DNA of 64,000 nucleotides. Source: Rhizoclosmatium globosum (taxonomy: Eukaryota > Chytridiomycota > Chytridiomycetes > Chytridiales > Chytriomycetaceae). Numbering within the stretch: position 1 is the stretch's first letter; each line of letters begins with the position of its first letter. The stretch covers positions 62,001 to 126,000 of the forward strand of contig MCGO01000031.1 in assembly GCA_002104985.1 (NCBI GenBank). Direction: 5' to 3'. The notes under the pieces are model-generated. The model was not told the DNA's origin, did no database searches, and saw only the letters and a list, made by a program, of their open reading frames with translations. Shown here in pieces: positions 1 through 64,000 of the stretch. A program made the position numbers and the translations under genes.

Positions 1-2314
1 ATTAAGCATTCTCTGCCCCTTGTTCAGCAACATGCAATAGATCTACCAATCATTCATTCTGCACATTGCCGCAATCATTCAAAAGTCCAAATTCTTGAAG
101 CTCTAAATAATCAGTTAAAGCTTACAAATATTGAAACTGCCTCAACTGTTCCAACAATTATTGCAAAGTATGAAACACATGAACAGCGTCTAATCTACTA
201 TCATGCTGCATTGTCATGTCATCTTACGTTTGCAGACCTGGATAAGCAGTTTTGGCCTCGCTATTGTGACTTGACCATCCCCAAGTCAGTTCCAAGGAAA
301 ACTTCCCATCCAATTCATGAATATATCAGCCCATTAGATGCTTGTAAGCTATTTGAGTTGAATAACAAGCAGTATGATTGTGCTATGGCCTTATTGTCAA
401 CATTGATTCTTGAATTCATCAAGGATGATGATCTGATGAAGGAAACATATAAGAGAGTATATGGGCCTGAAAAGCAACACACAGTATCTGAGACCAATGA
501 AAATATTCTCATGGGTAGCAATCAGCTCTGTACTCACCTTCAAGGGATTGGTGGATCTGGAAAGTCTCATATTTTCAAATTGCTCAAATATGTTGCAAAA
601 TGCTGGGGGCGTCCAAATGCTGTTGTCACAGTTGCCTTTATGCATAGTGCGGCAATGGTTATTGATGGTTTTACAATTCATGAATTTGCAGACTTGACTA
701 TTACAAACAAACCAAAAAAGCATTCAGAACACACTGACTTGTGTATAAAACGTGCTTTGGCCGCAAAAATAATCATTATTGATGAAATCTCGTCTGTTCC
801 TCCTCCTACATTTGCTGCCCTTCACCTACAACTACAGGAGTTTCGAAAATCTCTTCCTGGGAGCAAATACATGTTTGGTGGTTTACATTCTGCTCTTGGT
901 GGAGATTGGCTTCAAATGCCCAGTATCGGAAACCTTCCGCTTTATGTCAGATACACTCACAAAGCCCAAAAGAGTGGATCCAAATCTGGAAGTTCATTAA
1001 CTCGCATAGGCCACGAGCTTTACTCAATGTATAATCTCAGTTTTTATCTATCTGAAAATATGAGAGCTGGTAGTGATCCTGAATGGGCTAATTTCCAGGG
1101 ACGTGTCCATGCAAACCACTTTGAAAAGGCTGATCTTGACTATCTCAATGAATGCAGCATAACGTTGAGGAATGAGGAGCGTTTTAAGAGGGCCTCTTTG
1201 GCTTCAAAGCTGATTCTTTGGGTCATTGGAGTCAACAAAGATCGGTGTGCATTCAACTTCAAAATGTCTTTGCACAGGGGCACAGATCACATCATGTTTC
1301 ATCCAGAGCCTGCTTCAAGCAAATGTGAACCATTCAATCAGTTTTATAATTTTATTGACAGCTTAACTCGTGGATTTCCTTTGACTCAAATCATATCTGT
1401 TGGACAGCAAATGCTTGTGAATTGCATGCACCCAACTCTGCTCAAATATCAAATTGACAAAGGACAATACTTGCATATTGTTGGATGGGATTTGCATGAA
1501 GAAGACATCCATGGCGTTCCTGTATATGAAACCTTGGATGGCATTCGTGTTCGCAAAGTAAGACAACCCAAAGTTGTTTATGCCAAAGTCTTTGACAGCG
1601 ACAAACAATACCATCCTGATTTGCCTCCTGGAGTATTTCCCTTTGTCCCCCTTCAACAGACTGTAGAAATTATTGTGGGTAAAGTGCGTAAGAAGAACAG
1701 ACTGGTAAATCATACAATCTCCCGCTCCGCAATTGGATATCAATTTGCTATGGGTTATGCAATTACTCCAGGTATTTATTGTTGAATTTCTGTCTCCACA
1801 CACTCTGATGATTGTCACAGAAAAAGTTCAAGGAATGAGCCTTCACTTTCTCTGTTCCGATGATATTTCCAAAGGACGTTTTCATTGTCCGGAGAATGGC
1901 ATGTATGTGGTGACTTCTAGAACTCCAAAAAAGGAGGAGTTCTGGATGTTGCAGGCGCTCACTTTTGAAAAGGCCAAAAAGCTGTTCAAGTTTTCACCTC
2001 ACTGTCGAGATGAACATGAACGTATTGTTAAAATGTCCAAGAAGAACCCATTCAATTCCACACGAAATGACCCTGATCCTCCTCTACCACCTCCTCCCAA
2101 GTTATCATCTTCTCTCAATGTTTCTCTTGACAATACCCCATTTTATGATGACACTCCCCAAACACCACCAGAATCTGCCTTGCGTGAAGGGGATGAGGAT
2201 TTTAGTATCTATGAAAGGGAATATTATGAATCTGAAAATGAGTCAGAATCTGCCTTCTGGAACGCAGTGGAGGAAGCTGCTGCTCATGAGGAAGATGACT
2301 ATTATTGGGAATAA
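1..2314 (+). CDS. Pif1-like DNA helicase, 5'-truncated by window edge
   Basis: The frame is open from base 1, so the gene starts outside the window; the first ATG-like codon inside is not a real start. The P-loop GGSGKS is encoded near 548-568, a Walker B motif IIIDEIS near 772-795, and the GGDWLQMPS motif (Pif1 motif III type) near 898-924. A 49-nt intron (1772-1820, GTATTT...TCACAG) joins the two reading frames in phase inside helicase motif V, giving AITPEKVQGMS. The C-terminus is proline-rich and then acidic. The family unwinds DNA 5'-3'. Such genes occur alone or as the 3' half of Helitron transposons; without the upstream Rep region I cannot tell which. A hairpin downstream at 2395-2410 would fit a Helitron-type end, but no clear CTRR terminus follows. 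Confidence 0.8.
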
Positions 2315-2394
2315 CTTCTTTTGTTCTTTGTTTCTTATATTTTAAAATAAACATATTTATATCTGATTCTCAAGGAACCCAGCCAGGATCACGC

Positions 2395-2410
2395 CCCAGC
2401 TTTAGCTGGG
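2395..2410. repeat. Perfect hairpin downstream of helicase gene
   Basis: CCCAGC, a TTTA loop, then GCTGGG. An alternative pairing of ACCCAGC (2377-2383) with GCTGGGT (2405-2411) is also possible. It lies 81 bp after the helicase stop. It could be a transposon 3' end or simply a 3'-UTR hairpin. Confidence 0.5.
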
Positions 2411-2432
2411 TATTTCAGTTTGTAGTAAACAA

Positions 2433-2612
2433 ATGTCAACAATGCTGATCTCTGATGAAAGGGTTCTTTCCGCGCTTAGTACAAGAACCCACTATTATGA
2501 AAATGTGATTGGTGGAATTGATTTACCTCGTAAATTTCGAGCTGCTATGGTGGAGTTTTTGATTCAGAAGGGGTTGTCGCATTTGACGCCTTTGTTTGAA
2601 GTAAAGACATAA
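2433..2612 (+). CDS. Small ORF, 59 aa, unknown
   Basis: ATG at 2433, with a second in-frame ATG at 2442, and TAA at 2610-2612. The product has a fairly normal amino-acid mix, with a basic patch and an amphipathic C-terminal stretch. I recognise no family. It lies between the helicase and the ERI1-like gene on the same strand and may be the last exon or remnant of a larger gene. Existence as a gene is uncertain. Confidence 0.25.
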   Translation: MSTMLISDERVLSALSTRTHYYENVIGGIDLPRKFRAAMVEFLIQKGLSHLTPLFEVKT

Positions 2613-2881
2613 GAGGCGATTGTATTCCAGGGCTTGTTCTTATAGCAAGCAAAAATGAGAGAGAATTCACGGCTGAGTAAGTTTTGTTTGTTATATAATG
2701 AAAGAAAAGATCTTGGAATTTTCTTAGTTGTTTTGAATATACCAGTTGACCCAGACAGTTTTATCTCATTATCTGTTTTTGTTATTTTGATGAAGAAAGT
2801 CCGACAGAGCTTTGCCACAACACTTACTTAGCCACAATTAGTTGAAAACAGGATCGTGTTTCAACCGCTATCATATAAATA

Positions 2882-3574
2882 ATGTCTCGCAGTATAAGCA
2901 CATCAGACTTGATATTCAACTCAGTCGCCGACGACCTCTTCGAGTCCTTCCCAAATGAACCTCACTGGGAATCCATTGACGAAGCTAAACAAGTGAAACA
3001 ACATTTTGACTACTACTGCGTCTTTGACGTAGAAGCTACTTGTGAGCGAAACGACAAGAATTGGATAAACGAAATCATAGAATTTCCCGTCGTCGTAGTC
3101 TGCTCAAGAACATTAGCAACCGTTGCAGAGTTCCAAACATACGTGAAACCAGTTCTGAATCCAGTTCTCACGGACTTTTGTACCGAATTGACTGGAATCA
3201 CCCAAGAACAAGTAGATGATGCTCCTACATTTAAAGAAGTTCTACAACAGTTTGGGACTTTCCTCAACACCCACAGCCTGAGTCCCCAAAATATGCGATT
3301 CGTGACAGACGGACCATGGGATATCCGAAACTTTGTGAGAAATCAGTGCAAACTCTGTAAAATACCCGTACCAGACTATTTTAAAGATTATGTGGACCTC
3401 CGGGAGTTGTATCGGTGTATATTCAAGAAGAAAGCAAATCTGCAGCAAATGCTGTCGTCCTTGGGAATGAGATTCGAAGGGCGAGAGCACTCTGGGATCG
3501 CAGATTCAAGGAATATTGCTAGAATTGTGAAAGCTTTGATAAAAGAAGGATGGTTGATTGAGAACTCTGGTTGA
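2882..3574 (+). CDS. ERI1-like 3'-5' exoribonuclease (DEDDh)
   Basis: Single exon, 230 aa, and the ATG at 2882 is the first in frame. The whole protein is one DEDDh exonuclease domain: FDVEAT (catalytic Asp and Glu) at about residues 48-53, an Asp in the DGPWD segment at about 143-147, and EHSGIADSRN with the catalytic His and last Asp at about 201-210. This pattern is typical of the ERI1/KAPD/ERI2 group, which trims the 3' ends of small RNAs, histone mRNA stem-loops or 5.8S rRNA. No SAP or zinc-finger extension is present, so it is a minimal form. The substrate in this organism cannot be read from sequence. Confidence 0.88.
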   Translation: MSRSISTSDLIFNSVADDLFESFPNEPHWESIDEAKQVKQHFDYYCVFDVEATCERNDKNWINEIIEFPVVVVCSRTLATVAEFQTYVKPVLNPVLTDFCTELTGITQEQVDDAPTFKEVLQQFGTFLNTHSLSPQNMRFVTDGPWDIRNFVRNQCKLCKIPVPDYFKDYVDLRELYRCIFKKKANLQQMLSSLGMRFEGREHSGIADSRNIARIVKALIKEGWLIENSG

Positions 3575-3955
3575 ATAAAACATTTGTAAGCCTAAGGAAA
3601 GAGAAGAGGACGGTTAAAGGTTTTCCTACGGCTCCAAAGAATAAGTCTTTAAATTCATAGGTAAGTGAGGAGACGAACGAAGATGGTAGGGCGGTGTTAT
3701 CATCTGTGTATGTATATGGTCCCTCTATATTCAAGAGTATCGGACAACATTCAAGTTCCCCGTGAGTATGGCACATATGAACCTCATAACTTGATGTTAA
3801 GTTTTGGAGAAACACTTTTTTGAAAGCGGCAATTTTATGTAAACAAAACCACACTTTAATGACGTAATAGTTGTGCGTTGATCATCACAATAAAAACAAT
3901 CCAGAGAAAAGCACAGTCGAAGAGAGAGATAAATCTTGCAGAGGATTTAGGGAAT
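3575..3955. other. Convergent intergenic region
   Basis: This 381-bp gap lies between the stop codons of the ERI1-like gene (plus) and RPS18 (minus). ORFs here are short and incoherent. No RNA gene or repeat was recognised; it should hold both 3' UTRs. Confidence 0.6.
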
Positions 3956-4939
3956 TTACTTCTTCTTGGCAACTCCGACGGACTTTCCACGACGACCAGT
4001 GGTCTTGGTGTGCTGACCACGGACACGGATACCCCAGTAGTGACGGAGACCACGGTGAGCACGGATCTTCTTGAGCTGTTTACGGTGGAGTGATGTTAGC
4101 AAGTGTTTTTGAAGGATTTTTGGGAATGCGAGTGATGCTCCACGCTTCTCTCCGTTTCCAAATCTCCAGATAGATTCAGCATTCACATTTTCCTTCCAGG
4201 TTTTGATAACACCCCGCCTTCCAGTTCCAGACTCCAATCAAACGCAAGTACAAGGCAGTTTTAAAACACGTACTCTCTCCAAGTCCTCACGGAGCTTGTT
4301 GTCGACAGCGTTGGAGATGGACTGAGAGAACTTTCCGTCCTTTGGATCCTTCTGTCTGTTCAAGAACCAGTTTGGAATCTTGTACTGGGATGGAGCCTGC
4401 ATGATGTTGACGATACGCTCGAGCTCGTCGTTGGTGAGCTCACCGGCACTGAATTCAATTAAACAGTTTAGAACAGGGGTTCTAAAGGAGAGAGGGAGGT
4501 ACACACCGCTTGGTGAGGTCGATGTCAGCCTTCTTGCAGACCAAGTTGGAGAAACGACGACCGACTCCCTTGATGGCGGTCAAGGAGTACATGATCTTTC
4601 TCTTACCCTCAACGTTGGTGTTGAGGAGACGGATAATGTGCTGGAACTGGTTCTTATCGGGGACAACGACAGACTAGTTTTGAATGGGACAATTAGAATC
4701 GCTTTCTTTCGCAGTTTCGGTGTAGGAATTTGGAGGTGGTTTTGAAGGTGGTTCGATGGTTCAGTTGAGGGACATCAGGTGCCATGTCCTTCCAGTTGTC
4801 CAAAGATCCATCCTCATCCATCAGTCCTCCATCCAGCTTCTTTCATGGTACGTCTAGGTGCGATTCGCAGTGTTTGATGGTTGGTCTGATGCGTGGGTCG
4901 TTGATGATGGGCTGTTGATGGTGGGTGGTCACGCACCAT
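3956..4939 (-). CDS. RPS18: 40S ribosomal protein S18 (uS13)
   Basis: Four exons: 4937-4939 (the ATG alone), 4507-4673, 4274-4448 and 3956-4075. Introns are 263, 58 and 198 nt, all GT-AG, and all phases close to a 154-aa protein, the usual size for eukaryotic S18. Diagnostic stretches include [42 protein letters not shown] and the C-terminal [16 protein letters not shown]. The protein sits in the head of the 40S subunit. The ATG-only first exon followed by the longest intron is common in fungal ribosomal protein genes. That exon is the least certain part because it rests only on an ATG|GTGCGT donor. Confidence 0.92.
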
Positions 4940-5265
4940 TTTGTGTGAAGAGGAAAGGAAGAGCAAAACCAACTAAGTCCACTTACTTCCAAAAGGTACT
5001 AATGTACAATTATTAACAGAAAGAAAAGAGAAACAGAGATGATTCCCATTAGCTATGCTGTCTGAAGCAAAACACGTTGATGGTATACTCCGCACGAAGG
5101 ACGGGATTTGTGCGCACCACGCTCGATTCAACTCAGAGACATCGAGTCCACAGAATCTGGGCGAATTTCCTATATTGGACTGGGTATTTTATACAACACA
5201 CATCTCCGTTTTGGTTCTAAATTGCGAGGAACAACCATCAAGTTTTTCCACATAAGAACTTCGGT
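4940..5265. promoter_or_regulatory. Divergent promoter region, RPS18 / F-box-LRR
   Basis: The 326 bp between the divergent starts of RPS18 (minus) and the F-box/LRR gene (plus) should contain both promoters. One short ORF (5055-5255) looks non-coding. No clear TATA box or known operator was recognised. Confidence 0.45.
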
Positions 5266-6225
5266 ATGAGTGGCAGCAAGCAAGTAACACACGATGGGAC
5301 AATCAGAGTACAAGAAGGCTCAGTCCAGCTACCGCTTGAGCTGATCATCATGATATTCAGCTGGCTCCTTCCACGTGAGGCATTTCGCATTGCCAGAGTA
5401 TCCAGACCTTTCAAAGACTATGTTTATTCATCTGAATATGCACGAATGGCACTCAAGCTCGTTGTGAACAAGGCGGACTTGGTCGCTTCGTTCCTCAACA
5501 TCCCTTCCCCCCAATTCCAAGAAGCAATCGCCCTCACCTGTATGCAAAACGTACAAGCAATTGACTCAGAATTGTTAAAACATCCAATTTACTATGTTCA
5601 TATCCCGGTCGCACTCGGTTTTATGAAAAACGCAGCATCGTTAGGACTTGCAGGCTCTTGTTTCATTGGACCCATCCCAAAAGAGATCTGCCAACTGGAT
5701 CGTTTGACGTACTTAAATCTCGCATACAACGATCTGAAAGGTCCCATTCCAGCTGAATTGGGTAACCTCATTAATCTAACAACTCTCGATTTGGGCAACA
5801 ATCGAGGTTTATCGGGCACACTTCCGCCCGAATTTGGACGTCTTGTGAACTTGAGAGAACTGAAGCTGCCTTATACAAGTGTCAAAGGGCCCATTCCAGC
5901 CGAATACGGTCAACTCAAGAACCTTACATTTCTGGACTTGGGCCACATGAAACTGAATTGCAGAATTCCTCCTGAATTGGGTCAGATAAAGTCACTTGTC
6001 CATCTATACTTGAATAACTCAGGTCTGATTGGGGAGATTCCACCTGAACTTTCCAACTTGGATGTACTGGCATACATGTATCTGCAGGAGAACCGATTGG
6101 AAGGATGTGTGCCTGAAGGCTTCTACGAGAGAAAATTCAGAGAGAGACCCTATTTTTCGTGGACAGTTGTAATGCTTCAAGGAAACAGGAGCTCTGAGTT
6201 GAATTCATTTCAATGGAGGGCTTGA
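5266..6225 (+). CDS. F-box protein with plant-type leucine-rich repeats
   Basis: Single exon, 319 aa. Residues about 20-60 form an F-box (LPLELIIMIFSWLLPREAFR...), the Skp1-binding module of SCF ubiquitin ligases. From about residue 120 there are six or so LRRs of the plant-receptor type, with the pattern L.L..N.L.GPIP.ELG.L.NL. These repeats are otherwise best known from plant receptor kinases and from chytrid and oomycete proteins, and they would recruit the substrate. No signal peptide or membrane segment is present, so it should act inside the cell. The substrate is unknown. Confidence 0.85.
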   Translation: MSGSKQVTHDGTIRVQEGSVQLPLELIIMIFSWLLPREAFRIARVSRPFKDYVYSSEYARMALKLVVNKADLVASFLNIPSPQFQEAIALTCMQNVQAIDSELLKHPIYYVHIPVALGFMKNAASLGLAGSCFIGPIPKEICQLDRLTYLNLAYNDLKGPIPAELGNLINLTTLDLGNNRGLSGTLPPEFGRLVNLRELKLPYTSVKGPIPAEYGQLKNLTFLDLGHMKLNCRIPPELGQIKSLVHLYLNNSGLIGEIPPELSNLDVLAYMYLQENRLEGCVPEGFYERKFRERPYFSWTVVMLQGNRSSELNSFQWRA

Positions 6226-6620
6226 TAATTGTAACAGTGAATTGTGCAGCTTTTTTTTGTGAGAGAGACGTAAATAAATCTAACTAGTATGAGGGAGGAG
6301 AGAGGACATCCATTTCGAGCACTGTGCCAATTATAAGCATATATCAGCTTTCAAAAACTAAAATTTCAGGTATTTCGAAGATTCATAATTATGTAATCCA
6401 AGAAACGAACTGAAACCTTGCCAATGGACTGCATCAATGGAACGAAAAGGCTTGAAAGCATTGAATGACGAAAATGTTTGAGCTTGTGTGTACCATATAT
6501 TATATTTTTAAAATTGTAAAGTTTAAATAAGCAGCAGTAAATATACATGTCGTGTAGAGGACAATTGGTTACGTCCTAAAAGATCCCAGCAAGCCAAACA
6601 AACCTCCCTGGACCAAACCC
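6226..6620. other. Convergent intergenic region
   Basis: The 395 bp between the F-box/LRR stop (plus) and the Rco1-like stop (minus) is AT-rich. I see no coding frame, RNA gene or repeat in it. Confidence 0.55.
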
Positions 6621-9600
6621 TCAAGCAATCATCCCAAACAGCAAATCTTGATTATCCAAAGGGGCTTCTTTGGATAAATCTAAGCTCATATCTTCAGGGT
6701 GAGAAGGTAGCGAATCCAGTTGTTTAGAACCATTCCCGTTGTCAAACAAAGGTTCTGTGGCATTATGTAGAAACCCATAAATAATCTGTGAACAAGACTT
6801 AAGCATCACTTAATCAACATAAACCATGAACGAACCTCTCGTTCACGATCTGAACGCTCATCCAACATCTCAACATCCCGACTCGCCTCCAACAACTGAT
6901 CCAGAAACCCGCCCTCAAACTCATATTCCGGCTCGATATCAGTGTCTACCAAATCTTCCCAGTCTCCATCATTTCCTTCATCCCGAAACTCCACATTCCC
7001 CTCAAAATCTACCACGAATCGCTTCTCAGGTACCAAATGCGAAACTGGAGCTCCTTTCACAAGAAACCGCCTTGCACGTACAACAACAGCCATCCTATTC
7101 AACGCAGCTGGAAACTTGTACACTCCACCAGCCAGACTTCGCTTCCGCACTGAAGTAGAGCCTTGATTCGGTCGAGGAATCTTGATGACGATTGGTTTCC
7201 GCTCTGCTCCCCTGAACTTCGTTTCTCATACTTTTTCCGTTCCTTTTCCTTCTCCTTTTCTTTCGGAACAATATTTTCACGTGGCTTCCCTCTCAATTTA
7301 CGTTCCTCGAAGACATTGACAGGTTCAATGTTTGAAGTAGTTGCAGCACGCCCATTGTTATTATGACTCCGTAAATGCCGCTCTAAATGCCATTGCGACG
7401 GAAACTGTTTGCCTTTACATTCCTCCTTGGGACAAACAGGCGGTCCTGCAGAAGGAATAACACTAACTTCAGGGTCATCCACATACTCCTCCCCATGTTC
7501 TCCAGAAACATGCCGTGTGAGTATAAACTGTGTCGTAAACAGTTTCCCACACCCTTTGATTTTACAAATGTATTTATGTCCCGCGACGACAGGGACATTT
7601 GGAAGTGCTGCTGAAGAGCGGAGGGCTGTGACTTCGATTCCAATACATCCTTCTTCGAGGACACCTTTTGGGGCGGCGTTTCCTTGGACGTGAATGTTTT
7701 CCTTGTGCGCGGCGAGGAACGTTTGGCCGTTAAAGACTTTGCCACATCCTTCTTCAAGACATTTCCAGCGTCCTGATTCATGCGAGAGACGGTGGCGGTC
7801 CAGGTGATATTGTGATTGGAAGGCTTTGAGACAGGTTGGACATTTGAAGGTTGGGTTTTCACCGTGCAAGTTGTTGTGTCGGTTGAGGTGCCATTCTGAT
7901 ACACGTTAGTCAAAAACTAAATGAAGCTGAAATAAGAAATACCAGTCGGAAAAGCTCTATTACAACCAGAGACTTTACACTTAAATTTCAGCGGACTTCC
8001 ATCAGGTGTTTTCCGTTTCTTTGGTGGACGTCCTCGTGGTCGACCAGAACCAGTTGAATTTCGCGTTGACACAGTCGATAAAACTCCATCTACAGATTCA
8101 GCAACATTAGGACCTAACAATATAGATCCGTTCGTCGGCGCAGGCCCTTCATCCCTCGATTCCTTTTCTACTGGGGTGCCTTTCGGCGTTTTCCGCTTCT
8201 TTGGTGGCCGTCCTCTGGGTCGACCTGTTCCTGATTTTGGTGTGGATCCAATAGACGAAATACCATCTACAAAATCAACGGAAGTTGATCCATTCGTCAA
8301 AACAGAATCGTCATTGTTCCAATCCATTTCTTCAGTCTCTTCAACCTTGGTGGGAGCGTCGTCCGCAGATTGACAAAGCTCTTGTTCAGGTGTAGCCTCA
8401 GTTGAATACGTAGCCGTGACAGCAAGGGTGGGTTCAGCTGCAGAAGAAGCAGATGCACTTTCCATCAGCCGCAATTCGCCTTCTTCATTCTGCATCTCAC
8501 GGTCAGCAGGAACATCAGAGGCTTCAGACGTTTCTGACGGAGTTCCCTCAGACAACGGGAGTCTGACTTCGGCGTCACTTTTGATGTCCGGAAACATTGT
8601 CTCCTCTTGTTCGCCAATTGCTTCAGCCTCATCAATAGTCTCTGTCTCCTCATCTTGAGGTTCTTCTTCGAGCGTAGCAACATTGTGTGCTTCAGTATCA
8701 GTCTCAATTCCTTCCCTTTCAATAAGCTCACCACCAGCTTCCATTTCACCACCTTCATCAATAGCAGGTGTTGAGTCTGTGACAGAATCAGCAGAAGCAG
8801 CGATGTTCGTATCTTTAGGATATTCGTCCTCTGTAGCTTTTTCCTCCTTCATCTCGTCGTTCTCCTCTTGAAGTACAGCTTCGAGCTTAGGTTCCACTTT
8901 CGGGAGCGTTTCCTGAACAACTCCAGCGCGGCTCCCTTTCCGCTTGACAGAGCTTCCATTAAGCACTCTCGGCCGTTCGCCTCCAGCATTCAACTTCAAA
9001 GGGACAACAACGATAACCTTTTCATCCGCCTCTTCCTGCCTCCTCCGCTTCATGGCTATCATAGCAGCAAGCACAGACGGATCCGCTTTCACTCTCAACT
9101 TCCCCCGTGGCTCCACAACAGCCCGTGTCTTGCTCAAAACACCAACATCAGTCTGACCAAGATCCCCTCCCTTCTCTCCTTCCTCATCCACAACAACGTC
9201 TTCTTCCCCCTCCACAACAACCCCATCCCCACCCTCACAATGCAAAGGACACATCCACCGCCTCCGCATCAACAAAACCCCTTCCCCACCTCCAACCTCC
9301 CCACTCCACCTCTTCCCCCAACACCTTTCCCTAACCTCCCTAACCCCCTTCAACTCAACAACCTCCCCCGTATACCCCGCAGGAACACCCCCACTCGCAA
9401 CCCTCACAACCCGTCCAACCCCACCCCCACCCTTCACCCCAACAACACTGCCCCTCCCCCCACGAAACGCGCGGGGAACATGCACAAGGCCGAGACAGTC
9501 TGTGTGGAACCAATGCACGCAAAAGTCGCATTTTATAAGCGCGGTGTGGATAGTTTGTCGCGGTGCGCCTGTGGTTGCGTGGGGTAGGGATGGGCCTGGT

Positions 9601-11357
9601 GATGAGCAGATGTAGCATGTTGGAGGGAGTTTATGGAATGTGTGGAGTTTGGAGGTTTCTGTGGAGAGGGTGTGTGGGTTTGAAGGGGGTGGATCGGGTG
9701 AGGGTGTGGGTGGAGTTGGGAAGGAGGAGTAGAGGGGGTCGTGGGCCCAGTCGGATGTTGTTGCGTGGATTATGTTGACGGTTGTTGTCCATTCTGATTC
9801 TTCCGTTGTGGAGGAGGAGCGGGTTGTGGTGTTGGGGCATAGAATTACTTCTGTGTCTGTGAGGTTGATGAATTCTCCTGTCATTGGGTGTTTGAACACT
9901 TTTCGATTTGATGGGTAGATGTGGGTGGGGAGTTCAAAGACTCGGGCATTGCTTGAATCAAGGACATTTGTCAGCTGGCTGAAGGCAGATTTGATGTCTG
10001 CTGATGTTGTGGACGATGTTGATGTTGCGGAGTCGAGGGATATGCTTTGCCGTGAGCGTTTTGTGGTTCGGACTGAAGGAGGAGGGTTGGGAGTATTCCC
10101 ATTTTGCTGGTTCTGTCAGGTTGAATATATTAGCCGGTGGTTGAAGGTGTATCATACAAAGAAAAGATGCCGATGAGTCCAGAGGGAGGTGAAAGGAGGT
10201 GAATGAAGAGAAAAACGAGAAGGTTCCCACCAGGGCCCCTTTGCAATCCTCAACGTCCTTGTGAAAGATCCTCTGCTACGCTCATACTTTTTAACGACTA
10301 TCCTCGTTTGTGGAACTTCAGGCTCGTCATCATTGTGGTTGTGTGTGTTTCAGCCGTCAAATAGTTACTCCGGCGGGGATATTGAACGGCGCACCCATTT
10401 TCTCCTGATATACACCACTTATTCAAACTCAGTTGGAGGCTCTTTCAGTCTGCTGCTGGTTACTTACGTGCTTCCATCGACATTTTTTGCAGTACCACAC
10501 AGGAGGTACATCCACACCACCCTCTGAAAAGCCTTCCTCCACGCAGCAAAAGTGAAAGACAAGCGGACATGAATCGCAGCACAGTAGCTCTCCACGTCCG
10601 AAGCAGGTGGCACAATTATCGTGTGAAAGAGCGGGTGCTGCGGAAGAAGCAGCTACAGAGAGGGAGAGTGGGTGAAGGGACGTGAACGAAGCTGAAGACA
10701 ATAAAGGAGTTTTATGCTGCTGCTGTTTCGGAAGGGCCAGCGAGTCTCCCACGACCTGTATAATGTTGAGTGACACTACGACACCACGCTAAACCCAATA
10801 AAACCCCCCACCTTTGCGGCAATTCCAAGTTCCCTCCAGTCCCTCCGCACATCCTCCCACGCCCTCTGAGCCTCCGCAGCGGCCCTGACGACCGAGTTCC
10901 CATTCAAACCGTTTTGCAAGAACGACACGCCAAACGCGCCATCAGCCGGCGAGTGTTCGAGAAGACGGAATGGATTGAACAAGTTTGAAAGGCGGGCCAA
11001 GTCCGGGCCGTGCTTCTCCTTCTCCTTCTCTTTCTTTGAGACAGTTTGCACCGACTTCCTTCGTGAGTGCGAGTGCGAGTGCCTTGCGACTAGTTCGTGT
11101 TCTCTGTCGCTGTCGTCGGGATCCGCGTTGTCCAAGTTCAGCGACAGATCCGAGTCCGAGTCGTCCGCACTTCCAAACACTCGTTTGAACAGCTCGGCTT
11201 TGGCGGCCCTGATTCGGTCAGAAGCATCCGATTCGAGCGTGGGCTTAGTGTGGGGTGGCTCCGTCGATGCGGATTGGTCAACTGGTGACGGGTCGGAAGG
11301 TGCGAGGGCACTGGTGGTGGAATCCGTTGTCGTCGTTGGTTCAGGTGGTGTGGCCAT
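6621..11357 (-). CDS. Rco1/PHF12-like dual-PHD protein with AT-hooks and five C2H2 fingers
   Basis: Exons: 10812-11357, 10468-10755, possibly a 36-nt exon 10369-10404, 7943-10112, about 7190/7310-7895, 6836-about 7190, and 6621-6785. PHD1 (HDNCATCFGRGELLCCDSCP) is in exon 2. It is followed by a segment reading SAFSQLTNVLDSSNARVFELP, the signature between the PHD fingers of Rco1/PHF12, a subunit of Rpd3S-type histone deacetylase complexes. A second, extended PHD (CYICSSPG...CDFCVHWFHTDC) follows, then an acidic linker with two AT-hooks (GRPRGRPPKK). Five C2H2 fingers begin across the 47-nt intron 7896-7942. The junction between the lysine-rich end of the finger exon and the KPIVIKIPRPN frame was not resolved. 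A retrotransposon sits 17 bp upstream of the ATG. The Rco1 assignment is strong; having C2H2 fingers on it is unusual. Confidence 0.75.
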
Positions 11358-11374
11358 CCCCCCTTTTTGAAAAA

Positions 11375-11451
11375 GAGACCTGGAAGTAAATTCAGTTATG
11401 GGAAATCGGCACGCCCCGCAGGAAAAGGGAGCCCTCCGGGCTCACTCCTCC
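11375..11451 (-). repeat. Split direct repeat B2 (element 3' end)
   Basis: About 77 bp, matching 11738-11815 base for base by eye (GAGACCTGGAAGTAAATTCA...CACTCCTCC). It forms the left terminus of the Ngaro-like element, immediately upstream of the Rco1-like gene. Confidence 0.85.
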
Positions 11452-11662
11452 CACGGAACGTGCTTCAGAACCCACCGCCATTCCATCGGGAGTCGAACCC
11501 AGATGTGAATGTGAATGGCGTGAAATCGGGTTGACCGCAACCGTCTGTTAGTAAATAAAAAATTAAGTATTTACCGTTGCGTCGAGAATCCCGATGGAAT
11601 AGCGGGATGGGTTCTCTTGGGTGGTCGGACGGGGAAAGTGGAGGTCTCGCAAATCGTCGCAA

Positions 11663-11741
11663 CTTTGCGAGGTTTCGAGTGAGGAAAAAAGACCATTTCC
11701 TTCCAGGTCTCCTTAGACAAGACTTCATCTTTTACTAAGAG
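11663..11741 (-). repeat. Split direct repeat A2
   Basis: 79 bp identical by eye to A1 at 17432-17510 (CTTTGCGAGGTTTCGAGTGA...TTTACTAAGAG). It abuts B1 with a few shared bases, giving the B1-A2-B2 order typical of Ngaro elements. A 211-bp spacer (11452-11662) separates it from B2. Confidence 0.85.
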
Positions 11742-11815
11742 ACCTGGAAGTAAATTCAGTTATGGGAAATCGGCACGCCCCGCAGGAAAAGGGAGCCCTC
11801 CGGGCTCACTCCTCC
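11738..11815 (-). repeat. Split direct repeat B1
   Basis: Copy of B2 located between the recombinase gene and A2. In the YR-retroelement replication model the B1/A2 junction templates circle formation. Confidence 0.83.
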
Positions 11816-11865
11816 ATGACTAAATCGTGCGCGGTGAGTACCCATAACTTATGATTTGGATCTGT

Positions 11866-13151
11866 TTATTGAACCATCCTGTAAATTGAAGGGTTTTCTA
11901 ACCATCTTGAGATTTGAAGCGAAGAAGCCCCTCTTTTAGAGAGTTGAACTGCAGTAAAATATTTTGAGTAGTGTAGCGCGAAATGCGGCGAGGTCCAGCC
12001 CCCTTTTTCCATTGTTTGTTGCAGGGAAATTTGTGTGTCGATTTCTCTCGCTGTAATTGCGGCGCTTACCCGTAGCCCGTACAGTTTTACATTAAAGTCA
12101 AATCCGATTTTGATCGCTATTTTTGCGAGGCTCCTATTTAGTTTGTTATAGTCAATGGCCGAGTGCGATTTGTGCCAAATATACGTTTTTGAGAGGTCCA
12201 TTGTGATTGATAGGTTTGGAAAGAGAAGATTTGAGGCATTTAAATTGTAAAATATGGATTTGAGTGCGCTAATATACTCTTCAAGGGCTTGTATTGCACA
12301 TTGCTCCTGTATCGGGTCTCGGGGATGACAAATCTGGATACACCATTTCTTTGGCCGGTTTTATGGAAGAAGAGAAAGAAGAGGGCTCCTGATCGATCCG
12401 GGAGATACATTGCCATATATTGGTGGAGTTTCGCGATATCTGCTGGACGTTTTCCTGATTTTTCCAGCAAAAGAATGAAGGCTATTTGTTGCAGGACTAA
12501 TGTTCTTGCAATGGGTTGAACGTCCTGAGCTGTTTGGCGCAACTCTTTGATGATAACTGATGTTTGTTGCGGAAAAACCGGGACCGCTTGAAGTGGCACT
12601 GTTAAGGTTCCTGCAGCTTGTTTCTCTTTGGCTTGAATGAATAACATAATCTCTGGAGCCGTAGCAGGGTTCTGTGAGTCCTGGCCGTTGGTCCAGATTT
12701 CACGTTTTCCCATTTGTACGAAAAACGTTTTGATATTGCTAACCATTGTACGCAATGTACTTGGTGCGTTGGCAATTATGCATGTGTTAGGCAACGTTGA
12801 ATTCTCTCTGTGCGGGCACTGTGATGGGTTTGGGCATTTTGAGCGGCATATGCGCAATACTCGATGTCCTGGTCTTGTTGCGCCTGCGTGAACACAATTG
12901 TGAAAGTGGGTGTTTCCTTTGTGTTCCCGTGATTTCAAAAAATCGAGAATTGTGGCCGGAGTTGCCTCCTGAATCGGCAGCGATGGAGTTAAACTATTCA
13001 GATAACTGATATATAGTTCAACTGTTCGTGTGGTTTCTATAGGGAGGGGTGATGTGGTTGTGGCTGGGTGTATCAGTGAGACAAAGGATTTCCAAAGAAA
13101 CATTTGCAATGTTAAATTCGCGAGTTTATTCGTTGTCCACGGTGAAATCAA
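11866..13151 (-). pseudogene. Tyrosine recombinase of the Ngaro-like element, frame-broken
   Basis: The N-terminal part (13151 down to about 12355) has a CX-rich segment and the first catalytic arginine region (SGKRPADIAKL). The C-terminal part (about 12355 to 11866) is in a different frame; it has the second arginine (KLYGLRVSAAI) and the likely nucleophile tyrosine (HYSKYF), after the linking stretch CAIQALEEYISALKS. The switch near 12351-12358 (GGCC followed by AAAG on the minus strand) is equivalent to one missing base. This could be a true inactivating mutation or an assembly error. The ORF start overlaps the end of the RT ORF by 26 nt. The expected role is integration of circular cDNA. 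Confidence 0.78.
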
Positions 13152-15408
13152 ATGCCCACATGTCGAATTTTAGGGATGTCGCTGTCGTTCTTAGCTGAGA
13201 TTGATTCCAACCAAAGATTACATCTTTGTCTCCTTTTTTCCCAAGGCAAAAGCTATTATTGCAGTATGCGTTGAGCGTCGTCCAGTAGTTCTCGAGTTGA
13301 TATGGTGCGACGATCGTGAAGTGCACTTTGGCAGCCCTGAGGTGTTGAATTGTGACTGAAATCATAGCGAAAGGCGGATAGACGTATATCTTGCCCGTGA
13401 AGTTCTTAGATGGTTGCCAAGATAGGAGGTTCACGTGGCTTGTCCGAGGGCAATCGTAACGACTGAAGAATACCTCGCACTTGGTATTCACGTTTGAAGC
13501 CATTCCGTCGACGTCAAATGGGCCGTAGCGGTCTTCTACTTTAGCAAAGGTTGTATCAGATAGACGATAGTCGTTACGTGCGTCTTCCCTTGTAATTTTG
13601 TCTGAAGCCAGGTTGTCGGTTGTGGAGAGCCAAAAGAAGTTGATACGGATATTGTACTTTCGTGCCAATCTGAACAGTCGCTTCAGTTCTTCGTTCATTT
13701 TCTTTGAGCGAGATGATCCTTTGGTCGCCGCGAGGTAAAGCCCTTCGTTATCTACTCCCAGTTTGAACCACGGAGTTGAGATCATACTATTAGCGTGGCT
13801 GTACAGATTCGGGTCGTATACTTTGATGTTCCAAGTGGAGTTGTCCGGTTTGGAGAGATGGAACATGGCTCGTTCGAATCCGTTGGCCATTGCAACGGCT
13901 TCTTTTACTCCAATATGCTCAACTGAAGTTTCATTATCGAACTCCCCACCCGCTTCGTAGGTTGGGTCTTTTGATACGTCGCTGTCGGCGAAACTTGTTG
14001 CCGCCCATCTGTTGCTGTTTGCGTCTGAGGTTTGGGTGATGTATTTGTGATTTGACGTGATGAACTCGTATTTTCGATCTTCTTGAATGATTTCAATCCA
14101 TTCCTTTAAGTCGTTCATTGCGTCGCTGGATATTGGTAGTGTAAGCCTTGATGATGATTCTGCCTTTGCCTTTGAGATGATGTTGTAAAATTCACGTGTA
14201 ATGGACATTCCTCCTTGGACAATGAACGACAGGTTTGCGCATTTTCCTGCAATTCGCTCGAGGGATTTAATTTGAATCGCTTTCCCTGCTACAGTCAAGG
14301 TTTGAATCTCTCGGCATAGTTTTAAGAACGTTATCTTTTTCTTTTCCGGAATCGCGAAGTATCTTTCAGATAGGTTAACATAGAGACCCAAATAAAGCAC
14401 TTGTTCTTTTGGTTCCAACTGGGATTTGTCAAGTCCAATGTAGAATCCACAAAGTGTGAATAACACTGTTACAATCCGGGAGGCTCGTTTGGCTGCTACA
14501 TACGGATGGACTTCTTTAGACCGGAGAGCCAATTCGCCGATAATAGAGTCGTCATAAAATATTTGAATTGGGATACCCAGAGATCTGGTGTACCTTGCAA
14601 TCGCATCCACGATTCTCTGGCAGATGTAAGGAGAACAATTCCAGCCAAATACCAGTGTAGTTGCGACAAAGTAGTATTCTGTTGAGTCATCCGGAAGGAA
14701 TCCTCTCGTACCGAAGAAGGTTCGGCTGGCCCAGTGGAGAAGAAAATGCATGAAGCATGATGCGAAGTCTAGAACCGTTGCATATCTTGAAGTCCAGTAA
14801 GGTAAGTCCACGAGGGATTGCATGGTGAATTCAGGGGGAGAGCACCATTGATTTACATACTCCATGCTGTCAATTTTCCTGAGTTTTTCGCCATTATCTG
14901 CAATCCCGGTAGGCGATATCACTGTTGGGGCCTTTCTGCGAGGTGTGGTTTGCACTGGACCCACTTTGATTCGAATTCCAGACTGTACTTCTTCTTTCAG
15001 CTTATTACTGGCAAATTGCTTCTCTCTTTCTGTCATTTGATAGTTTCGGCCGATGAGTGGCGGGGGTGTGACGGTTCCTTGAAATCGCACCCAGTATTTT
15101 TCGATCCGAACTCCTTCTGTCAACCAGTCCATAATTTCCGATCCTTGAGTTTCAGTAGATGCTTGAAGAATTACTCTCCAAAAGGAACGCTGCGCTTGCG
15201 AACGTGCGTTAACACATCCTGCGTTAAAAGTTGACTGGTTTCTGAGAGGGATATCAGCGTTCGAGTCTGGGTTTTTAAGTATTTCTTCGAATAATTGACG
15301 CAGGAAGGAGTGGTCCGGTTCTGGCGTATTTTGTTTTGTGGTGGTAATCCAGTCATGACAGGCGTAGTCTGCGCTTTCTACTTCCCAATGTTCCTTTGGT
15401 TTTGACAT
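13126..15408 (-). CDS. Reverse transcriptase-RNase H polyprotein of the Ngaro-like element
   Basis: A 760-aa ORF, intact. The reverse transcriptase lies at about residues 130-340, with the polymerase box QIFYDDSI (one catalytic Asp pair as YDD). The DIRS/Ngaro-type connection and an RNase H-like region (AATSFADSDV) follow. The C-terminal part carries the FDVDGMASN...FFSRYD...VYPPFA pattern seen at the end of many YR-retroelement pol proteins. It lies 143 bp downstream of the gag stop and overlaps the recombinase start. It would copy the element RNA into DNA in the cytoplasm or nucleus. Confidence 0.88.
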   Translation of the reverse strand: MSKPKEHWEVESADYACHDWITTTKQNTPEPDHSFLRQLFEEILKNPDSNADIPLRNQSTFNAGCVNARSQAQRSFWRVILQASTETQGSEIMDWLTEGVRIEKYWVRFQGTVTPPPLIGRNYQMTEREKQFASNKLKEEVQSGIRIKVGPVQTTPRRKAPTVISPTGIADNGEKLRKIDSMEYVNQWCSPPEFTMQSLVDLPYWTSRYATVLDFASCFMHFLLHWASRTFFGTRGFLPDDSTEYYFVATTLVFGWNCSPYICQRIVDAIARYTRSLGIPIQIFYDDSIIGELALRSKEVHPYVAAKRASRIVTVLFTLCGFYIGLDKSQLEPKEQVLYLGLYVNLSERYFAIPEKKKITFLKLCREIQTLTVAGKAIQIKSLERIAGKCANLSFIVQGGMSITREFYNIISKAKAESSSRLTLPISSDAMNDLKEWIEIIQEDRKYEFITSNHKYITQTSDANSNRWAATSFADSDVSKDPTYEAGGEFDNETSVEHIGVKEAVAMANGFERAMFHLSKPDNSTWNIKVYDPNLYSHANSMISTPWFKLGVDNEGLYLAATKGSSRSKKMNEELKRLFRLARKYNIRINFFWLSTTDNLASDKITREDARNDYRLSDTTFAKVEDRYGPFDVDGMASNVNTKCEVFFSRYDCPRTSHVNLLSWQPSKNFTGKIYVYPPFAMISVTIQHLRAAKVHFTIVAPYQLENYWTTLNAYCNNSFCLGKKGDKDVIFGWNQSQLRTTATSLKFDMWAFDFTVDNE

Positions 15409-15550
15409 TTAAATTGGGTGGCTTTTAATAAAATATTTCCGAATCGGTTTTATTCATTTAACTTCAACTGAAATGGGAACAGTTGGTATAACAGATAACA
15501 TCCTGCAGCAGTGGTTGCCAGGGAATAAAGTCAAAAACAATGTCCTCAAA

Positions 15551-17004
15551 TCAGTATTTGCCACCTCGGCGGTTTGAGCGGTTTCCTTCACGGCTATCAC
15601 GGTTGTCGCGGTAGTCCCGGCCGCGGCGATCGTTACCGTTGTCACGGTCCGAGATACGTTCTTCGCGTTCAACGCGGTCGGTCCGGCGGTTGTAGTTATC
15701 AGGGCGGCGGTATCGTTGCCCATTGAAATTGCGGTTGCGCCTGTACGGTTGTTGGGAGTTAAAGTGCGACGAGGATGCGTCATTGAGCCTCTGAGCGGTG
15801 AGCATTTGCGAGTTGAGACGAGCGCCAATATTCTTCATTTCTTCCAGAGTTTCGTCCTTGGCAGATGGGTGGAAGCACTGGTTGAAGTATTGCGCCATCT
15901 GAGTTCCCAACCATTTCTTGTGCTGTGGTGATTTCAAGGCCTCCTGGAAAGAGTTGAGGCTGCGCTTCCATTGGGAGACTTCGATCATTGTGGCCAGAGC
16001 AGCGCCGTTGGCCGACGTCAAAGTGGCGATATCTTCGGCATCAACAAGGCCGGCTTTCATAACAGCGTCCGCAACATGGTCCTTTGCCGTGGCTACACTG
16101 TCAAACATGTTGTTTTTGATACGCTCATCGTTGTCACACTTGGAAGTGGCATGCTCGTATAAGGAGAGTATGGAACCAAAGTAGGCGTTGAGCTATTTGT
16201 CCATTTTTAGTGATTTGTGTGTGAGTATAGAGTCGAATAGCTCAACAATTTAATGGAGCAAGAGGTCGGAATGGGCTCAACAATTTAATGGAGCGTACAC
16301 ATAAACAAAACTCCTTAACTCTCAACGGTCATAGTACCGGAGCTTTATTAGAGGGCAACACCGGCCGACAATAATACAGAGTAAAGCAAAAAACAGGTCT
16401 GTCGACACTGAGCTGGTCCTCACACAAAATAGGACTGGAGACTGGGGTGTGAGGCTGCCAACCGTTGTTAAACAACTCAACAGCTCAAGGCTGGCTTCGG
16501 TATGTAACCGGGAAGATATGGCGAAACTGGGCATCGCTGGACGATATTGGGGCCATAGTTTTGCTGGAGCCGGTTCAAATAGGCAGCTGGGCGCCGCTGG
16601 ACGGCATTGGGGCCTTGTAGACTGGGGGTGAGCTGTTGAAGTTCGACCCATCGAAGCGAGGTTGCAGAGTCCTGATTGGCAGGATGTCTAAGCAATGGTA
16701 GTCGCACAAATGCCGACCCACACATCCGTCGATCATCCTCGTTACTCCCAATCACTGCTAACTTAAAGGCCCTACGAATCAGTGCTCGCAGACCGTCAAG
16801 CCCCTCCCGTTCGACCCGAGTTTTTCGACTGTTGTCGGTCGGTAACCAATGACTGGAGAGGGATATGTCAATTGCGATAAGGAACGTTATATACCTTTGT
16901 TGACTGAACACGCAGATTGGCGAACTCGAGTCCAATCGGGAAGCGGGGCTCCGCCTCCGAAGAAGTAGTGGCGGGGTTTAGAGGAGGTGCTGGAGGCAAG
17001 GGTG

Positions 17005-17035
<31 letters not shown>

Positions 17036-17398
17036 GGGGGCTGCTCCTGGCATGGGAGGTGCGTTGGGAGGCGCGGGAGGCGCGTTGGGAGGCACTTGCT
17101 GTTGGGCTTGTGCGACAAGAGCATTGAAGGCAAAGGTGGGCATTAGTGGCTGACCCGGGACAAGGACGAATGTGTAGAAGGCGCCAGTAATTGGATGCGA
17201 GGCAATGTTCGTCTCAATGTAGTTACGAATTGCCGCGTGTTTGTCTGCGATGAGCCACGGCGCACCCGCTTGTGCCTGAAGCTGGAGCCGTCCGACGTAC
17301 ACGTCACTGAGCGCTTGGCCGCTGACGCTGAGAAGAAGGTCGTTGATTTTGACGTTGGAGCCGTCGGCGGCGAGGGGAGGGTTGTAGGGAGCAGCCAT
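15551..17398 (-). CDS. Gag-like protein of the Ngaro-like element, probably with a 702-nt intron
   Basis: Exon 1 (16895-17398) starts 34 bp inside repeat A1 and encodes a hydrophobic N-terminus followed by a proline stretch and a run of ten glutamines. It ends at AAG|GTATAT. Exon 2 (15551-16192) begins after AAATAG in the same phase; its reading ends in an Arg/Gly/Asp-rich nucleic-acid-binding tail. The joined product is 381 aa. The intron (16193-16894) is inferred from sites and phase only; two separate proteins are the alternative. The gag role is inferred from position upstream of RT and the basic tail. Confidence 0.55.
16241..16294. repeat. Tandem 19-bp direct repeat in gag intron region
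   Basis: CTCAACAATTTAATGGAGC occurs at 16241-16259 and again at 16276-16294. It lies in the 702-bp non-coding stretch between the two gag exons. Function unknown. Confidence 0.7.
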
Positions 17399-17431
17399 TT
17401 AGTGTAGTGTTCTCGCAAAGACGGGAGAAGG

Positions 17432-17510
17432 CTTTGCGAGGTTTCGAGTGAGGAAAAAAGACCATTTCCTTCCAGGTCTCCTTAGACAAGACTTCATCTT
17501 TTACTAAGAG
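17432..17510 (-). repeat. Split direct repeat A1 (element 5' end)
   Basis: Copy of A2 at the right end of the element, just upstream of the gag-like ORF start at 17398. Confidence 0.85.
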
Positions 17511-17711
17511 TTTTGTGCTTGGAAAAAGGATTTACTTGTCATCGGAAAGAAGTAGTACATTTGACGTCGTTTGGGACGTTCATTCATAAGTGGTAAAATG
17601 TATTGTTTCTTGTCCAGTGATGATGTCAATGTGACTTGAACATCAAGAACTTTAGATATTCTTTGAGGTGTTTCATTATGAAAGTCTTCCTTATTTTAAA
17701 CCATTTTTTTA

Positions 17712-20700
17712 TTATACTGTCATTAACCCTTTCCCCTTCTTCTCAGTACTATTCCTCCCAACTTTCCCATTCTGAACATCAAGCCTCTCACTCTCAACGC
17801 CTGCTCCAACCAGTCCAGAAGCCACAGGAACAGCGACAGAGTCAGGCAACAGCGGCTGCCCAATACTCCACCCAGAATAAACAAGCGGCGGCTGCAGCCC
17901 CGATTTCACAGAAGGCGATGTGGGACTCCAATACCTTTGCACAGGTGACGAAAAACAGATGGGCTCTCCAGCGACACCTGTACCCGCGACCATCACAGGT
18001 TTACAGCTGGGACTTATGGGCGGCGGTGCCAGTGGCGATGCAAGTGTTGGAGATGCGAGCCACGAGACCCATTTTCCTTCCATCGTTTGCGGTTCTGAGA
18101 TTTCAAGATGAACAAGTTCGTCTTCCAGGTCTGATGTTGATGAAGCTGGGGACGGGGTTGGAGAACAGGACGACGATGAGCTCGGTATATCTTGTTCAGT
18201 CAGTGATGATGTTGATGTCCCTGTTTTCCGTTTTGTTGAGTTACCGACGACGGGTCCGTCTATTAGATACGGTGGATCCAGCACGGAAAAGTCGAGTTTG
18301 GGTTTCTGACGCGAATGCGGTGAAAGCTGTCGCTGTTGCTGCTGCACATACATCATATGATGTTGCTGCTGCTGAACTGCGTATAGTTGAGGATCCATCA
18401 TAACAGGCACGAGATGTTGTTGAACAGGAACCCATCCAATCACCGCAGCTGAAGCAACACCCGCGTTCCCCTTCCAACCAACACTACCTCCATTACCATT
18501 ACCACCACCATTCGAATTTGCATTCGCATTCGCACTGTTCATCCGTTTATGCGGCACATTTGGATTCCTTCCTTCAACAGACGGAGCCCACCCACTCGCA
18601 CTCTGACTCCTCTGTCGATAATACCCATTCCCACTCCCACTCCCACCACCACTCCCCCACCCCCTCGGCTGCTGATAATACGGCAACAAAACCTTCTCCC
18701 CAACATACATTTCACACACCCGCGCCATAACCCCACCACCACCACCTCCCCCACCTCCAAGAACCCCTTCAACAGCCCTCCGCATCTCCCCCCTCAATCC
18801 AGCAACAGCAACCCCATCCGCGCTATTCGCAAGGTTCCGCTCAACCCCAAACACCTCCTCCACACAGAGCCACCGACAATACCGATCCACATCAACATCC
18901 CACCCCTTCTCCCGTTTACTCAACACCGCGCCATGCCGCGTGCTAACCACAGACGTAGGGTAACTAAACTCGACCGCATAGTGCCTGAAAAACGTATACA
19001 CCAAGTCCGCGAGACCCGCCGTATTCCGCGTCGAGAGCGGCTCCGCGTCGCGATCGAATGAGCAATCAACGCCGTCGATGATCGTCGCGGGTATTATTTT
19101 CCTTGTCGGTTGGGGTGGTGCCACAGCGGGTTTGGAGAAGAGTTGGTCGAGGTATGGTTTTTGGAGGGAGGGGAGGATGGGTGGGGATCGGGTTTGGAGA
19201 AAGTTGAGACACATGAGGACCCAGCAGTAACTGCTTAGCGTTCCTCCTTTTGCAGCTGTGAGGAAGTCATTAGAAATTTTGGAGCACGGAAAAAGAAAGC
19301 GTGGGTACCGTCATTTAGTGCGCGCATTTTCGCCCAGTATTTGATGACCATAATGAAAGGACGCACGCGATCGTCCATGTCGACATACGATTTAATGAGT
19401 TCCGTATTTCGGAGGGCGATAATATTGTTGATGTTGACGTCACACGCGAGGTTACTTTTGGTTGTTTGATAAGCTAAATTACTGGAAAACAGGCTGGACT
19501 CACAACTCAGGATCATAGAATTTACAGATGGGTACTTTCGCTTTGGACACGGTATAGATACGAGTCATTCCATCTGTTGATTTTGTTGAAATTTAGTTCC
19601 AAAGACACATCTCTTTCGACTCCAGACTCCAGTACCATTGATTGCCTTTGACATCCTTACAACATCAACCAGCAATCCAACAGCTTATAATTTCCTCATG
19701 GCCCCCCTACAATGCAAGAAAAAAAAACTCACATTTTTTGAAAAACGCTGCCAGAACAAACATATTCGAAACACCCCGCTGGGTATCCTTCCAACTCGTC
19801 GTGAAACACAAATCGACATCACTATCAGCGGATCCAAGACCATTCACGGACGAACTAGAGCACAAGTGTTAAAAACCAAAAAACAACAACAAACTGATTA
19901 CTATAAACAACACATACCCGAACGCATGCACTTGAATATCACGATCAGGCCATTCAATTCCAACGAGTGTTTGGATCTTGATGACAAAGTCTCTTCGTTT
20001 TTGGGTATCGATTTCACGTGGCTGTAGGTTCTATTCGCGAGTATGGATTAGAAGGCGGAATAGTTGTGACAGATTTGTGAGTGGGCTCCATGATATAGCT
20101 ATATAGACGATTTGTTTGCTATGCTCGCACAATTTCTCTCTTATCCAAACGACTCGTGGCCTTGCTTCGACAAAGGGTGTTCGCTACGGTCACTCTTCCT
20201 CTTGTTTCGCCATGATGGTAACGAGCTCCGCTCGATGCCTTGCTTCACACTCGTGCAGTTCACCAAGCAGTTTCGCTTCACTCACATAAATATCCCATCC
20301 TTCTTCGCCATGATGCTATCAAGCTCCGCTCTTACACCCTTCACACAAGCTTGCTTTCGCAAAAGGGCCGTTTAACTTCCATCCGTTTCGCCATTACAGT
20401 AACGAGCTCCGTCAATAACCTCGCTTCGCACCTTCACACTCATAGCCGAACTTCACACTCACTCCACTCCATACACTCGCTACACACTCGTATATTTCGC
20501 TGCCAAGCCCATCTGCCACAACGTGTCACCCCGTGACCCCCTTTCTCAACCAAACACCAACGACATGCTCTGGTCTAGTCTTTAAAAAAAACACACACCA
20601 TGTACAACTCCTCAATTTCCTTATCCAGCTGCTGTTCAACGAGAGGCGGGAGGTGCATCGGGTAAGTACGGATAGGAGTAGGCGAGTCGAACGAGACGAG

Positions 20701-21270
20701 ACCCGAGACGGCCTAAGCACCGAGAGAAGTCAGCACACTGTGTTCGAAAGAGAGAGAGAGAGAGAGAGGGGGGGACGCACGCACCTCGAGGTCCTCCTGA
20801 TCCAACTTTTCAATGTTGAATCGTAATTGACCGGATGGCTTCACTTTGAGGGAGACATCGCGCGGGGCCCGTTTGTGCGAGTGTTGTTGATTGTTGGTGT
20901 GGTGTTGCGTTGTTGTTTTGAGTGACGGCGAGGGCGAGGGCGAGGGCGACAGTGGATGAGTGGGTTCTTGAGCACCACTTTCTGCTTCTTCTTCGGAGTG
21001 ATCGAGGCCACTTTTGATCAATCGTTGGATACTTTGTTTGTGTTTGAGATTGTTTCCGTGGTTCTCTTTTGTGGTGGCTGTTTGATGGCTGGTTGTTGTT
21101 GACGTTGTTGATTGGTCCTCTGATCCAGCGTGGCCCTGGACTGCACTGCCATCGCTACTCGATGCATTCGATGTCGATGTCGTTGTAGTTGTCGATGCAG
21201 AAGGAGGCGTGGGCGGTGTCAGCGCAACAACGGCAGAGTACGAAAGTGGTCGCCGGTTCTGACTCTGCAT
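17712..21270 (-). CDS. Cid1/TUT-type terminal nucleotidyltransferase
   Basis: Seven exons close in phase to 861 aa: 20785-21270, 20599-20712, 19918-20030, 19733-19854, 19504-19573, 19309-19454 and 17712-19246. The start of the catalytic core spans exons 2-4: LDKEIEELYMNLQPRE, then HAFGSSVNGLGSADSDVDLC with the GS box and two catalytic Asp. A central domain follows (AKVPICKFYDPE, DVNINNIIALRNTEL, the GGTLSSY loop), then the PAP-associated domain (NTAGLADLVYTFFRHYAVEF...). The family adds U or A tails to RNA. The N-terminal 160 residues are low-complexity Ser/Thr. The last third is disordered, with nine consecutive Gly and Gln/Asn runs. Intron 2 is unusually long (568 nt). Uridylyl versus adenylyl specificity cannot be assigned. 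Confidence 0.88.
20031..20598 (-). other. Unusually long repeat-bearing intron of the nucleotidyltransferase gene
   Basis: This is a 568-nt intron where most others are 45-80 nt. The plus strand carries three related motifs, TTCGCCATGATGGTAACGAG near 20207, TTCGCCATGATGCTATCAAG near 20306 and TTCGCCATTACAGTAACGAG near 20388, each followed by CTCCG. Many CTCGC/TTCAC words follow. Part of it resembles the long condensin intron at 49893-50217. Confidence 0.65.
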
Positions 21271-21604
21271 TTTGTTGAGTCTCTTTCTTGAAGAAGGTTG
21301 AGGAAAAGGGAAATCAATACAGTAGAACTACAACGAATTAAAAAGAAAAGAATTAGAGAAAGATGCTTCGAGAAGTTCAAGTAAAATAGAGATACAAAAC
21401 TGTCGTTTGAATGTGAGGACGCTGACTAATCATGCGTCTTTGTGAGATCAAATTACATACACAATCAACATCCGCATTCATCAACAGAACCAATCTACTC
21501 AAGGCTTTTTGACTAAATTGGGCGTGCATGAACTGACTAATTATCTTTATGAGATCAAATAACAAACTTAAAAAGTAATAAAACGTTGCCCTACAGCCTT
21601 CGAA
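21271..21604. promoter_or_regulatory. Intergenic region upstream of the nucleotidyltransferase
   Basis: These 334 bp between the HET-gene stop (21605) and the nucleotidyltransferase ATG (21270), both on the minus strand, must hold one 3' UTR and one promoter. No repeat or RNA gene seen. Confidence 0.4.
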
Positions 21605-23799
21605 CTACAAAATTGTCACATCTACAGGCTCGATTCCTGCCAACAAGTCCAATGGCGAGCTCCCGATGATTACTGGGAAGATGTAACACAACGGTCGCAC
21701 ACTTAATCCTTCAGCTTTTTCAATTTCACTTTCTTCTGCGCAAAGTATGACTTGATCCAAAAAGGCAACCAAATGCAATCGGCACTGATTCTCGAAATAT
21801 TTACGTGTTGTCTCTGGGTACACAAAGACCACTAGTTCACTGAGACCTGACGCAAGTGTCAAGGTTCCAACAACTAAATACACGCTGTTCAGAATTGATT
21901 CATGGGCTGGATCGCAAAGGGACTGCAACACTTCGTTCCATACATAAGATAAGCACTTTAAATCCCTGATCGTACTCTTGTGCATAACTTGACTCATGAG
22001 GCCAGACGCGACAATGAAATTTTGGTTTTGACTGCCACCTCCAAGACTGTGCATCTCTTGATCCAAAATGTCTGGAGCCATAAAATTGACATCGTCTTCA
22101 GAAATTGTGACCGGAGCAGACACAGCCTTGACCGAAACTCTATGGCTCTTGTCGACTCCATGAGTTCGATCAACAAGAACAGGCGCCGGAAACTCACGCG
22201 TCCACAACCTTTGGACTTTGGTCCACTTTGGATTCCACCACGGATTCTGTTCCACATCCACATTAGCCATCAAATAATGCGTCCAAGTCGGCTCAGCAGC
22301 TGCAACCTCTATCCTCAACAACCCCTTCACAAACAAACCCCTCCTCGCAATCAAAACCAACTCCCCAACATCCATCCCATAATCCACAGGAACATCCAAC
22401 CCAACCATCCCCGCTATTCCATACACGTAATCATGCTTCACACTCGCAACCCGAAACCCAACAGACAACCTAACCATCGGCTCAAAATTCGCCGCAATCA
22501 AATCAAAAAACGTATTCGCGAACCCACCCAACGCCTCCCGAAACCCACACCCCTCCAACTTCCCCACAACCTCCTCCCTCCTCCCCGGAACATACGCCCT
22601 CAAAACATTCCACGCAAACCTCAACACACCATCAACCCGCCCCTTAAACCTCCCCCCCGAAACCCGTGACGAATACACAAGCCCCTGCACAACCGGATGC
22701 CCCGCATCAACCCTCATCCGAAACAACATCGCACCCGCAACAACCCTCCCAACAATCTCCAACACCTCCTCCCCATCCACAACCTCCACCCCCTCCGCAT
22801 CATAATACGCAACCCCCTTCGACGCATGGACCTCCTGCAACGTCCACACGCGGCGGTTATACAGCACCCCGATCTCAGTCCCAACAGCCGCATACGCGAA
22901 ACTAAACGGGTGATGCAGATTCATGAGCGGGTCGTCGTCCATGTTACATAGCAGGTCTGGGAACTGGGGAGACGCGAGGCCACGGAGGACCTGAATCACC
23001 CTCGTGAACATTTCCGCGTCGGTGGGGGTTAGGAGGACGTGACAGTTTTCAGCGTTGTTGTATACGTTGTACATGATGGAAACCTTTTAATTGTTGGGAT
23101 TGTTTAATATTCCCGTTCCTTTGTGGTACAAACGTGGGTATATACCTGTGCGTTCTTAAACTCCTCGTTTTCTTGATCTATAGAATAAACGTCCATCCAG
23201 ACAGGCACACCAGCTGCCTCCGCGATTCTCGCGACGGCGGCTTGCTTCTCAGGGGATGTGAGGAGGACACCAGTTTGTTTGCATGGATCGGGGAGGAGAG
23301 AGACTTTGTCCCAGACGTGACTGATTGTGTGGTATCGTGTGCCTGCGGGCATAGTGCGCATGTCGTAGTTTATTAGGAGGTTTGATTGAGGTCGTGGAGG
23401 AGGTTGGGTTGGCGTTGGAGATGACTCATTCGTAAGTGGTTCCAGAGCTTCGGATTGGATAAGTTCGGCTGTTTGGTCAATCGAGGCATTGGTGGTTGGC
23501 ATAGACGTTGCTGAAGGAATGAGATCATTGACTATTGGTGGGGTAATTGGATCGCGGAATGTTTCCTGAACAGGTTCAGTGGCAGGCGGACACTGTTCTG
23601 GAGTTGATCTGGATACTACTGGGTTTCGAAGAGCTTGTTCTGAAGAGGTAAGAGCTGGAGAGGAAGTAGGAGGAAGTTGTTCAAGTGGGAGGACCTTCTG
23701 GCTTTTTGAATAGTGTCGATAACAGACAACAATGAGCCCGATCAACGCAGCGAATCCAGCGACACCTCCAATGATTATAGGAACAGTGCCGGAGCTCAT
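21605..23799 (-). CDS. Membrane-anchored HET-domain protein
   Basis: Two exons (23146-23799 and 21605-23083) with a 62-nt intron, 710 aa. The ATG at 23799 is the first in frame and gives an N-terminal membrane segment (VPIIIGGVAGFAALIGLIVV) at about residues 6-26. A Pro/Ser/Thr-rich stretch of about 120 residues follows. The HET core then reads YHTISHVWDK, WMDVYSIDQEN, and across the intron QVSIMYNVYNNAENCHVLL, then YNRRVWTLQEV. HET domains trigger heterokaryon incompatibility cell death in filamentous fungi and share a fold with TIR domains. In an organism that may not form heterokaryons the role is open; allorecognition or defence signalling is possible. The C-terminal 300 residues have no motif I recognise. 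Confidence 0.82.
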
Positions 23800-24093
23800 T
23801 GAATCCTTCAGATTGTTTTCGGCGAATACTGTCTTGCTGAAATAATTTAAAAGCGATCTCTCCAATTGAGCAGAAAATCAATTTGCTACCATCGACGTTA
23901 AGCTCTATATTTGGTAAACGGCCTTGTTACGTTGGAATTTGTAAGTACTTCATTGGACAAGTCTTCACGGGTCACACGAAATGTAAGTCCATATTTTCTC
24001 GTAAATGGCTTAATATCATTCTGAATTTCTTAGAGACTAATGTGGTTCTCTTTCTTTGCAGATACATTAATAAATAATACCACAGTGAAACAA
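23800..24093. promoter_or_regulatory. Divergent promoter region, HET gene / bZIP-1
   Basis: 294 bp between divergent starts. The bZIP-1 side holds possible 5'-UTR splice sites (GTAAGT at 23941, CTTTGCAG ending at 24060), so a leader intron is likely. No other element seen. Confidence 0.4.
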
Positions 24094-25305
24094 ATGAACA
24101 TGGATCCAGTACCGCCACCAACAAAGAAGGGCCGCCCACGAAAGGATGCCACTTCGGCCTCAGACAAAAGAGCAGCACAAAACAGAGAAGCTGCTAATCG
24201 GTACACCCATCGCTCTGGACACATTATTACCATACTAAACCTGACCAAAGGTATCGACAGCGAAAAGACGAACGAATCAAACAACTCGAACAAGAAAACG
24301 AAATGCTCCGACGTGAAAATGCGAACCTGCGAGAAACAATGCGCAACTTCAGCCTGGGCCTCGTTGCCAAAGCCTCTGCTTCTGCTTCCCAAACTGCTTC
24401 CCAAACACCTGCTGCCACTGCTCAGCCATACCACCCGCTTCAAGCGGCGGCTACACCTACCGCCGCCGTGGCTACAGAGTCGCCGGATGGCTGGCTCGAT
24501 GACGCCCTGAACGCCCTCGATCAGTTTGGTCCTCCGCAAGTCCTGGCCACTCGCTTTGCCCTGAAGAGTCTGGAGAGTCTTCAGGGATGTCGCGAAGTCG
24601 ATGAGATGTTGGATCTATTCCTGGTATGTTGATGCTTCACAACGAGGGAGAAACGAGCATGACATCTGGGAATCACAACTAACATACCTTACGTCTGTAC
24701 AGATTCAAGCGCAATGCTCAGATCAAAACCAAATCCGTCGATATTTCATCAAAATTCTCAAACTTCGCTCAAAGATATTCGCACGTTGTACTCCTCAAGA
24801 CTATGAAAAGGTGATGGAAATCATTGAAATCTGCAAAGTAAACAACAGAGCCCACGTTGTGAGTATTCTTGCTTCATACCACGCTTAAACGATATTAATT
24901 TGTCTATTCCAGAAACATCTGTACGAAACAACTGGACTTTGTGATGAATCATCCATGAATAGCCCACCAGCCTCCTCCTCAGAAGCCGTCCAATCCAATG
25001 CACTCCCTTATCCCGTCCTATCATTCCGCCAAGCAGCCATAACCTGCGCCCCAACAGTTCTTGCCGCCCAACAAGAACTCGACTCCCTCTGTACACTCTT
25101 CACAACCCAACTTTCAGTCACAACCCCACCACCTTCCCTCGAAGAACGAAAGATCCAACTCTTTGAAGGCCGGAAACTCGAAAACAAAATCCTGGACGCG
25201 TGTAGTCTTGAGGACCGGATACGGTTAGGGTTCTTGTTGGAGACTTGGAGGGAGGTTGGGGCAGGAGGGATTGAGCGGGTGTTGTTGGATGGATTGCAGG
25301 AATAA
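24094..25305 (+). CDS. bZIP-1, bZIP factor with two C-terminal helical modules
   Basis: Exons 24094-24200, 24251-24623, 24703-24858 and 24913-25305 close in phase (342 aa). The N-terminus is proline/lysine-rich (TKKGRPRKD, AT-hook-like). The basic region QNREAANRYRQRKDERIKQLE is split by intron 1 and a zipper follows (LEQENEMLRRENANLRETM). Module 1: LKSLESLQGCREVDEMLDLFL, then a helix ending KIFARCTPQDYEKVMEIIEI. Module 2: LDSLCTLF, then LENKILDACSLEDRIRLGFLL. Introns fall after the first helix of module 1 and between the modules. It should bind DNA as a dimer in the nucleus. First gene of the array, divergent from the HET gene. Confidence 0.88.
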
Positions 25306-26039
25306 ATAATAATTGTAATTCTGTTTTCACATTGAAACTTCTGTTCTAATTTTTTCACGTTTGGTCGTGATGAGGGTGTGTCTCGTGATAAGTGTGTCAT
25401 ACGGATAAGGTTGGAAGATGTAGCAACGAAGTGTATTTAACTCGGCTGTATGACTATTTCAATTGCTTTCATTGATTATCATTGTTCCAAATGAACCCTT
25501 GATTATGATCCGGTGTACTCTTTGAAGGGTCCAGCCCCAACAGACCCTTAATGCCGAAAGGTTCTTGCTGCTTAGCCCATCGGAGTCACATGGGTCAGCG
25601 GCAAGAAAAACTTGAGGCCAGGCTCTATAATCAAAGGTTTCTTACATGTACAAGGGCAATTTTTAAGAACTATAGCAGTTTTGATTTTCAATCATGAGTG
25701 TGTCTACAGTCCATAAATTTGGACTTCATCCCCTTCGAATACTCATGCGTTGAAGTATCGTGCTGCTGAGTTTAACAAATGTTCAAGGTTGGAAATATCA
25801 CTTGGTTGCTCATGTAACTAAGCATTCTGGTTAAGTAATTCTTACATTATTGAATCGGTTATATGTCTGTTATTAGCCACATAATTCACAGCAATCAGTA
25901 ATCGGTTTGAATTTTTTTCTTAAGTGGCTTGGGGTTACCCTGATGAGAAGAGGCCGGCCTTTTTTCTATTTTGATCAAACGTCATCAAAACGTATCACAT
26001 CCCACTTGCTTTACCAATTCAACGGGAATCGAAGCATCC
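25306..26039. other. Intergenic region with fold-back element
   Basis: This 734-bp gap between bZIP-1 and bZIP-2 holds no credible ORF. It contains a strong imperfect palindrome at 25562-25607 (annotated separately) inside a wider imperfect inverted repeat (CCTTGATTATGATCC near 25497 against TATAATCAAAGG near 25626). Confidence 0.55.
25562..25607. repeat. 46-nt imperfect hairpin
   Basis: TTCTTGCTGCTTAGCCCAT pairs with ATGGGTCAGCGGCAAGAA across a short loop, with about three mismatches in an 18-19 bp stem. It could be a small MITE-like fold-back element or a structured RNA. No family recognised. Confidence 0.6.
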
Positions 26040-27704
26040 ATGCCACCCAAGAAGCGAGCAGCTCCAGAGACAGACGACCTGGATGCAGCTACTACTCCAC
26101 AAGAGAGAAGAGCTATCCAAGTACGGTTGGCACAGCGTGCCTTCAGAGAGAGACGAGAGAACCGGATAAAGGCAGGTGGCAGGATACACTGCCATTGCAT
26201 AATAACTGTGACTACCAGGAACTTGAGGCAAGAGTCGAAGAGCTTACCACAGCATCCATCACCGGCGGTTGCGCAAACTGTTCCTCAGAGCGCAAAAAGA
26301 CATCCGCCTTTCTCCAACACATTTCAGCGCTTGAACAACGGATCCGACAGCTCCAGAACGAATGCGAAGTGCTCCGCCAAAAGTGTCCGCTGTCAAAACA
26401 CTCAAGCGAAAGCCTGAACCACCACAACCCCCACCTTGGGTCTCTGATGCACTCTGCTTCAGCGAGGGAATCAAGTCCGGTGCAGCAGTCCTTTTCTCCC
26501 TTCTTTATGACCCAAACTAGCAACAACTTGCAAAACTTCCAGGCATATCCTTCTGCCAATTTACAGATGCCAAGCACATCCTCGCCACAGCAAGCCTTCT
26601 TTCCTTCAGTTATGCCGTCGACCTCCTCAGTGGCAGTTGGTAGTTTGATTCAAACTGTACCAGTCCAACAACCCTTATCAACAAACTCTGCCAGTCTTTT
26701 GAACCCCACTACCGCTGCTTCAATCAACTTGCTTGGTTCGACTGCGGCTGAACGTTTCGGAGGGCCTCCGCAAACTGCTTTTGCTCAAACTGCCTTCCAT
26801 GCGATTCCGTCTCTCATCTCCTGCAAATGGGTCCAAGTCATGCTTGACTCTTTAGTGGTACTTAAGCCTCTTTCATGCCCAAGCGATATTAATGTATTCT
26901 TTAGTCTCAGTCTAATTGTAACGAAAAGGAAACTATCAGGAACTACGCTTTCAAATATCTTGAAGCCAAATATAAAATGTTGGACGAATGCAGTCCTGAT
27001 GATAAAGCAAGGGCTTTGGAAGTGATTGAGGCTATTAGAGACCAGAATCGTATTCATATGGTGTGTGGCTAAACCCTTGTGAGACAACGAGCAAAGTAAC
27101 ATTTGTGGATATACTCGTCGGATGACTGACTATGTACTCTTCAATCGATGTATGGTTACAGTGTAGATGGGCGGTTTTCTGATCCATACTATCTGCGAAC
27201 CCTTTTATCCTTTTTCTTCTTATCTCGCCAGTCCCTAACGTCTCACACACACCCAGGATTACATGTTCTCCTACGCCCACACACACCAAACCCAACCCTG
27301 TCCTCTCCCGCCAGCAACAAACCAAGACCGCCTCCCAAATACCGAGTACCTGCAACAACTCATCTTCCAATCGATACCGTCTCTACAACAACACGAACAT
27401 CTTTTGAACGAATTGTTCAACTTAATCGGCGCGACGAGTCGATCCACGCGGCGAGAAGAGAAAGTGGAACGGTTGTTGCAGCTTGTGAATGTTCGAAACA
27501 AAATTTTGGACCTTTGTGTCGACGGGGACCGGATTCGTGTGCTTGGGTTGTTTGAGCGATGGAGATGTGAAAGGGACGAGAATCGTGCGATTGTTGTGAG
27601 TGCTTGTTTGTTATTCTTGATATCGTTCACTGAAAATGACATGATAGAACGAATTGCTCCAGGGTGTGATGACGGACAATATTTGTGGATTGCATGAGTG
27701 TTAA
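26040..27704 (+). CDS. bZIP-2, bZIP factor with two C-terminal modules
   Basis: Exons 26040-26171, 26219-26857, 26911-27060, 27257-27595 and 27663-27704. Starts MPPKKRAAPETDD. Basic region RLAQRAFRERRENRIK, then intron 1 (26172-26218) with a GC-AG border (AAG|GCAGGT), then the zipper ELEARVEELTT. A CANC motif separates it from a second coiled coil (LEQRIRQLQNECEVL). A long Ser/Gln/Pro linker follows. Module 1: FHAIPSL ... then YLEAKYKMLDECSPDDKARA, ending at HM. Module 2: SIPSLQQHEHLLNELFNLI ... VRNKILDLCVDGDRIRVLGL. The last 14-codon exon is inferred from a GTGAGT donor and a CTCCAG acceptor. Confidence 0.83.
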
Positions 27705-27906
27705 TTTGGAATAGGGTTGTGTGTTATTCCCCTTTGTTTATTGGACAGTTACCTGAATATGTAGTGAATAATTATTATGATGTTTGAATCCATTCCGACG
27801 ATATTGATCTCCTGCAGAAATCCGTTAATAACGTAATCATGGTGAGAAAGACGGCGATATTCACTTCACAGTGACAAAGTAAAGCATCTTAAAAATCTTC
27901 TCCAAA

Positions 27907-29489
27907 ATGGACCCTCCTCCGCCTCGGACCCCTTCTCCCCACCCAGATCCAGACACATCCAAGCCCAAGCGCTCAGGCCGGCCCCCTCTATCGAACAACA
28001 AACGAACTGTCCAGATCCGAATGGCTCAGCGAGCTTGTAAGTGTCAGCGGATCTACGCCTTACCTAATCAATAATTCTCAAAAACATTAGACCGAGAGCG
28101 TAAGGAAAACAAGATTAAAGAGCTAGAAGACCGGGTCGCATTCCTTACTTCCTCGTCCCCGGCTCCGTGCCTGTCCTGTGCAGACCTTCGCACACGGACC
28201 GAAGAATGCCTTGCCCAGGTTGCCATTCTCAACCAACGTATCACGGAATTACAGCAAATATGTGGAATCACTCCTTCCGTCTCCGGAGTGACGAGTGGTG
28301 GCATCAACGGGATTTGGTACACACAGCCCCAATCTCTTACCAATGTTTCAAGGGCAACCATGAGCCCAGTACGAAGCGATTCAGGATTCGTCACCACCAC
28401 GACCACGAACACCATGATTCCAAGATCTTGTGATAGCCCTGTTCGTCAAAGCACTGATTTAAGCTTCTCGGCGCCGATGCTTCGAACTTCGGCGAATTTG
28501 TCTCATGACCAGTCACTCGCCAGCTTTCCTCCGTGAGTGCTGTGTCAATTGACAATCAAGTAAAAAAAGTGGTGGTATCGGCGCAAGCAAAATTCGGGCC
28601 CATGAATATGGAGCCTTGTCGACGGGCTTTGCGAGATCTTGGATCTTTGCAAACGAGTGCTTGGGTGGATGTATTTATTGATAACGTTATTGTAAGTACA
28701 CACTTTTTGTCTTTTCCCTTCTTTTTTGTGATACTGATAACGGATCCTGAAACAAATGTCACGAAAAAAAAGATTCAATCTCAGATGACGGATCCGTATG
28801 AAATCAAGAAACATGTCATTCGGCTTATGCATGCAAAGTACAAGATGCTTGATTCATGTACTATTATGGATAGGGTGAAGGCCCTTGAGATTATTGAGGA
28901 CGCAAAGAAAGAGCATCGTCGTCATTTGAATTATACATATGGCTGTGCGCGTATGGTCGCTGGTGATGGCGGGAAAGCTGTTAAGCTGGAACCTACAGAA
29001 TATAATGAGACTGAGATGCTCGTGGAGTCTGATCCAGTCTCATTCAAAGAGAGTGTGAGAGCGATACCTTCACTACAAAACCCTACGGCCATTCAAGCCT
29101 TAGATCAGCTTTGTGACTTGTATTCGGTAAGTTTTTTATAGTTTAGAAATCGCATTGATGACTGATTGGTAATTTACAAAAAAAAAAGATCGCTGCAAAG
29201 TCCAAAAGTAACGAGGAACGTGAAAATCTGTTATTCCATATGATGGAGTTGAAAACACTGTTGCATGATATGTGTGCGAATCAAACCGAAAAAACAAATG
29301 TGAGTGTCAGAATTTTTAGAGTGACTATTACTCATCATGAAAATCAGTTCATACTCGCCATCGAGGTGTCTCGAGAGAAGCCTCAAAACAAACGCATAAC
29401 TGTGAGTATTTGTTGTATCTTTTCCGATATATGCTTAAATCTACTGAAAGGGAAAGTTCCTGGAGGATCTGCAATATGGACTGGACTGA
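27907..29489 (+). CDS. bZIP-3, bZIP factor with two C-terminal modules
   Basis: Exon 1 is 27907-28036 and exon 2 begins at 28091. Later exons are 28773-29126, 29189-29299, 29348-29401 and 29451-29489. Basic region RMAQRAYRERKENKIKELE, zipper, then a CLSC motif and a second coil (VAILNQRITELQQIC). Module 1: KFGPMNMEPCRRALRDLGSL, then RLMHAKYKMLDSCTIMDRVK. Module 2: VRAIPSLQNPTAIQALDQLC, then HMMELKTLLHDMC. The frame changes between the linker and module 1 around 28440-28535. An intron from CCT|GTTCGT to CGCCAG is the best phase-correct solution I found, but it is not certain. Confidence 0.78.
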
Positions 29490-29602
29490 AAGCAATAATA
29501 TGCTGTATATATAATTAAATCAATGCTATTTCTTGTTCCTTTGTTTTACTCTCGCCGTTCTTCATTGACAAGATTTGCACGGAAAACAAATCATCGTTTC
29601 AG

Positions 29603-31165
29603 ATGGGGCCAAAGCGAAGAGGGGCTTCTTCGGCACCAACTCAGGATGAAATCACAGACAACATGTCCATAGAGGAACGAAGGTCCTTACAGAACAGACT
29701 TGCACAGAGAGCGTTTGTGAGTATTGACGAGTCTTGTCAGCAGGCTGTAACTGACACCTAACTGATCGCTACTGTCAGAGGGAACGCAAAGACAATCGAA
29801 TCAGAGAACTCGAGTCCAAGTTGCCGATCTTCAGATGCAGTTAGGGTTAATCCAGGGCGGCGGCTCGAGCACCGCCGAACCCGCAAAGCCCAACTTGAAC
29901 GTGCACCTTCCGCCTGAACCTTCGCCCCAACACTGTGTCCATTGTGCGTATGAACGAGGTCGATCTGCCGCGCTTTCGGCCCAGGTTTCAATGCTTCAAC
30001 AGGACAACTCGCGGCTTTCCCAGCTCTACTCAGCTCAAGTCGCTGCGATGCAACCTTAATTGCCCCTTGGAACCCTATCGTACCCAATACCATTCAAACA
30101 CCATCATCCTCCTCTTCCTCGTCTTCCTCCCTGAACCACCAGCAATCACAGGTCCATCCGCTCCTCCAACGACCCCAGATGACTCATCCTATGCTCTTCA
30201 GCGCCCTTACAAAGAATGATTGGGAGAAAGCTATGGCAGACAGCCCGAATGAATCCAGAAACTCTTCAGAAACATCATCAGGAACAGCTGCAGAACAGTT
30301 GTACGGCCCCCTCCAAATATCTAATTCCCGCGAAGCCCTTAAATCACTCCCGTCTATTCGCGGAACTCAAGCCATGCAATATGTGGATGACATGTCGGAT
30401 GCATTTTTGGTATGTTGCCCCCATATCATTACTCATACACGAGTCGATCCTTACGTAAGGCCAACCCAAATAGGCTCAGTCAAAGAGTTCTTCTGGAAAA
30501 GAAATCAGGAAACAAGTCATTCGACTGCTTTATTCGCGCACAAAGATACTGGATGCGTGTAGCCCTATTGACCGGTTAAAGGCGATCGAGATAATGGAGG
30601 CAACCAAAAACCAGTTTAAAGTGCACATGGACCATATGTATGCCATGTATGGAAGTAGTGCACCAAAAATAATTATGGGTGTGAAGTTCGACATGGGTCT
30701 CCGCATGGCAGTCATTCGAGTGGTGGAGGCAACAACTCGAATAATAATGCAACAGGATCAGCTAGTCCCTCTTCAGCTATATTGGAAGTCTTTGAAGAAA
30801 CGTTCAACAAGCAGTCACTATCATCGCATATATCGGGTCCTCCTACCCCAAACCTCAAAACGCTCAAAAAGGCCATGAACCTTGTGCCATCCCTCACAAA
30901 CCACCCCATCATTGACGAACTATGCAATCTGTTTGAATTTCAAGCGCGATGCACGGATCCGAAGGAGCGATGCGAAACAATCTTCAAATTTATTGACGTC
31001 AGAAGCAAGATTTCGGACGTTTGTAAAACGGAGGAAGAAAAGATGCAGTTTCATATTGCCATGGAGATTGGTCGTGCAGAGAATAGGTCGCTTGTGGAGG
31101 AAATGTACCGGTCTGTGGAGAGTTCATTGCAGGAGCATGAACGTATTGCTGGATTTAGTCTGTGA
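29603..31165 (+). pseudogene. bZIP-4, frame-broken bZIP factor with two C-terminal modules
   Basis: Exon 1 is 29603-29716 (MGPKRRGASSAP...) and exon 2 starts at 29779 with the basic region RLAQRAFRERKDNRIRELE. The frame breaks at 29820/29821, where one base appears missing compared with its paralogues. The zipper, a HCVHC motif and a second coil continue in another frame. Further frame changes lie at about 30040-30130 (possibly an intron) and about 30660-30700. Both modules are still recognisable: QLYGPLQISNSREALKSLPS ... SRTKILDACSPIDRLKAIEI, and LVPSLTNHPIIDELCNLFEF ... VRSKISDVCKTEEEK. It is either a recent pseudogene or carries base-calling errors. Confidence 0.72.
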
Positions 31166-31266
31166 ACAACCTCTCGTTATTTTCGCCAAGTACCAAATAT
31201 AATTAGTTTATTTTGCATTACTCACTTTGTTACTCTAAAACAAACGCTGAAACAGCACTCGGCAAG

Positions 31267-32708
31267 ATGCCCCCAAAGCGAAAGCCTGCACCCAAAGACG
31301 ATGACGAAATGGATCCAGCAGAGAGGCACAAAGTAGCCAATCGAGAAGCTCAACGGAAGTTTGTACGTCTGCATCACCTTCATCGCCTTCCAAAACTGAC
31401 CCTTGAAACAGAGAGAACGAAAGGAGAACCGTATCAAAGTGAGAACTGGATACTCTCCACTTATAACTACTATTAAATGATACATACTTCACCAGGAACT
31501 GGAAGCCCAGGTTGAGCAGCTTCAGGCACAACTTGATATCAAATCCTCTTCCTCAGACCACCCTCCTCCAGCTTCCTCTTCAGCATCATCAGAACTCAAT
31601 ACACTCAAATCCGAAGTTGCCCACCTTCGGTCAAGAGTCAACTATCTCGAAGCCGAAAACACTGAACTGAATCGACGTTTGGAATCCCTCCTCCCACCTG
31701 CATTCCAACTCCCCTCTCAAATCCACCACATCCATACTATGCATCAACCTCAGATATCTCCTACGCACCACCTATAGCCCCATCCCCACTCACATCAACC
31801 CTCAGACCCCAATCAGCATCAGAAATATACGGCGTACCCGTATTCGGATCCCTTCTACACGACCTCAAATCCCTCCCCTCCCTCCAAAATTCCACAGACG
31901 TGGACTCCATGGTGAACCTCTTTGTCGATCAATCCCAGCTACGCGACTCATTCCAAATCCGGAAACGGATATTCCTGATGCTGAAATATAAGTACCGGAT
32001 ACTGGAAGCCTGCAGTATGGTGGACCGGTTGAAAGCGATTGAGATTATGGAGAAGGGGAAGAGGGTGCATGCTGCTCATTTGGTGAGTTGAGGACAAACC
32101 CCCCAATTAGTTGATGGATCTAAAATGGGCCGATTTGTGAAGAAACATATGGACAATCATTGGGAGGGACTTACTTTGAGTGTGAGGATCTGCCTGAGAT
32201 TCCTGCGTCGGAACAAGTCTCGCTGCAGTGGATAACTTCAAACGTATCCTCGAATTCGTTCCTAGCCTGGCGGGACATGAACATCTTGTTAATAACATGT
32301 TCAAGCTGTTCATTGTATGTGGTCCTGGTTTTTTTTTTAAGGTCTTTTGATTCAAACTGATGGAGACAAACCAGCATATGACGATGACAAGGGATTCGGT
32401 CGAGAAAGTTAAATTATTCTTCAGCTTAGTTGACTTGAAAAACAAGTTGTTCTCGCTGTGTAAGTCTGAGGAGGACTGTAATCGGGTAAGACAACCGCTA
32501 TCACATTGCCAGCTCCTGTAGCTAACCTCTCTTTCAGTTTTCGCTGGCGCTAGAAATTGGACGGCAAAACAACAAGGGCTACGTTGTAAGTACTCTGATG
32601 TTTCCTGGCGGAGCTATTTGTATTGCTCACTAATCATGGACTTTGTAGGAAGACTTATTTGAACAAGTCGAAGCAATCTTGGAGCGGCCACCATTATTTG
32701 TTGAATAA
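31267..32708 (+). pseudogene. bZIP-5, bZIP factor with two C-terminal modules, several frame changes
   Basis: Starts MPPKRKPAPKDDDE. Basic region NREAQRKF (intron) RERKENRIK (intron) ELEAQVEQLQAQL, with a second coil LRSRVNYLEAENTELNRRL. Frames then change near 31690-31760, 32140-32165 and 32215-32225, all in the same (-1) direction. Module 1: LKSLPSLQNSTDVDSMVNLF ... YKYRILEACSMVDRLKAIEI, ending AAHL|GTGAGT. Module 2: LEFVPSLAGHEHLVNNMFKL ... VDLKNKLFSLCKSEEDCNR, then exons FSLALEIGRQNNKGYV and EDLFEQVEAILE to the stop at 32708. Not all breaks can be explained by introns I can support. Confidence 0.7.
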
Positions 32709-33278
32709 TAAAACGTATCATTCATTCCAGAAGCTCGTTCTCTGATTGATGACTACAACTGGTGGACTTAAGCCGTAACTCGAATGCATCTAGACATGCC
32801 TGACGTGAACAGTAATGGCGTTTGAAATTCTCAGATAAGGTGATATTGCTGATACCTTTCCAGAACTTGTTACCATTTTTGCCATTGTGGCTTGTGTTGA
32901 AAGACACATCGAAAAAGGTAGGGTGAAATGCTGGTCTCTGATATCAGAATGAGAAGACGTAGGAAGTTTCGATTGTGCCCTGGTCATTTGTGCTTTGTCT
33001 GTCAAAATGAAGCCGATGCTTGACTGCATTTCGCAGAAGGTTCACTCTCAAGCCCTTTCATACCATCAAAACATCTCGTTTTGCACACTTTGATGAACCT
33101 AATGATCCAGATACAATTTCCAATCCACAGTTTGTCACAGCCTCATCCGAGCATATCTTTCATCCCATCACCGTCATCTCCATTCGAAACCTCATCATCA
33201 ATTTCGGCCCTAATTTTTTTATAAAAATAACTCAAGGCCACATAGGGTCCAAGACTTCTCGGGGCGGATAACGTTTTG
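32709..33278. other. Intergenic region, bZIP-5 / bZIP-6
   Basis: 570 bp. Short ORFs on both strands look non-coding. No repeat or RNA gene seen. It should contain the bZIP-6 promoter. Confidence 0.45.
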
Positions 33279-34079
33279 ATGACAGTCCACAACGAAAGCG
33301 GAGGGACATCAGGGACTTCCGGAACCCAACGCCCCCAGTCCGCTTCCACTCACATCCAGTCTGATGACATTCCGGATCATTCAGACGACGACCAAGCGGA
33401 CCAACCAACTGAGAGAACCGCTCGACGAACACTCCGAAACCGTCTTGCCCAACGAGCCCATCGTGCGAGGAAGGAACAGAAAATCAAGTCCCTTGAACAG
33501 CAAGTCAGCGAACTCTTGGAGCTCTGCAATCAACAACAACAGCAAATCGAGAAACTTTCTTCGGCCAGTACTAGTGCACCATCATCGTGTGCAAACTGCT
33601 CTGCAAAGGACAAACGAATCGAAGAGTTGACAACCCTCGTGAGTTCCCAAACACAGAAGCAATTCCAAACAAATCAGCAAATTTCTCCGGTGACAGCATC
33701 ACCTCCCGTGATGGACCCTATGCTTGGTTTCCATTCAGTTTCCACAATGAGCAATAGCCAGTTTGCATCCTCATCGTCTCAACCATTTAGAATTCAACCA
33801 CAAATTGCAATGTTCCAACAACAGCAACAACAGTTACCACAGCATCAACAGCGGATTTCGCATCAACCGCTCTCATTCGGCCTTACGTCCCAACAACAGC
33901 CACAGCCTATATTGAACTCACATTCTTTGTTAATTCCTCCAACCATCAATCCAATTGCATCCATCAATCAAAACCAATCCATGCAGCATCAGCAACAGCA
34001 ACAGCAATATTCTATTATGTATAATGGCTTCAGACGAGCGTCTCAGCCGAATGTGTTTCCAAGGAAGGATTCAAAGTGA
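33279..34079 (+). CDS. bZIP-6, intronless bZIP factor without C-terminal modules
   Basis: Single exon; the ATG at 33279 gives 266 aa. Basic region RTLRNRLAQRAHRARKEQKI, zipper LEQQVSELLELCNQQQQQIE, then a CANC motif and DKRIEELTTLV. The rest is Gln/Ser/Pro-rich with several glutamine runs, typical of an activation domain. It lacks both helical modules and all introns, unlike its neighbours, so it may have lost them or been retroposed. Probably a nuclear activator; targets unknown. Confidence 0.85.
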   Translation: MTVHNESGGTSGTSGTQRPQSASTHIQSDDIPDHSDDDQADQPTERTARRTLRNRLAQRAHRARKEQKIKSLEQQVSELLELCNQQQQQIEKLSSASTSAPSSCANCSAKDKRIEELTTLVSSQTQKQFQTNQQISPVTASPPVMDPMLGFHSVSTMSNSQFASSSSQPFRIQPQIAMFQQQQQQLPQHQQRISHQPLSFGLTSQQQPQPILNSHSLLIPPTINPIASINQNQSMQHQQQQQQYSIMYNGFRRASQPNVFPRKDSK

Positions 34080-34450
34080 TGAGAGGCACAACAAGTTCAT
34101 TCCGCTGAGACAGTAAAACGTTTTTTGAATTTTCTGCATTAAATTATACATTTCTCAAATCATTTTTTCTTGTGTCCATTACGTACAGCAGTAACATTAC
34201 GTAATGGTTATAGATCTCCCATTGCGATTTAACCAGCAACAGCACGAAGCATCCCATCGAAGGATCGAAGGAATAGAAAAAGGATACTTCAGAGCTTCGA
34301 CGTTTCGGTGAGGCAAGAAAGGGAGGCCACCACTGGCGATGGCCTTAAATTGGAGTGATTTATGAGTCATAATGAGTCACAAACGCACCATCGTTTTGAA
34401 TGAGTAATGCTGATTGAAAGAGGCTCCAAAATCCTTCTTCGAAACTCCAA
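34080..34450. other. Intergenic region, bZIP-6 / bZIP-7
   Basis: 371 bp, AT-rich start with possible bZIP-6 3' UTR. No ORF, repeat or RNA gene recognised. Confidence 0.45.
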
Positions 34451-35126
34451 ATGACTGCTCCATCCTCTTCTCCTGTTCCTGTGTCGTATCCAGAGCCTGT
34501 TGACAGTGATACGTTGGTGACTAAGCCAGTCACCGGCCGAAAGCGAAAGTGTCTTGACCCTGAAGAAGCTGCTGCGAGGAAAGCAGAGCAGAACAGATTG
34601 GTGAGTTTCTTCTTTTTATTTGTTTAATGTGTGTTGTCGAAATAGCTAACCTGTTTTTTAACCTGAGTAGGCTCAAAAAGCATTCCGAGAACGCAAAGAC
34701 CTTCGAATCAAAGAACTTGAAGTCAAAGTCGCTGTCCTCACCCAACTCACCGCATCCTCTTCTTCAACCAACACAATCAATGCAGAATTGCTCGAAAAGA
34801 TTCGGATATTAGAGGAACGATGCGCTGGATTGGAACGGGAAAATGTCAAGTTGAAGGACGTTGTGTCAAAGGTGGAATCGCAGGCAACTCCGCCAGTTTC
34901 GCCACCAGCCCAGTCAATTGCAGGTTACCAACTACCTCTAAGTTGGACATCGGCGGGTGTCCAGCTCCCAATCCCATCACCATCGCATTTGACTGTGAGT
35001 CACCCACTGTCAAAGGGTCTTGCCATCACTTCACCGGTCCCGTCTCTAATGCATCTCGAAAGCGATGCTGAATCGCAGGAGAGCCAATCGCAACGGAATC
35101 GAGGCTATTTCAGCACAGTCTGCTGA
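34451..35126 (+). CDS. bZIP-7, short bZIP factor without C-terminal modules
   Basis: Exons 34451-34600 and 34671-35126 with a 70-nt intron, 201 aa. Basic region ARKAEQNRL, interrupted by the intron, continues AQKAFRERKDLRIKELEVKV. Zipper heptads continue through LLEKIRILEERCAGLERENV. The remainder is a Ser/Pro-rich tail. The intron position inside the basic region matches other array members, but the two helical modules are absent. Likely a dimerising transcription factor, possibly a competitor or partner of the module-bearing members (inference). Confidence 0.85.
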
Positions 35127-35519
35127 TGACAAAGCGCTTACAACCTCCGACACTTTAGAACTTTACTGATATCATATCTGTTGACTTGTTTGATAAATAA
35201 ACTGTATGCATGAACACTTTTTATAACACCTGAAACCCCAATAACGGATTCAAACGTTAAACAACATAGGATTAATAACATGTGATTCTACGACACACCC
35301 AATAAGCACTATAGGTGATATCTGAATTTGATCCAATTCGAACGAAAAGTCTTTGGGTATTTTTCGTAGGAGCGGGCGAGAAGACATCCTGAGCTGACTC
35401 AGAAAATTTAGCTACAGTCTCTCATCCTCCGACTTACGTAAGTTGCTAACACCGCTTCCAGCCATCGCAGCGTCTTCAAACTTTGGCAAACGTCTAATCT
35501 TATTATAGGAATACCAGAT
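35127..35519. other. Intergenic region, bZIP-7 / bZIP-8
   Basis: 393 bp. No coding frame, repeat or RNA gene recognised; presumed promoter of bZIP-8. Confidence 0.45.
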
Positions 35520-36450
35520 ATGCCAAGGGATGGGGTGAAATCGGCTTCGTTATCGCCAGACGGTCATAGTGATATGTCAGCGACTCGCAGGAAGAAGGCG
35601 GACCCAGATGAGTATGTTCAGGATCCTGTAGAAAGAAGGACGATTCAAAATAGAGTAGTGAGTCAGCTTGTTTTGCTTTGTTGGACTCAATTTGGATTAG
35701 TGGTCACCTTACTTATCCATATTTTTACTTCTCTAGGCCCAACGAAACTTTAGAATGAGGAAAGATAATCGAATCAAAGAACGTGAGTCACTCTTGAATA
35801 GGGCTTATCGTTACTACAAATTACTCAGCTACTCATCTTAAAAAATAGTGGAGCTCCAACTGTCCCTTTTGACCGAGTCTCGCGCCCACCCTGCCGTCAA
35901 AATTGATGCGTCTGAATCTGTCAATCAACCAGATAATACCATGGCTGAAAAGATTGCACAACTGGAGAAGCGTGTGCGAGAACTTGAAGAAGAAAACCAA
36001 GCTCTCAAACGAATCAAAGTACCCGATGTTGCATCTCCAAATACTCCAATTTCGGCGTATCCAACTTCGAACTCATTCCATCCTCAGCAACAGCATTCAT
36101 ACCCTTCTTATCCCATGTACGCCTACCCTCCTCCTCCTCCTCCGTACCCTTACTATTATCCTCATCCACCGCCACATTCCATTCCTCAACATGCTCCGGT
36201 AATGCCACATTGGGCACAGCCTCTACAACCCATGATTCCTCCTAATATGTGGTCAGCAGGGCACCCACCAACCACAGTTCCCGCTCCTCTTCCACCAAAT
36301 ACACTTTCATCTTCTACATCATCAATCGCATTAGCCCCTATTCCTACCCCAGTCTTACAAAAGTTTGAATCCCCAGATTTAGTCTCTCCTGCAGCTGAGA
36401 GACCGTCTGGCCATCCATCGTCATCAGGAGCTCCTCCTTCTGCTATGTGA
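35520..36450 (+). CDS. bZIP-8, bZIP factor with Tyr/Pro-rich tail
   Basis: Exons 35520-35657, 35737-35782 and 35849-36450, phases closed. Basic region RRTIQNRV (intron) AQRNFRMRKDNRIKE (intron) LELQLSLL, and a second coil LEKRVRELEEENQALKRI. A Tyr/Pro-rich segment (YPSYPMYAYPPPPPPYPYYY) follows and resembles the tyrosine-rich segment of bZIP-9 to -12 and -16. The C-terminus is Pro/Ser-rich, and the helical modules are missing. It may represent a module-less relative of the tyrosine-rich subgroup. Confidence 0.85.
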
Positions 36451-36533
36451 TTTCTAGATTACTACATGTCTGCTTGCTGTTAACGTCATGCCCAATAAAA
36501 AAGCTTACGAGAGAAAAGCAAACTTCAACAAAA

Positions 36534-37859
36534 ATGCCTCCAAAAAGAACCGATGCTGTGGTCTCGTATAAGGACGATGACGATGACGAGAAAGCAGCAA
36601 TTCGTTCCGCTCAGAATCGAAAAGCCCAGCGATTGTACCGCCAAAGGTAACAGTCTCCGAAGCTTACCAATCCCTTATGACTCACCCAATTACTTTCCAG
36701 AAAAGAGGCTCGGATCCGTGAACTCGAAGCCACTGTTGCGCGACTGGCTGCAACCGAAGAGAGCGATACCGTAACACCAAGAGAGGCTGAGCTTATGAGG
36801 AGGATTGAGATCTTGGAAACCGAAAACAGTGCGCTGAAAGCCACTGCCTCCCAACCTTATCACCCAACATATCCTATGTATCCTATGCACGGATACCATC
36901 CTTACTCATACTCGTATTATCCCTCATACTGTGAACAAGGCTACAATCACGCAATACCGCCGTCACATGCTCCTTTTTGTCAATCGCCGAGTAACCCTCA
37001 TTTTGCTCCACACCTGACTGATATGACAACCTGCGAGTCCATTGAATCGAATAATCCAACTTTTGAATCAACTGCCATCGAACGTATTTTGCAGGAGTTA
37101 CCGAGTCTCAAGAATTGCTCATCGACAGTACACCGATTTTGCAGGCTATTTGAAGATATCTGTCGCATAGTGAAGTCGCCAAAGAGTTTGAAGGACGATG
37201 TCATGTCAAAGGTGTGCTCAATGTGGTTGGACGTGTCGGTACAAAAGTTTCGTGTCTTGACTTCTTGTGCGACGAATGCCGAAAGGATGAAGGCCATAGT
37301 CGCGATTTCGGATCACATGTTTGAAGATAATCGAGAATCAATGGTGTGTTTTTGACATAAACTGACAAAATCACGATGTTCAACCAATTCGTGCAGATTC
37401 TTGTTCAAACTCAGCTTGTTGAAGCCTCGAAAGCATTTAACCGTCGTAAAGCAGGAAGTGCGTCAACGTTTTTAGCTGTAGTGATTGATGAATCTCTTGA
37501 GACTGATTCATGGAGTCGATATGAAAACGAGTGTTCCAAACTTGATTCCATACAAAGTCATATTGCTCTTGTTCAACAATTGTTTCGCGAAACAAAGGTT
37601 TGCCACGCTTTGTGTCAGAGACGAGAAATTCATCTCTAATGCTTTTTAGTTTCTTTTGACAGAATCGCGGACTTTATCGCGCTCTTCTCACCTACTTCAA
37701 TCCAGAAATCTACATGTGGCGAGTTTACAAATCCAGATTTTGCTTCTTTGTTCGTCGCAGGATCGGATTGAAGTTGAGAAGATATTTGATCGATCTCGAA
37801 AAGAATCGAGCAAAGATGTGGAAACAATAGTAAATGCGTTGGACACGCTGAAGGTTTAA
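36534..37859 (+). CDS. bZIP-9, Tyr-rich subgroup with two C-terminal modules
   Basis: Exons 36534-36646, 36701-37343, 37397-37597 and 37650-37859. Starts MPPKRTDAVV. Basic region SAQNRKAQRLYRQR, intron after AG of an Arg codon, KEARIRELEATVARL; second coil IEILETENSALK. A Tyr-rich segment follows (YHPTYPMYPMHGYHPYSYSY). Module 1: LQELPSLKNCSSTVHRFCRL ... FRVLTSCATNAERMKAIVAI. Module 2: LDSIQSHIALVQQLFRETK ... LQIQILLLCSSQDRIEVEKI. The last exon uses the CTTTTTAG acceptor at 37648-37649; the GACAG acceptor 22 nt further on would put it in the wrong frame. Confidence 0.87.
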
Positions 37860-38051
37860 TTATCTATTTATGAGCCAATTGGGTAATCCGTTGATAAAGT
37901 AAACTTCGACTTGGACCCATTTTCCCCCCATGTTTGTATTAAACGAATAAGATGTATACTTTGGGAATACCCAATGAATCAAATTTTGATATACTTCGTT
38001 GGAAATCGATCTCGGGCAAAAGTCGGTGAAAAGTGCTTGGGTGACCACAGT

Positions 38052-39312
38052 ATGACGCCGAGAGCCCAAGACTCCTCCTCAGATGATAAAGAAGACAAGA
38101 AAGACACCGATCGAGCTGCCATCAGAGCCGCCCAGAACCGGAAGGCCCAGCGCTTATATCGGCAAAGGTGAGTAATGTGAGATCCTCGAATTAAATGTTT
38201 ACTCAGCCAACCGTTCACCTGACACCAGAAAGGAGGCCCGGGTCCGCGAACTCGAAGCTACCGTGGCAAAGATTGTGGGAGGGAGTGAATCTGCTCCGAC
38301 TCCGCGGGAGGCGGCTCTATTAGAACGAATTAGGCAGTTGGAGGAAGAAAACTCGATCCTCCGAACAAACCAACATCACTATACTACCCCTACATATCAT
38401 CCATATGCATATCCTTATTACCCTGCTTACCACTGGCAGTACTATCCTCATCCTCCTGCACCTGTCAATCATTTTACGGCACTACCCTACCAACTCCCCA
38501 CCCATGAACCAGATTTTGTTAAACCCATCGAAAATGAGTATTTAGCTCATTCTACATCTATGGAACATGATTTGCTCTTAATTCCAAGTCTCAAGCCACA
38601 CTCGGAGTCAGTCATTCGACTTTGTCAGACATTTGTTAACGTCATTCAAGCGATTGAGTCCTTTTATGGAGCTGACCATGTGGTACGAGGAACCATTGCT
38701 ACACTTTGGTTAGACTGGTTGTTGCAAAGACACCACCTGCTCTCAAAGTGTACAGCTGCCGATGAACGCCTAAAAGCTCTAACGATAATATCAAACTATT
38801 TATTTAACGAGCATAGAGAGAAAATGGTATGTGCACTGGTGCCCTTGTCCTTTGATCTAATTTCCTTTCGCCACTCCAGACTCTCTTACGAGATCACCTT
38901 TCTTCCCTTGTCCCCCAGAGCATCGAATTAAGCCCACGGCAAGGTCAGTCTGAGCCGGAGGAGCATCTGCATTCACAGTTGGCAAACGAGTTTTGCTCTC
39001 TCCCATCAATGCACAATTACCCCGGTCTTGCGAGTCAAATATTTCGTGAGCGTCAGGTATTTTCCCGTTTCTTGCTTGTTATAGTTTTATAATTGCGTAC
39101 TCGGCTAGGAATTACTATCTAATTTCAAAAAGTTGAGTGCAGTCGAAATTCGGGAACGTAGAATAGTCCTCGCGAGTTTACAAATACAGGCACTTCTCAT
39201 GTGTTCTCCGTGCGATCGTATTGAAATGGAACGAATCACGGATTGTACTCAAATCGAAAGTGGTGATGTCGCCCTACTTGTGAACACATTGGATCAGCTT
39301 GATGTAGAATAA
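38052..39312 (+). CDS. bZIP-10, Tyr-rich subgroup with two C-terminal modules
   Basis: Exons 38052-38167, 38229-38826, 38919-39056 and 39109-39312, phases closed. Basic region AAQNRKAQRLYRQR | KEARVRELEATVA and coil LLERIRQLEEENSILR. Tyr-rich segment YHPYAYPYYPAYHWQYYPHP. Module 1: LLLIPSLKPHSESVIRLCQT ... HHLLSKCTAADERLKALTII, ending EKM at the intron. Module 2: FCSLPSMHNYPGLASQIFRE ... LQIQALLMCSPCDRIEMERI. Exon 1 is 116 nt, as in bZIP-11, -12 and -16. Confidence 0.88.
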
Positions 39313-39554
39313 ACAATTGTCTTCATGCCATTGTTATCCAATGAAAATAGACTCGAATCACGAAAAACGCGCGTTTGGCTGATGGAACTTTTCGTTTCGA
39401 TTTGGTTCCGCCAAACATCGCCGAACTTTTTTGACCGAATTTTGAGGTTTCTTATTCTTGGTGCATTGTATTGTTAGTCGTGTGATAACTGGATGAATGA
39501 GATAAACGAAAAGATCGTCGTTGAAAAGTCGGTAAAAAGGCTCATCGATCTCCC

Positions 39555-40781
39555 ATGACACCCAAACCACAGGACTCCTCGGCCGAAAACAGTCAAGATA
39601 CGAAAGAGTCCGAAAGAGCTGCAATCAGAGCAGAACAGAATCGAAGGGCGCAGCGATTGTACCGGCTTAGGTTAGATCTTGATATACCAAACTGTAACTC
39701 ATCCCGCACCAAGAAAAGAGGCTAGAGTGCGTGAGCTCGAAACTATTGTTGCTGAAAGGACTACTACCACTCCGACACCACGAGAGCTAGAGTTGCTTGA
39801 ACGTATCAAACATCTTGAGGACGAAAATACCATGCTCCGAGCTAATCAACACACGTACCCCTCATATGGCTATCATCCATATACATACCCGTATTATCAG
39901 AATCCGTATTGGAATTTTTATCCTCAAAGTGGGCCAGCCCCTGTTTATCCTTCAGTATCTCTTCCAACCCCTTACTACTACAACCGTGATACAACATACC
40001 CTCATTCAAAATCAAATACTCTTGAGACTACGTTGCTGGGACTTCAAAGCCTCAGATCACACTCCGAACTGGTGAATGAGTTTTGCGGAACACTCACCCA
40101 CTTCTTCAATCAAACATCACTAGGGCAGACAGATGGGCCCACACCAGCTAATGAGGTGAAAGTGCTTTGGATTCAGGTGTTGGCGCAACGGTTTCGAATT
40201 CTCTCGAAATGTGATGACTGCTTGGATCGCCCAGCGGCTTTAAGAGCAATATCCGATTACATATTTGGCGAGCATCGAGAGTGCATGGTTGTAGATTTTA
40301 GATTTGGTGTCATCTCCTAAATACTAATGGCTTTGTATTCCAGATTATGGTTGCAGATGATCTTGTGTCTGAGGGCGAGGCAAAATATAACCAGCCACAA
40401 TTAAATTCAGAAACCACCATCAATGATAGTGACGTGCAATTAGAAAATGAATATAAACAGCTTTCATCATTACAAAATGATATGGGTCTTGTGCGAACGT
40501 TCTTTCATGCAACCAAGGTTTACCTTTCTTTGAATGATGCTGGAACTCTGATATTATCGCGCTAGGATTTCTTAAACACTGGCAAAAAGCTCGATGCTGA
40601 AATACTGCATCAGCGAATCCTGTCTCTGACAAGCCTACAAATTAAAGTGTCTCTCATCTGTTCTCCGGATGACCGAATAGCGTTGGAGATAATGATAGAT
40701 CGTTATAGAAAGTGTTGGAATGATAATATTTCCAAGCTATCCCATACATTTACGGGACTTAACGTTGGTCCATTGTCTTAG
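39555..40781 (+). CDS. bZIP-11, Tyr-rich subgroup with two C-terminal modules
   Basis: Exons 39555-39670, 39714-40287, 40344-40517 and 40566-40781. Starts MTPKPQDSSAEN. Basic region AEQNRRAQRLYRLR | KEARVRELETIVAE; coil LLERIKHLEDENTMLR; Tyr-rich segment YGYHPYTYPYYQNPYWNFYP. Module 1: GLQSLRSHSELVNEFCGTLT ... FRILSKCDDCLDRPAALRAI. Module 2: LSSLQNDMGLVRTFFHATK ... LQIKVSLICSPDDRIALEIM. The donor after module 1 (ATG|GTTGTA) is weak. Closely related to bZIP-16 at the right edge: the last exon is 216 nt in both. Confidence 0.87.
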
Positions 40782-41168
40782 TTCAAGTTTCCAGATTTTC
40801 TTCTTTATTTATTGCGGAAACAGATTAAAGAATACCTAAGAGCTAATAAGAATCGGAAAGTAAGCAATTAATAGACGTCAAAAGAATCATTTGAAACTCA
40901 ACAGTAATCATCATCGAACGACACATTGCATAACCTTAATATTCATGAGCCACAAGCTTGTTGTTATTTTAATAATTTTTTATCGTGAAGTAAGCGAGCT
41001 GAGCTCAGACTGTATTTAGGTATCATTCAAGTTCAATTTCGAGCCACCCATCGATTGCGACCTGCATACATCTGCTGAAAATAATCACAGTTTGTGTTTC
41101 TTTTAACGTTTACAAGAACTACAATGAATAGTTGACAGAAAGTTGGGAAAACGGCTCATCGATCTCCA
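40782..41168. other. Intergenic region, bZIP-11 / bZIP-12
   Basis: 387 bp, AT-rich, with no credible ORF, repeat or RNA gene. The 30 bp before the ATG (CGGCTCATCGATCTCC) match the stretch before the bZIP-11 ATG, showing the duplication included upstream sequence. Confidence 0.5.
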
Positions 41169-42414
41169 ATGACACCAAAGCAAAACCACTTCTCAGCCAA
41201 TAGCAAGGAAGGCACAAAAAACCGCGATAAGGCTGCAAATAGAGCTGAACAGAATCGACGGGCACAGCGGTCGTACCGGCAGAGGTTAGATCTTGAGATA
41301 CCAAACTGTAACTCATCCCATACCCAGAAAGGAGGCCAGAGTCCGCGAGCTCGAATCCATTATAGCAGAAATAAACTCTGCAGCCGCTTCTACTCCGACA
41401 CCACGAGAACTGGAGTTGTTAGAACGTATCAAACAATTGGAGGATGAAAATACCACACTTCGGGCAAATCAACACACTTATCCGTCACACGGCCATCATC
41501 CATATTTATACCCGTATTATCAGAATCCTTATTGGAATTATTATCCTCAAAGCGAACCGGGTCCTGCTTATCATCCTCTTTGGAACAGCATGTCTGTTCC
41601 AAACCCCTCTTACCACACCACAGATGAATCCTATCCACGGTCAAATGCAAAAACTCTTCAATTTTCTCTGCTAGAACTTCAAAGCCTCGCATCTCAGTCT
41701 GAGTTGGTTAATGAGTTTTGTGAAACACTCACACAAGTTTTCAATCAAACTCAGACGGGGTACCAGGATAGCTCGGCACCTGCGAATAATTATATATGCA
41801 GGCTTTGGATTCGAATGATAATTCAAAGGCTTCAGATTCTTTCAAGATGTGATGACAACTTGGATCGCCCTGCAGCCTTGAGTATAATATCTGACTACTT
41901 GTTTGGCAAGCATTGTAACTCTATGGTAAATTGAAATGAATTTACGGCTGGTCTCTCATTGTGTTAACTTTAGATAATCGTGGCAAATAACCTTTTGTCT
42001 CCATATTCGGCAACCCAACACCAGCCAAAATTAGTACCAGCTGATTCTCACATCGACGCAAAATTAGAAAGTGAGATCAAACTTCTTTCATCGTTACAAA
42101 ATGATTTGGGTCTTGTGCAAACCTACTTTCGTGAAATCAAGGTATATACACCCATCGTTTTTGAGTGACAGCGAACATTAAATTGACTTCGCACGTAGGA
42201 CTTCTTGGAAACCCAAAAACGGCTCAATAACGATATTTTTCGTCTTCGTCTTTTGCATAGTTTGGGTCTACAAATCAGAATCCTTCTCCTGTGTTCTTCA
42301 CAAGACCGAATCACAATGGAGTTCATTATAGATCGCTATAGAAAAAACTGGAAGGACGAAATATCCCAGGTAGTACACGCTTTGAACAGAATTGAAGTAG
42401 GGTCTTCTTCTTGA
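41169..42414 (+). CDS. bZIP-12, Tyr-rich subgroup with two C-terminal modules
   Basis: Exons 41169-41284, 41328-41925, 41974-42141 and 42199-42414. Basic region AEQNRRAQRSYRQR | KEARVRELESIIAE; coil LLERIKQLEDENTTLR; Tyr-rich segment HHPYLYPYYQNPYWNYYP. Module 1: ELQSLASQSELVNEFCETLT ... LQILSRCDDNLDRPAALSII. Module 2: LSSLQNDLGLVQTYFREIK ... LQIRILLLCSSQDRITMEFI. Exon 1 (116 nt) and exon 4 (216 nt) have the same lengths as bZIP-11 and -16, and even the intron-1 sequence resembles that of bZIP-11, so these are recent duplicates. Confidence 0.88.
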
Positions 42415-43167
42415 AATAAAAACGTTAAAAAAAAGGTTTACAACCGTAAAGCAAATGTGACTACGGCATCATTCTAATACTTGTTCGAATGTGTGAAGCA
42501 AAATGCGGTGAGAATTATGTTGTGTGTTTCCTTAAACATGGTAAAGCAGTGTTGGTTAATTATAACACTCTACTAACTGTAACACTGAAAAAGGTTACCT
42601 CCAGCCAATTTATCTCACCTAACGAGTATTCTGTCGACGTCTAGTTCAATCGAGCTGCGACACTGATGGGTGTGGCATATGACAGTCAGTCTAAAGGCAT
42701 CATCACCAGCTTCAAACAAGGCCCTGACAATCTCGCCACCCAAAGCTCAACTAGCTCGTTCAAATACTTTCAAAAATGGTACTGAACGCCTGTAAACTGG
42801 CAATAGCGGTCCGTATATTGTATTTGGATCTGGGATTTGGTTAACCAAAGTTTGGACGGCCTGTCACGGGCCTTATATTAGAATCAGACGCGGTTTGGTT
42901 CAAATTGTTTGAACGAAATGTTAAACTTTGAGGCTGACGTTCATTTCGAGTCATAATAGAATATAGCTGATATGCTGCTCGTGGCTGCTAGTATCATATC
43001 CTTCGCATTTCGCTTGCATTAACCCTTGTCGGAATCTATTGCACTATTGGCATCAATCATTGCAATATCTCGACAATCGGTTATATCTATCGAGATTCGC
43101 GACAAGCATTTGTAAAACCATCGGACTTCTATGCCAGAACATCCTTTGCTCGAATGTACCACAAATC
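42415..43167. other. Intergenic region, bZIP-12 / bZIP-13
   Basis: 753 bp without a credible ORF on either strand. No repeat or RNA gene recognised. It separates the Tyr-rich subgroup from the divergent bZIP-13/14 pair. Confidence 0.45.
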
Positions 43168-44469
43168 ATGCCACCAAAGCAAAAGCCGTCATCGAGCAAA
43201 GCCTCTCTAAACAAAACCGGACCATCCCCTCGACGCCAAAGACAAAATCGAGAAGCACAGAAACGATATCGAGAAAAGAGGAATCGGCTCTACCATGTAA
43301 ACTAAAAAGGATTTGAGTGGGTGTTTGTTTCTCAGTGTCTAAACAGGACCTCGAACGGCGATACGCTGAGCTCACGAATTCATCGAATTCTTGTGGGATT
43401 GCTGAAGTGGGATACGATGGCACTGGGACATGCTTCGAATGTGGTGGCATAGACGAGGTTGAGATACAGAGTCACCAGTTGACTCAACTCCAAGTCGAAA
43501 ATATGACGCTTGCTGCGATGATTCAGCAGAGTGATTTATTTGAAGCCAATGCGTGGGCGGCGGCAGAGGAAGTGCATCACAAACTTCACCATCTCCCCTT
43601 CAACGTCCCACCTGCCGCGGAGCCTCAGAAGCAACATCATCCACATGAAGCACATGAAATAGAAGACGTTGCTTCAGATGAAATAGTTTGGGAGGATCTC
43701 TTGAACTTCTCGGACTCCTCTAATCTGGATCCTGAAGACGATGCTTTAAACAAGAAAACGATGCAGAAAGACGTTGAAGCAACAAAACTAGACTTGGGAA
43801 ATGTACCTAGTCTGCGAGAATGCTCAGACTTGATAGATCAATTCGCGAATCTTGTCTTGAGCGCTGATGTAACTTCACTTTCCTCCTCCCAAAGTCAAAC
43901 TGAAATCCGGTTTAAAAGGACCTTTTCCGAACAAACCAGCATCAAAAGGCGATGGAGAATGTGCGAAAGGTCATGAATATGAAAATCACTCTAGTGGATC
44001 AATGCATTACGGAAGTGGAAAAGAACGAGGTTGTATTCATTTATTATTTGCTTTCCCTGCACACAATTTAAACCAATCATTTACAATTGCAGACTTTGAG
44101 AATCGTGAATGAATTGCGCGATAAGCGAGTGAAGCCGATTGTTCCTGTGCCCAAAGATATTCCAACAAGTTTTAATCATATTCCAGGCCTTGAAACGCGG
44201 GAAGCTACAAAACTACTTGATGAAATCATTGTCCATTTATTGGTGAGGCTGGATTTATTTGTTATAGGGCTTTCTTTGACTTCTCGACAGGAGCCGGAAT
44301 CTGTATCCGAGGTTTCTAATCTAGTGCAACTAAAGCGAAAAATTATGGATATGGTGTCGTCAGATACACATAAGGAAAAGGTAACGTTGAAGGACTTAAT
44401 GGACCAAGCTCAACAACGTTTCAGGCACTAGCTCTTCTTCATTTGCATGGATTTCCTCACGATTTATAA
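43168..44469 (+). CDS. bZIP-13, divergent bZIP factor with two C-terminal modules
   Basis: Six exons in phase: 43168-43296, 43347-43868, 43919-44029, 44093-44242, 44291-44380 and 44425-44469. Starts MPPKQKPSSSK. Basic region RQRQNREAQKRYREKRNRLY, intron, DLERRYAELT, with an interrupted coil. A CFEC motif, a His/Pro linker and an acidic patch (DEIVWEDLLNFSD) follow. Module 1: GNVPSLRECSDLIDQFANLV | DLF ... VMNMKITLVDQCITEVEKNE. Module 2: HIPGLETREATKLLDEIIVH ... LKRKIMDMVSSDTHKEK | ALALLHLHG. The 50-nt third intron and the 44-nt last intron keep the frame shared with bZIP-14. Confidence 0.85.
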
Positions 44470-45877
44470 ATATTTCGGCTAAATATTTAAAATAAATGTA
44501 TATTTGTTTCATACACAACAGGATAATTATATATACGACATTGAGGGGTGTGTCACCAAACACCTCTTTCATTCTCTCCTCGTGTGTTTAATTAAAGCCC
44601 TATATATAAGTCTACGAGGCGAGGAAACCCCGTTTCTTTCAGTGTGACGGGCAGCCAGTAACTGACTCCTGAGGGGCTTTGGATCATTCACCAGCCGTCC
44701 ATGAAATATTCTACTGGATGGAACTCCAAAGTTGCAGTTCTCACTGCATAAATTTCTGGAACAATCGGAATGTGTGTACCTCAAAATACACCAAGTGTCC
44801 TTTCGGCTATTATTACTGGACCATCTAAATACACATCAATCACACGACTATATTTTTGATATCTACAGATACTGTTTGTTGCTGCCCTCGCAGTTAAATA
44901 TCAATCCGTCGGCTACCATTGACCATAATCGAAAACCTTGGAAAGATTCAATGGGGTTGAAAGTCGTTTCTTATCATAAGATAGATGGATATTTCGAGTC
45001 GACGAGTTTGAGGTGGATTTTTTATCGTTTGAGATGCTATCAATCAAGTCAAGAGGTTAAAACAGAGGAGCCCGCAGAGAGATCTTCCCTCATTTCAAGA
45101 CGAAGTGGATACAAGGGAGGCACGATGGATGAAAGTTGGGCCGTGATGTGTCTCGTCCCATACTACTTTGGTTAATGGGGACAACCAATCAGTTACTCGC
45201 AGGCCAGCAGCAGTACGTCAACACAATTGGTCTCATTTATCGATTTAGATTAATTAGATAAACTCTAGTTTGATTTGATCTGTTCAGCGACGATATAATT
45301 CAAAGTAGTGACCAAAGGAAGGCGAACATTACGGACAAACCTCTTTGACGACGAAAGTCCTTTCAATCAGCCAGTCTGTTTAATCTATCTTGCTCAGTAT
45401 GGCGTCACCTTAGCCGTGCCTTACGTATGAAAACACTCAAAGCCGAAATTCCGAATCATATGTCTTACACAATACATCCTGAGTCTTTTACTTAAAACCG
45501 TCACTGAGCGAATTTTCGTGATTCACGGATACGTACTGAAGACATCACTGTGGTTGTTTCTACTCAACCTTTCACTTATTCAACGGACAAATGTATCGTC
45601 AAAAATATTTATGCAGTCATAGTAAGATACGAGACATTTCCATTTGATATTCATAGTCCATTTTCGACTGACCAGATTTGCCCGAATCATTTCGCAGACT
45701 CCTCAACATCGTTTTCTGCACACGATTAAAGCTGAAAGCTTTCGTGGCCTTCAGACAAGACAATATGGATTTCCGTCACGACTATGTTAATTGCCAGTTC
45801 TAAAATAACTATGGAATTTTGTGGAATAATGAAAGGCGATAACACAAATCGGTCGGATGGAAAGCAAGCTTTGAACT
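44470..45877. other. Long intergenic region, bZIP-13 / bZIP-14
   Basis: 1.4 kb, the largest gap in the array. It holds only one ORF of note (44732-45175, listed separately). Nothing else recognisable on either strand; it may be the remains of a lost array member or of an inserted gene. Confidence 0.45.
44732..45175 (+). CDS. ORF of unknown status, up to 147 aa
   Basis: The reading frame is open from about 44690 and ends at TAA. The C-terminal half (YHKIDGYFESTSLRWIFYRL and DESWAVMCLVPYYFG) has a protein-like composition, with Trp and Tyr at spaced positions, but I recognise no family. No bZIP or module motif is present. It may be the 3' fragment of a gene whose 5' part is degraded, or not a gene. 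Confidence 0.25.
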   Translation: MQFSLHKFLEQSECVYLKIHQVSFRLLLLDHLNTHQSHDYIFDIYRYCLLLPSQLNINPSATIDHNRKPWKDSMGLKVVSYHKIDGYFESTSLRWIFYRLRCYQSSQEVKTEEPAERSSLISRRSGYKGGTMDESWAVMCLVPYYFG

Positions 45878-47182
45878 ATGCCTCCAAAACAACCAGCTTC
45901 ATCAAGCAAAGACCCACTCACCAAAACCGGGCCGTCTCCTCGACGCCAAAAACAAAACCGAGAAGCCCAGAAGCGATATCGCGAAAAGCGGAACCAGCTC
46001 CATAGGGTAAATTTGATCCAAGAAGGTTGTAAAGTGGTTCTTGGGGGCTTATGATGTTCAACGCAGGACCTTGAACGACGATACGCGGAGCTGACAACGT
46101 GTACAAAGTCTTGCACGACTGGTGAAGCGGACAGTCCCGAAGAAGGACCCTGCAACGAACACGAACAACAACACTTGGCAGAGCTCCAAGCCGAGAATAT
46201 GTCTCTGACTGCCATGATAAAACAACGGGATTTATTTGAGGCAAGTGCTCTCGCGGCCGCCGAGCAATTCAATCGTACCCATCACCACACCATCACCATC
46301 GCTCCTGCCGCGGAACCTCAAAATCAACAAGATCCACACAATCCACAACAGAGTGAATACGTTGCTTCTGATGATATCGTATGGGACGAACTCTTGAACT
46401 TCTCGGATACCTCCGATTTCGAGACTGATGAGGTGTCTTCTTCAACCGAGTTGCTTCTTAAGCAACAAGACATCGAAATCACAAAGTCATTCTTGAGCAA
46501 AGTGCCAAGTTTAAGAGAATCGTCTGACCTGATCAATCAATTTGCCAGCCTTGTGATGAAAGCTGATGTAAGGATCTCTAAAGGTTGCAGTACCGCTAAT
46601 ATCCCTACTTTGAAGAGCCTTTTCCAGGACAATCAGCACCAACCGGCGATGGAAAATGTACGGAAAGTATTGGAAGTGAAGATCAAGCTGGTAGATAAAT
46701 GTGAGACCGAACCAGAAAAGGACGAGGTGAATAGATTCTTCATTTCACTAACTTCAACGTTCAAAGCTAACTCAGAATTACAGGCTCTTAGAATCTTGAA
46801 CGAGTTGCGCGATAAACGAGTGAAACCATTTAGTCCAATTCCTGCCCATATTCCGTCTACATTTCATCGTATTCCGGGCCTTGAAACCCGCGAGGCAACA
46901 ATACTTATCGATGAGTTGCTTTTTTATTTGATGGTGAGTAAGAGTGTTCTTTCGACAGACGTTTCTAAGGGTTCTTCAGGAACCCCAATCTTTATCGTCC
47001 CACTCTCCCCGTCTTCTTCAACTCAGACAAAATATTTTGGATATGGTTTCGTCGGATATGCACCAGGCCGAGGTAAAAGTGTTTGTTTTTCTGATTGATT
47101 TGATTCTCAAGCACATACCAACATACCATGTCAACAGACAATAGCCCTCCTTCATTTATATGGATTCCCTCAAAATTTGTAA
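45878..47182 (+). CDS. bZIP-14, divergent bZIP factor with two C-terminal modules
   Basis: Six exons in phase: 45878-46006, 46067-46567, 46616-46726, 46784-46933, 46980-47072 and 47138-47182. Paralogue of bZIP-13 throughout, with exons 1, 3, 4 and 6 of identical length. Basic region RQKQNREAQKRYREKRNQLH | DLERRYAELT. Acidic patch DDIVWDELLNFSDTSD. Module 1: SKVPSLRESSDLINQFASLV ... VLEVKIKLVDKCETEPEKDE. Module 2: RIPGLETREATILIDELLFY ... LRQNILDMVSSDMHQAE | TIALLHLYG. Last plus-strand member of the array, ending 76 bp from the convergent condensin gene. Confidence 0.87.
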
Positions 47183-47258
47183 TATATTCAACTCAATTCA
47201 AAATAATATATCATGTATATTTCAACTCAGCTGTATAAAATAAAGTTCAAAGTCAAAA

Positions 47259-50200
47259 TCAATCCGATTCCTCACTCTCCTCGCCATCATCACTCTTCTT
47301 CTTTCCGTCTTGAATCTTGGCCGTAAATCTACAATGCAACCATAAGCTAACTCACGAGTAAACGCAAAATCCAAACCTCTTCAACCCCTTCAACGAAACA
47401 GGATCCACAACCAGCATCGGCTGAACATCATCCGCAAGCTTTAAGATCCGCTTTCTCACATCTTCAGAGACAGTTGCGTCAATGTACAAAATATTGAGCA
47501 TCTTGGTTCCCTCCTTTTGAATATCTACATACAGTCACTTGGTAAACTCACGATTCACGTTAATTGGAACCTCACCTGGCTCTCGAAGCATCGCCTCCAA
47601 CAACGACACCGCGACAACACCATGCACACAACCCGTTGCGTGTTCCTCCCCGTTCTCAAAAGTAACAAGACGGCGATAATCAGTCCATTCTCCCATCTGA
47701 GCAGCAATATCTCCTGGCGAAAGGCCTTGCCCCGATTCCTCATACTCCAGCGTCAAATTCGTAAACGCCGCAACAACAGTCTAAAATCTCATTTAGCCAA
47801 CCATATCAAAAATCGCGTCACCTCACCGTCGCCAAAATCGCCTGGTTCTCCGCACTCGACAAAGCATACATTGGGAAAAAGCACGACAAACATTGTCTCA
47901 ATCTATGCTGTCCAGCCGTATGTGGGTGGAAGTACAGCACCAATAACGCCTCCAAAATCTGCTCGTTCTCGATAAACTTCATCATGAGAAGCTTTGTTGC
48001 GCCTTCAGCTGCGAGCGTCAAGAGACCTGGATCTTCATGCTGGAGACACGCGAGGATAAACATGACGACGGCGTTTACGTCGACTACGGTGACGCCGTGG
48101 ATCATTATAAGGTCAAAGAGAATCTAATGATCCGTGTTAGCGATAGATATTCTGATGTTGGATTACACACGCGTAAAACCAGCTTCTTTCCATCCAACTC
48201 TTCCACTTGGAACGCATGAAGAAACAAATTCGCATTTTCAAGCGATAAAGTCTTTGAAGAAAGCTTAGTAAAAGTATTTCCAGATCACAAAAATGGGACT
48301 CAACTCTATCGACGTAACACGCCAGTCCAAGACAGTGAATTCCAGTCTGTCTTAGCAACGCATTGTTGCTGCGAACGCTTGGAATTACGAAGCGATGCAA
48401 CAGAACCAGGAAGGAGCTGTCTTTTCCAGGTGGCTGTGGGTTATACCTTGTGAGCATACAGTCCGGCCCTAAATCACACAAAATACCTTCAAAATCTGTT
48501 CAAAAAGCGCGCGAATAATCTCCAGACACTGCATTTGAATCAACAACTTGTGCATCAATGGATCAACCTTTATGTTTTTGGTTAGAAGTGACAAAACAAA
48601 CTCAAAGCACATATTTTACCCCATCCTCCAGCTCGGCATCTTCCGAGGCTTCGACGATTCCAGATACCGCGTCAGCTACGATTCTAAAGAAACTTCAGAA
48701 CCACAGTTTTTCAACTCAGATTTGACTCACAACAAAACGTCCGACTCCGCCTGCTCCATTTTTCTCAAAATCTTGATGATGTATTGCAGGTTCTCCGTTG
48801 GCAAGTCTTCGCACACGAGAAGTTTGCCTTTTTTTAATCATAAGATTAGTTTCTGTACTCAGCCAAATCGTTCAACACTCAACTCAAGCACAAGGATACG
48901 CCGCGACGTCCAACTTCATCCGAAAAATCGTGACACTCAGTCAACTGCAAAAGCCGGGAGAGGACAAACTCAAGTGCCTTGATTTGCGATTCGTCGTTTG
49001 TAGGTGGATTCACAATCAGTGCTCCAAACTTTGAGAGTAAATTGGAGAGAGTGGAAAGGGAGGGTAGAAAGTCCAAAAGTTTGTCTTCTTCCTGTGAGAA
49101 ATGAAGGGATTAGGTTTTTTGTGAATGCTCACTTTATACAGACAAACCTTCTGGTCATCAAGACAACGTGCGTACACACTCGCGAAAAAGACAAACTCGA
49201 TACTAAGTGCATCACCCCACATGTCGTCTGCAAGTAATCAATGTCAGAGAGACTCTCTAAACCCTGCAAATCAAAAACAAGAACAAACCAGTCACGAAAT
49301 CCGTCTTGACCAATCCAGCCTCAACAAGTGCAACAAGCGCCTCTTGCGCCGCAACACTCCGAACATTCAAATCCGCAAGAAACTCTAGCAGTGTCCCTTG
49401 ATACCCTTTATACCAAACGTCACACAACAACGCACGACACTTTTTACGCACACCGGCGTCACGGTCCTTTAGTCCGACTGTAAGAAGCGCGATAGGGACT
49501 TCAGGTGGGAGGTTGTGCATATCTGGAACGGACGCTGCAAACTTTTGGTATACCATACGACGGACACCCACGTCCACGTCTGTAGCGCGTTGGAGGAGCG
49601 GAATAAGGGATGTTGCTGTCAAGTCAATGTTCCAGAGGATTGTTTTGCGGACTTCGCTGTTGTGAAGAGGCAATGTGTTAGTATTCTTGTTGTGTCAAAC
49701 AGAACAGAAGTCTAGTACCTTGAAGCATCTCCCGTCATCAAATCAATCAAGACATCAACCACTTGAGTATCAATATCTTCTGGTGGGCCTTGGAACCGCG
49801 ACAGAGCCATGGAAGCCTGAACACGAACATGTACATCCTTGTCTCTTGCACGTTGCATCAAAATGGTTCGAAGCGTGTCGTGTAAATCGTCACTGTTGAA
49901 ACGCGTTAAGTTAGATGCTATTACATAGTGCATTTTTCGCTTTCGTTCCCTCAAGTCAAAATGTCTTTCTTTTAGTACTCCTCTTTCTTAATTAATTCAC
50001 TTCACTCATTATTCCACTGCGCGTTTTCATGCTCCACTCCATTCGCTCGCTTCACGCTTATTTCCGCCGCTTATATTACACAAGGTCCTTCGTTGCTCTC
50101 ACGACCATTCGTATTTAACGCTCCAATTGTGTTCTTGCTCGGCAGACTCCTTCGCTAAATTTGTCTCGCTAGGCGATCGCCTTTGTATTCTTCACTCCAT

Positions 50201-50654
50201 CAAGTCAAGATACATACTCAATTTCCTGGACATGATTGAGCAACAGGAAAAGGCACTGACAGACTCTGAATCTGACATGAGCCTGTTTAGCATGAGCGCC
50301 CTTTGACAGCTTCTTCAAGAGAAAGAGGACCAAAGCATTCTTGTCGACAAGCACCACATCCTTCTTTGAAGCGACAGAGACGGAGACAGCATCCGCGGCC
50401 TTCACGAGAGCATCAAGAAAGCGAAGTGTCTTTGCGGCGGCGTCCTTTGCGACGCGTTTTGTTGCCGTGAAAGCGAGGACGCAGCGCCAGAGAGCCACGC
50501 GCCACTCGGACTTTGACGAAGACGAAGACGAAGACGAACTAGAATCGCTGTTTTTGAGAGAGTTTAAAAGCGTCTTTGCGAGTCGCGAGTGCGTGGACGT
50601 GTCGAGGGAGGCCGTTGAAAAGGACGTGGCGAAGAGGGTCTCGAGTTCGGACAT
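47259..50654 (-). CDS. Condensin subunit CAP-G-like HEAT-repeat protein
   Basis: Multi-exon. Exon 1 is 50218-50654 and exon 2 starts at 49892 after a 325-nt intron. The last exon ends at 47259 with an acidic tail (DDGEESEESD). Diagnostic repeats: ARDKDVHVRVQASMALSRFQ, EVRKTILWNIDLTATSLIPL, LLQRATDVDVGVRRMVYQKF, VGLKDRDAGVRKKCRALLCD, and toward the C-terminus CFFPMYALSSAENQAILATV. This is the arrangement of condensin CAP-G/Ycg1/Cnd3, the non-SMC subunit that grips DNA with the kleisin during mitotic chromosome compaction. Internal exon borders between 47.3 and 49.7 kb were only partly resolved (at least eight introns). The start codon lies 9 bp after the stop of bZIP-15 on the same strand, and the encoded N-terminus is low in similarity to known CAP-G starts. 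Confidence 0.8.
49893..50217 (-). other. Long CTCGC/TTCAC-rich intron of the condensin gene
   Basis: 325 nt against 45-80 nt for most introns. On the plus strand, 50031-50070 (GCTCCACTCCATTCGCTCGC then TTCACGC..TTTCCGCCGC) closely resembles 20461-20504 in the long intron of the nucleotidyltransferase gene. Confidence 0.6.
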
Positions 50655-50663
50655 TGAATTGTT

Positions 50664-51134
50664 TTATTTATTACTTGCGGTATTATGAGAAGCAAGCAGA
50701 AGCCCCCTCTCTTCGGCCTGCTTCCTCAGAACCCGATTCGCCTCTTCCAGCCGTCTAATCTCTTTGACCAGATCGAGTCTCTTCTGCGGCTGCACCCTCC
50801 CACACGATGAGCACCGGCTGCTGACCCTCGCCGCTGCCTCCAACTCAGCAACTTTCACCTTCAAAAAGGCGATTCGCGCATCTTTTCGTTGCTTGCATTC
50901 GCGAGAGTGTTCGCGGTTTTGGAGGCGCCGACGTACTTTGTTGCTTTGATCGGTGTCGGAAGTTGTGTTCTTGTTGTTGTTGTGGTTGTTGTTGGTGGCT
51001 GATGCCTCGGCTGATTCGCCGTTGCTATTGGTGCCGGTGCTGGCGCTGGTGTCGAGATCGGTGTCTGTCTCAGTCTCAGAGGAGGAGGGTGATGGTGGGG
51101 TGGAGCTATCCTTGGGTTCTATCATTTTTAACAC
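50664..51134 (-). CDS. bZIP-15, single-exon bZIP-like factor
   Basis: 156 aa, no intron; ATG at 51134. The N-terminal half is Ser/Thr/Asp/Asn-rich. Basic region VRRRLQNREHSRECKQRKDA with Lys in place of the usual invariant Arg, then a zipper ARIAFLKVKVAELEAAARVS. A CSSC motif and a second coil (LVKEIRRLEEANRVLRKQAE) follow. The CxxC between two coils is shared with bZIP-2, -3, -4 and -6 although it lies outside the array and on the other strand. It has no helical modules. A Copia LTR begins 27 bp upstream of the ATG, so its original promoter is displaced. Confidence 0.8.
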   Translation of the reverse strand: MLKMIEPKDSSTPPSPSSSETETDTDLDTSASTGTNSNGESAEASATNNNHNNNKNTTSDTDQSNKVRRRLQNREHSRECKQRKDARIAFLKVKVAELEAAARVSSRCSSCGRVQPQKRLDLVKEIRRLEEANRVLRKQAEERGLLLASHNTASNK

Positions 51135-51160
51135 TCAAATTAATGAATAAGGATTCTCTG

Positions 51161-51400
51161 TGTTAACTTTATTGGATATGACTCATCCAATTAACGTTCT
51201 CATTTCTAATCATATGTTTCATACCAACCACGCGTGCCTACTCACGCGTGCCCTTAATGTACCACATCACCGTTTTCATCCCTTATTTTCTTCTTTCACT
51301 TTTACCAAAATGACCCGAACACACTATATATTGAATGACAAATAAACACACAAAGATATCGACAGTAAAACTCTTCCTTCCCGCTGCATAAACGTCAACA
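51161..51400 (+). repeat. 5' LTR of Copia element
   Basis: 240 bp, TGTTAACTTTATTGG...AAACGTCAACA, matching 56953-57192. It should carry the element promoter (a TATATA at about 51325) and the polyadenylation region. Confidence 0.95.
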
Positions 51401-51413
51401 CGTTATCAGCACC
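51401..51413 (+). promoter_or_regulatory. Candidate primer-binding site
   Basis: CGTTATCAGCACC lies directly after the 5' LTR where the tRNA primer anneals. The tRNA species was not determined; an internal initiator-Met half-tRNA site, as used by some Copia elements, is possible. Confidence 0.45.
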
Positions 51414-51469
51414 AAAGACTCTACCTCCAGTGACCAAACGACATCCTACCCCTGATACCCAGTACAACC

Positions 51470-52324
51470 ATGTCTGAAGACAAAGACCGCCGCAGCTACC
51501 TTGAGAAGTTTGGCTCCGAGACCCAAGACTTCCCCATCTGGCTTTTCCGCTTCAAGAGCAAATGCGAGGCTGAGGATTGCGACATTGCCCTGCGCATTGA
51601 CCCTCCCCCCGAGCCAACCATGACTGCCATTGACCTTGCCCATCCGACTGATGCTGAAAAGACAAACCACGTCACGAGCGTTGAAGCCCACCGCGCTACA
51701 CACTCGGTTATCTACAAGGCTACCAGAAAAGCAAAGGCTTACCTTGTCAACGCTCTCAGTGACGCCAACATCAAGTTGATCCACCACCTGCAGACCCCGC
51801 GCGCAATGCTGGAGTATCTCGAACGAGAGTACGCGGCTACCACTACCAACGACAGGGTTAATATTCGTGAAGAACTCATGAGTATGAAGTATAAACCCCT
51901 CACAGATATGACAACTCACCTTGGAGAGATACAAGGCCTCATCACGCGCCTCCATGGAATGACCCTCACTCCAAGTCAGACAGAGGAGCACATTGTCTTT
52001 GTCCTTGGTTCCCTGCCAGCATCGGATGACTGGAAAACGTTAGTCACCATGTTGCGTTCCATGTCAAACCTCACCGGCAAGGAACTGACTCTGGATACTG
52101 TCATCACAGAAGTCACCAAGCATGCGAAGTCCTTGATCAAGGAAGCTGCTACGCACCCCAATCCACTAAGACCCACAGTGGATTATCAGCTCGCTCCTCC
52201 CACGGCACCAAGGAGCTATGCACATGCAACTACTGCAAAATCCCCGGCCACCTCTTCAACGACTGCGAAGGGCGCAAGGCCGACATCCGATCTGGCACCA
52301 CGTCCAACAAAGACAAGGGGCTAA
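51470..52324 (+). CDS. Copia Gag (UBN2-type capsid)
   Basis: 284 aa. Capsid-like helices with the typical Copia pattern (KAKAYLVNALSDANIKLIHH, MLEYLEREYA, ELMSMKYKPLTDMTTHLGEI, LGSLPASDDWKTLVTML). The zinc knuckle CNYCKIPGHLFNDC is not in this frame but in the overlapping pol frame near 52218-52262. The nucleocapsid is therefore made only in the Gag-Pol product, reached through a -1 shift in the long overlap before 52324. Confidence 0.88.
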   Translation: MSEDKDRRSYLEKFGSETQDFPIWLFRFKSKCEAEDCDIALRIDPPPEPTMTAIDLAHPTDAEKTNHVTSVEAHRATHSVIYKATRKAKAYLVNALSDANIKLIHHLQTPRAMLEYLEREYAATTTNDRVNIREELMSMKYKPLTDMTTHLGEIQGLITRLHGMTLTPSQTEEHIVFVLGSLPASDDWKTLVTMLRSMSNLTGKELTLDTVITEVTKHAKSLIKEAATHPNPLRPTVDYQLAPPTAPRSYAHATTAKSPATSSTTAKGARPTSDLAPRPTKTRG

Positions 52325-55300
52325 GTCGCCCTCCTTCCAGAGACACTCCTCCACGAACACCACAAGGTCCAAACAGAGGCAACCACCCCACCAGCAGGGG
52401 AGGAAGAGGCCGCGGCCGTGGTGGACACAGAGGAAGTAAGCCCAGCGGTTATGTTGCCCTCGCTGCGTATGAACCAAGCATCCGCCATTGCCCATACCCA
52501 ATCCGTAGTCACACAGTCCTTGAATGCAAGCCCATCCACGAACGTCTTGGCCCACTCCCAATCCATCAACGTCTCGGCACCATTGTGGAAGTGTCTGTCC
52601 TCGACCGTCTTGGTCCCAAGCTTGAGCCAAAGTTGGAACCACACAACGAAATGGATTGGGCAGACTCATTCTCCGAAGTTGATTACGACGAGCTCCACGG
52701 CGACCTGATTGAACGTTTTGATAACGACCCCGATTATGGAGAGCAGATGATCCAGGTCCTCTCCAGCGCGGCCCCTAATGACAGCTTTATTAGCAACAAC
52801 GACAAAGGGTATGAACACACCTTCAACGACGATTCCGCCCACGTTACTAATGACATTCACAGAGACACCACCACCGACGAAGAGATTGACCCGGTTCTAT
52901 TGACCGCCTTGGACCCAACCCAAAACTGGGATGATTTCTTGACCAACGTCGTCCTCCTCAATGAAGCCAAGGCCCTCCAGCAAACCTTCCAGAACCTTGG
53001 GCGTACCCGCAACGAAAACCCATCCCAGGTCCAACGCGAAGAGTGGGACCAGTATGCTGATAAAGTCCGTGCCACCAACAAGGCCGAAACGGACAAGCTC
53101 CAGCAGCTCAACAACCTCAAGCCAGACCCTGACGAGGACCCGCTGGCCCATTGGAGCACCTCCGACTTCTTTGAGAGCGTCAAAGTCCCAGGCCGCAGTG
53201 CTGACGAACGCCGTCAGATCTGGAAAGATCTCCAGAACAGCCTCATGATGGAAAGATGGCTCTGGCACCACCACTGCAACCGCGTCGACGAATTCTACAA
53301 GGAACTTAACTACCAACAGTTAGTTCGTGAAGGCATCGACCCATTCAAAGAAAACTTGGCTTACACTAAGCATATCTGTCAAGCTGCGACAGACTATCCA
53401 GACGTAAAGTATCGCCTGGAACACCCATATCCGACTGATACGCTCCCATCGCGCTTCCCGAACATGTTCTCCCCAGTTCCTCGCACCCTTCCCGGCACTG
53501 AACAACCAAACCCCGAGTTCGGCAACTACGACCTCCAAAAGACCATCGCCTTCCTCCTTCCGAAGTACACTGCGTTCACTGAAGAACTTGCTGAGCAACT
53601 CCTCGGCAAACCTGAACCATTTGCATTAGTTGCTCATACTGACATTGCCGCGAAGGCCCATAACGACAATAAATCTTTCTCCACTTACCTCTCTTTTCAC
53701 AACGACACTCCATCATTAATGGACTCCGGCGCCTCGCGTCACTTCTTTACTGAGCACGCGTATTTCTGTAACTACACGCCCATTGACGAAACTGTTTCCA
53801 TCGGCGACGGATCCCCTGTGAAGATAATTGGAAAGGGATCAGTCAATCTCCTCACAACAGACGGTAGGTACGTAGAACTAAAAGAGGCTTACCATGTCCC
53901 TGCGTTTGAAGCCAACCTGGTCTCCATGTCTGCCCTCACGGAGAAAGGGTGCATTATCACTACAGACAAACGAGAAGTCAGCGTCAAGTTGAACGGGAAA
54001 GTTGTACTCACTGCTCCTCGCCAAAACAATCTCTACCGAGTCGCTGCCACGCCAGTTCCACCTGAGCAAGCATTCCTTTCCCATAAAGAATGCAGTGACA
54101 AGATCTCCCGACATCTCCTCCATAGACGTCTCGGCCACTGTGGAAAACACGTGATCAATATGCTTGTCAAGAACCAAGGAATCGTGACAGGCTTACCACC
54201 CATTAGCGACAGCAACGGCTCCGACTTCGTCTGCGAATTTTGCCTGGAGGCCAACCTCCCAAGCCGCAACTTCAAGAAGGCCCGGACCCGAAGCTCCAAC
54301 CCCGGCACCACTTTCAGTATGGACACTGCTGGGCCACTCCAAGTCGAAGCAATTGGAGGCTACAGAAAGTTCCTGTTAGCCATAGACGACTACAGTTATT
54401 CGGTCTTTGCTCACCTTCTCAAGAGCAACGAAGAAGTTGCCGATTTCTATGAACGACACATTAATGACATGCACACTGCTTTCGGCATCAACGTCAAGGA
54501 AATTCGCTCAGACAATGGCACCGAGTTCACTAACAAAAGGCTCAGTGCATTTTGTAAAGACAAAGGGATTACACAAACCTTCACTGCTCCATACCATCCT
54601 CAACAAAATGGCCGTGCTGAACGCGCCATCCAATCGATTATGAACAAGGTTCGTGCGATGTTACGCGACGCTGAACTACCCAAACGATTTTGGGCATACG
54701 CTCTACACGCCGCCGTATACATCTACAATCGCACTCCACGCGAGAGCCTCGGCATGACCCCATACCAAGCTTTCACCGGCAAAGTCCCTGACATCTCGAA
54801 GTTGTGCGTGTGGGGGAGCCGTGCCTTCGCCTTCATCCCCGACAACAAGCGGAAGAAGCTCGACAACAGAGGAATGCCCTGTCGAATAATTGGTTTTAAT
54901 CACAATGGAAACGGAAACTACCTCGTCTACGACGAAGCGACCAAGCTAACTCACGTCGTTGCCACTGTCAAAATCCTGGAGAAGGCTCCATCAACCGCAG
55001 GCCTTGTCCCTATCTCCGACGCCTCCGACGACGATGAATCCGCACAACAGCAATCGGAATCTGACAACGACATCAGCAACGACGACAACGACAGCGTATA
55101 CCAACCAGCAAGATCCGACGCTCCAAGCCCTCCGACCTCAGGATTTGCCACAGCACCTGGCACCCCAACGCCTGGTCCATCTTCAAATCCAAGACGATGG
55201 GAACCGCCTAACGTCCCAACCCCGTCACCTCGTTCAATACGTCCCGAACCCGGATCTCCATCCGAACGACCCAGACGCAACGTCAAACAACCTGCTTGGT

Positions 55301-56958
55301 ACGGCTTTGATCAGAAACATGCCAAACCAGCAAAAATAACGACATCTCACCTCCATGCATACGCCGCCCAAGTCAGCACCCTGTCTTTGGACCCGGCTCA
55401 TTACAACGACGCTATCCACTCAGAACAATCAGAAGAGTGGAAGTCCGCTATCGCAAAAGAGTTAGACGCCCTCAGACGCAACAAAACTTGGGACGAGTGT
55501 CCCTTACCTGAGAATCGAAAAGCAATTGGCTGTCGATGGGTATTCAAGACAAAACGCGACTCAGCCGGTCACTTCACCAAGTTCAAAGCCCGTCTCGTCG
55601 CGCAAGGATACACGCAGATCCAAGGAATGGACTACTATGAGACGTTTGCCCCAGTCGTCAAAATCCCAACTGTCAAGACCCTGTTTGCTTTGGCATCAGC
55701 AAGAGACTACGAAATCCACTCAATGGACATCAACAACGCTTACCTTCATGCCACGCTCGATGAAGAAATCTACATGAAACCGCCACAAGGATACTCGCTC
55801 AAGAACCCTGGCAACGTTCTGCGCCTACGAAAAGGACTCTACGGGTTAAAACAGAGCGGGCGGGCGTGGAATGAAGAGCTGAACGCTCAACTTACCTCTC
55901 TTGGTTTTATCCGTCTCGTCAACGATGAGTGCGTGTTCAAAATCGAACACTCAACCGGCCACATCATCCTCATGGTCTACGTCGATGACTTGGTGCTCTT
56001 CGCCTCCAACAAGAAAGGTATCCAGTACGCCAAGGAGCTGCTGAAGACCAAACTTGATATCAACGACCTCGGCGAACTTCAAGACTACATCGGAATGCGT
56101 ATCAGTCGTGATCGAAGCAAGAAAACGATCTCCCTCACCCAGCCAGGCTACACCGCAAAGATACTCGAACGGTTCAATGTCTCCGCCGACCACAAGACCT
56201 CGACTCCGATGTCTGACCAAGTACGCATTAGTAATGACACCAACACACCTCCCCTCAACAACGACACTCACAACTATCGTGGACTCATTGGCTCCGTCAT
56301 GTACCTTGCTGTGTGGACCAGACCGGACATCTTGTACGCAGTCGGAACGCTTGCTCGTTTTGTCTCAATGCCCCAGCAAGCACACTACGAAGCAGGTATC
56401 AGACTCCTCGCATATCTCGCCAACACGCCCAACCACGGACTCACTTTCGACGGCACGACTCCAGACGCCACAACTCTTGTGGGCTACACGGACTCGGATT
56501 GGGCGGGCGACGAAGACACTCGACTCAGCACGACTGGCTATTGGTTTACGTTAGCCGGATCCACCATCGCCACTCGCAGCAAGCTCCAACCTACTATAGC
56601 CACGTCTTCAATGATGGCTGAATGGACTGCTGCGTTCCAGGCAACGACTGAGGCCATTTGGTTGCGACAGCTCTTGGGTGAATTTTTCGCACCACAGTCG
56701 AACCCAACCGTTTTGTTTGCAGACAACCAAGGGGCCATCGCAATCAGTCGCAACAATGAGTCACACCAACGATCAAAACACATGGATGTAAAATACCGTT
56801 ACGTGCGAGAACAAGTCCACGCGAATAACGTCGAACTCGTTTACATCCCTACTGATCGAATGATTGCAGATACTTTCACCAAGCCACTCGGACGAATCAA
56901 GTTCCTACAGTTCCGCGAATCAATTGTTCAGAAAGTTTCGAACGAGGGGGAGTGTTAA
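52325..56958 (+). CDS. Copia Pol polyprotein (PR-IN-RT-RH)
   Basis: Open from within the gag overlap to 56958 (1457 codons counted from 52585, with more upstream in frame). Zinc knuckle first; protease LMDSGASRHFF; GAG-pre-integrase HRRLGHCGKHV...CEFC; integrase core with SMDTAGPL, IRSDNGTEF and HPQQNGRAER. RT domain with EEIYMKPPQGY, YGLKQSGRAWNEEL and the YVDDLVLFAS box. RNase H with GYTDSDWAGD, MMAEWTAAF and ADNQGAIAIS, and the usual ending DTFTKPL. No stops or frame breaks were seen, so it is likely active. Confidence 0.94.
56944..56952 (+). promoter_or_regulatory. Polypurine tract
   Basis: GAGGGGGAG immediately before the 3' LTR, the plus-strand DNA primer site typical of Copia elements. 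Confidence 0.85.
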
Positions 56959-57192
56959 CTTTATTGGATATGACTCATCCAATTAACGTTCTCATTTCTA
57001 ATCATATGTTTCATACCAACCACGCGTGCCTACTCACGCGTGCCCTTAATGTACCACATCACCGTTTTCATCCCTTATTTTCTTCTTTCACTTTTACCAA
57101 AATGACCCGAACACACTATATATTGAATGACAAATAAACACACAAAGATATCGACAGTAAAACTCTTCCTTCCCGCTGCATAAACGTCAACA
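56953..57192 (+). repeat. 3' LTR of Copia element
   Basis: 240 bp copy of the 5' LTR, followed by the target duplication CTCTG at 57193-57197. The pol stop codon overlaps the LTR start. Confidence 0.95.
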
Positions 57193-57470
57193 CTCTGCTT
57201 TTGTAATTAATAACTTTAATGCGATGGACACCCACCAGTTAGGCATCCAACTGCAGCTGCCACCATGCCAGCTCCAGAAACAGATTTCTGGCCTCAATAG
57301 AGCCACCGAGGCTTTCCCTTATATTCATCTTGCCGCTTCATGCTTGCTGGAATTTATTGGGAGGAATGAGGACGAATGACTTGATCACGATGGTTTGTCA
57401 GGTGACCAAGCCGTGAGCATAAATAGCCAACCAGCCTCCTGTCCACCTATCAGTAATAGCAAAACACTCT

Positions 57471-58339
57471 ATGATTTCCGCTGCTCTCCTGACTCTTGCT
57501 GCCGCTGCTACCCAAGTTTCCGCCCATGGTCTGATGGTCTGGCCCATTACCCGTGCATTGCCTGGTGACCAACAGCAAGGCTACTCCTACGGCAAAGGTA
57601 TGTATCAATATATAGCATGTGCGATTGCACAAGTCCACCTTCATACTAACCCCGATTACCCAATTAAAAATACCAAGGTGCCATCAACGTCAACCTTCCC
57701 CCGCACCCAGCCTTCGACATCTCCTGCAACTACCTTCCCGCAGGCCCCGTCTTCACCCAAACCCTCGCTCCAGGCCCCGCCGTCGTCGACTGGACACTCA
57801 CCGCCTTCCACCGCGGCGGCTGCAACGTGACAATCTCAACAGACAACCAAAAAACCTGGACACTCCTTGGACAAGACCCTACCTGCGGCATCCCCGCCCA
57901 ACCAGGAATCAAAGGCTCAGGCCACATCCCCATCACGATTCCTCCCGTCCCTGCCGGCCAGTCCCAATACTCTGCAATCATCCGGTGGACATACACAGCC
58001 GACAACGGCGGTCAACCCGCGAACGAAGCGTTTGCTTCTTGCTCTGACGTGATTGTTTCTACAAAGGGAAATAACACTCACACGTTCATGGATATTCTTC
58101 CAACAACCCCGTCTTCGACTGACGGTGTGCTTCCAAAGTCTCCTTGGCAGTACTGGGACACGAGTTGTAAGACTGGAAATATGATGTGTACAACGAATCC
58201 AAAGTTTATTCAGCAGTGCATTTCGCTTGGTGCGTCAGGTAACTATAACGGTGGATCTTCTTGGTATGAGTACCAATGTCCAGAGGGAACCACTTGTAAA
58301 GCTGGGTCTCAGGCACAGGTCAATGACGCTTGCCGTTGA
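57471..58339 (+). CDS. Secreted LPMO-like copper oxidase with cysteine-rich C-terminus
   Basis: Exons 57471-57597 and 57678-58339 with an 80-nt intron, 262 aa. The signal peptide MISAALLTLAAAATQVSA is followed by HGLMVWP, so processing would leave His as residue 1, the first ligand of a histidine-brace copper site. Further conserved-looking blocks: VDWTLTAFHRGGCN, CGIPAQPGIKGSGHIP, IIRWTYTADN, NEAFASCSDVIV. These match lytic polysaccharide monooxygenases or related chitin/cellulose-active domains. The family (AA9, AA11, AA16 or other) is not assigned. The C-terminal 60 residues hold six cysteines and could be a small binding module. Expected extracellular, acting on polysaccharide. It begins 273 bp after the Copia element. 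Confidence 0.8.
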
Positions 58340-58460
58340 ATCTTATTTATTTTGAAGATTACATAGAGTTTCTATGGATGGGTTGGATGATAATGAAATA
58401 ATACTTTGAAACAACAAAAATCGTTAAAATTGAAAGCTTTCCCAAATCCAATTTGAAAAA

Positions 58461-59200
58461 ATGATTTCAAACACACCGCAGCCATCCCAGCTATCACCAT
58501 CATCAAACAATGACAGCAGCGATATTAATCAACCCTCTTCTACACCAATACAAGATGCACCACCCGCAGAGCCACCCCTCCCACCACCAGCATACGACGG
58601 CCCACTTCCACACGGCACATCCCTCCTCCTCGCCCTCCCCCTCTCCCTCACAACCCCAGTCTTCCCAACAACACTCCCACACGCCCTCCAAGACCGCCTC
58701 CCAAACCTAACCTACCTAACCCGCATGACATCCCTCAACAAATCCCTCGCAGACCCCTCCATACCCCTCGCACTCGCACGATCCCGCCGAATCCGCATCC
58801 TAACAGCAATCTCCTTCTCCGCAGTCTTCATCGCAATCGTAACAGCGGCTGTTGTCCGCCAAAACTCGTCGCTTGCTCAGTTTGCGTTTCTGGTTGTGCC
58901 GCTGTATGGTGGCGTGTATCTGTTCACGAGTCGGCAAGCGGGTGTACGTATATATTCATTCCCCGAACTATAAATTCTGAAATCTAATGGAATGCGGGAC
59001 AGCATATAACGGTGTTGGAATCATATGCGAAACAGTGGACGGAGGAAGACGCATCGCAGAACGTGAATTTGGTGTGGCAGGTGAATAAAGTCTGGGTCGC
59101 TGGAAGTAACTATATTGTGAAACTGCTTATTCTTGAGAAGGTTGCGTTTGAAGGAGATGGCGTTGTGCATGGGGAAGGGCTGCCTATATACTCACAATAA
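58461..59200 (+). CDS. Two-pass membrane protein, unknown function
   Basis: Exons 58461-58943 and 59003-59200 with a 59-nt intron (GTACGT...GGACAG), 226 aa. The N-terminal 60 residues are Ser/Pro-rich. Hydrophobic stretches occur at about residues 113-133 (ILTAISFSAVFIAIVTAAVV) and 139-156 (LAQFAFLVVPLYGGVYLF). A soluble C-terminal domain reads QHITV-like then LVWQVNKVWVAGSNYIVKLL. No family recognised. It lies between the LPMO and the GPCR, same strand. Confidence 0.65.
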
Positions 59201-59328
59201 ATTCTAAATCTATAATTTAAAAACGCCAAAGTTCCATGACTTAAAATAAGTTTTGAATCACGAGACAAAAAGCTTCCCAATAAATTTCGTCTGGGTAGAA
59301 TTGTCAGATTTTCATTCGGAACCTCGTC

Positions 59329-62300
59329 ATGACTTCCCCCAAGACCCAATCCAACATTACAATCGCCATAATAGGTCCCTTTGGACAGTGAGATTTCGAT
59401 TTACATCTCCACACTCTTGCTAAGCACGGTGTAGACTTCCCGGCCTTACTTATAATGGGTTTGAAGTTGTTGGCGGCCTGGACACGCTCAACATCACAAC
59501 CTTGAGCGACTTGAACCTCTGGGGCTACAAATCGTGGTGGTACTGGAACCAGTTCGCAGTTCAAGTCGGAATCGACCAGATGAACAGAGATCCGACTATT
59601 CTTCCCAACACTACGATCCTCGTAAAGAGGTTCAACAATTACCCAAACAGGAGACGGAGAAGCTCAGCGGGGACGGCGATTGCACTGGCTTATGAGCTAG
59701 CAAATAATCATCCAGGTTTTTCAAATATTTTTTTTTCATGGTCTATGTGCTGACTTATGGTTTTATGCAGAGGTCATTGGTGTTGTTGGAGACTTTGATC
59801 CCCTCGGAATGGTAGCTGATGCGGAAGTGTATTCATATTACAAAATCCCACAATGCACTGGCTCTACATACGAACAATCGCTATGGAACCGAAAAAACTA
59901 TCCGTACTATTTCCAAACCATGACATGTTTAGTCACTCCCCTCTAAAATCGCACTTCTGGCTTCTAACCTCCCGAATCTTTAGTAACGGGAACAGCAGAA
60001 AGCATCGCCCTGACTCTCAAGCTCTGGAACGTCAAACGCGTCGCATTAATTGACACATCCACATTCGCAGATAACACCTTCTGCGGGTACATATCGCGAG
60101 AGCTTTCGAAACTTGGGTTCCACATTTTAGGAAACATTGTTGCAACCCCAAAGTCGGTCGATTACCTCGCACAAACACTCGCTCACGTTGATGCACGGTA
60201 TATTATCATGTGTGGGAGTCAAGACGATACAGCGAGTATTTATTTTGATTTGGCAACGTAAGTGTTACTTGTTCTTTAAGAAATTGAGTAAACCATTGCT
60301 TTAAAGGACGAACCGATCAGTTGGGAATGATTACGTCTGGTTCACGATGAATTCACCGTTTAGTAGTCAGAACGCAACGGCTCTGTGGGGAGCTGATTAC
60401 TTTAAATACGCGCGAGGAATTATGAATGTATTTGGAACCAATACGTTTACACCGTTCATGTATCAGCTCGAAGGAAACCTTTTGCAAGAAATTAACAACT
60501 TCCAGGCACCATGGGGGTAAACTGACACTTTCGTTGCGTACTCCCTCCCCTGTCAACTAATTTCATTTGTTTGGTTGGTTTTGTAGAATCAACTTTTCTC
60601 GAATTGAAATCGAAAGTTATTTCGACATTAACCAAATGTATGATTGTCCAAGAATCATGGCGTCGGGATTTGATAAAGTGAGTCAGACTTTCCATTGTCA
60701 TTTGGTTGGTAACCCATCGAGTTTTAGCTTTTGAAGAGCAACCCATCCTTTTCACCACAAATGCTGGGGTCAAGAAAGCTGCAGGACTATCTGAATTACA
60801 CTCTATACATAGATACGGGTTATAGAGGAATAATGGGAGATCCCGTGGTTATTTCCTCAAACGGAGAAGTAGCAACGTAAGTTTCTTCCCACAAAATCAC
60901 CATAAATTAATTATTCCGCCCATAAATCAAAGCCAATTCGTCGTCAGCTACGCCGATGGACTCAGCGATAGTTTCACTCAAATCCGTAAGTTCATTCTTT
61001 CCTTTGAATCCCACCAGTTGTTTTTTTAAAACCCTCGAATAGCTTGGGCGATCACCAATATGCTTGTTACAAATATTACAATCTTCCCGAACGCTACGCC
61101 AATTTTTTTTGATGGATCAGCCAACCCACCACTGGATGGACCCATCTACACTTCGTTAGTCATCGACCGCATATCAGCGAATGGAATCTTGTTGACTGTA
61201 TTCACCGCTCTTGGATTGATTGCGTCCATCGGATTTCTCATTATTCTAGTCGCGCTTCGAGGAAAGAAAGCCCTTCGATCTGGATCCATTCTCTTCCTAG
61301 CCATCATGACGCTCGGAACTGTTCCCTCGTATGTAGCAAATATGACGTATATTGGTCCACCCTCTGTATCCAGCTGTCAAGCGCGTATGTGGCTGCAGTT
61401 GATTGCGTTTGTGCTTGTGACTGGAGCATCTCTCGTCAAGAATGCCCGTGTCTGTTTGATTTACTCTTCAGCCGTACGGCTTCCACCTTACTTTGTCAGA
61501 GACGCACTCTGGTTCACCGTCGTTACCATTCTCTTGGCAATAGAGTTATTCTTCCTTGGTCTCTGGCACACCCTCTCAAACCCAACCGTAATCAGAAAAC
61601 AGCTTCCAGGATACGTATATCAATATACATGCGAATACACATCCTCACGTGGCTCAGCTCTTGGCACAACACTCTGGGTATACAACATCCTCCTCCTCGC
61701 ATTCATCCCCCTTGTAACCTACTTTGCACGAAACCTCGGCCCAACACACTCCGAATTCACATTCCTCCTAGTCCTCTCCCTCAGCGCAACCGTATCCGCC
61801 ATCCTCCTTGTAATCCTCCACCAACCTGATGACCTAATCCGCTCCGAAATGAACGAAGCAACCATAATCTTCATCAACACATCCATCCCCCTTCTTATGC
61901 AATCAACCCCGCGAATCTGGGACCTCTTCCTCACACGTGACAGGTTCCCAGTCGCAACAACATCAGCAACGTCGTCACAAAACCAAACGAAATCAAAACG
62001 AGGGTCAATGATGCAACCGCTACTTGGAAGTTTCCATCGCACGTCGTTTATGAAGGGTCGGGATTCTGTCTCGATTGTTCGGACGTCAATGACGGCAGGG
62101 GTTGTGAAGGAAAACCCAAAATTCTCCATTTTATATGACGTAGTTTATTTGCTGAATATGGTGCGTTCGACCAGTGTCTGGACAAAAGGTGTTGTTGCTG
62201 TTGGTTATATGCGGGGGAAAGTGTATCTGTTGTTTTTACCATACAAGACGAATCTTATGGGTGCCTCCACTGCAGTTACGATCCACGCAAGTACTGATAG

Positions 62301-62457
62301 CACCCCAGAGTCGCGAATAAAGGTTATAAAAGGACGGAATGGGCAGCAGGATCGGTTGGAGGTTACAACGAAACAAGGCCCTGTTGTGATTGACTTTGAA
62401 AAGGCTGGAAGTGGGGATGAAGTCAAACAGATAATAATAGGTTTCATCAAGAAGTGA
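59329..62457 (+). CDS. Class C (GABA-B-like) G-protein-coupled receptor
   Basis: Nine exons, every phase closing, 895 aa: 59329-59387, 59435-59715, 59771-59926, 59984-60257, 60307-60516, 60587-60677, 60728-60876, 60933-60985 and 61043-62457. The ectodomain of about 450 residues is a periplasmic-binding-protein/ANF-receptor fold: NITIAIIGPFGQLPGLTYNG, AVQVGIDQMNRDP, EVIGVVGDFDPLGMVADAEV, TAESIALTLKLWNVKRVALI. Then a pre-membrane PNATPIFFDGSANPP and seven hydrophobic helices from about residue 455 (LLTVFTALGLIASIGFLIIL) to about 715. The C-terminal tail of about 180 residues ends in a compact, possibly PH-like, region (LYDVVYLLNMVRSTSVWTKG, GKVYLLFLPYKTNLM). No obvious signal peptide from the chosen ATG. 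Ligand unknown. Confidence 0.88.
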
Positions 62458-62728
62458 TTCTATAGCTGGCAGAGTTTATTTCACAGGAGCGAGATTGATT
62501 TTCTAACAAACATTGAGAATAAAATCAGTATAAAGGTGTTGGAGTGGCTGATAATGACAAAGCTAATGACAAAGCTAATGGTAATACTTAGTATTGGTGG
62601 AGATGAAGATGTTTTCGTGCAATAAACATAGAAAAAAACTGCAACAGAGTCTTTTGGATATTCGATGATTTCAAAACATATACACTTATTCACAATACAG
62701 GAAGAAGAACTTAAATCAGGAAATTGAC

Positions 62729-63979
62729 CTAAGCCAAGGCGGCAGCATTAAGTCCAATCAATGCATGGGATAGCTTGGAAATATCCTCATTCCAGCACTT
62801 CCGGTAACGATCGATCATCATCTCCAGCGCAATTCGGTCGTACGGAGAGCAGAGGAGTAACATTTTGGCTTGCAAACTCGTAAGTGAGAAGATTCGCTGA
62901 TGGAGTCTATCGGCATTCAGTCCTTCGTGAGTTTTTAAGAAATTCTTTCGCAAAACGTCAGAGTTCCGGTATCATTCAAATAAGGTTTACCTTGGTTGCA
63001 TGGAAGAACGTACGCACAAGACCCATATCGTTCTGTAATGACGACAGCTGTTTGTATTCGTCTTCTAAGTGCATTTCACTGTCATTGATTGCGGTTTCTG
63101 AATTCAATTGTGCCTGCGCATAGTTTGCTGAGCCCTCAGATACAAAATTATCTGCGACCATAACCTGGACCACAAAGCTATTAGTATTTAGGAGAATATA
63201 CCAAATCTAAACTCTACTTACCATGCAGTCTCGATGCTTACCAAAGATATCGTCAGATATTGCTCTTACAGCCATCTGGTGATCCAAGCGGTCGCCGCAT
63301 TTTGAGAGAATTCGAAATCGCTTAGTCAACACCCTAATCCAAAGCACTTTCACGCCATTGTCAACAGGCGTAGAACCATCGTTTTGCCCTGTTGATAATT
63401 GATCGAAGAAGTGTGTGAGTGTTCCGCAGAAGTCAGTCACCAACTCAAAGTGTGATTTGAGGCTTTGAAGTCCTAGCAACGTAGTCTCAAGAGTATTTGC
63501 ATTTAGATTTGAAAGCGGGTGTGTAATATCACAGTTGTAGTAGTAATAGTTTGTAAAAGGTATGGATGGATTAACAGGGGCTGCACGGGCTGGCCCAGTT
63601 TGAGGATAATAATCCCGATGCTGATCCTGATAATACGGATATGCATATGGATGATAGCCATATGAGGGATAAGTGTGTTGATTTGCTCTCAGTGTGGTAT
63701 TTTCGTCCTCCAGTTGCTTGATTCGTTCAAGCAACTCCAACTCTCGTAGTGTCGGAGTAGTGACAGCAGCACTGGTCATTTCGGCAACCATAGTTTCGAG
63801 CTCACGTAATCTGGCCTCTTTTCTGTTTTTGATAAGTGATTGGTTGGTATCAAAAGATCATACCTCTGTCGATATAATCGCTGTGCATTTCGATTCTGTT
63901 CTGCTCTGTTTGCAACTCTTCCGGGCCTTTTCGATTCTTCACTTCTGTTGGCCGAGGATTCATGTGGTTTGGGTGTCAT
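62729..63979 (-). CDS. bZIP-16, inverted copy of the Tyr-rich bZIP subgroup
   Basis: Exons 63864-63979, 63222-63822, 62991-63164 and 62729-62944, all phases closed. Starts MTPKPHESSANRS. Basic region AEQNRNAQRLYRQR | KEARLRELETMVAE; coil LLERIKQLEDENTTLRANQH; Tyr-rich segment YGYHPYAYPYYQDQHRDYYP. Module 1: GLQSLKSHFELVTDFCGTLT ... FRILSKCGDRLDHQMAVRAI. Module 2: LSSLQNDMGLVRTFFHATK ... LQAKMLLLCSPYDRIALEMM. Very close to bZIP-11 (many identical blocks, and identical lengths for exons 1, 3 and 4). It lies 15.5 kb beyond the array on the opposite strand; more copies may follow outside the window. Confidence 0.88.
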
Positions 63980-64000
63980 GGGAGATGATGATCCTTTTTT

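Follow-up and report, generated by a model that had tools for sequence, protein, structure and literature searches.

bZIP factors dimerise through their zippers and bind DNA, and the question raised by a long series of bZIP genes in the water fungus Rhizoclosmatium globosum (Chytridiomycota) is what these proteins carry beyond the zipper and what it may do. The window, i.e. the whole stretch of 64,000 nucleotides analysed here, is part of contig C235. Splice modelling identifies fourteen head-to-tail bZIP genes (G1 to G14) on its plus strand, from 24,094, the start of G1, to about 47,180, as the original prediction had proposed, and the basic-region motif (N/V/I)..A(A/Q)..(F/Y/H)R is present in all fourteen (sequences of G3, G4 and G5 taken from haplotype C394). 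Together with the adjoining leucine zipper, assessed by eye, this is the arrangement that defines the bZIP class (PF00170). When nine window models or pieces were scanned with Pfam bZIP_1 (PF00170, cut-off 27.6 bits), G1 (41 bits), G7 and G8 scored above the cut-off, and G2, G6, G10, G12 and G13 gave 20-26 bits, below it; the scanned G4 piece was without its bZIP part, and G3, G5, G11 and G14 were outside the scan. The cut-off was also passed by the deposited protein BCR33DRAFT_825444 (P0004), which the G9 model matches from its second exon onward, and by P0002 and P0003 (see below). Nothing foreign was found between the array genes, again as predicted, in the checks made: ARAGORN located no tRNA in 20-50 kb of the window, the single inter-gene ORF scanned had no Pfam match, and tblastn of the array proteins (queries without G3 and G4) gave no match in four inter-gene gaps.

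Downstream of the zipper lies a C-terminal module of about 86 residues, paired as M1 and M2, which is present in eleven of the fourteen genes, nine of them with two firm copies. In the upstream part of the array, the splice models and module profile place M1 of G1 (24094..25305, four exons) at 24528-24858, across two exons, and M2 at 25009-25263; G2 (26040..27704, five exons) has M1 at 26762-27060 and M2 at 27350-27595, G3 (27907..29401, 3' end uncertain) M1 at 28596-28925 and M2 from 29031, G4 (29603..31165) M1 at 30308-30629 and M2 at 30842-31090, and G5 (31267..32712) M1 at 31837-32079, in one exon, and M2 from 32225, in three. Further downstream are G9 (36534..37859; M1 37059-37343, M2 37505-37820), G10 (38052..39312; M1 38548-38826, M2 38967-39264), G11 (39555..40781; M1 40006-40287, M2 40428-40730) and G12 (41169..42414; M1 41641-41925, M2 42055-42363), the nearest array paralogue of the last being G11. 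These nine genes are those with two modules supported by the profile A1, which was built from 10 M1 and 9 M2 copies and matches these by construction. A1 supports one module in G13 (43168..44431; M1 from 43767), itself absent from A1, and one in G14 (45878..47141, 3' end uncertain; M1 46466-46777). The second copies of G13 (within about 44150-44428) and G14 (from about 46860) are weak, being equalled by 1 and 5 of 300 shuffles, respectively, with the first profile and by 0 of 300 each with a widened one; because of these shuffle scores, the eleven two-copy genes originally claimed become nine firm and two weak cases. No module was found in G6 (33279..34079, a single exon), G7 (34451..35126) or G8 (35574..36450), whose scores lay inside those of shuffles (15, 95 and 24 of 300 as good with the first profile; 9, 47 and 19 with the widened one).

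In comparisons that avoid circularity, a profile of M1 scores eight of the nine M2 copies above the best of 1,800 shuffles, the converse M2 profile places nine of ten M1 copies above the best of 2,000, and profile-profile comparison of M1 with M2 gives a probability of 97%; on these comparisons M1 and M2 are homologous. Introns at module positions, whose equivalence in aligned copies was judged by eye, are mostly of phase 0. Phase-0 introns follow helix B in the M1 copies of G1-G4 and the M2 copies of G3, G5 and G9-G12; they also follow the final helix, namely in the M1 copies of G1, G2, G5 and G9-G12 and the M2 copy of G2. This phase, a new observation here, makes the module a cassette that can be duplicated without frame shift. 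Closeness along the array tracks similarity (Spearman -0.73, a value matched or undercut in 40 of 5,000 permutations of gene order; computed on nine genes, without G13 and G14), and in a tree of 27 module copies nine of the fourteen M1 cluster together.

The window array is one of several in the genome, where 23 contigs together carry 99 matches to the module (a count that includes haplotype copies), with 29 loci on C235. Within the window but beyond the array, a double-module bZIP gene (62732..63979, minus strand) shares about 64-67% identity with G11 in matching pieces, and each of the four additional module loci that were read (L029-L032) is preceded, as judged by eye, by half of a bZIP zipper in the same orientation. 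The existence of several arrays had not featured in the original prediction. Amongst relatives, P0001 from Rhizoclosmatium sp. JEL0117 is nearly identical to G2; it stops after M1 and is without a basic region, and its gene model is likely to be wrong. P0003 (HDU68_009399 of Siphonaria sp. JEL0065, a record labelled UNVERIFIED_CONTAM) combines a bZIP with the double module and is 58% identical across the module pair to P0002 (BCR33DRAFT_786894) of R. globosum. Both share the bZIP plus M1-M2 organisation of the window genes, but form a separate branch of the module tree, where M1 of the Siphonaria protein joins M1 of P0002 and its M2 joins the M2 of P0002 (support 1.000 and 0.998); in P0002 both modules lie inside one open frame. 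Protein searches beyond Rhizoclosmatium and Siphonaria returned no relatives amongst 182, 160 and 4,343 candidates, a result that cannot show absence elsewhere. The family, predicted to be lineage-specific, has so far turned up in R. globosum, in Rhizoclosmatium sp. JEL0117 and in the Siphonaria record alone; absence elsewhere is not claimed, because the third search gave only two proteins, though most of the 15 rows it was built on were from R. globosum.

Comparison of the two haplotypes gives a dN/dS of 0.12 for the modules (45 silent and 20 replacement changes over 873 codons, in six pieces from five genes) and of 0.17 outside them (1,270 codons, eight pieces), a difference for which no significance is claimed; between G11 and G12 the values are 0.22 for the bZIP, 0.30 for the modules and 0.42 for the linkers. 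The modules thus look to be under purifying selection, and both this and the counterpart in another genus are supported. Neutral tandem expansion, in which the array would simply result from local duplication and its extra copies and modules would have little function, is very improbable: paralogous modules have diverged strongly (13-54% identity), and the window haplotype has frame breaks between zipper and M1 in G3 (one), G4 (two) and G5 (one), but the low dN/dS between haplotypes, the predicted ordered fold and retention of the module pair in the Siphonaria record all argue against it, and the breaks, which differ in the aligned haplotype C394 (free of these, yet with others in its G3 and G4), could be assembly errors.

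The module corresponds to no described domain that we could match, in keeping with its earlier description as unrecognised. Pfam and NCBIfam gave nothing at cut-off (best Pfam E 0.004, in weak, scattered matches), and PDB sequence searches yielded no clear match (best E 0.089). AlphaFold models predict four main helices per copy in both P0002 modules and in M1 of G9, with 10-residue mean pLDDT mostly of 80-93 and of 79-96, respectively, so that the helical character proposed originally is borne out by prediction; the check for disorder favours order in these three copies but not clearly in M2 of G9, modelled at low confidence (10-residue means of 41-82). The module is probably folded and helical. 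Foldseek with the two full-length models gave 129 and 159 matches at E<=10, none reaching 0.001 among the best 50 of each, and because the VIA-align matches listed are general helical bundles no fold name is claimed; the bZIP helix included in these models may have impeded the search.

It is unlikely, in our estimation, that M1-M2 represents a known helical fold, e.g. DOG1 or another four-helix family, that has diverged beyond sequence recognition. The C-terminal region of plant TGA bZIPs decides the controlling partner or signal, and, like their DOG1 domain, the module is helical, follows the bZIP and is of similar size (the Pfam DOG1 model has 77 positions); unlike it, the module is duplicated and fungal. 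Neither hmmscan of 19 module copies (E<=5) nor of two consensus sequences (E<=10), with HMMER filters on, detected DOG1 (PF14144), consistent with the original statement that no DOG1 signature is visible; the Foldseek and VIA-align comparisons above, made with full-length models and covering the best 50 matches of each, do not point clearly either way. Some fungal bZIPs carry DUF3425 after the bZIP, and this domain was absent from the Pfam matches of the nine models (E<=1) and the 19 module copies (E<=5). Whole-genome profile searches for PAP1 and DOG1 were empty, but are uninformative because their controls were equally empty. The open-access literature consulted on chytrid and early-diverging bZIPs and on Rhizoclosmatium (including PMC5415576, PMC8778642, PMC12115818 and PMC10406608) showed no description of the module, and nothing was found there on Rhizoclosmatium bZIPs or on lineage-specific bZIP expansion in early-diverging fungi.

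A further feature, also new here and absent from the original prediction, is a split zipper with a CxxC motif in five of the fourteen genes (CANC in G2 and G6; CLSC, CVHC and CFEC in the zipper inserts of G3, G4 and G13); beyond the array, a minus-strand bZIP frame (50664..51134) has a split zipper with CSSC and no module match nearby. These cysteines raise the possibility of a redox or metal sensor family, an idea we regard as unlikely: the CxxC, doubled in the parallel dimer, would bind zinc or form disulfides, the conserved cysteine at the end of helix C would contribute, and module and zipper together would switch DNA binding under oxidative or metal stress. With G4 taken from C394, four of the fourteen genes have a CxxC no more than 90 residues from the basic region, or five with the window G4, against 0.48 expected by shuffling, although the carriers are akin and their common descent means that this count overstates independence. 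CxxC was also read by eye in zipper-like frames at L003, L013, L015, L022, L030 and L031, frames not zipper-like having been discarded (among them L005, L007-L010, L014, L017 and L019). One module cysteine is invariant in all 19 A1 copies, but may be structural; nine of the fourteen genes lack CxxC, and the CVHC of G4 is not read in C394. An N..AQ..(F/Y)R basic region is the signature of fungal Yap1/Pap1-type AP-1 stress factors, and most array genes have this form, in favour of a sensor role; unlike those factors, however, the array genes mostly have split zippers, paired C-terminal helical modules and a tandem arrangement, and the C-terminal, cysteine-rich PAP1 domain (PF08601) was unmatched at E<=1 in the nine scanned models or pieces.

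The explanation we prefer, to which we would give about an even chance, is a chytrid bZIP family that has expanded and bears, at the C terminus, a new domain for interaction or oligomerisation. Its members comprise a basic region, a usually split leucine zipper, a poorly ordered linker and a C-terminal pair of homologous modules, each predicted to have four helices; like other bZIPs, they would dimerise via the zipper and bind DNA, with M1-M2 as a putative platform for protein interaction or higher-order oligomerisation that may determine by which partner or signal a given paralogue is controlled, by analogy with the TGA C-terminal region, to which it is not detectably related. Serial tandem duplication, followed by diversification of DNA-contact residues, zippers and modules, may have generated a repertoire of regulators. 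A bolder proposal, which we consider quite improbable, is a new chytrid class of sensor transcription factors, in which M1-M2 would be a ligand- or partner-binding fold and the split zipper, with its CxxC, would act as a redox or zinc clasp. The arrays would then be a repertoire of receptors on DNA whose heterodimerising paralogues would address many substrates or stresses. With a domain absent from Pfam at 29 loci on C235 and on 22 other contigs (haplotype copies counted), R. globosum possesses a sizeable set of regulators unread by current annotation, and the family offers a concrete, testable case of an early-diverging fungal lineage building new regulators.

Splice modelling resolves fourteen bZIP genes (G1-G14) on the plus strand, from 24,094 to about 47,180 of the window (C235:62001-126000; C235 is a contig of 467,637 bases in a 56.9 Mb assembly of 420 contigs), as the original prediction had proposed, and the model for G9 agrees with the deposited BCR33DRAFT_825444 from exon 2 onward. 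In these tandem arrays, bZIP sequences are joined to a conserved domain that has been duplicated. The minus strand has two further bZIP genes, one at 50664-51134 (51.1-50.7 kb), with a bZIP frame, a split zipper bearing CSSC and no module match nearby, and one at 63.98-62.73 kb. The ORF adjoining the array (23104-23865, minus strand) matches the heterokaryon-incompatibility (HET) profile weakly (E 0.002), short of the Pfam cut-off, and the intron 3' of the basic region in G2 was modelled as GC-AG (26172).

The alignment of 19 module copies, with the profile consensus derived from it, describes about 86 positions reading L..LPSL......VDELC.LF, a gap of variable size, then K.KIL..C...DR.KALEI.E, with one cysteine invariant in all 19 aligned copies. 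Two copies had been expected in eleven genes; profile searching recovers both in nine (G1-G5, G9-G12), falls short of this for G13 and G14, where one copy is clear and the second weak, and found no module in G6, G7 or G8. The first and second copies (M1 and M2) are homologous, since an M1-only profile finds 8/9 M2 and an M2-only profile 9/10 M1, above shuffled controls. The expected absence of a DOG1 signature held, the DOG1 profile matching neither the 19 copies (E up to 5) nor two consensus sequences (E up to 10); likewise no match was obtained to PAP1 (nine gene models or pieces, E up to 1) or DUF3425 (nine gene models, E up to 1; 19 copies, E up to 5). Judged by these searches, the module would lie outside each family tested.

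Phase-0 introns follow helix B in M1 of G1-G4 and in M2 of G3, G5 and G9-G12 (in both modules in G3 only), and follow the last helix in M1 of G1, G2, G5 and G9-G12 and in M2 of G2, equivalence of these places being judged by eye on the 19-copy alignment; the phase 2 intron after M1 of G4 does not fit this pattern. The module can be viewed as an exon cassette, a phase-0-bounded unit copyable with its frame intact.

In a tree of 27 module copies, M1 and M2 of a Siphonaria protein (HDU68_009399; 58% identical across the module pair to R. globosum BCR33DRAFT_786894) join M1 and M2 of the latter, respectively (support 1.000 and 0.998), which places the M1/M2 duplication before the split of these lineages, provided that the Siphonaria record, labelled UNVERIFIED_CONTAM, is sound. 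Counting against a single old duplication, one grouping takes in just 9/14 M1, M1 of G9-G12 adjoins M2 of the same genes, and M1 of G14 is placed among M2 copies, departures that could be explained by long-branch attraction or by a second history.

Between C235 and the aligned haplotype contig C394, nominal dN/dS is 0.12 within modules (873 codons, six pieces, five genes) and, again nominally, 0.17 outside them (1,270 codons, eight pieces); for G11 versus G12 the values are 0.22 (bZIP), 0.30 (modules) and 0.42 (linkers). Paralogue identity drops with array distance (Spearman -0.73 over nine genes; 40 of 5,000 permutations as low), a trend much of which two blocks, G1-G5 and G9-G12, may supply. 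The pattern fits serial tandem duplication with function retained. Against this reading speak linker frame breaks before M1 in G3, G4 and G5 (27900-31800); none of these recurs in C394, where G3 and G4 are interrupted at other places, and the breaks reflect either misassembly or null alleles that are segregating. By contig comparison, the assembly contains two to three haplotypes that are about 90-98% identical: C394 is collinear with the window over 18 kb at 93-97% (flank 96%), C34 matches other parts at 93-94%, and C301, C418 and C162 match one another at about 90-98%. Module copy numbers therefore include alleles.

Searching with the module consensus at E up to 0.1 gave 99 matches, which are spread over 23 contigs and take in haplotype copies. 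On C235, merging close matches by eye yields 29 module loci, from a search that missed G13 and G14; 22 are matched at E up to 0.01, and one weaker locus contains stops. Further arrays occupy C235:334-358 kb and C235:413-452 kb, with a weaker-scoring one on C301/C418/C162, and in all four extra loci read the module is preceded upstream by a bZIP zipper half. The deposited G2 counterpart from Rhizoclosmatium sp. JEL0117 is nearly identical to the G2 product; its model, which lacks the basic region and ends after M1, is likely an annotation error.

Most genes, read by eye, have a short first zipper, an insert and a second coil. On the plus strand the insert carries CxxC in five of the fourteen: G2 (26219-26300), G3 (28100-28260), G4 (29823-30056), G6 (33480-33680) and G13 (43347-43560). 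A scan counted 4/14, against 0.48 expected by shuffling, the count being four because G4 was taken from C394. Zipper-like frames with CxxC recur at other loci (L003, L013, L015, L022, L030, L031). The two CxxC of a parallel dimer could coordinate a single zinc ion or become oxidised to disulfides.

DNA binding and dimerisation would proceed as in other bZIPs, with M1-M2 as a putative interaction or oligomerisation domain. DNA-contact positions of the basic region change along the array: the customary Asn is replaced by Val in G2 and by Ile in G3, and F, Y or H occupies the aromatic position further on. Since these residues vary, the target sites of the paralogues may differ. One study (PMC10406608) places a 3.25-fold rise in bZIP numbers in the ancestor shared by chytrids and later fungi. 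With no description of the module found in the accessible portions of the open literature on chytrid and early-diverging fungal bZIPs and R. globosum, the bZIP factors are the known element and, as far as that literature extends, their C-terminal module is the new one.
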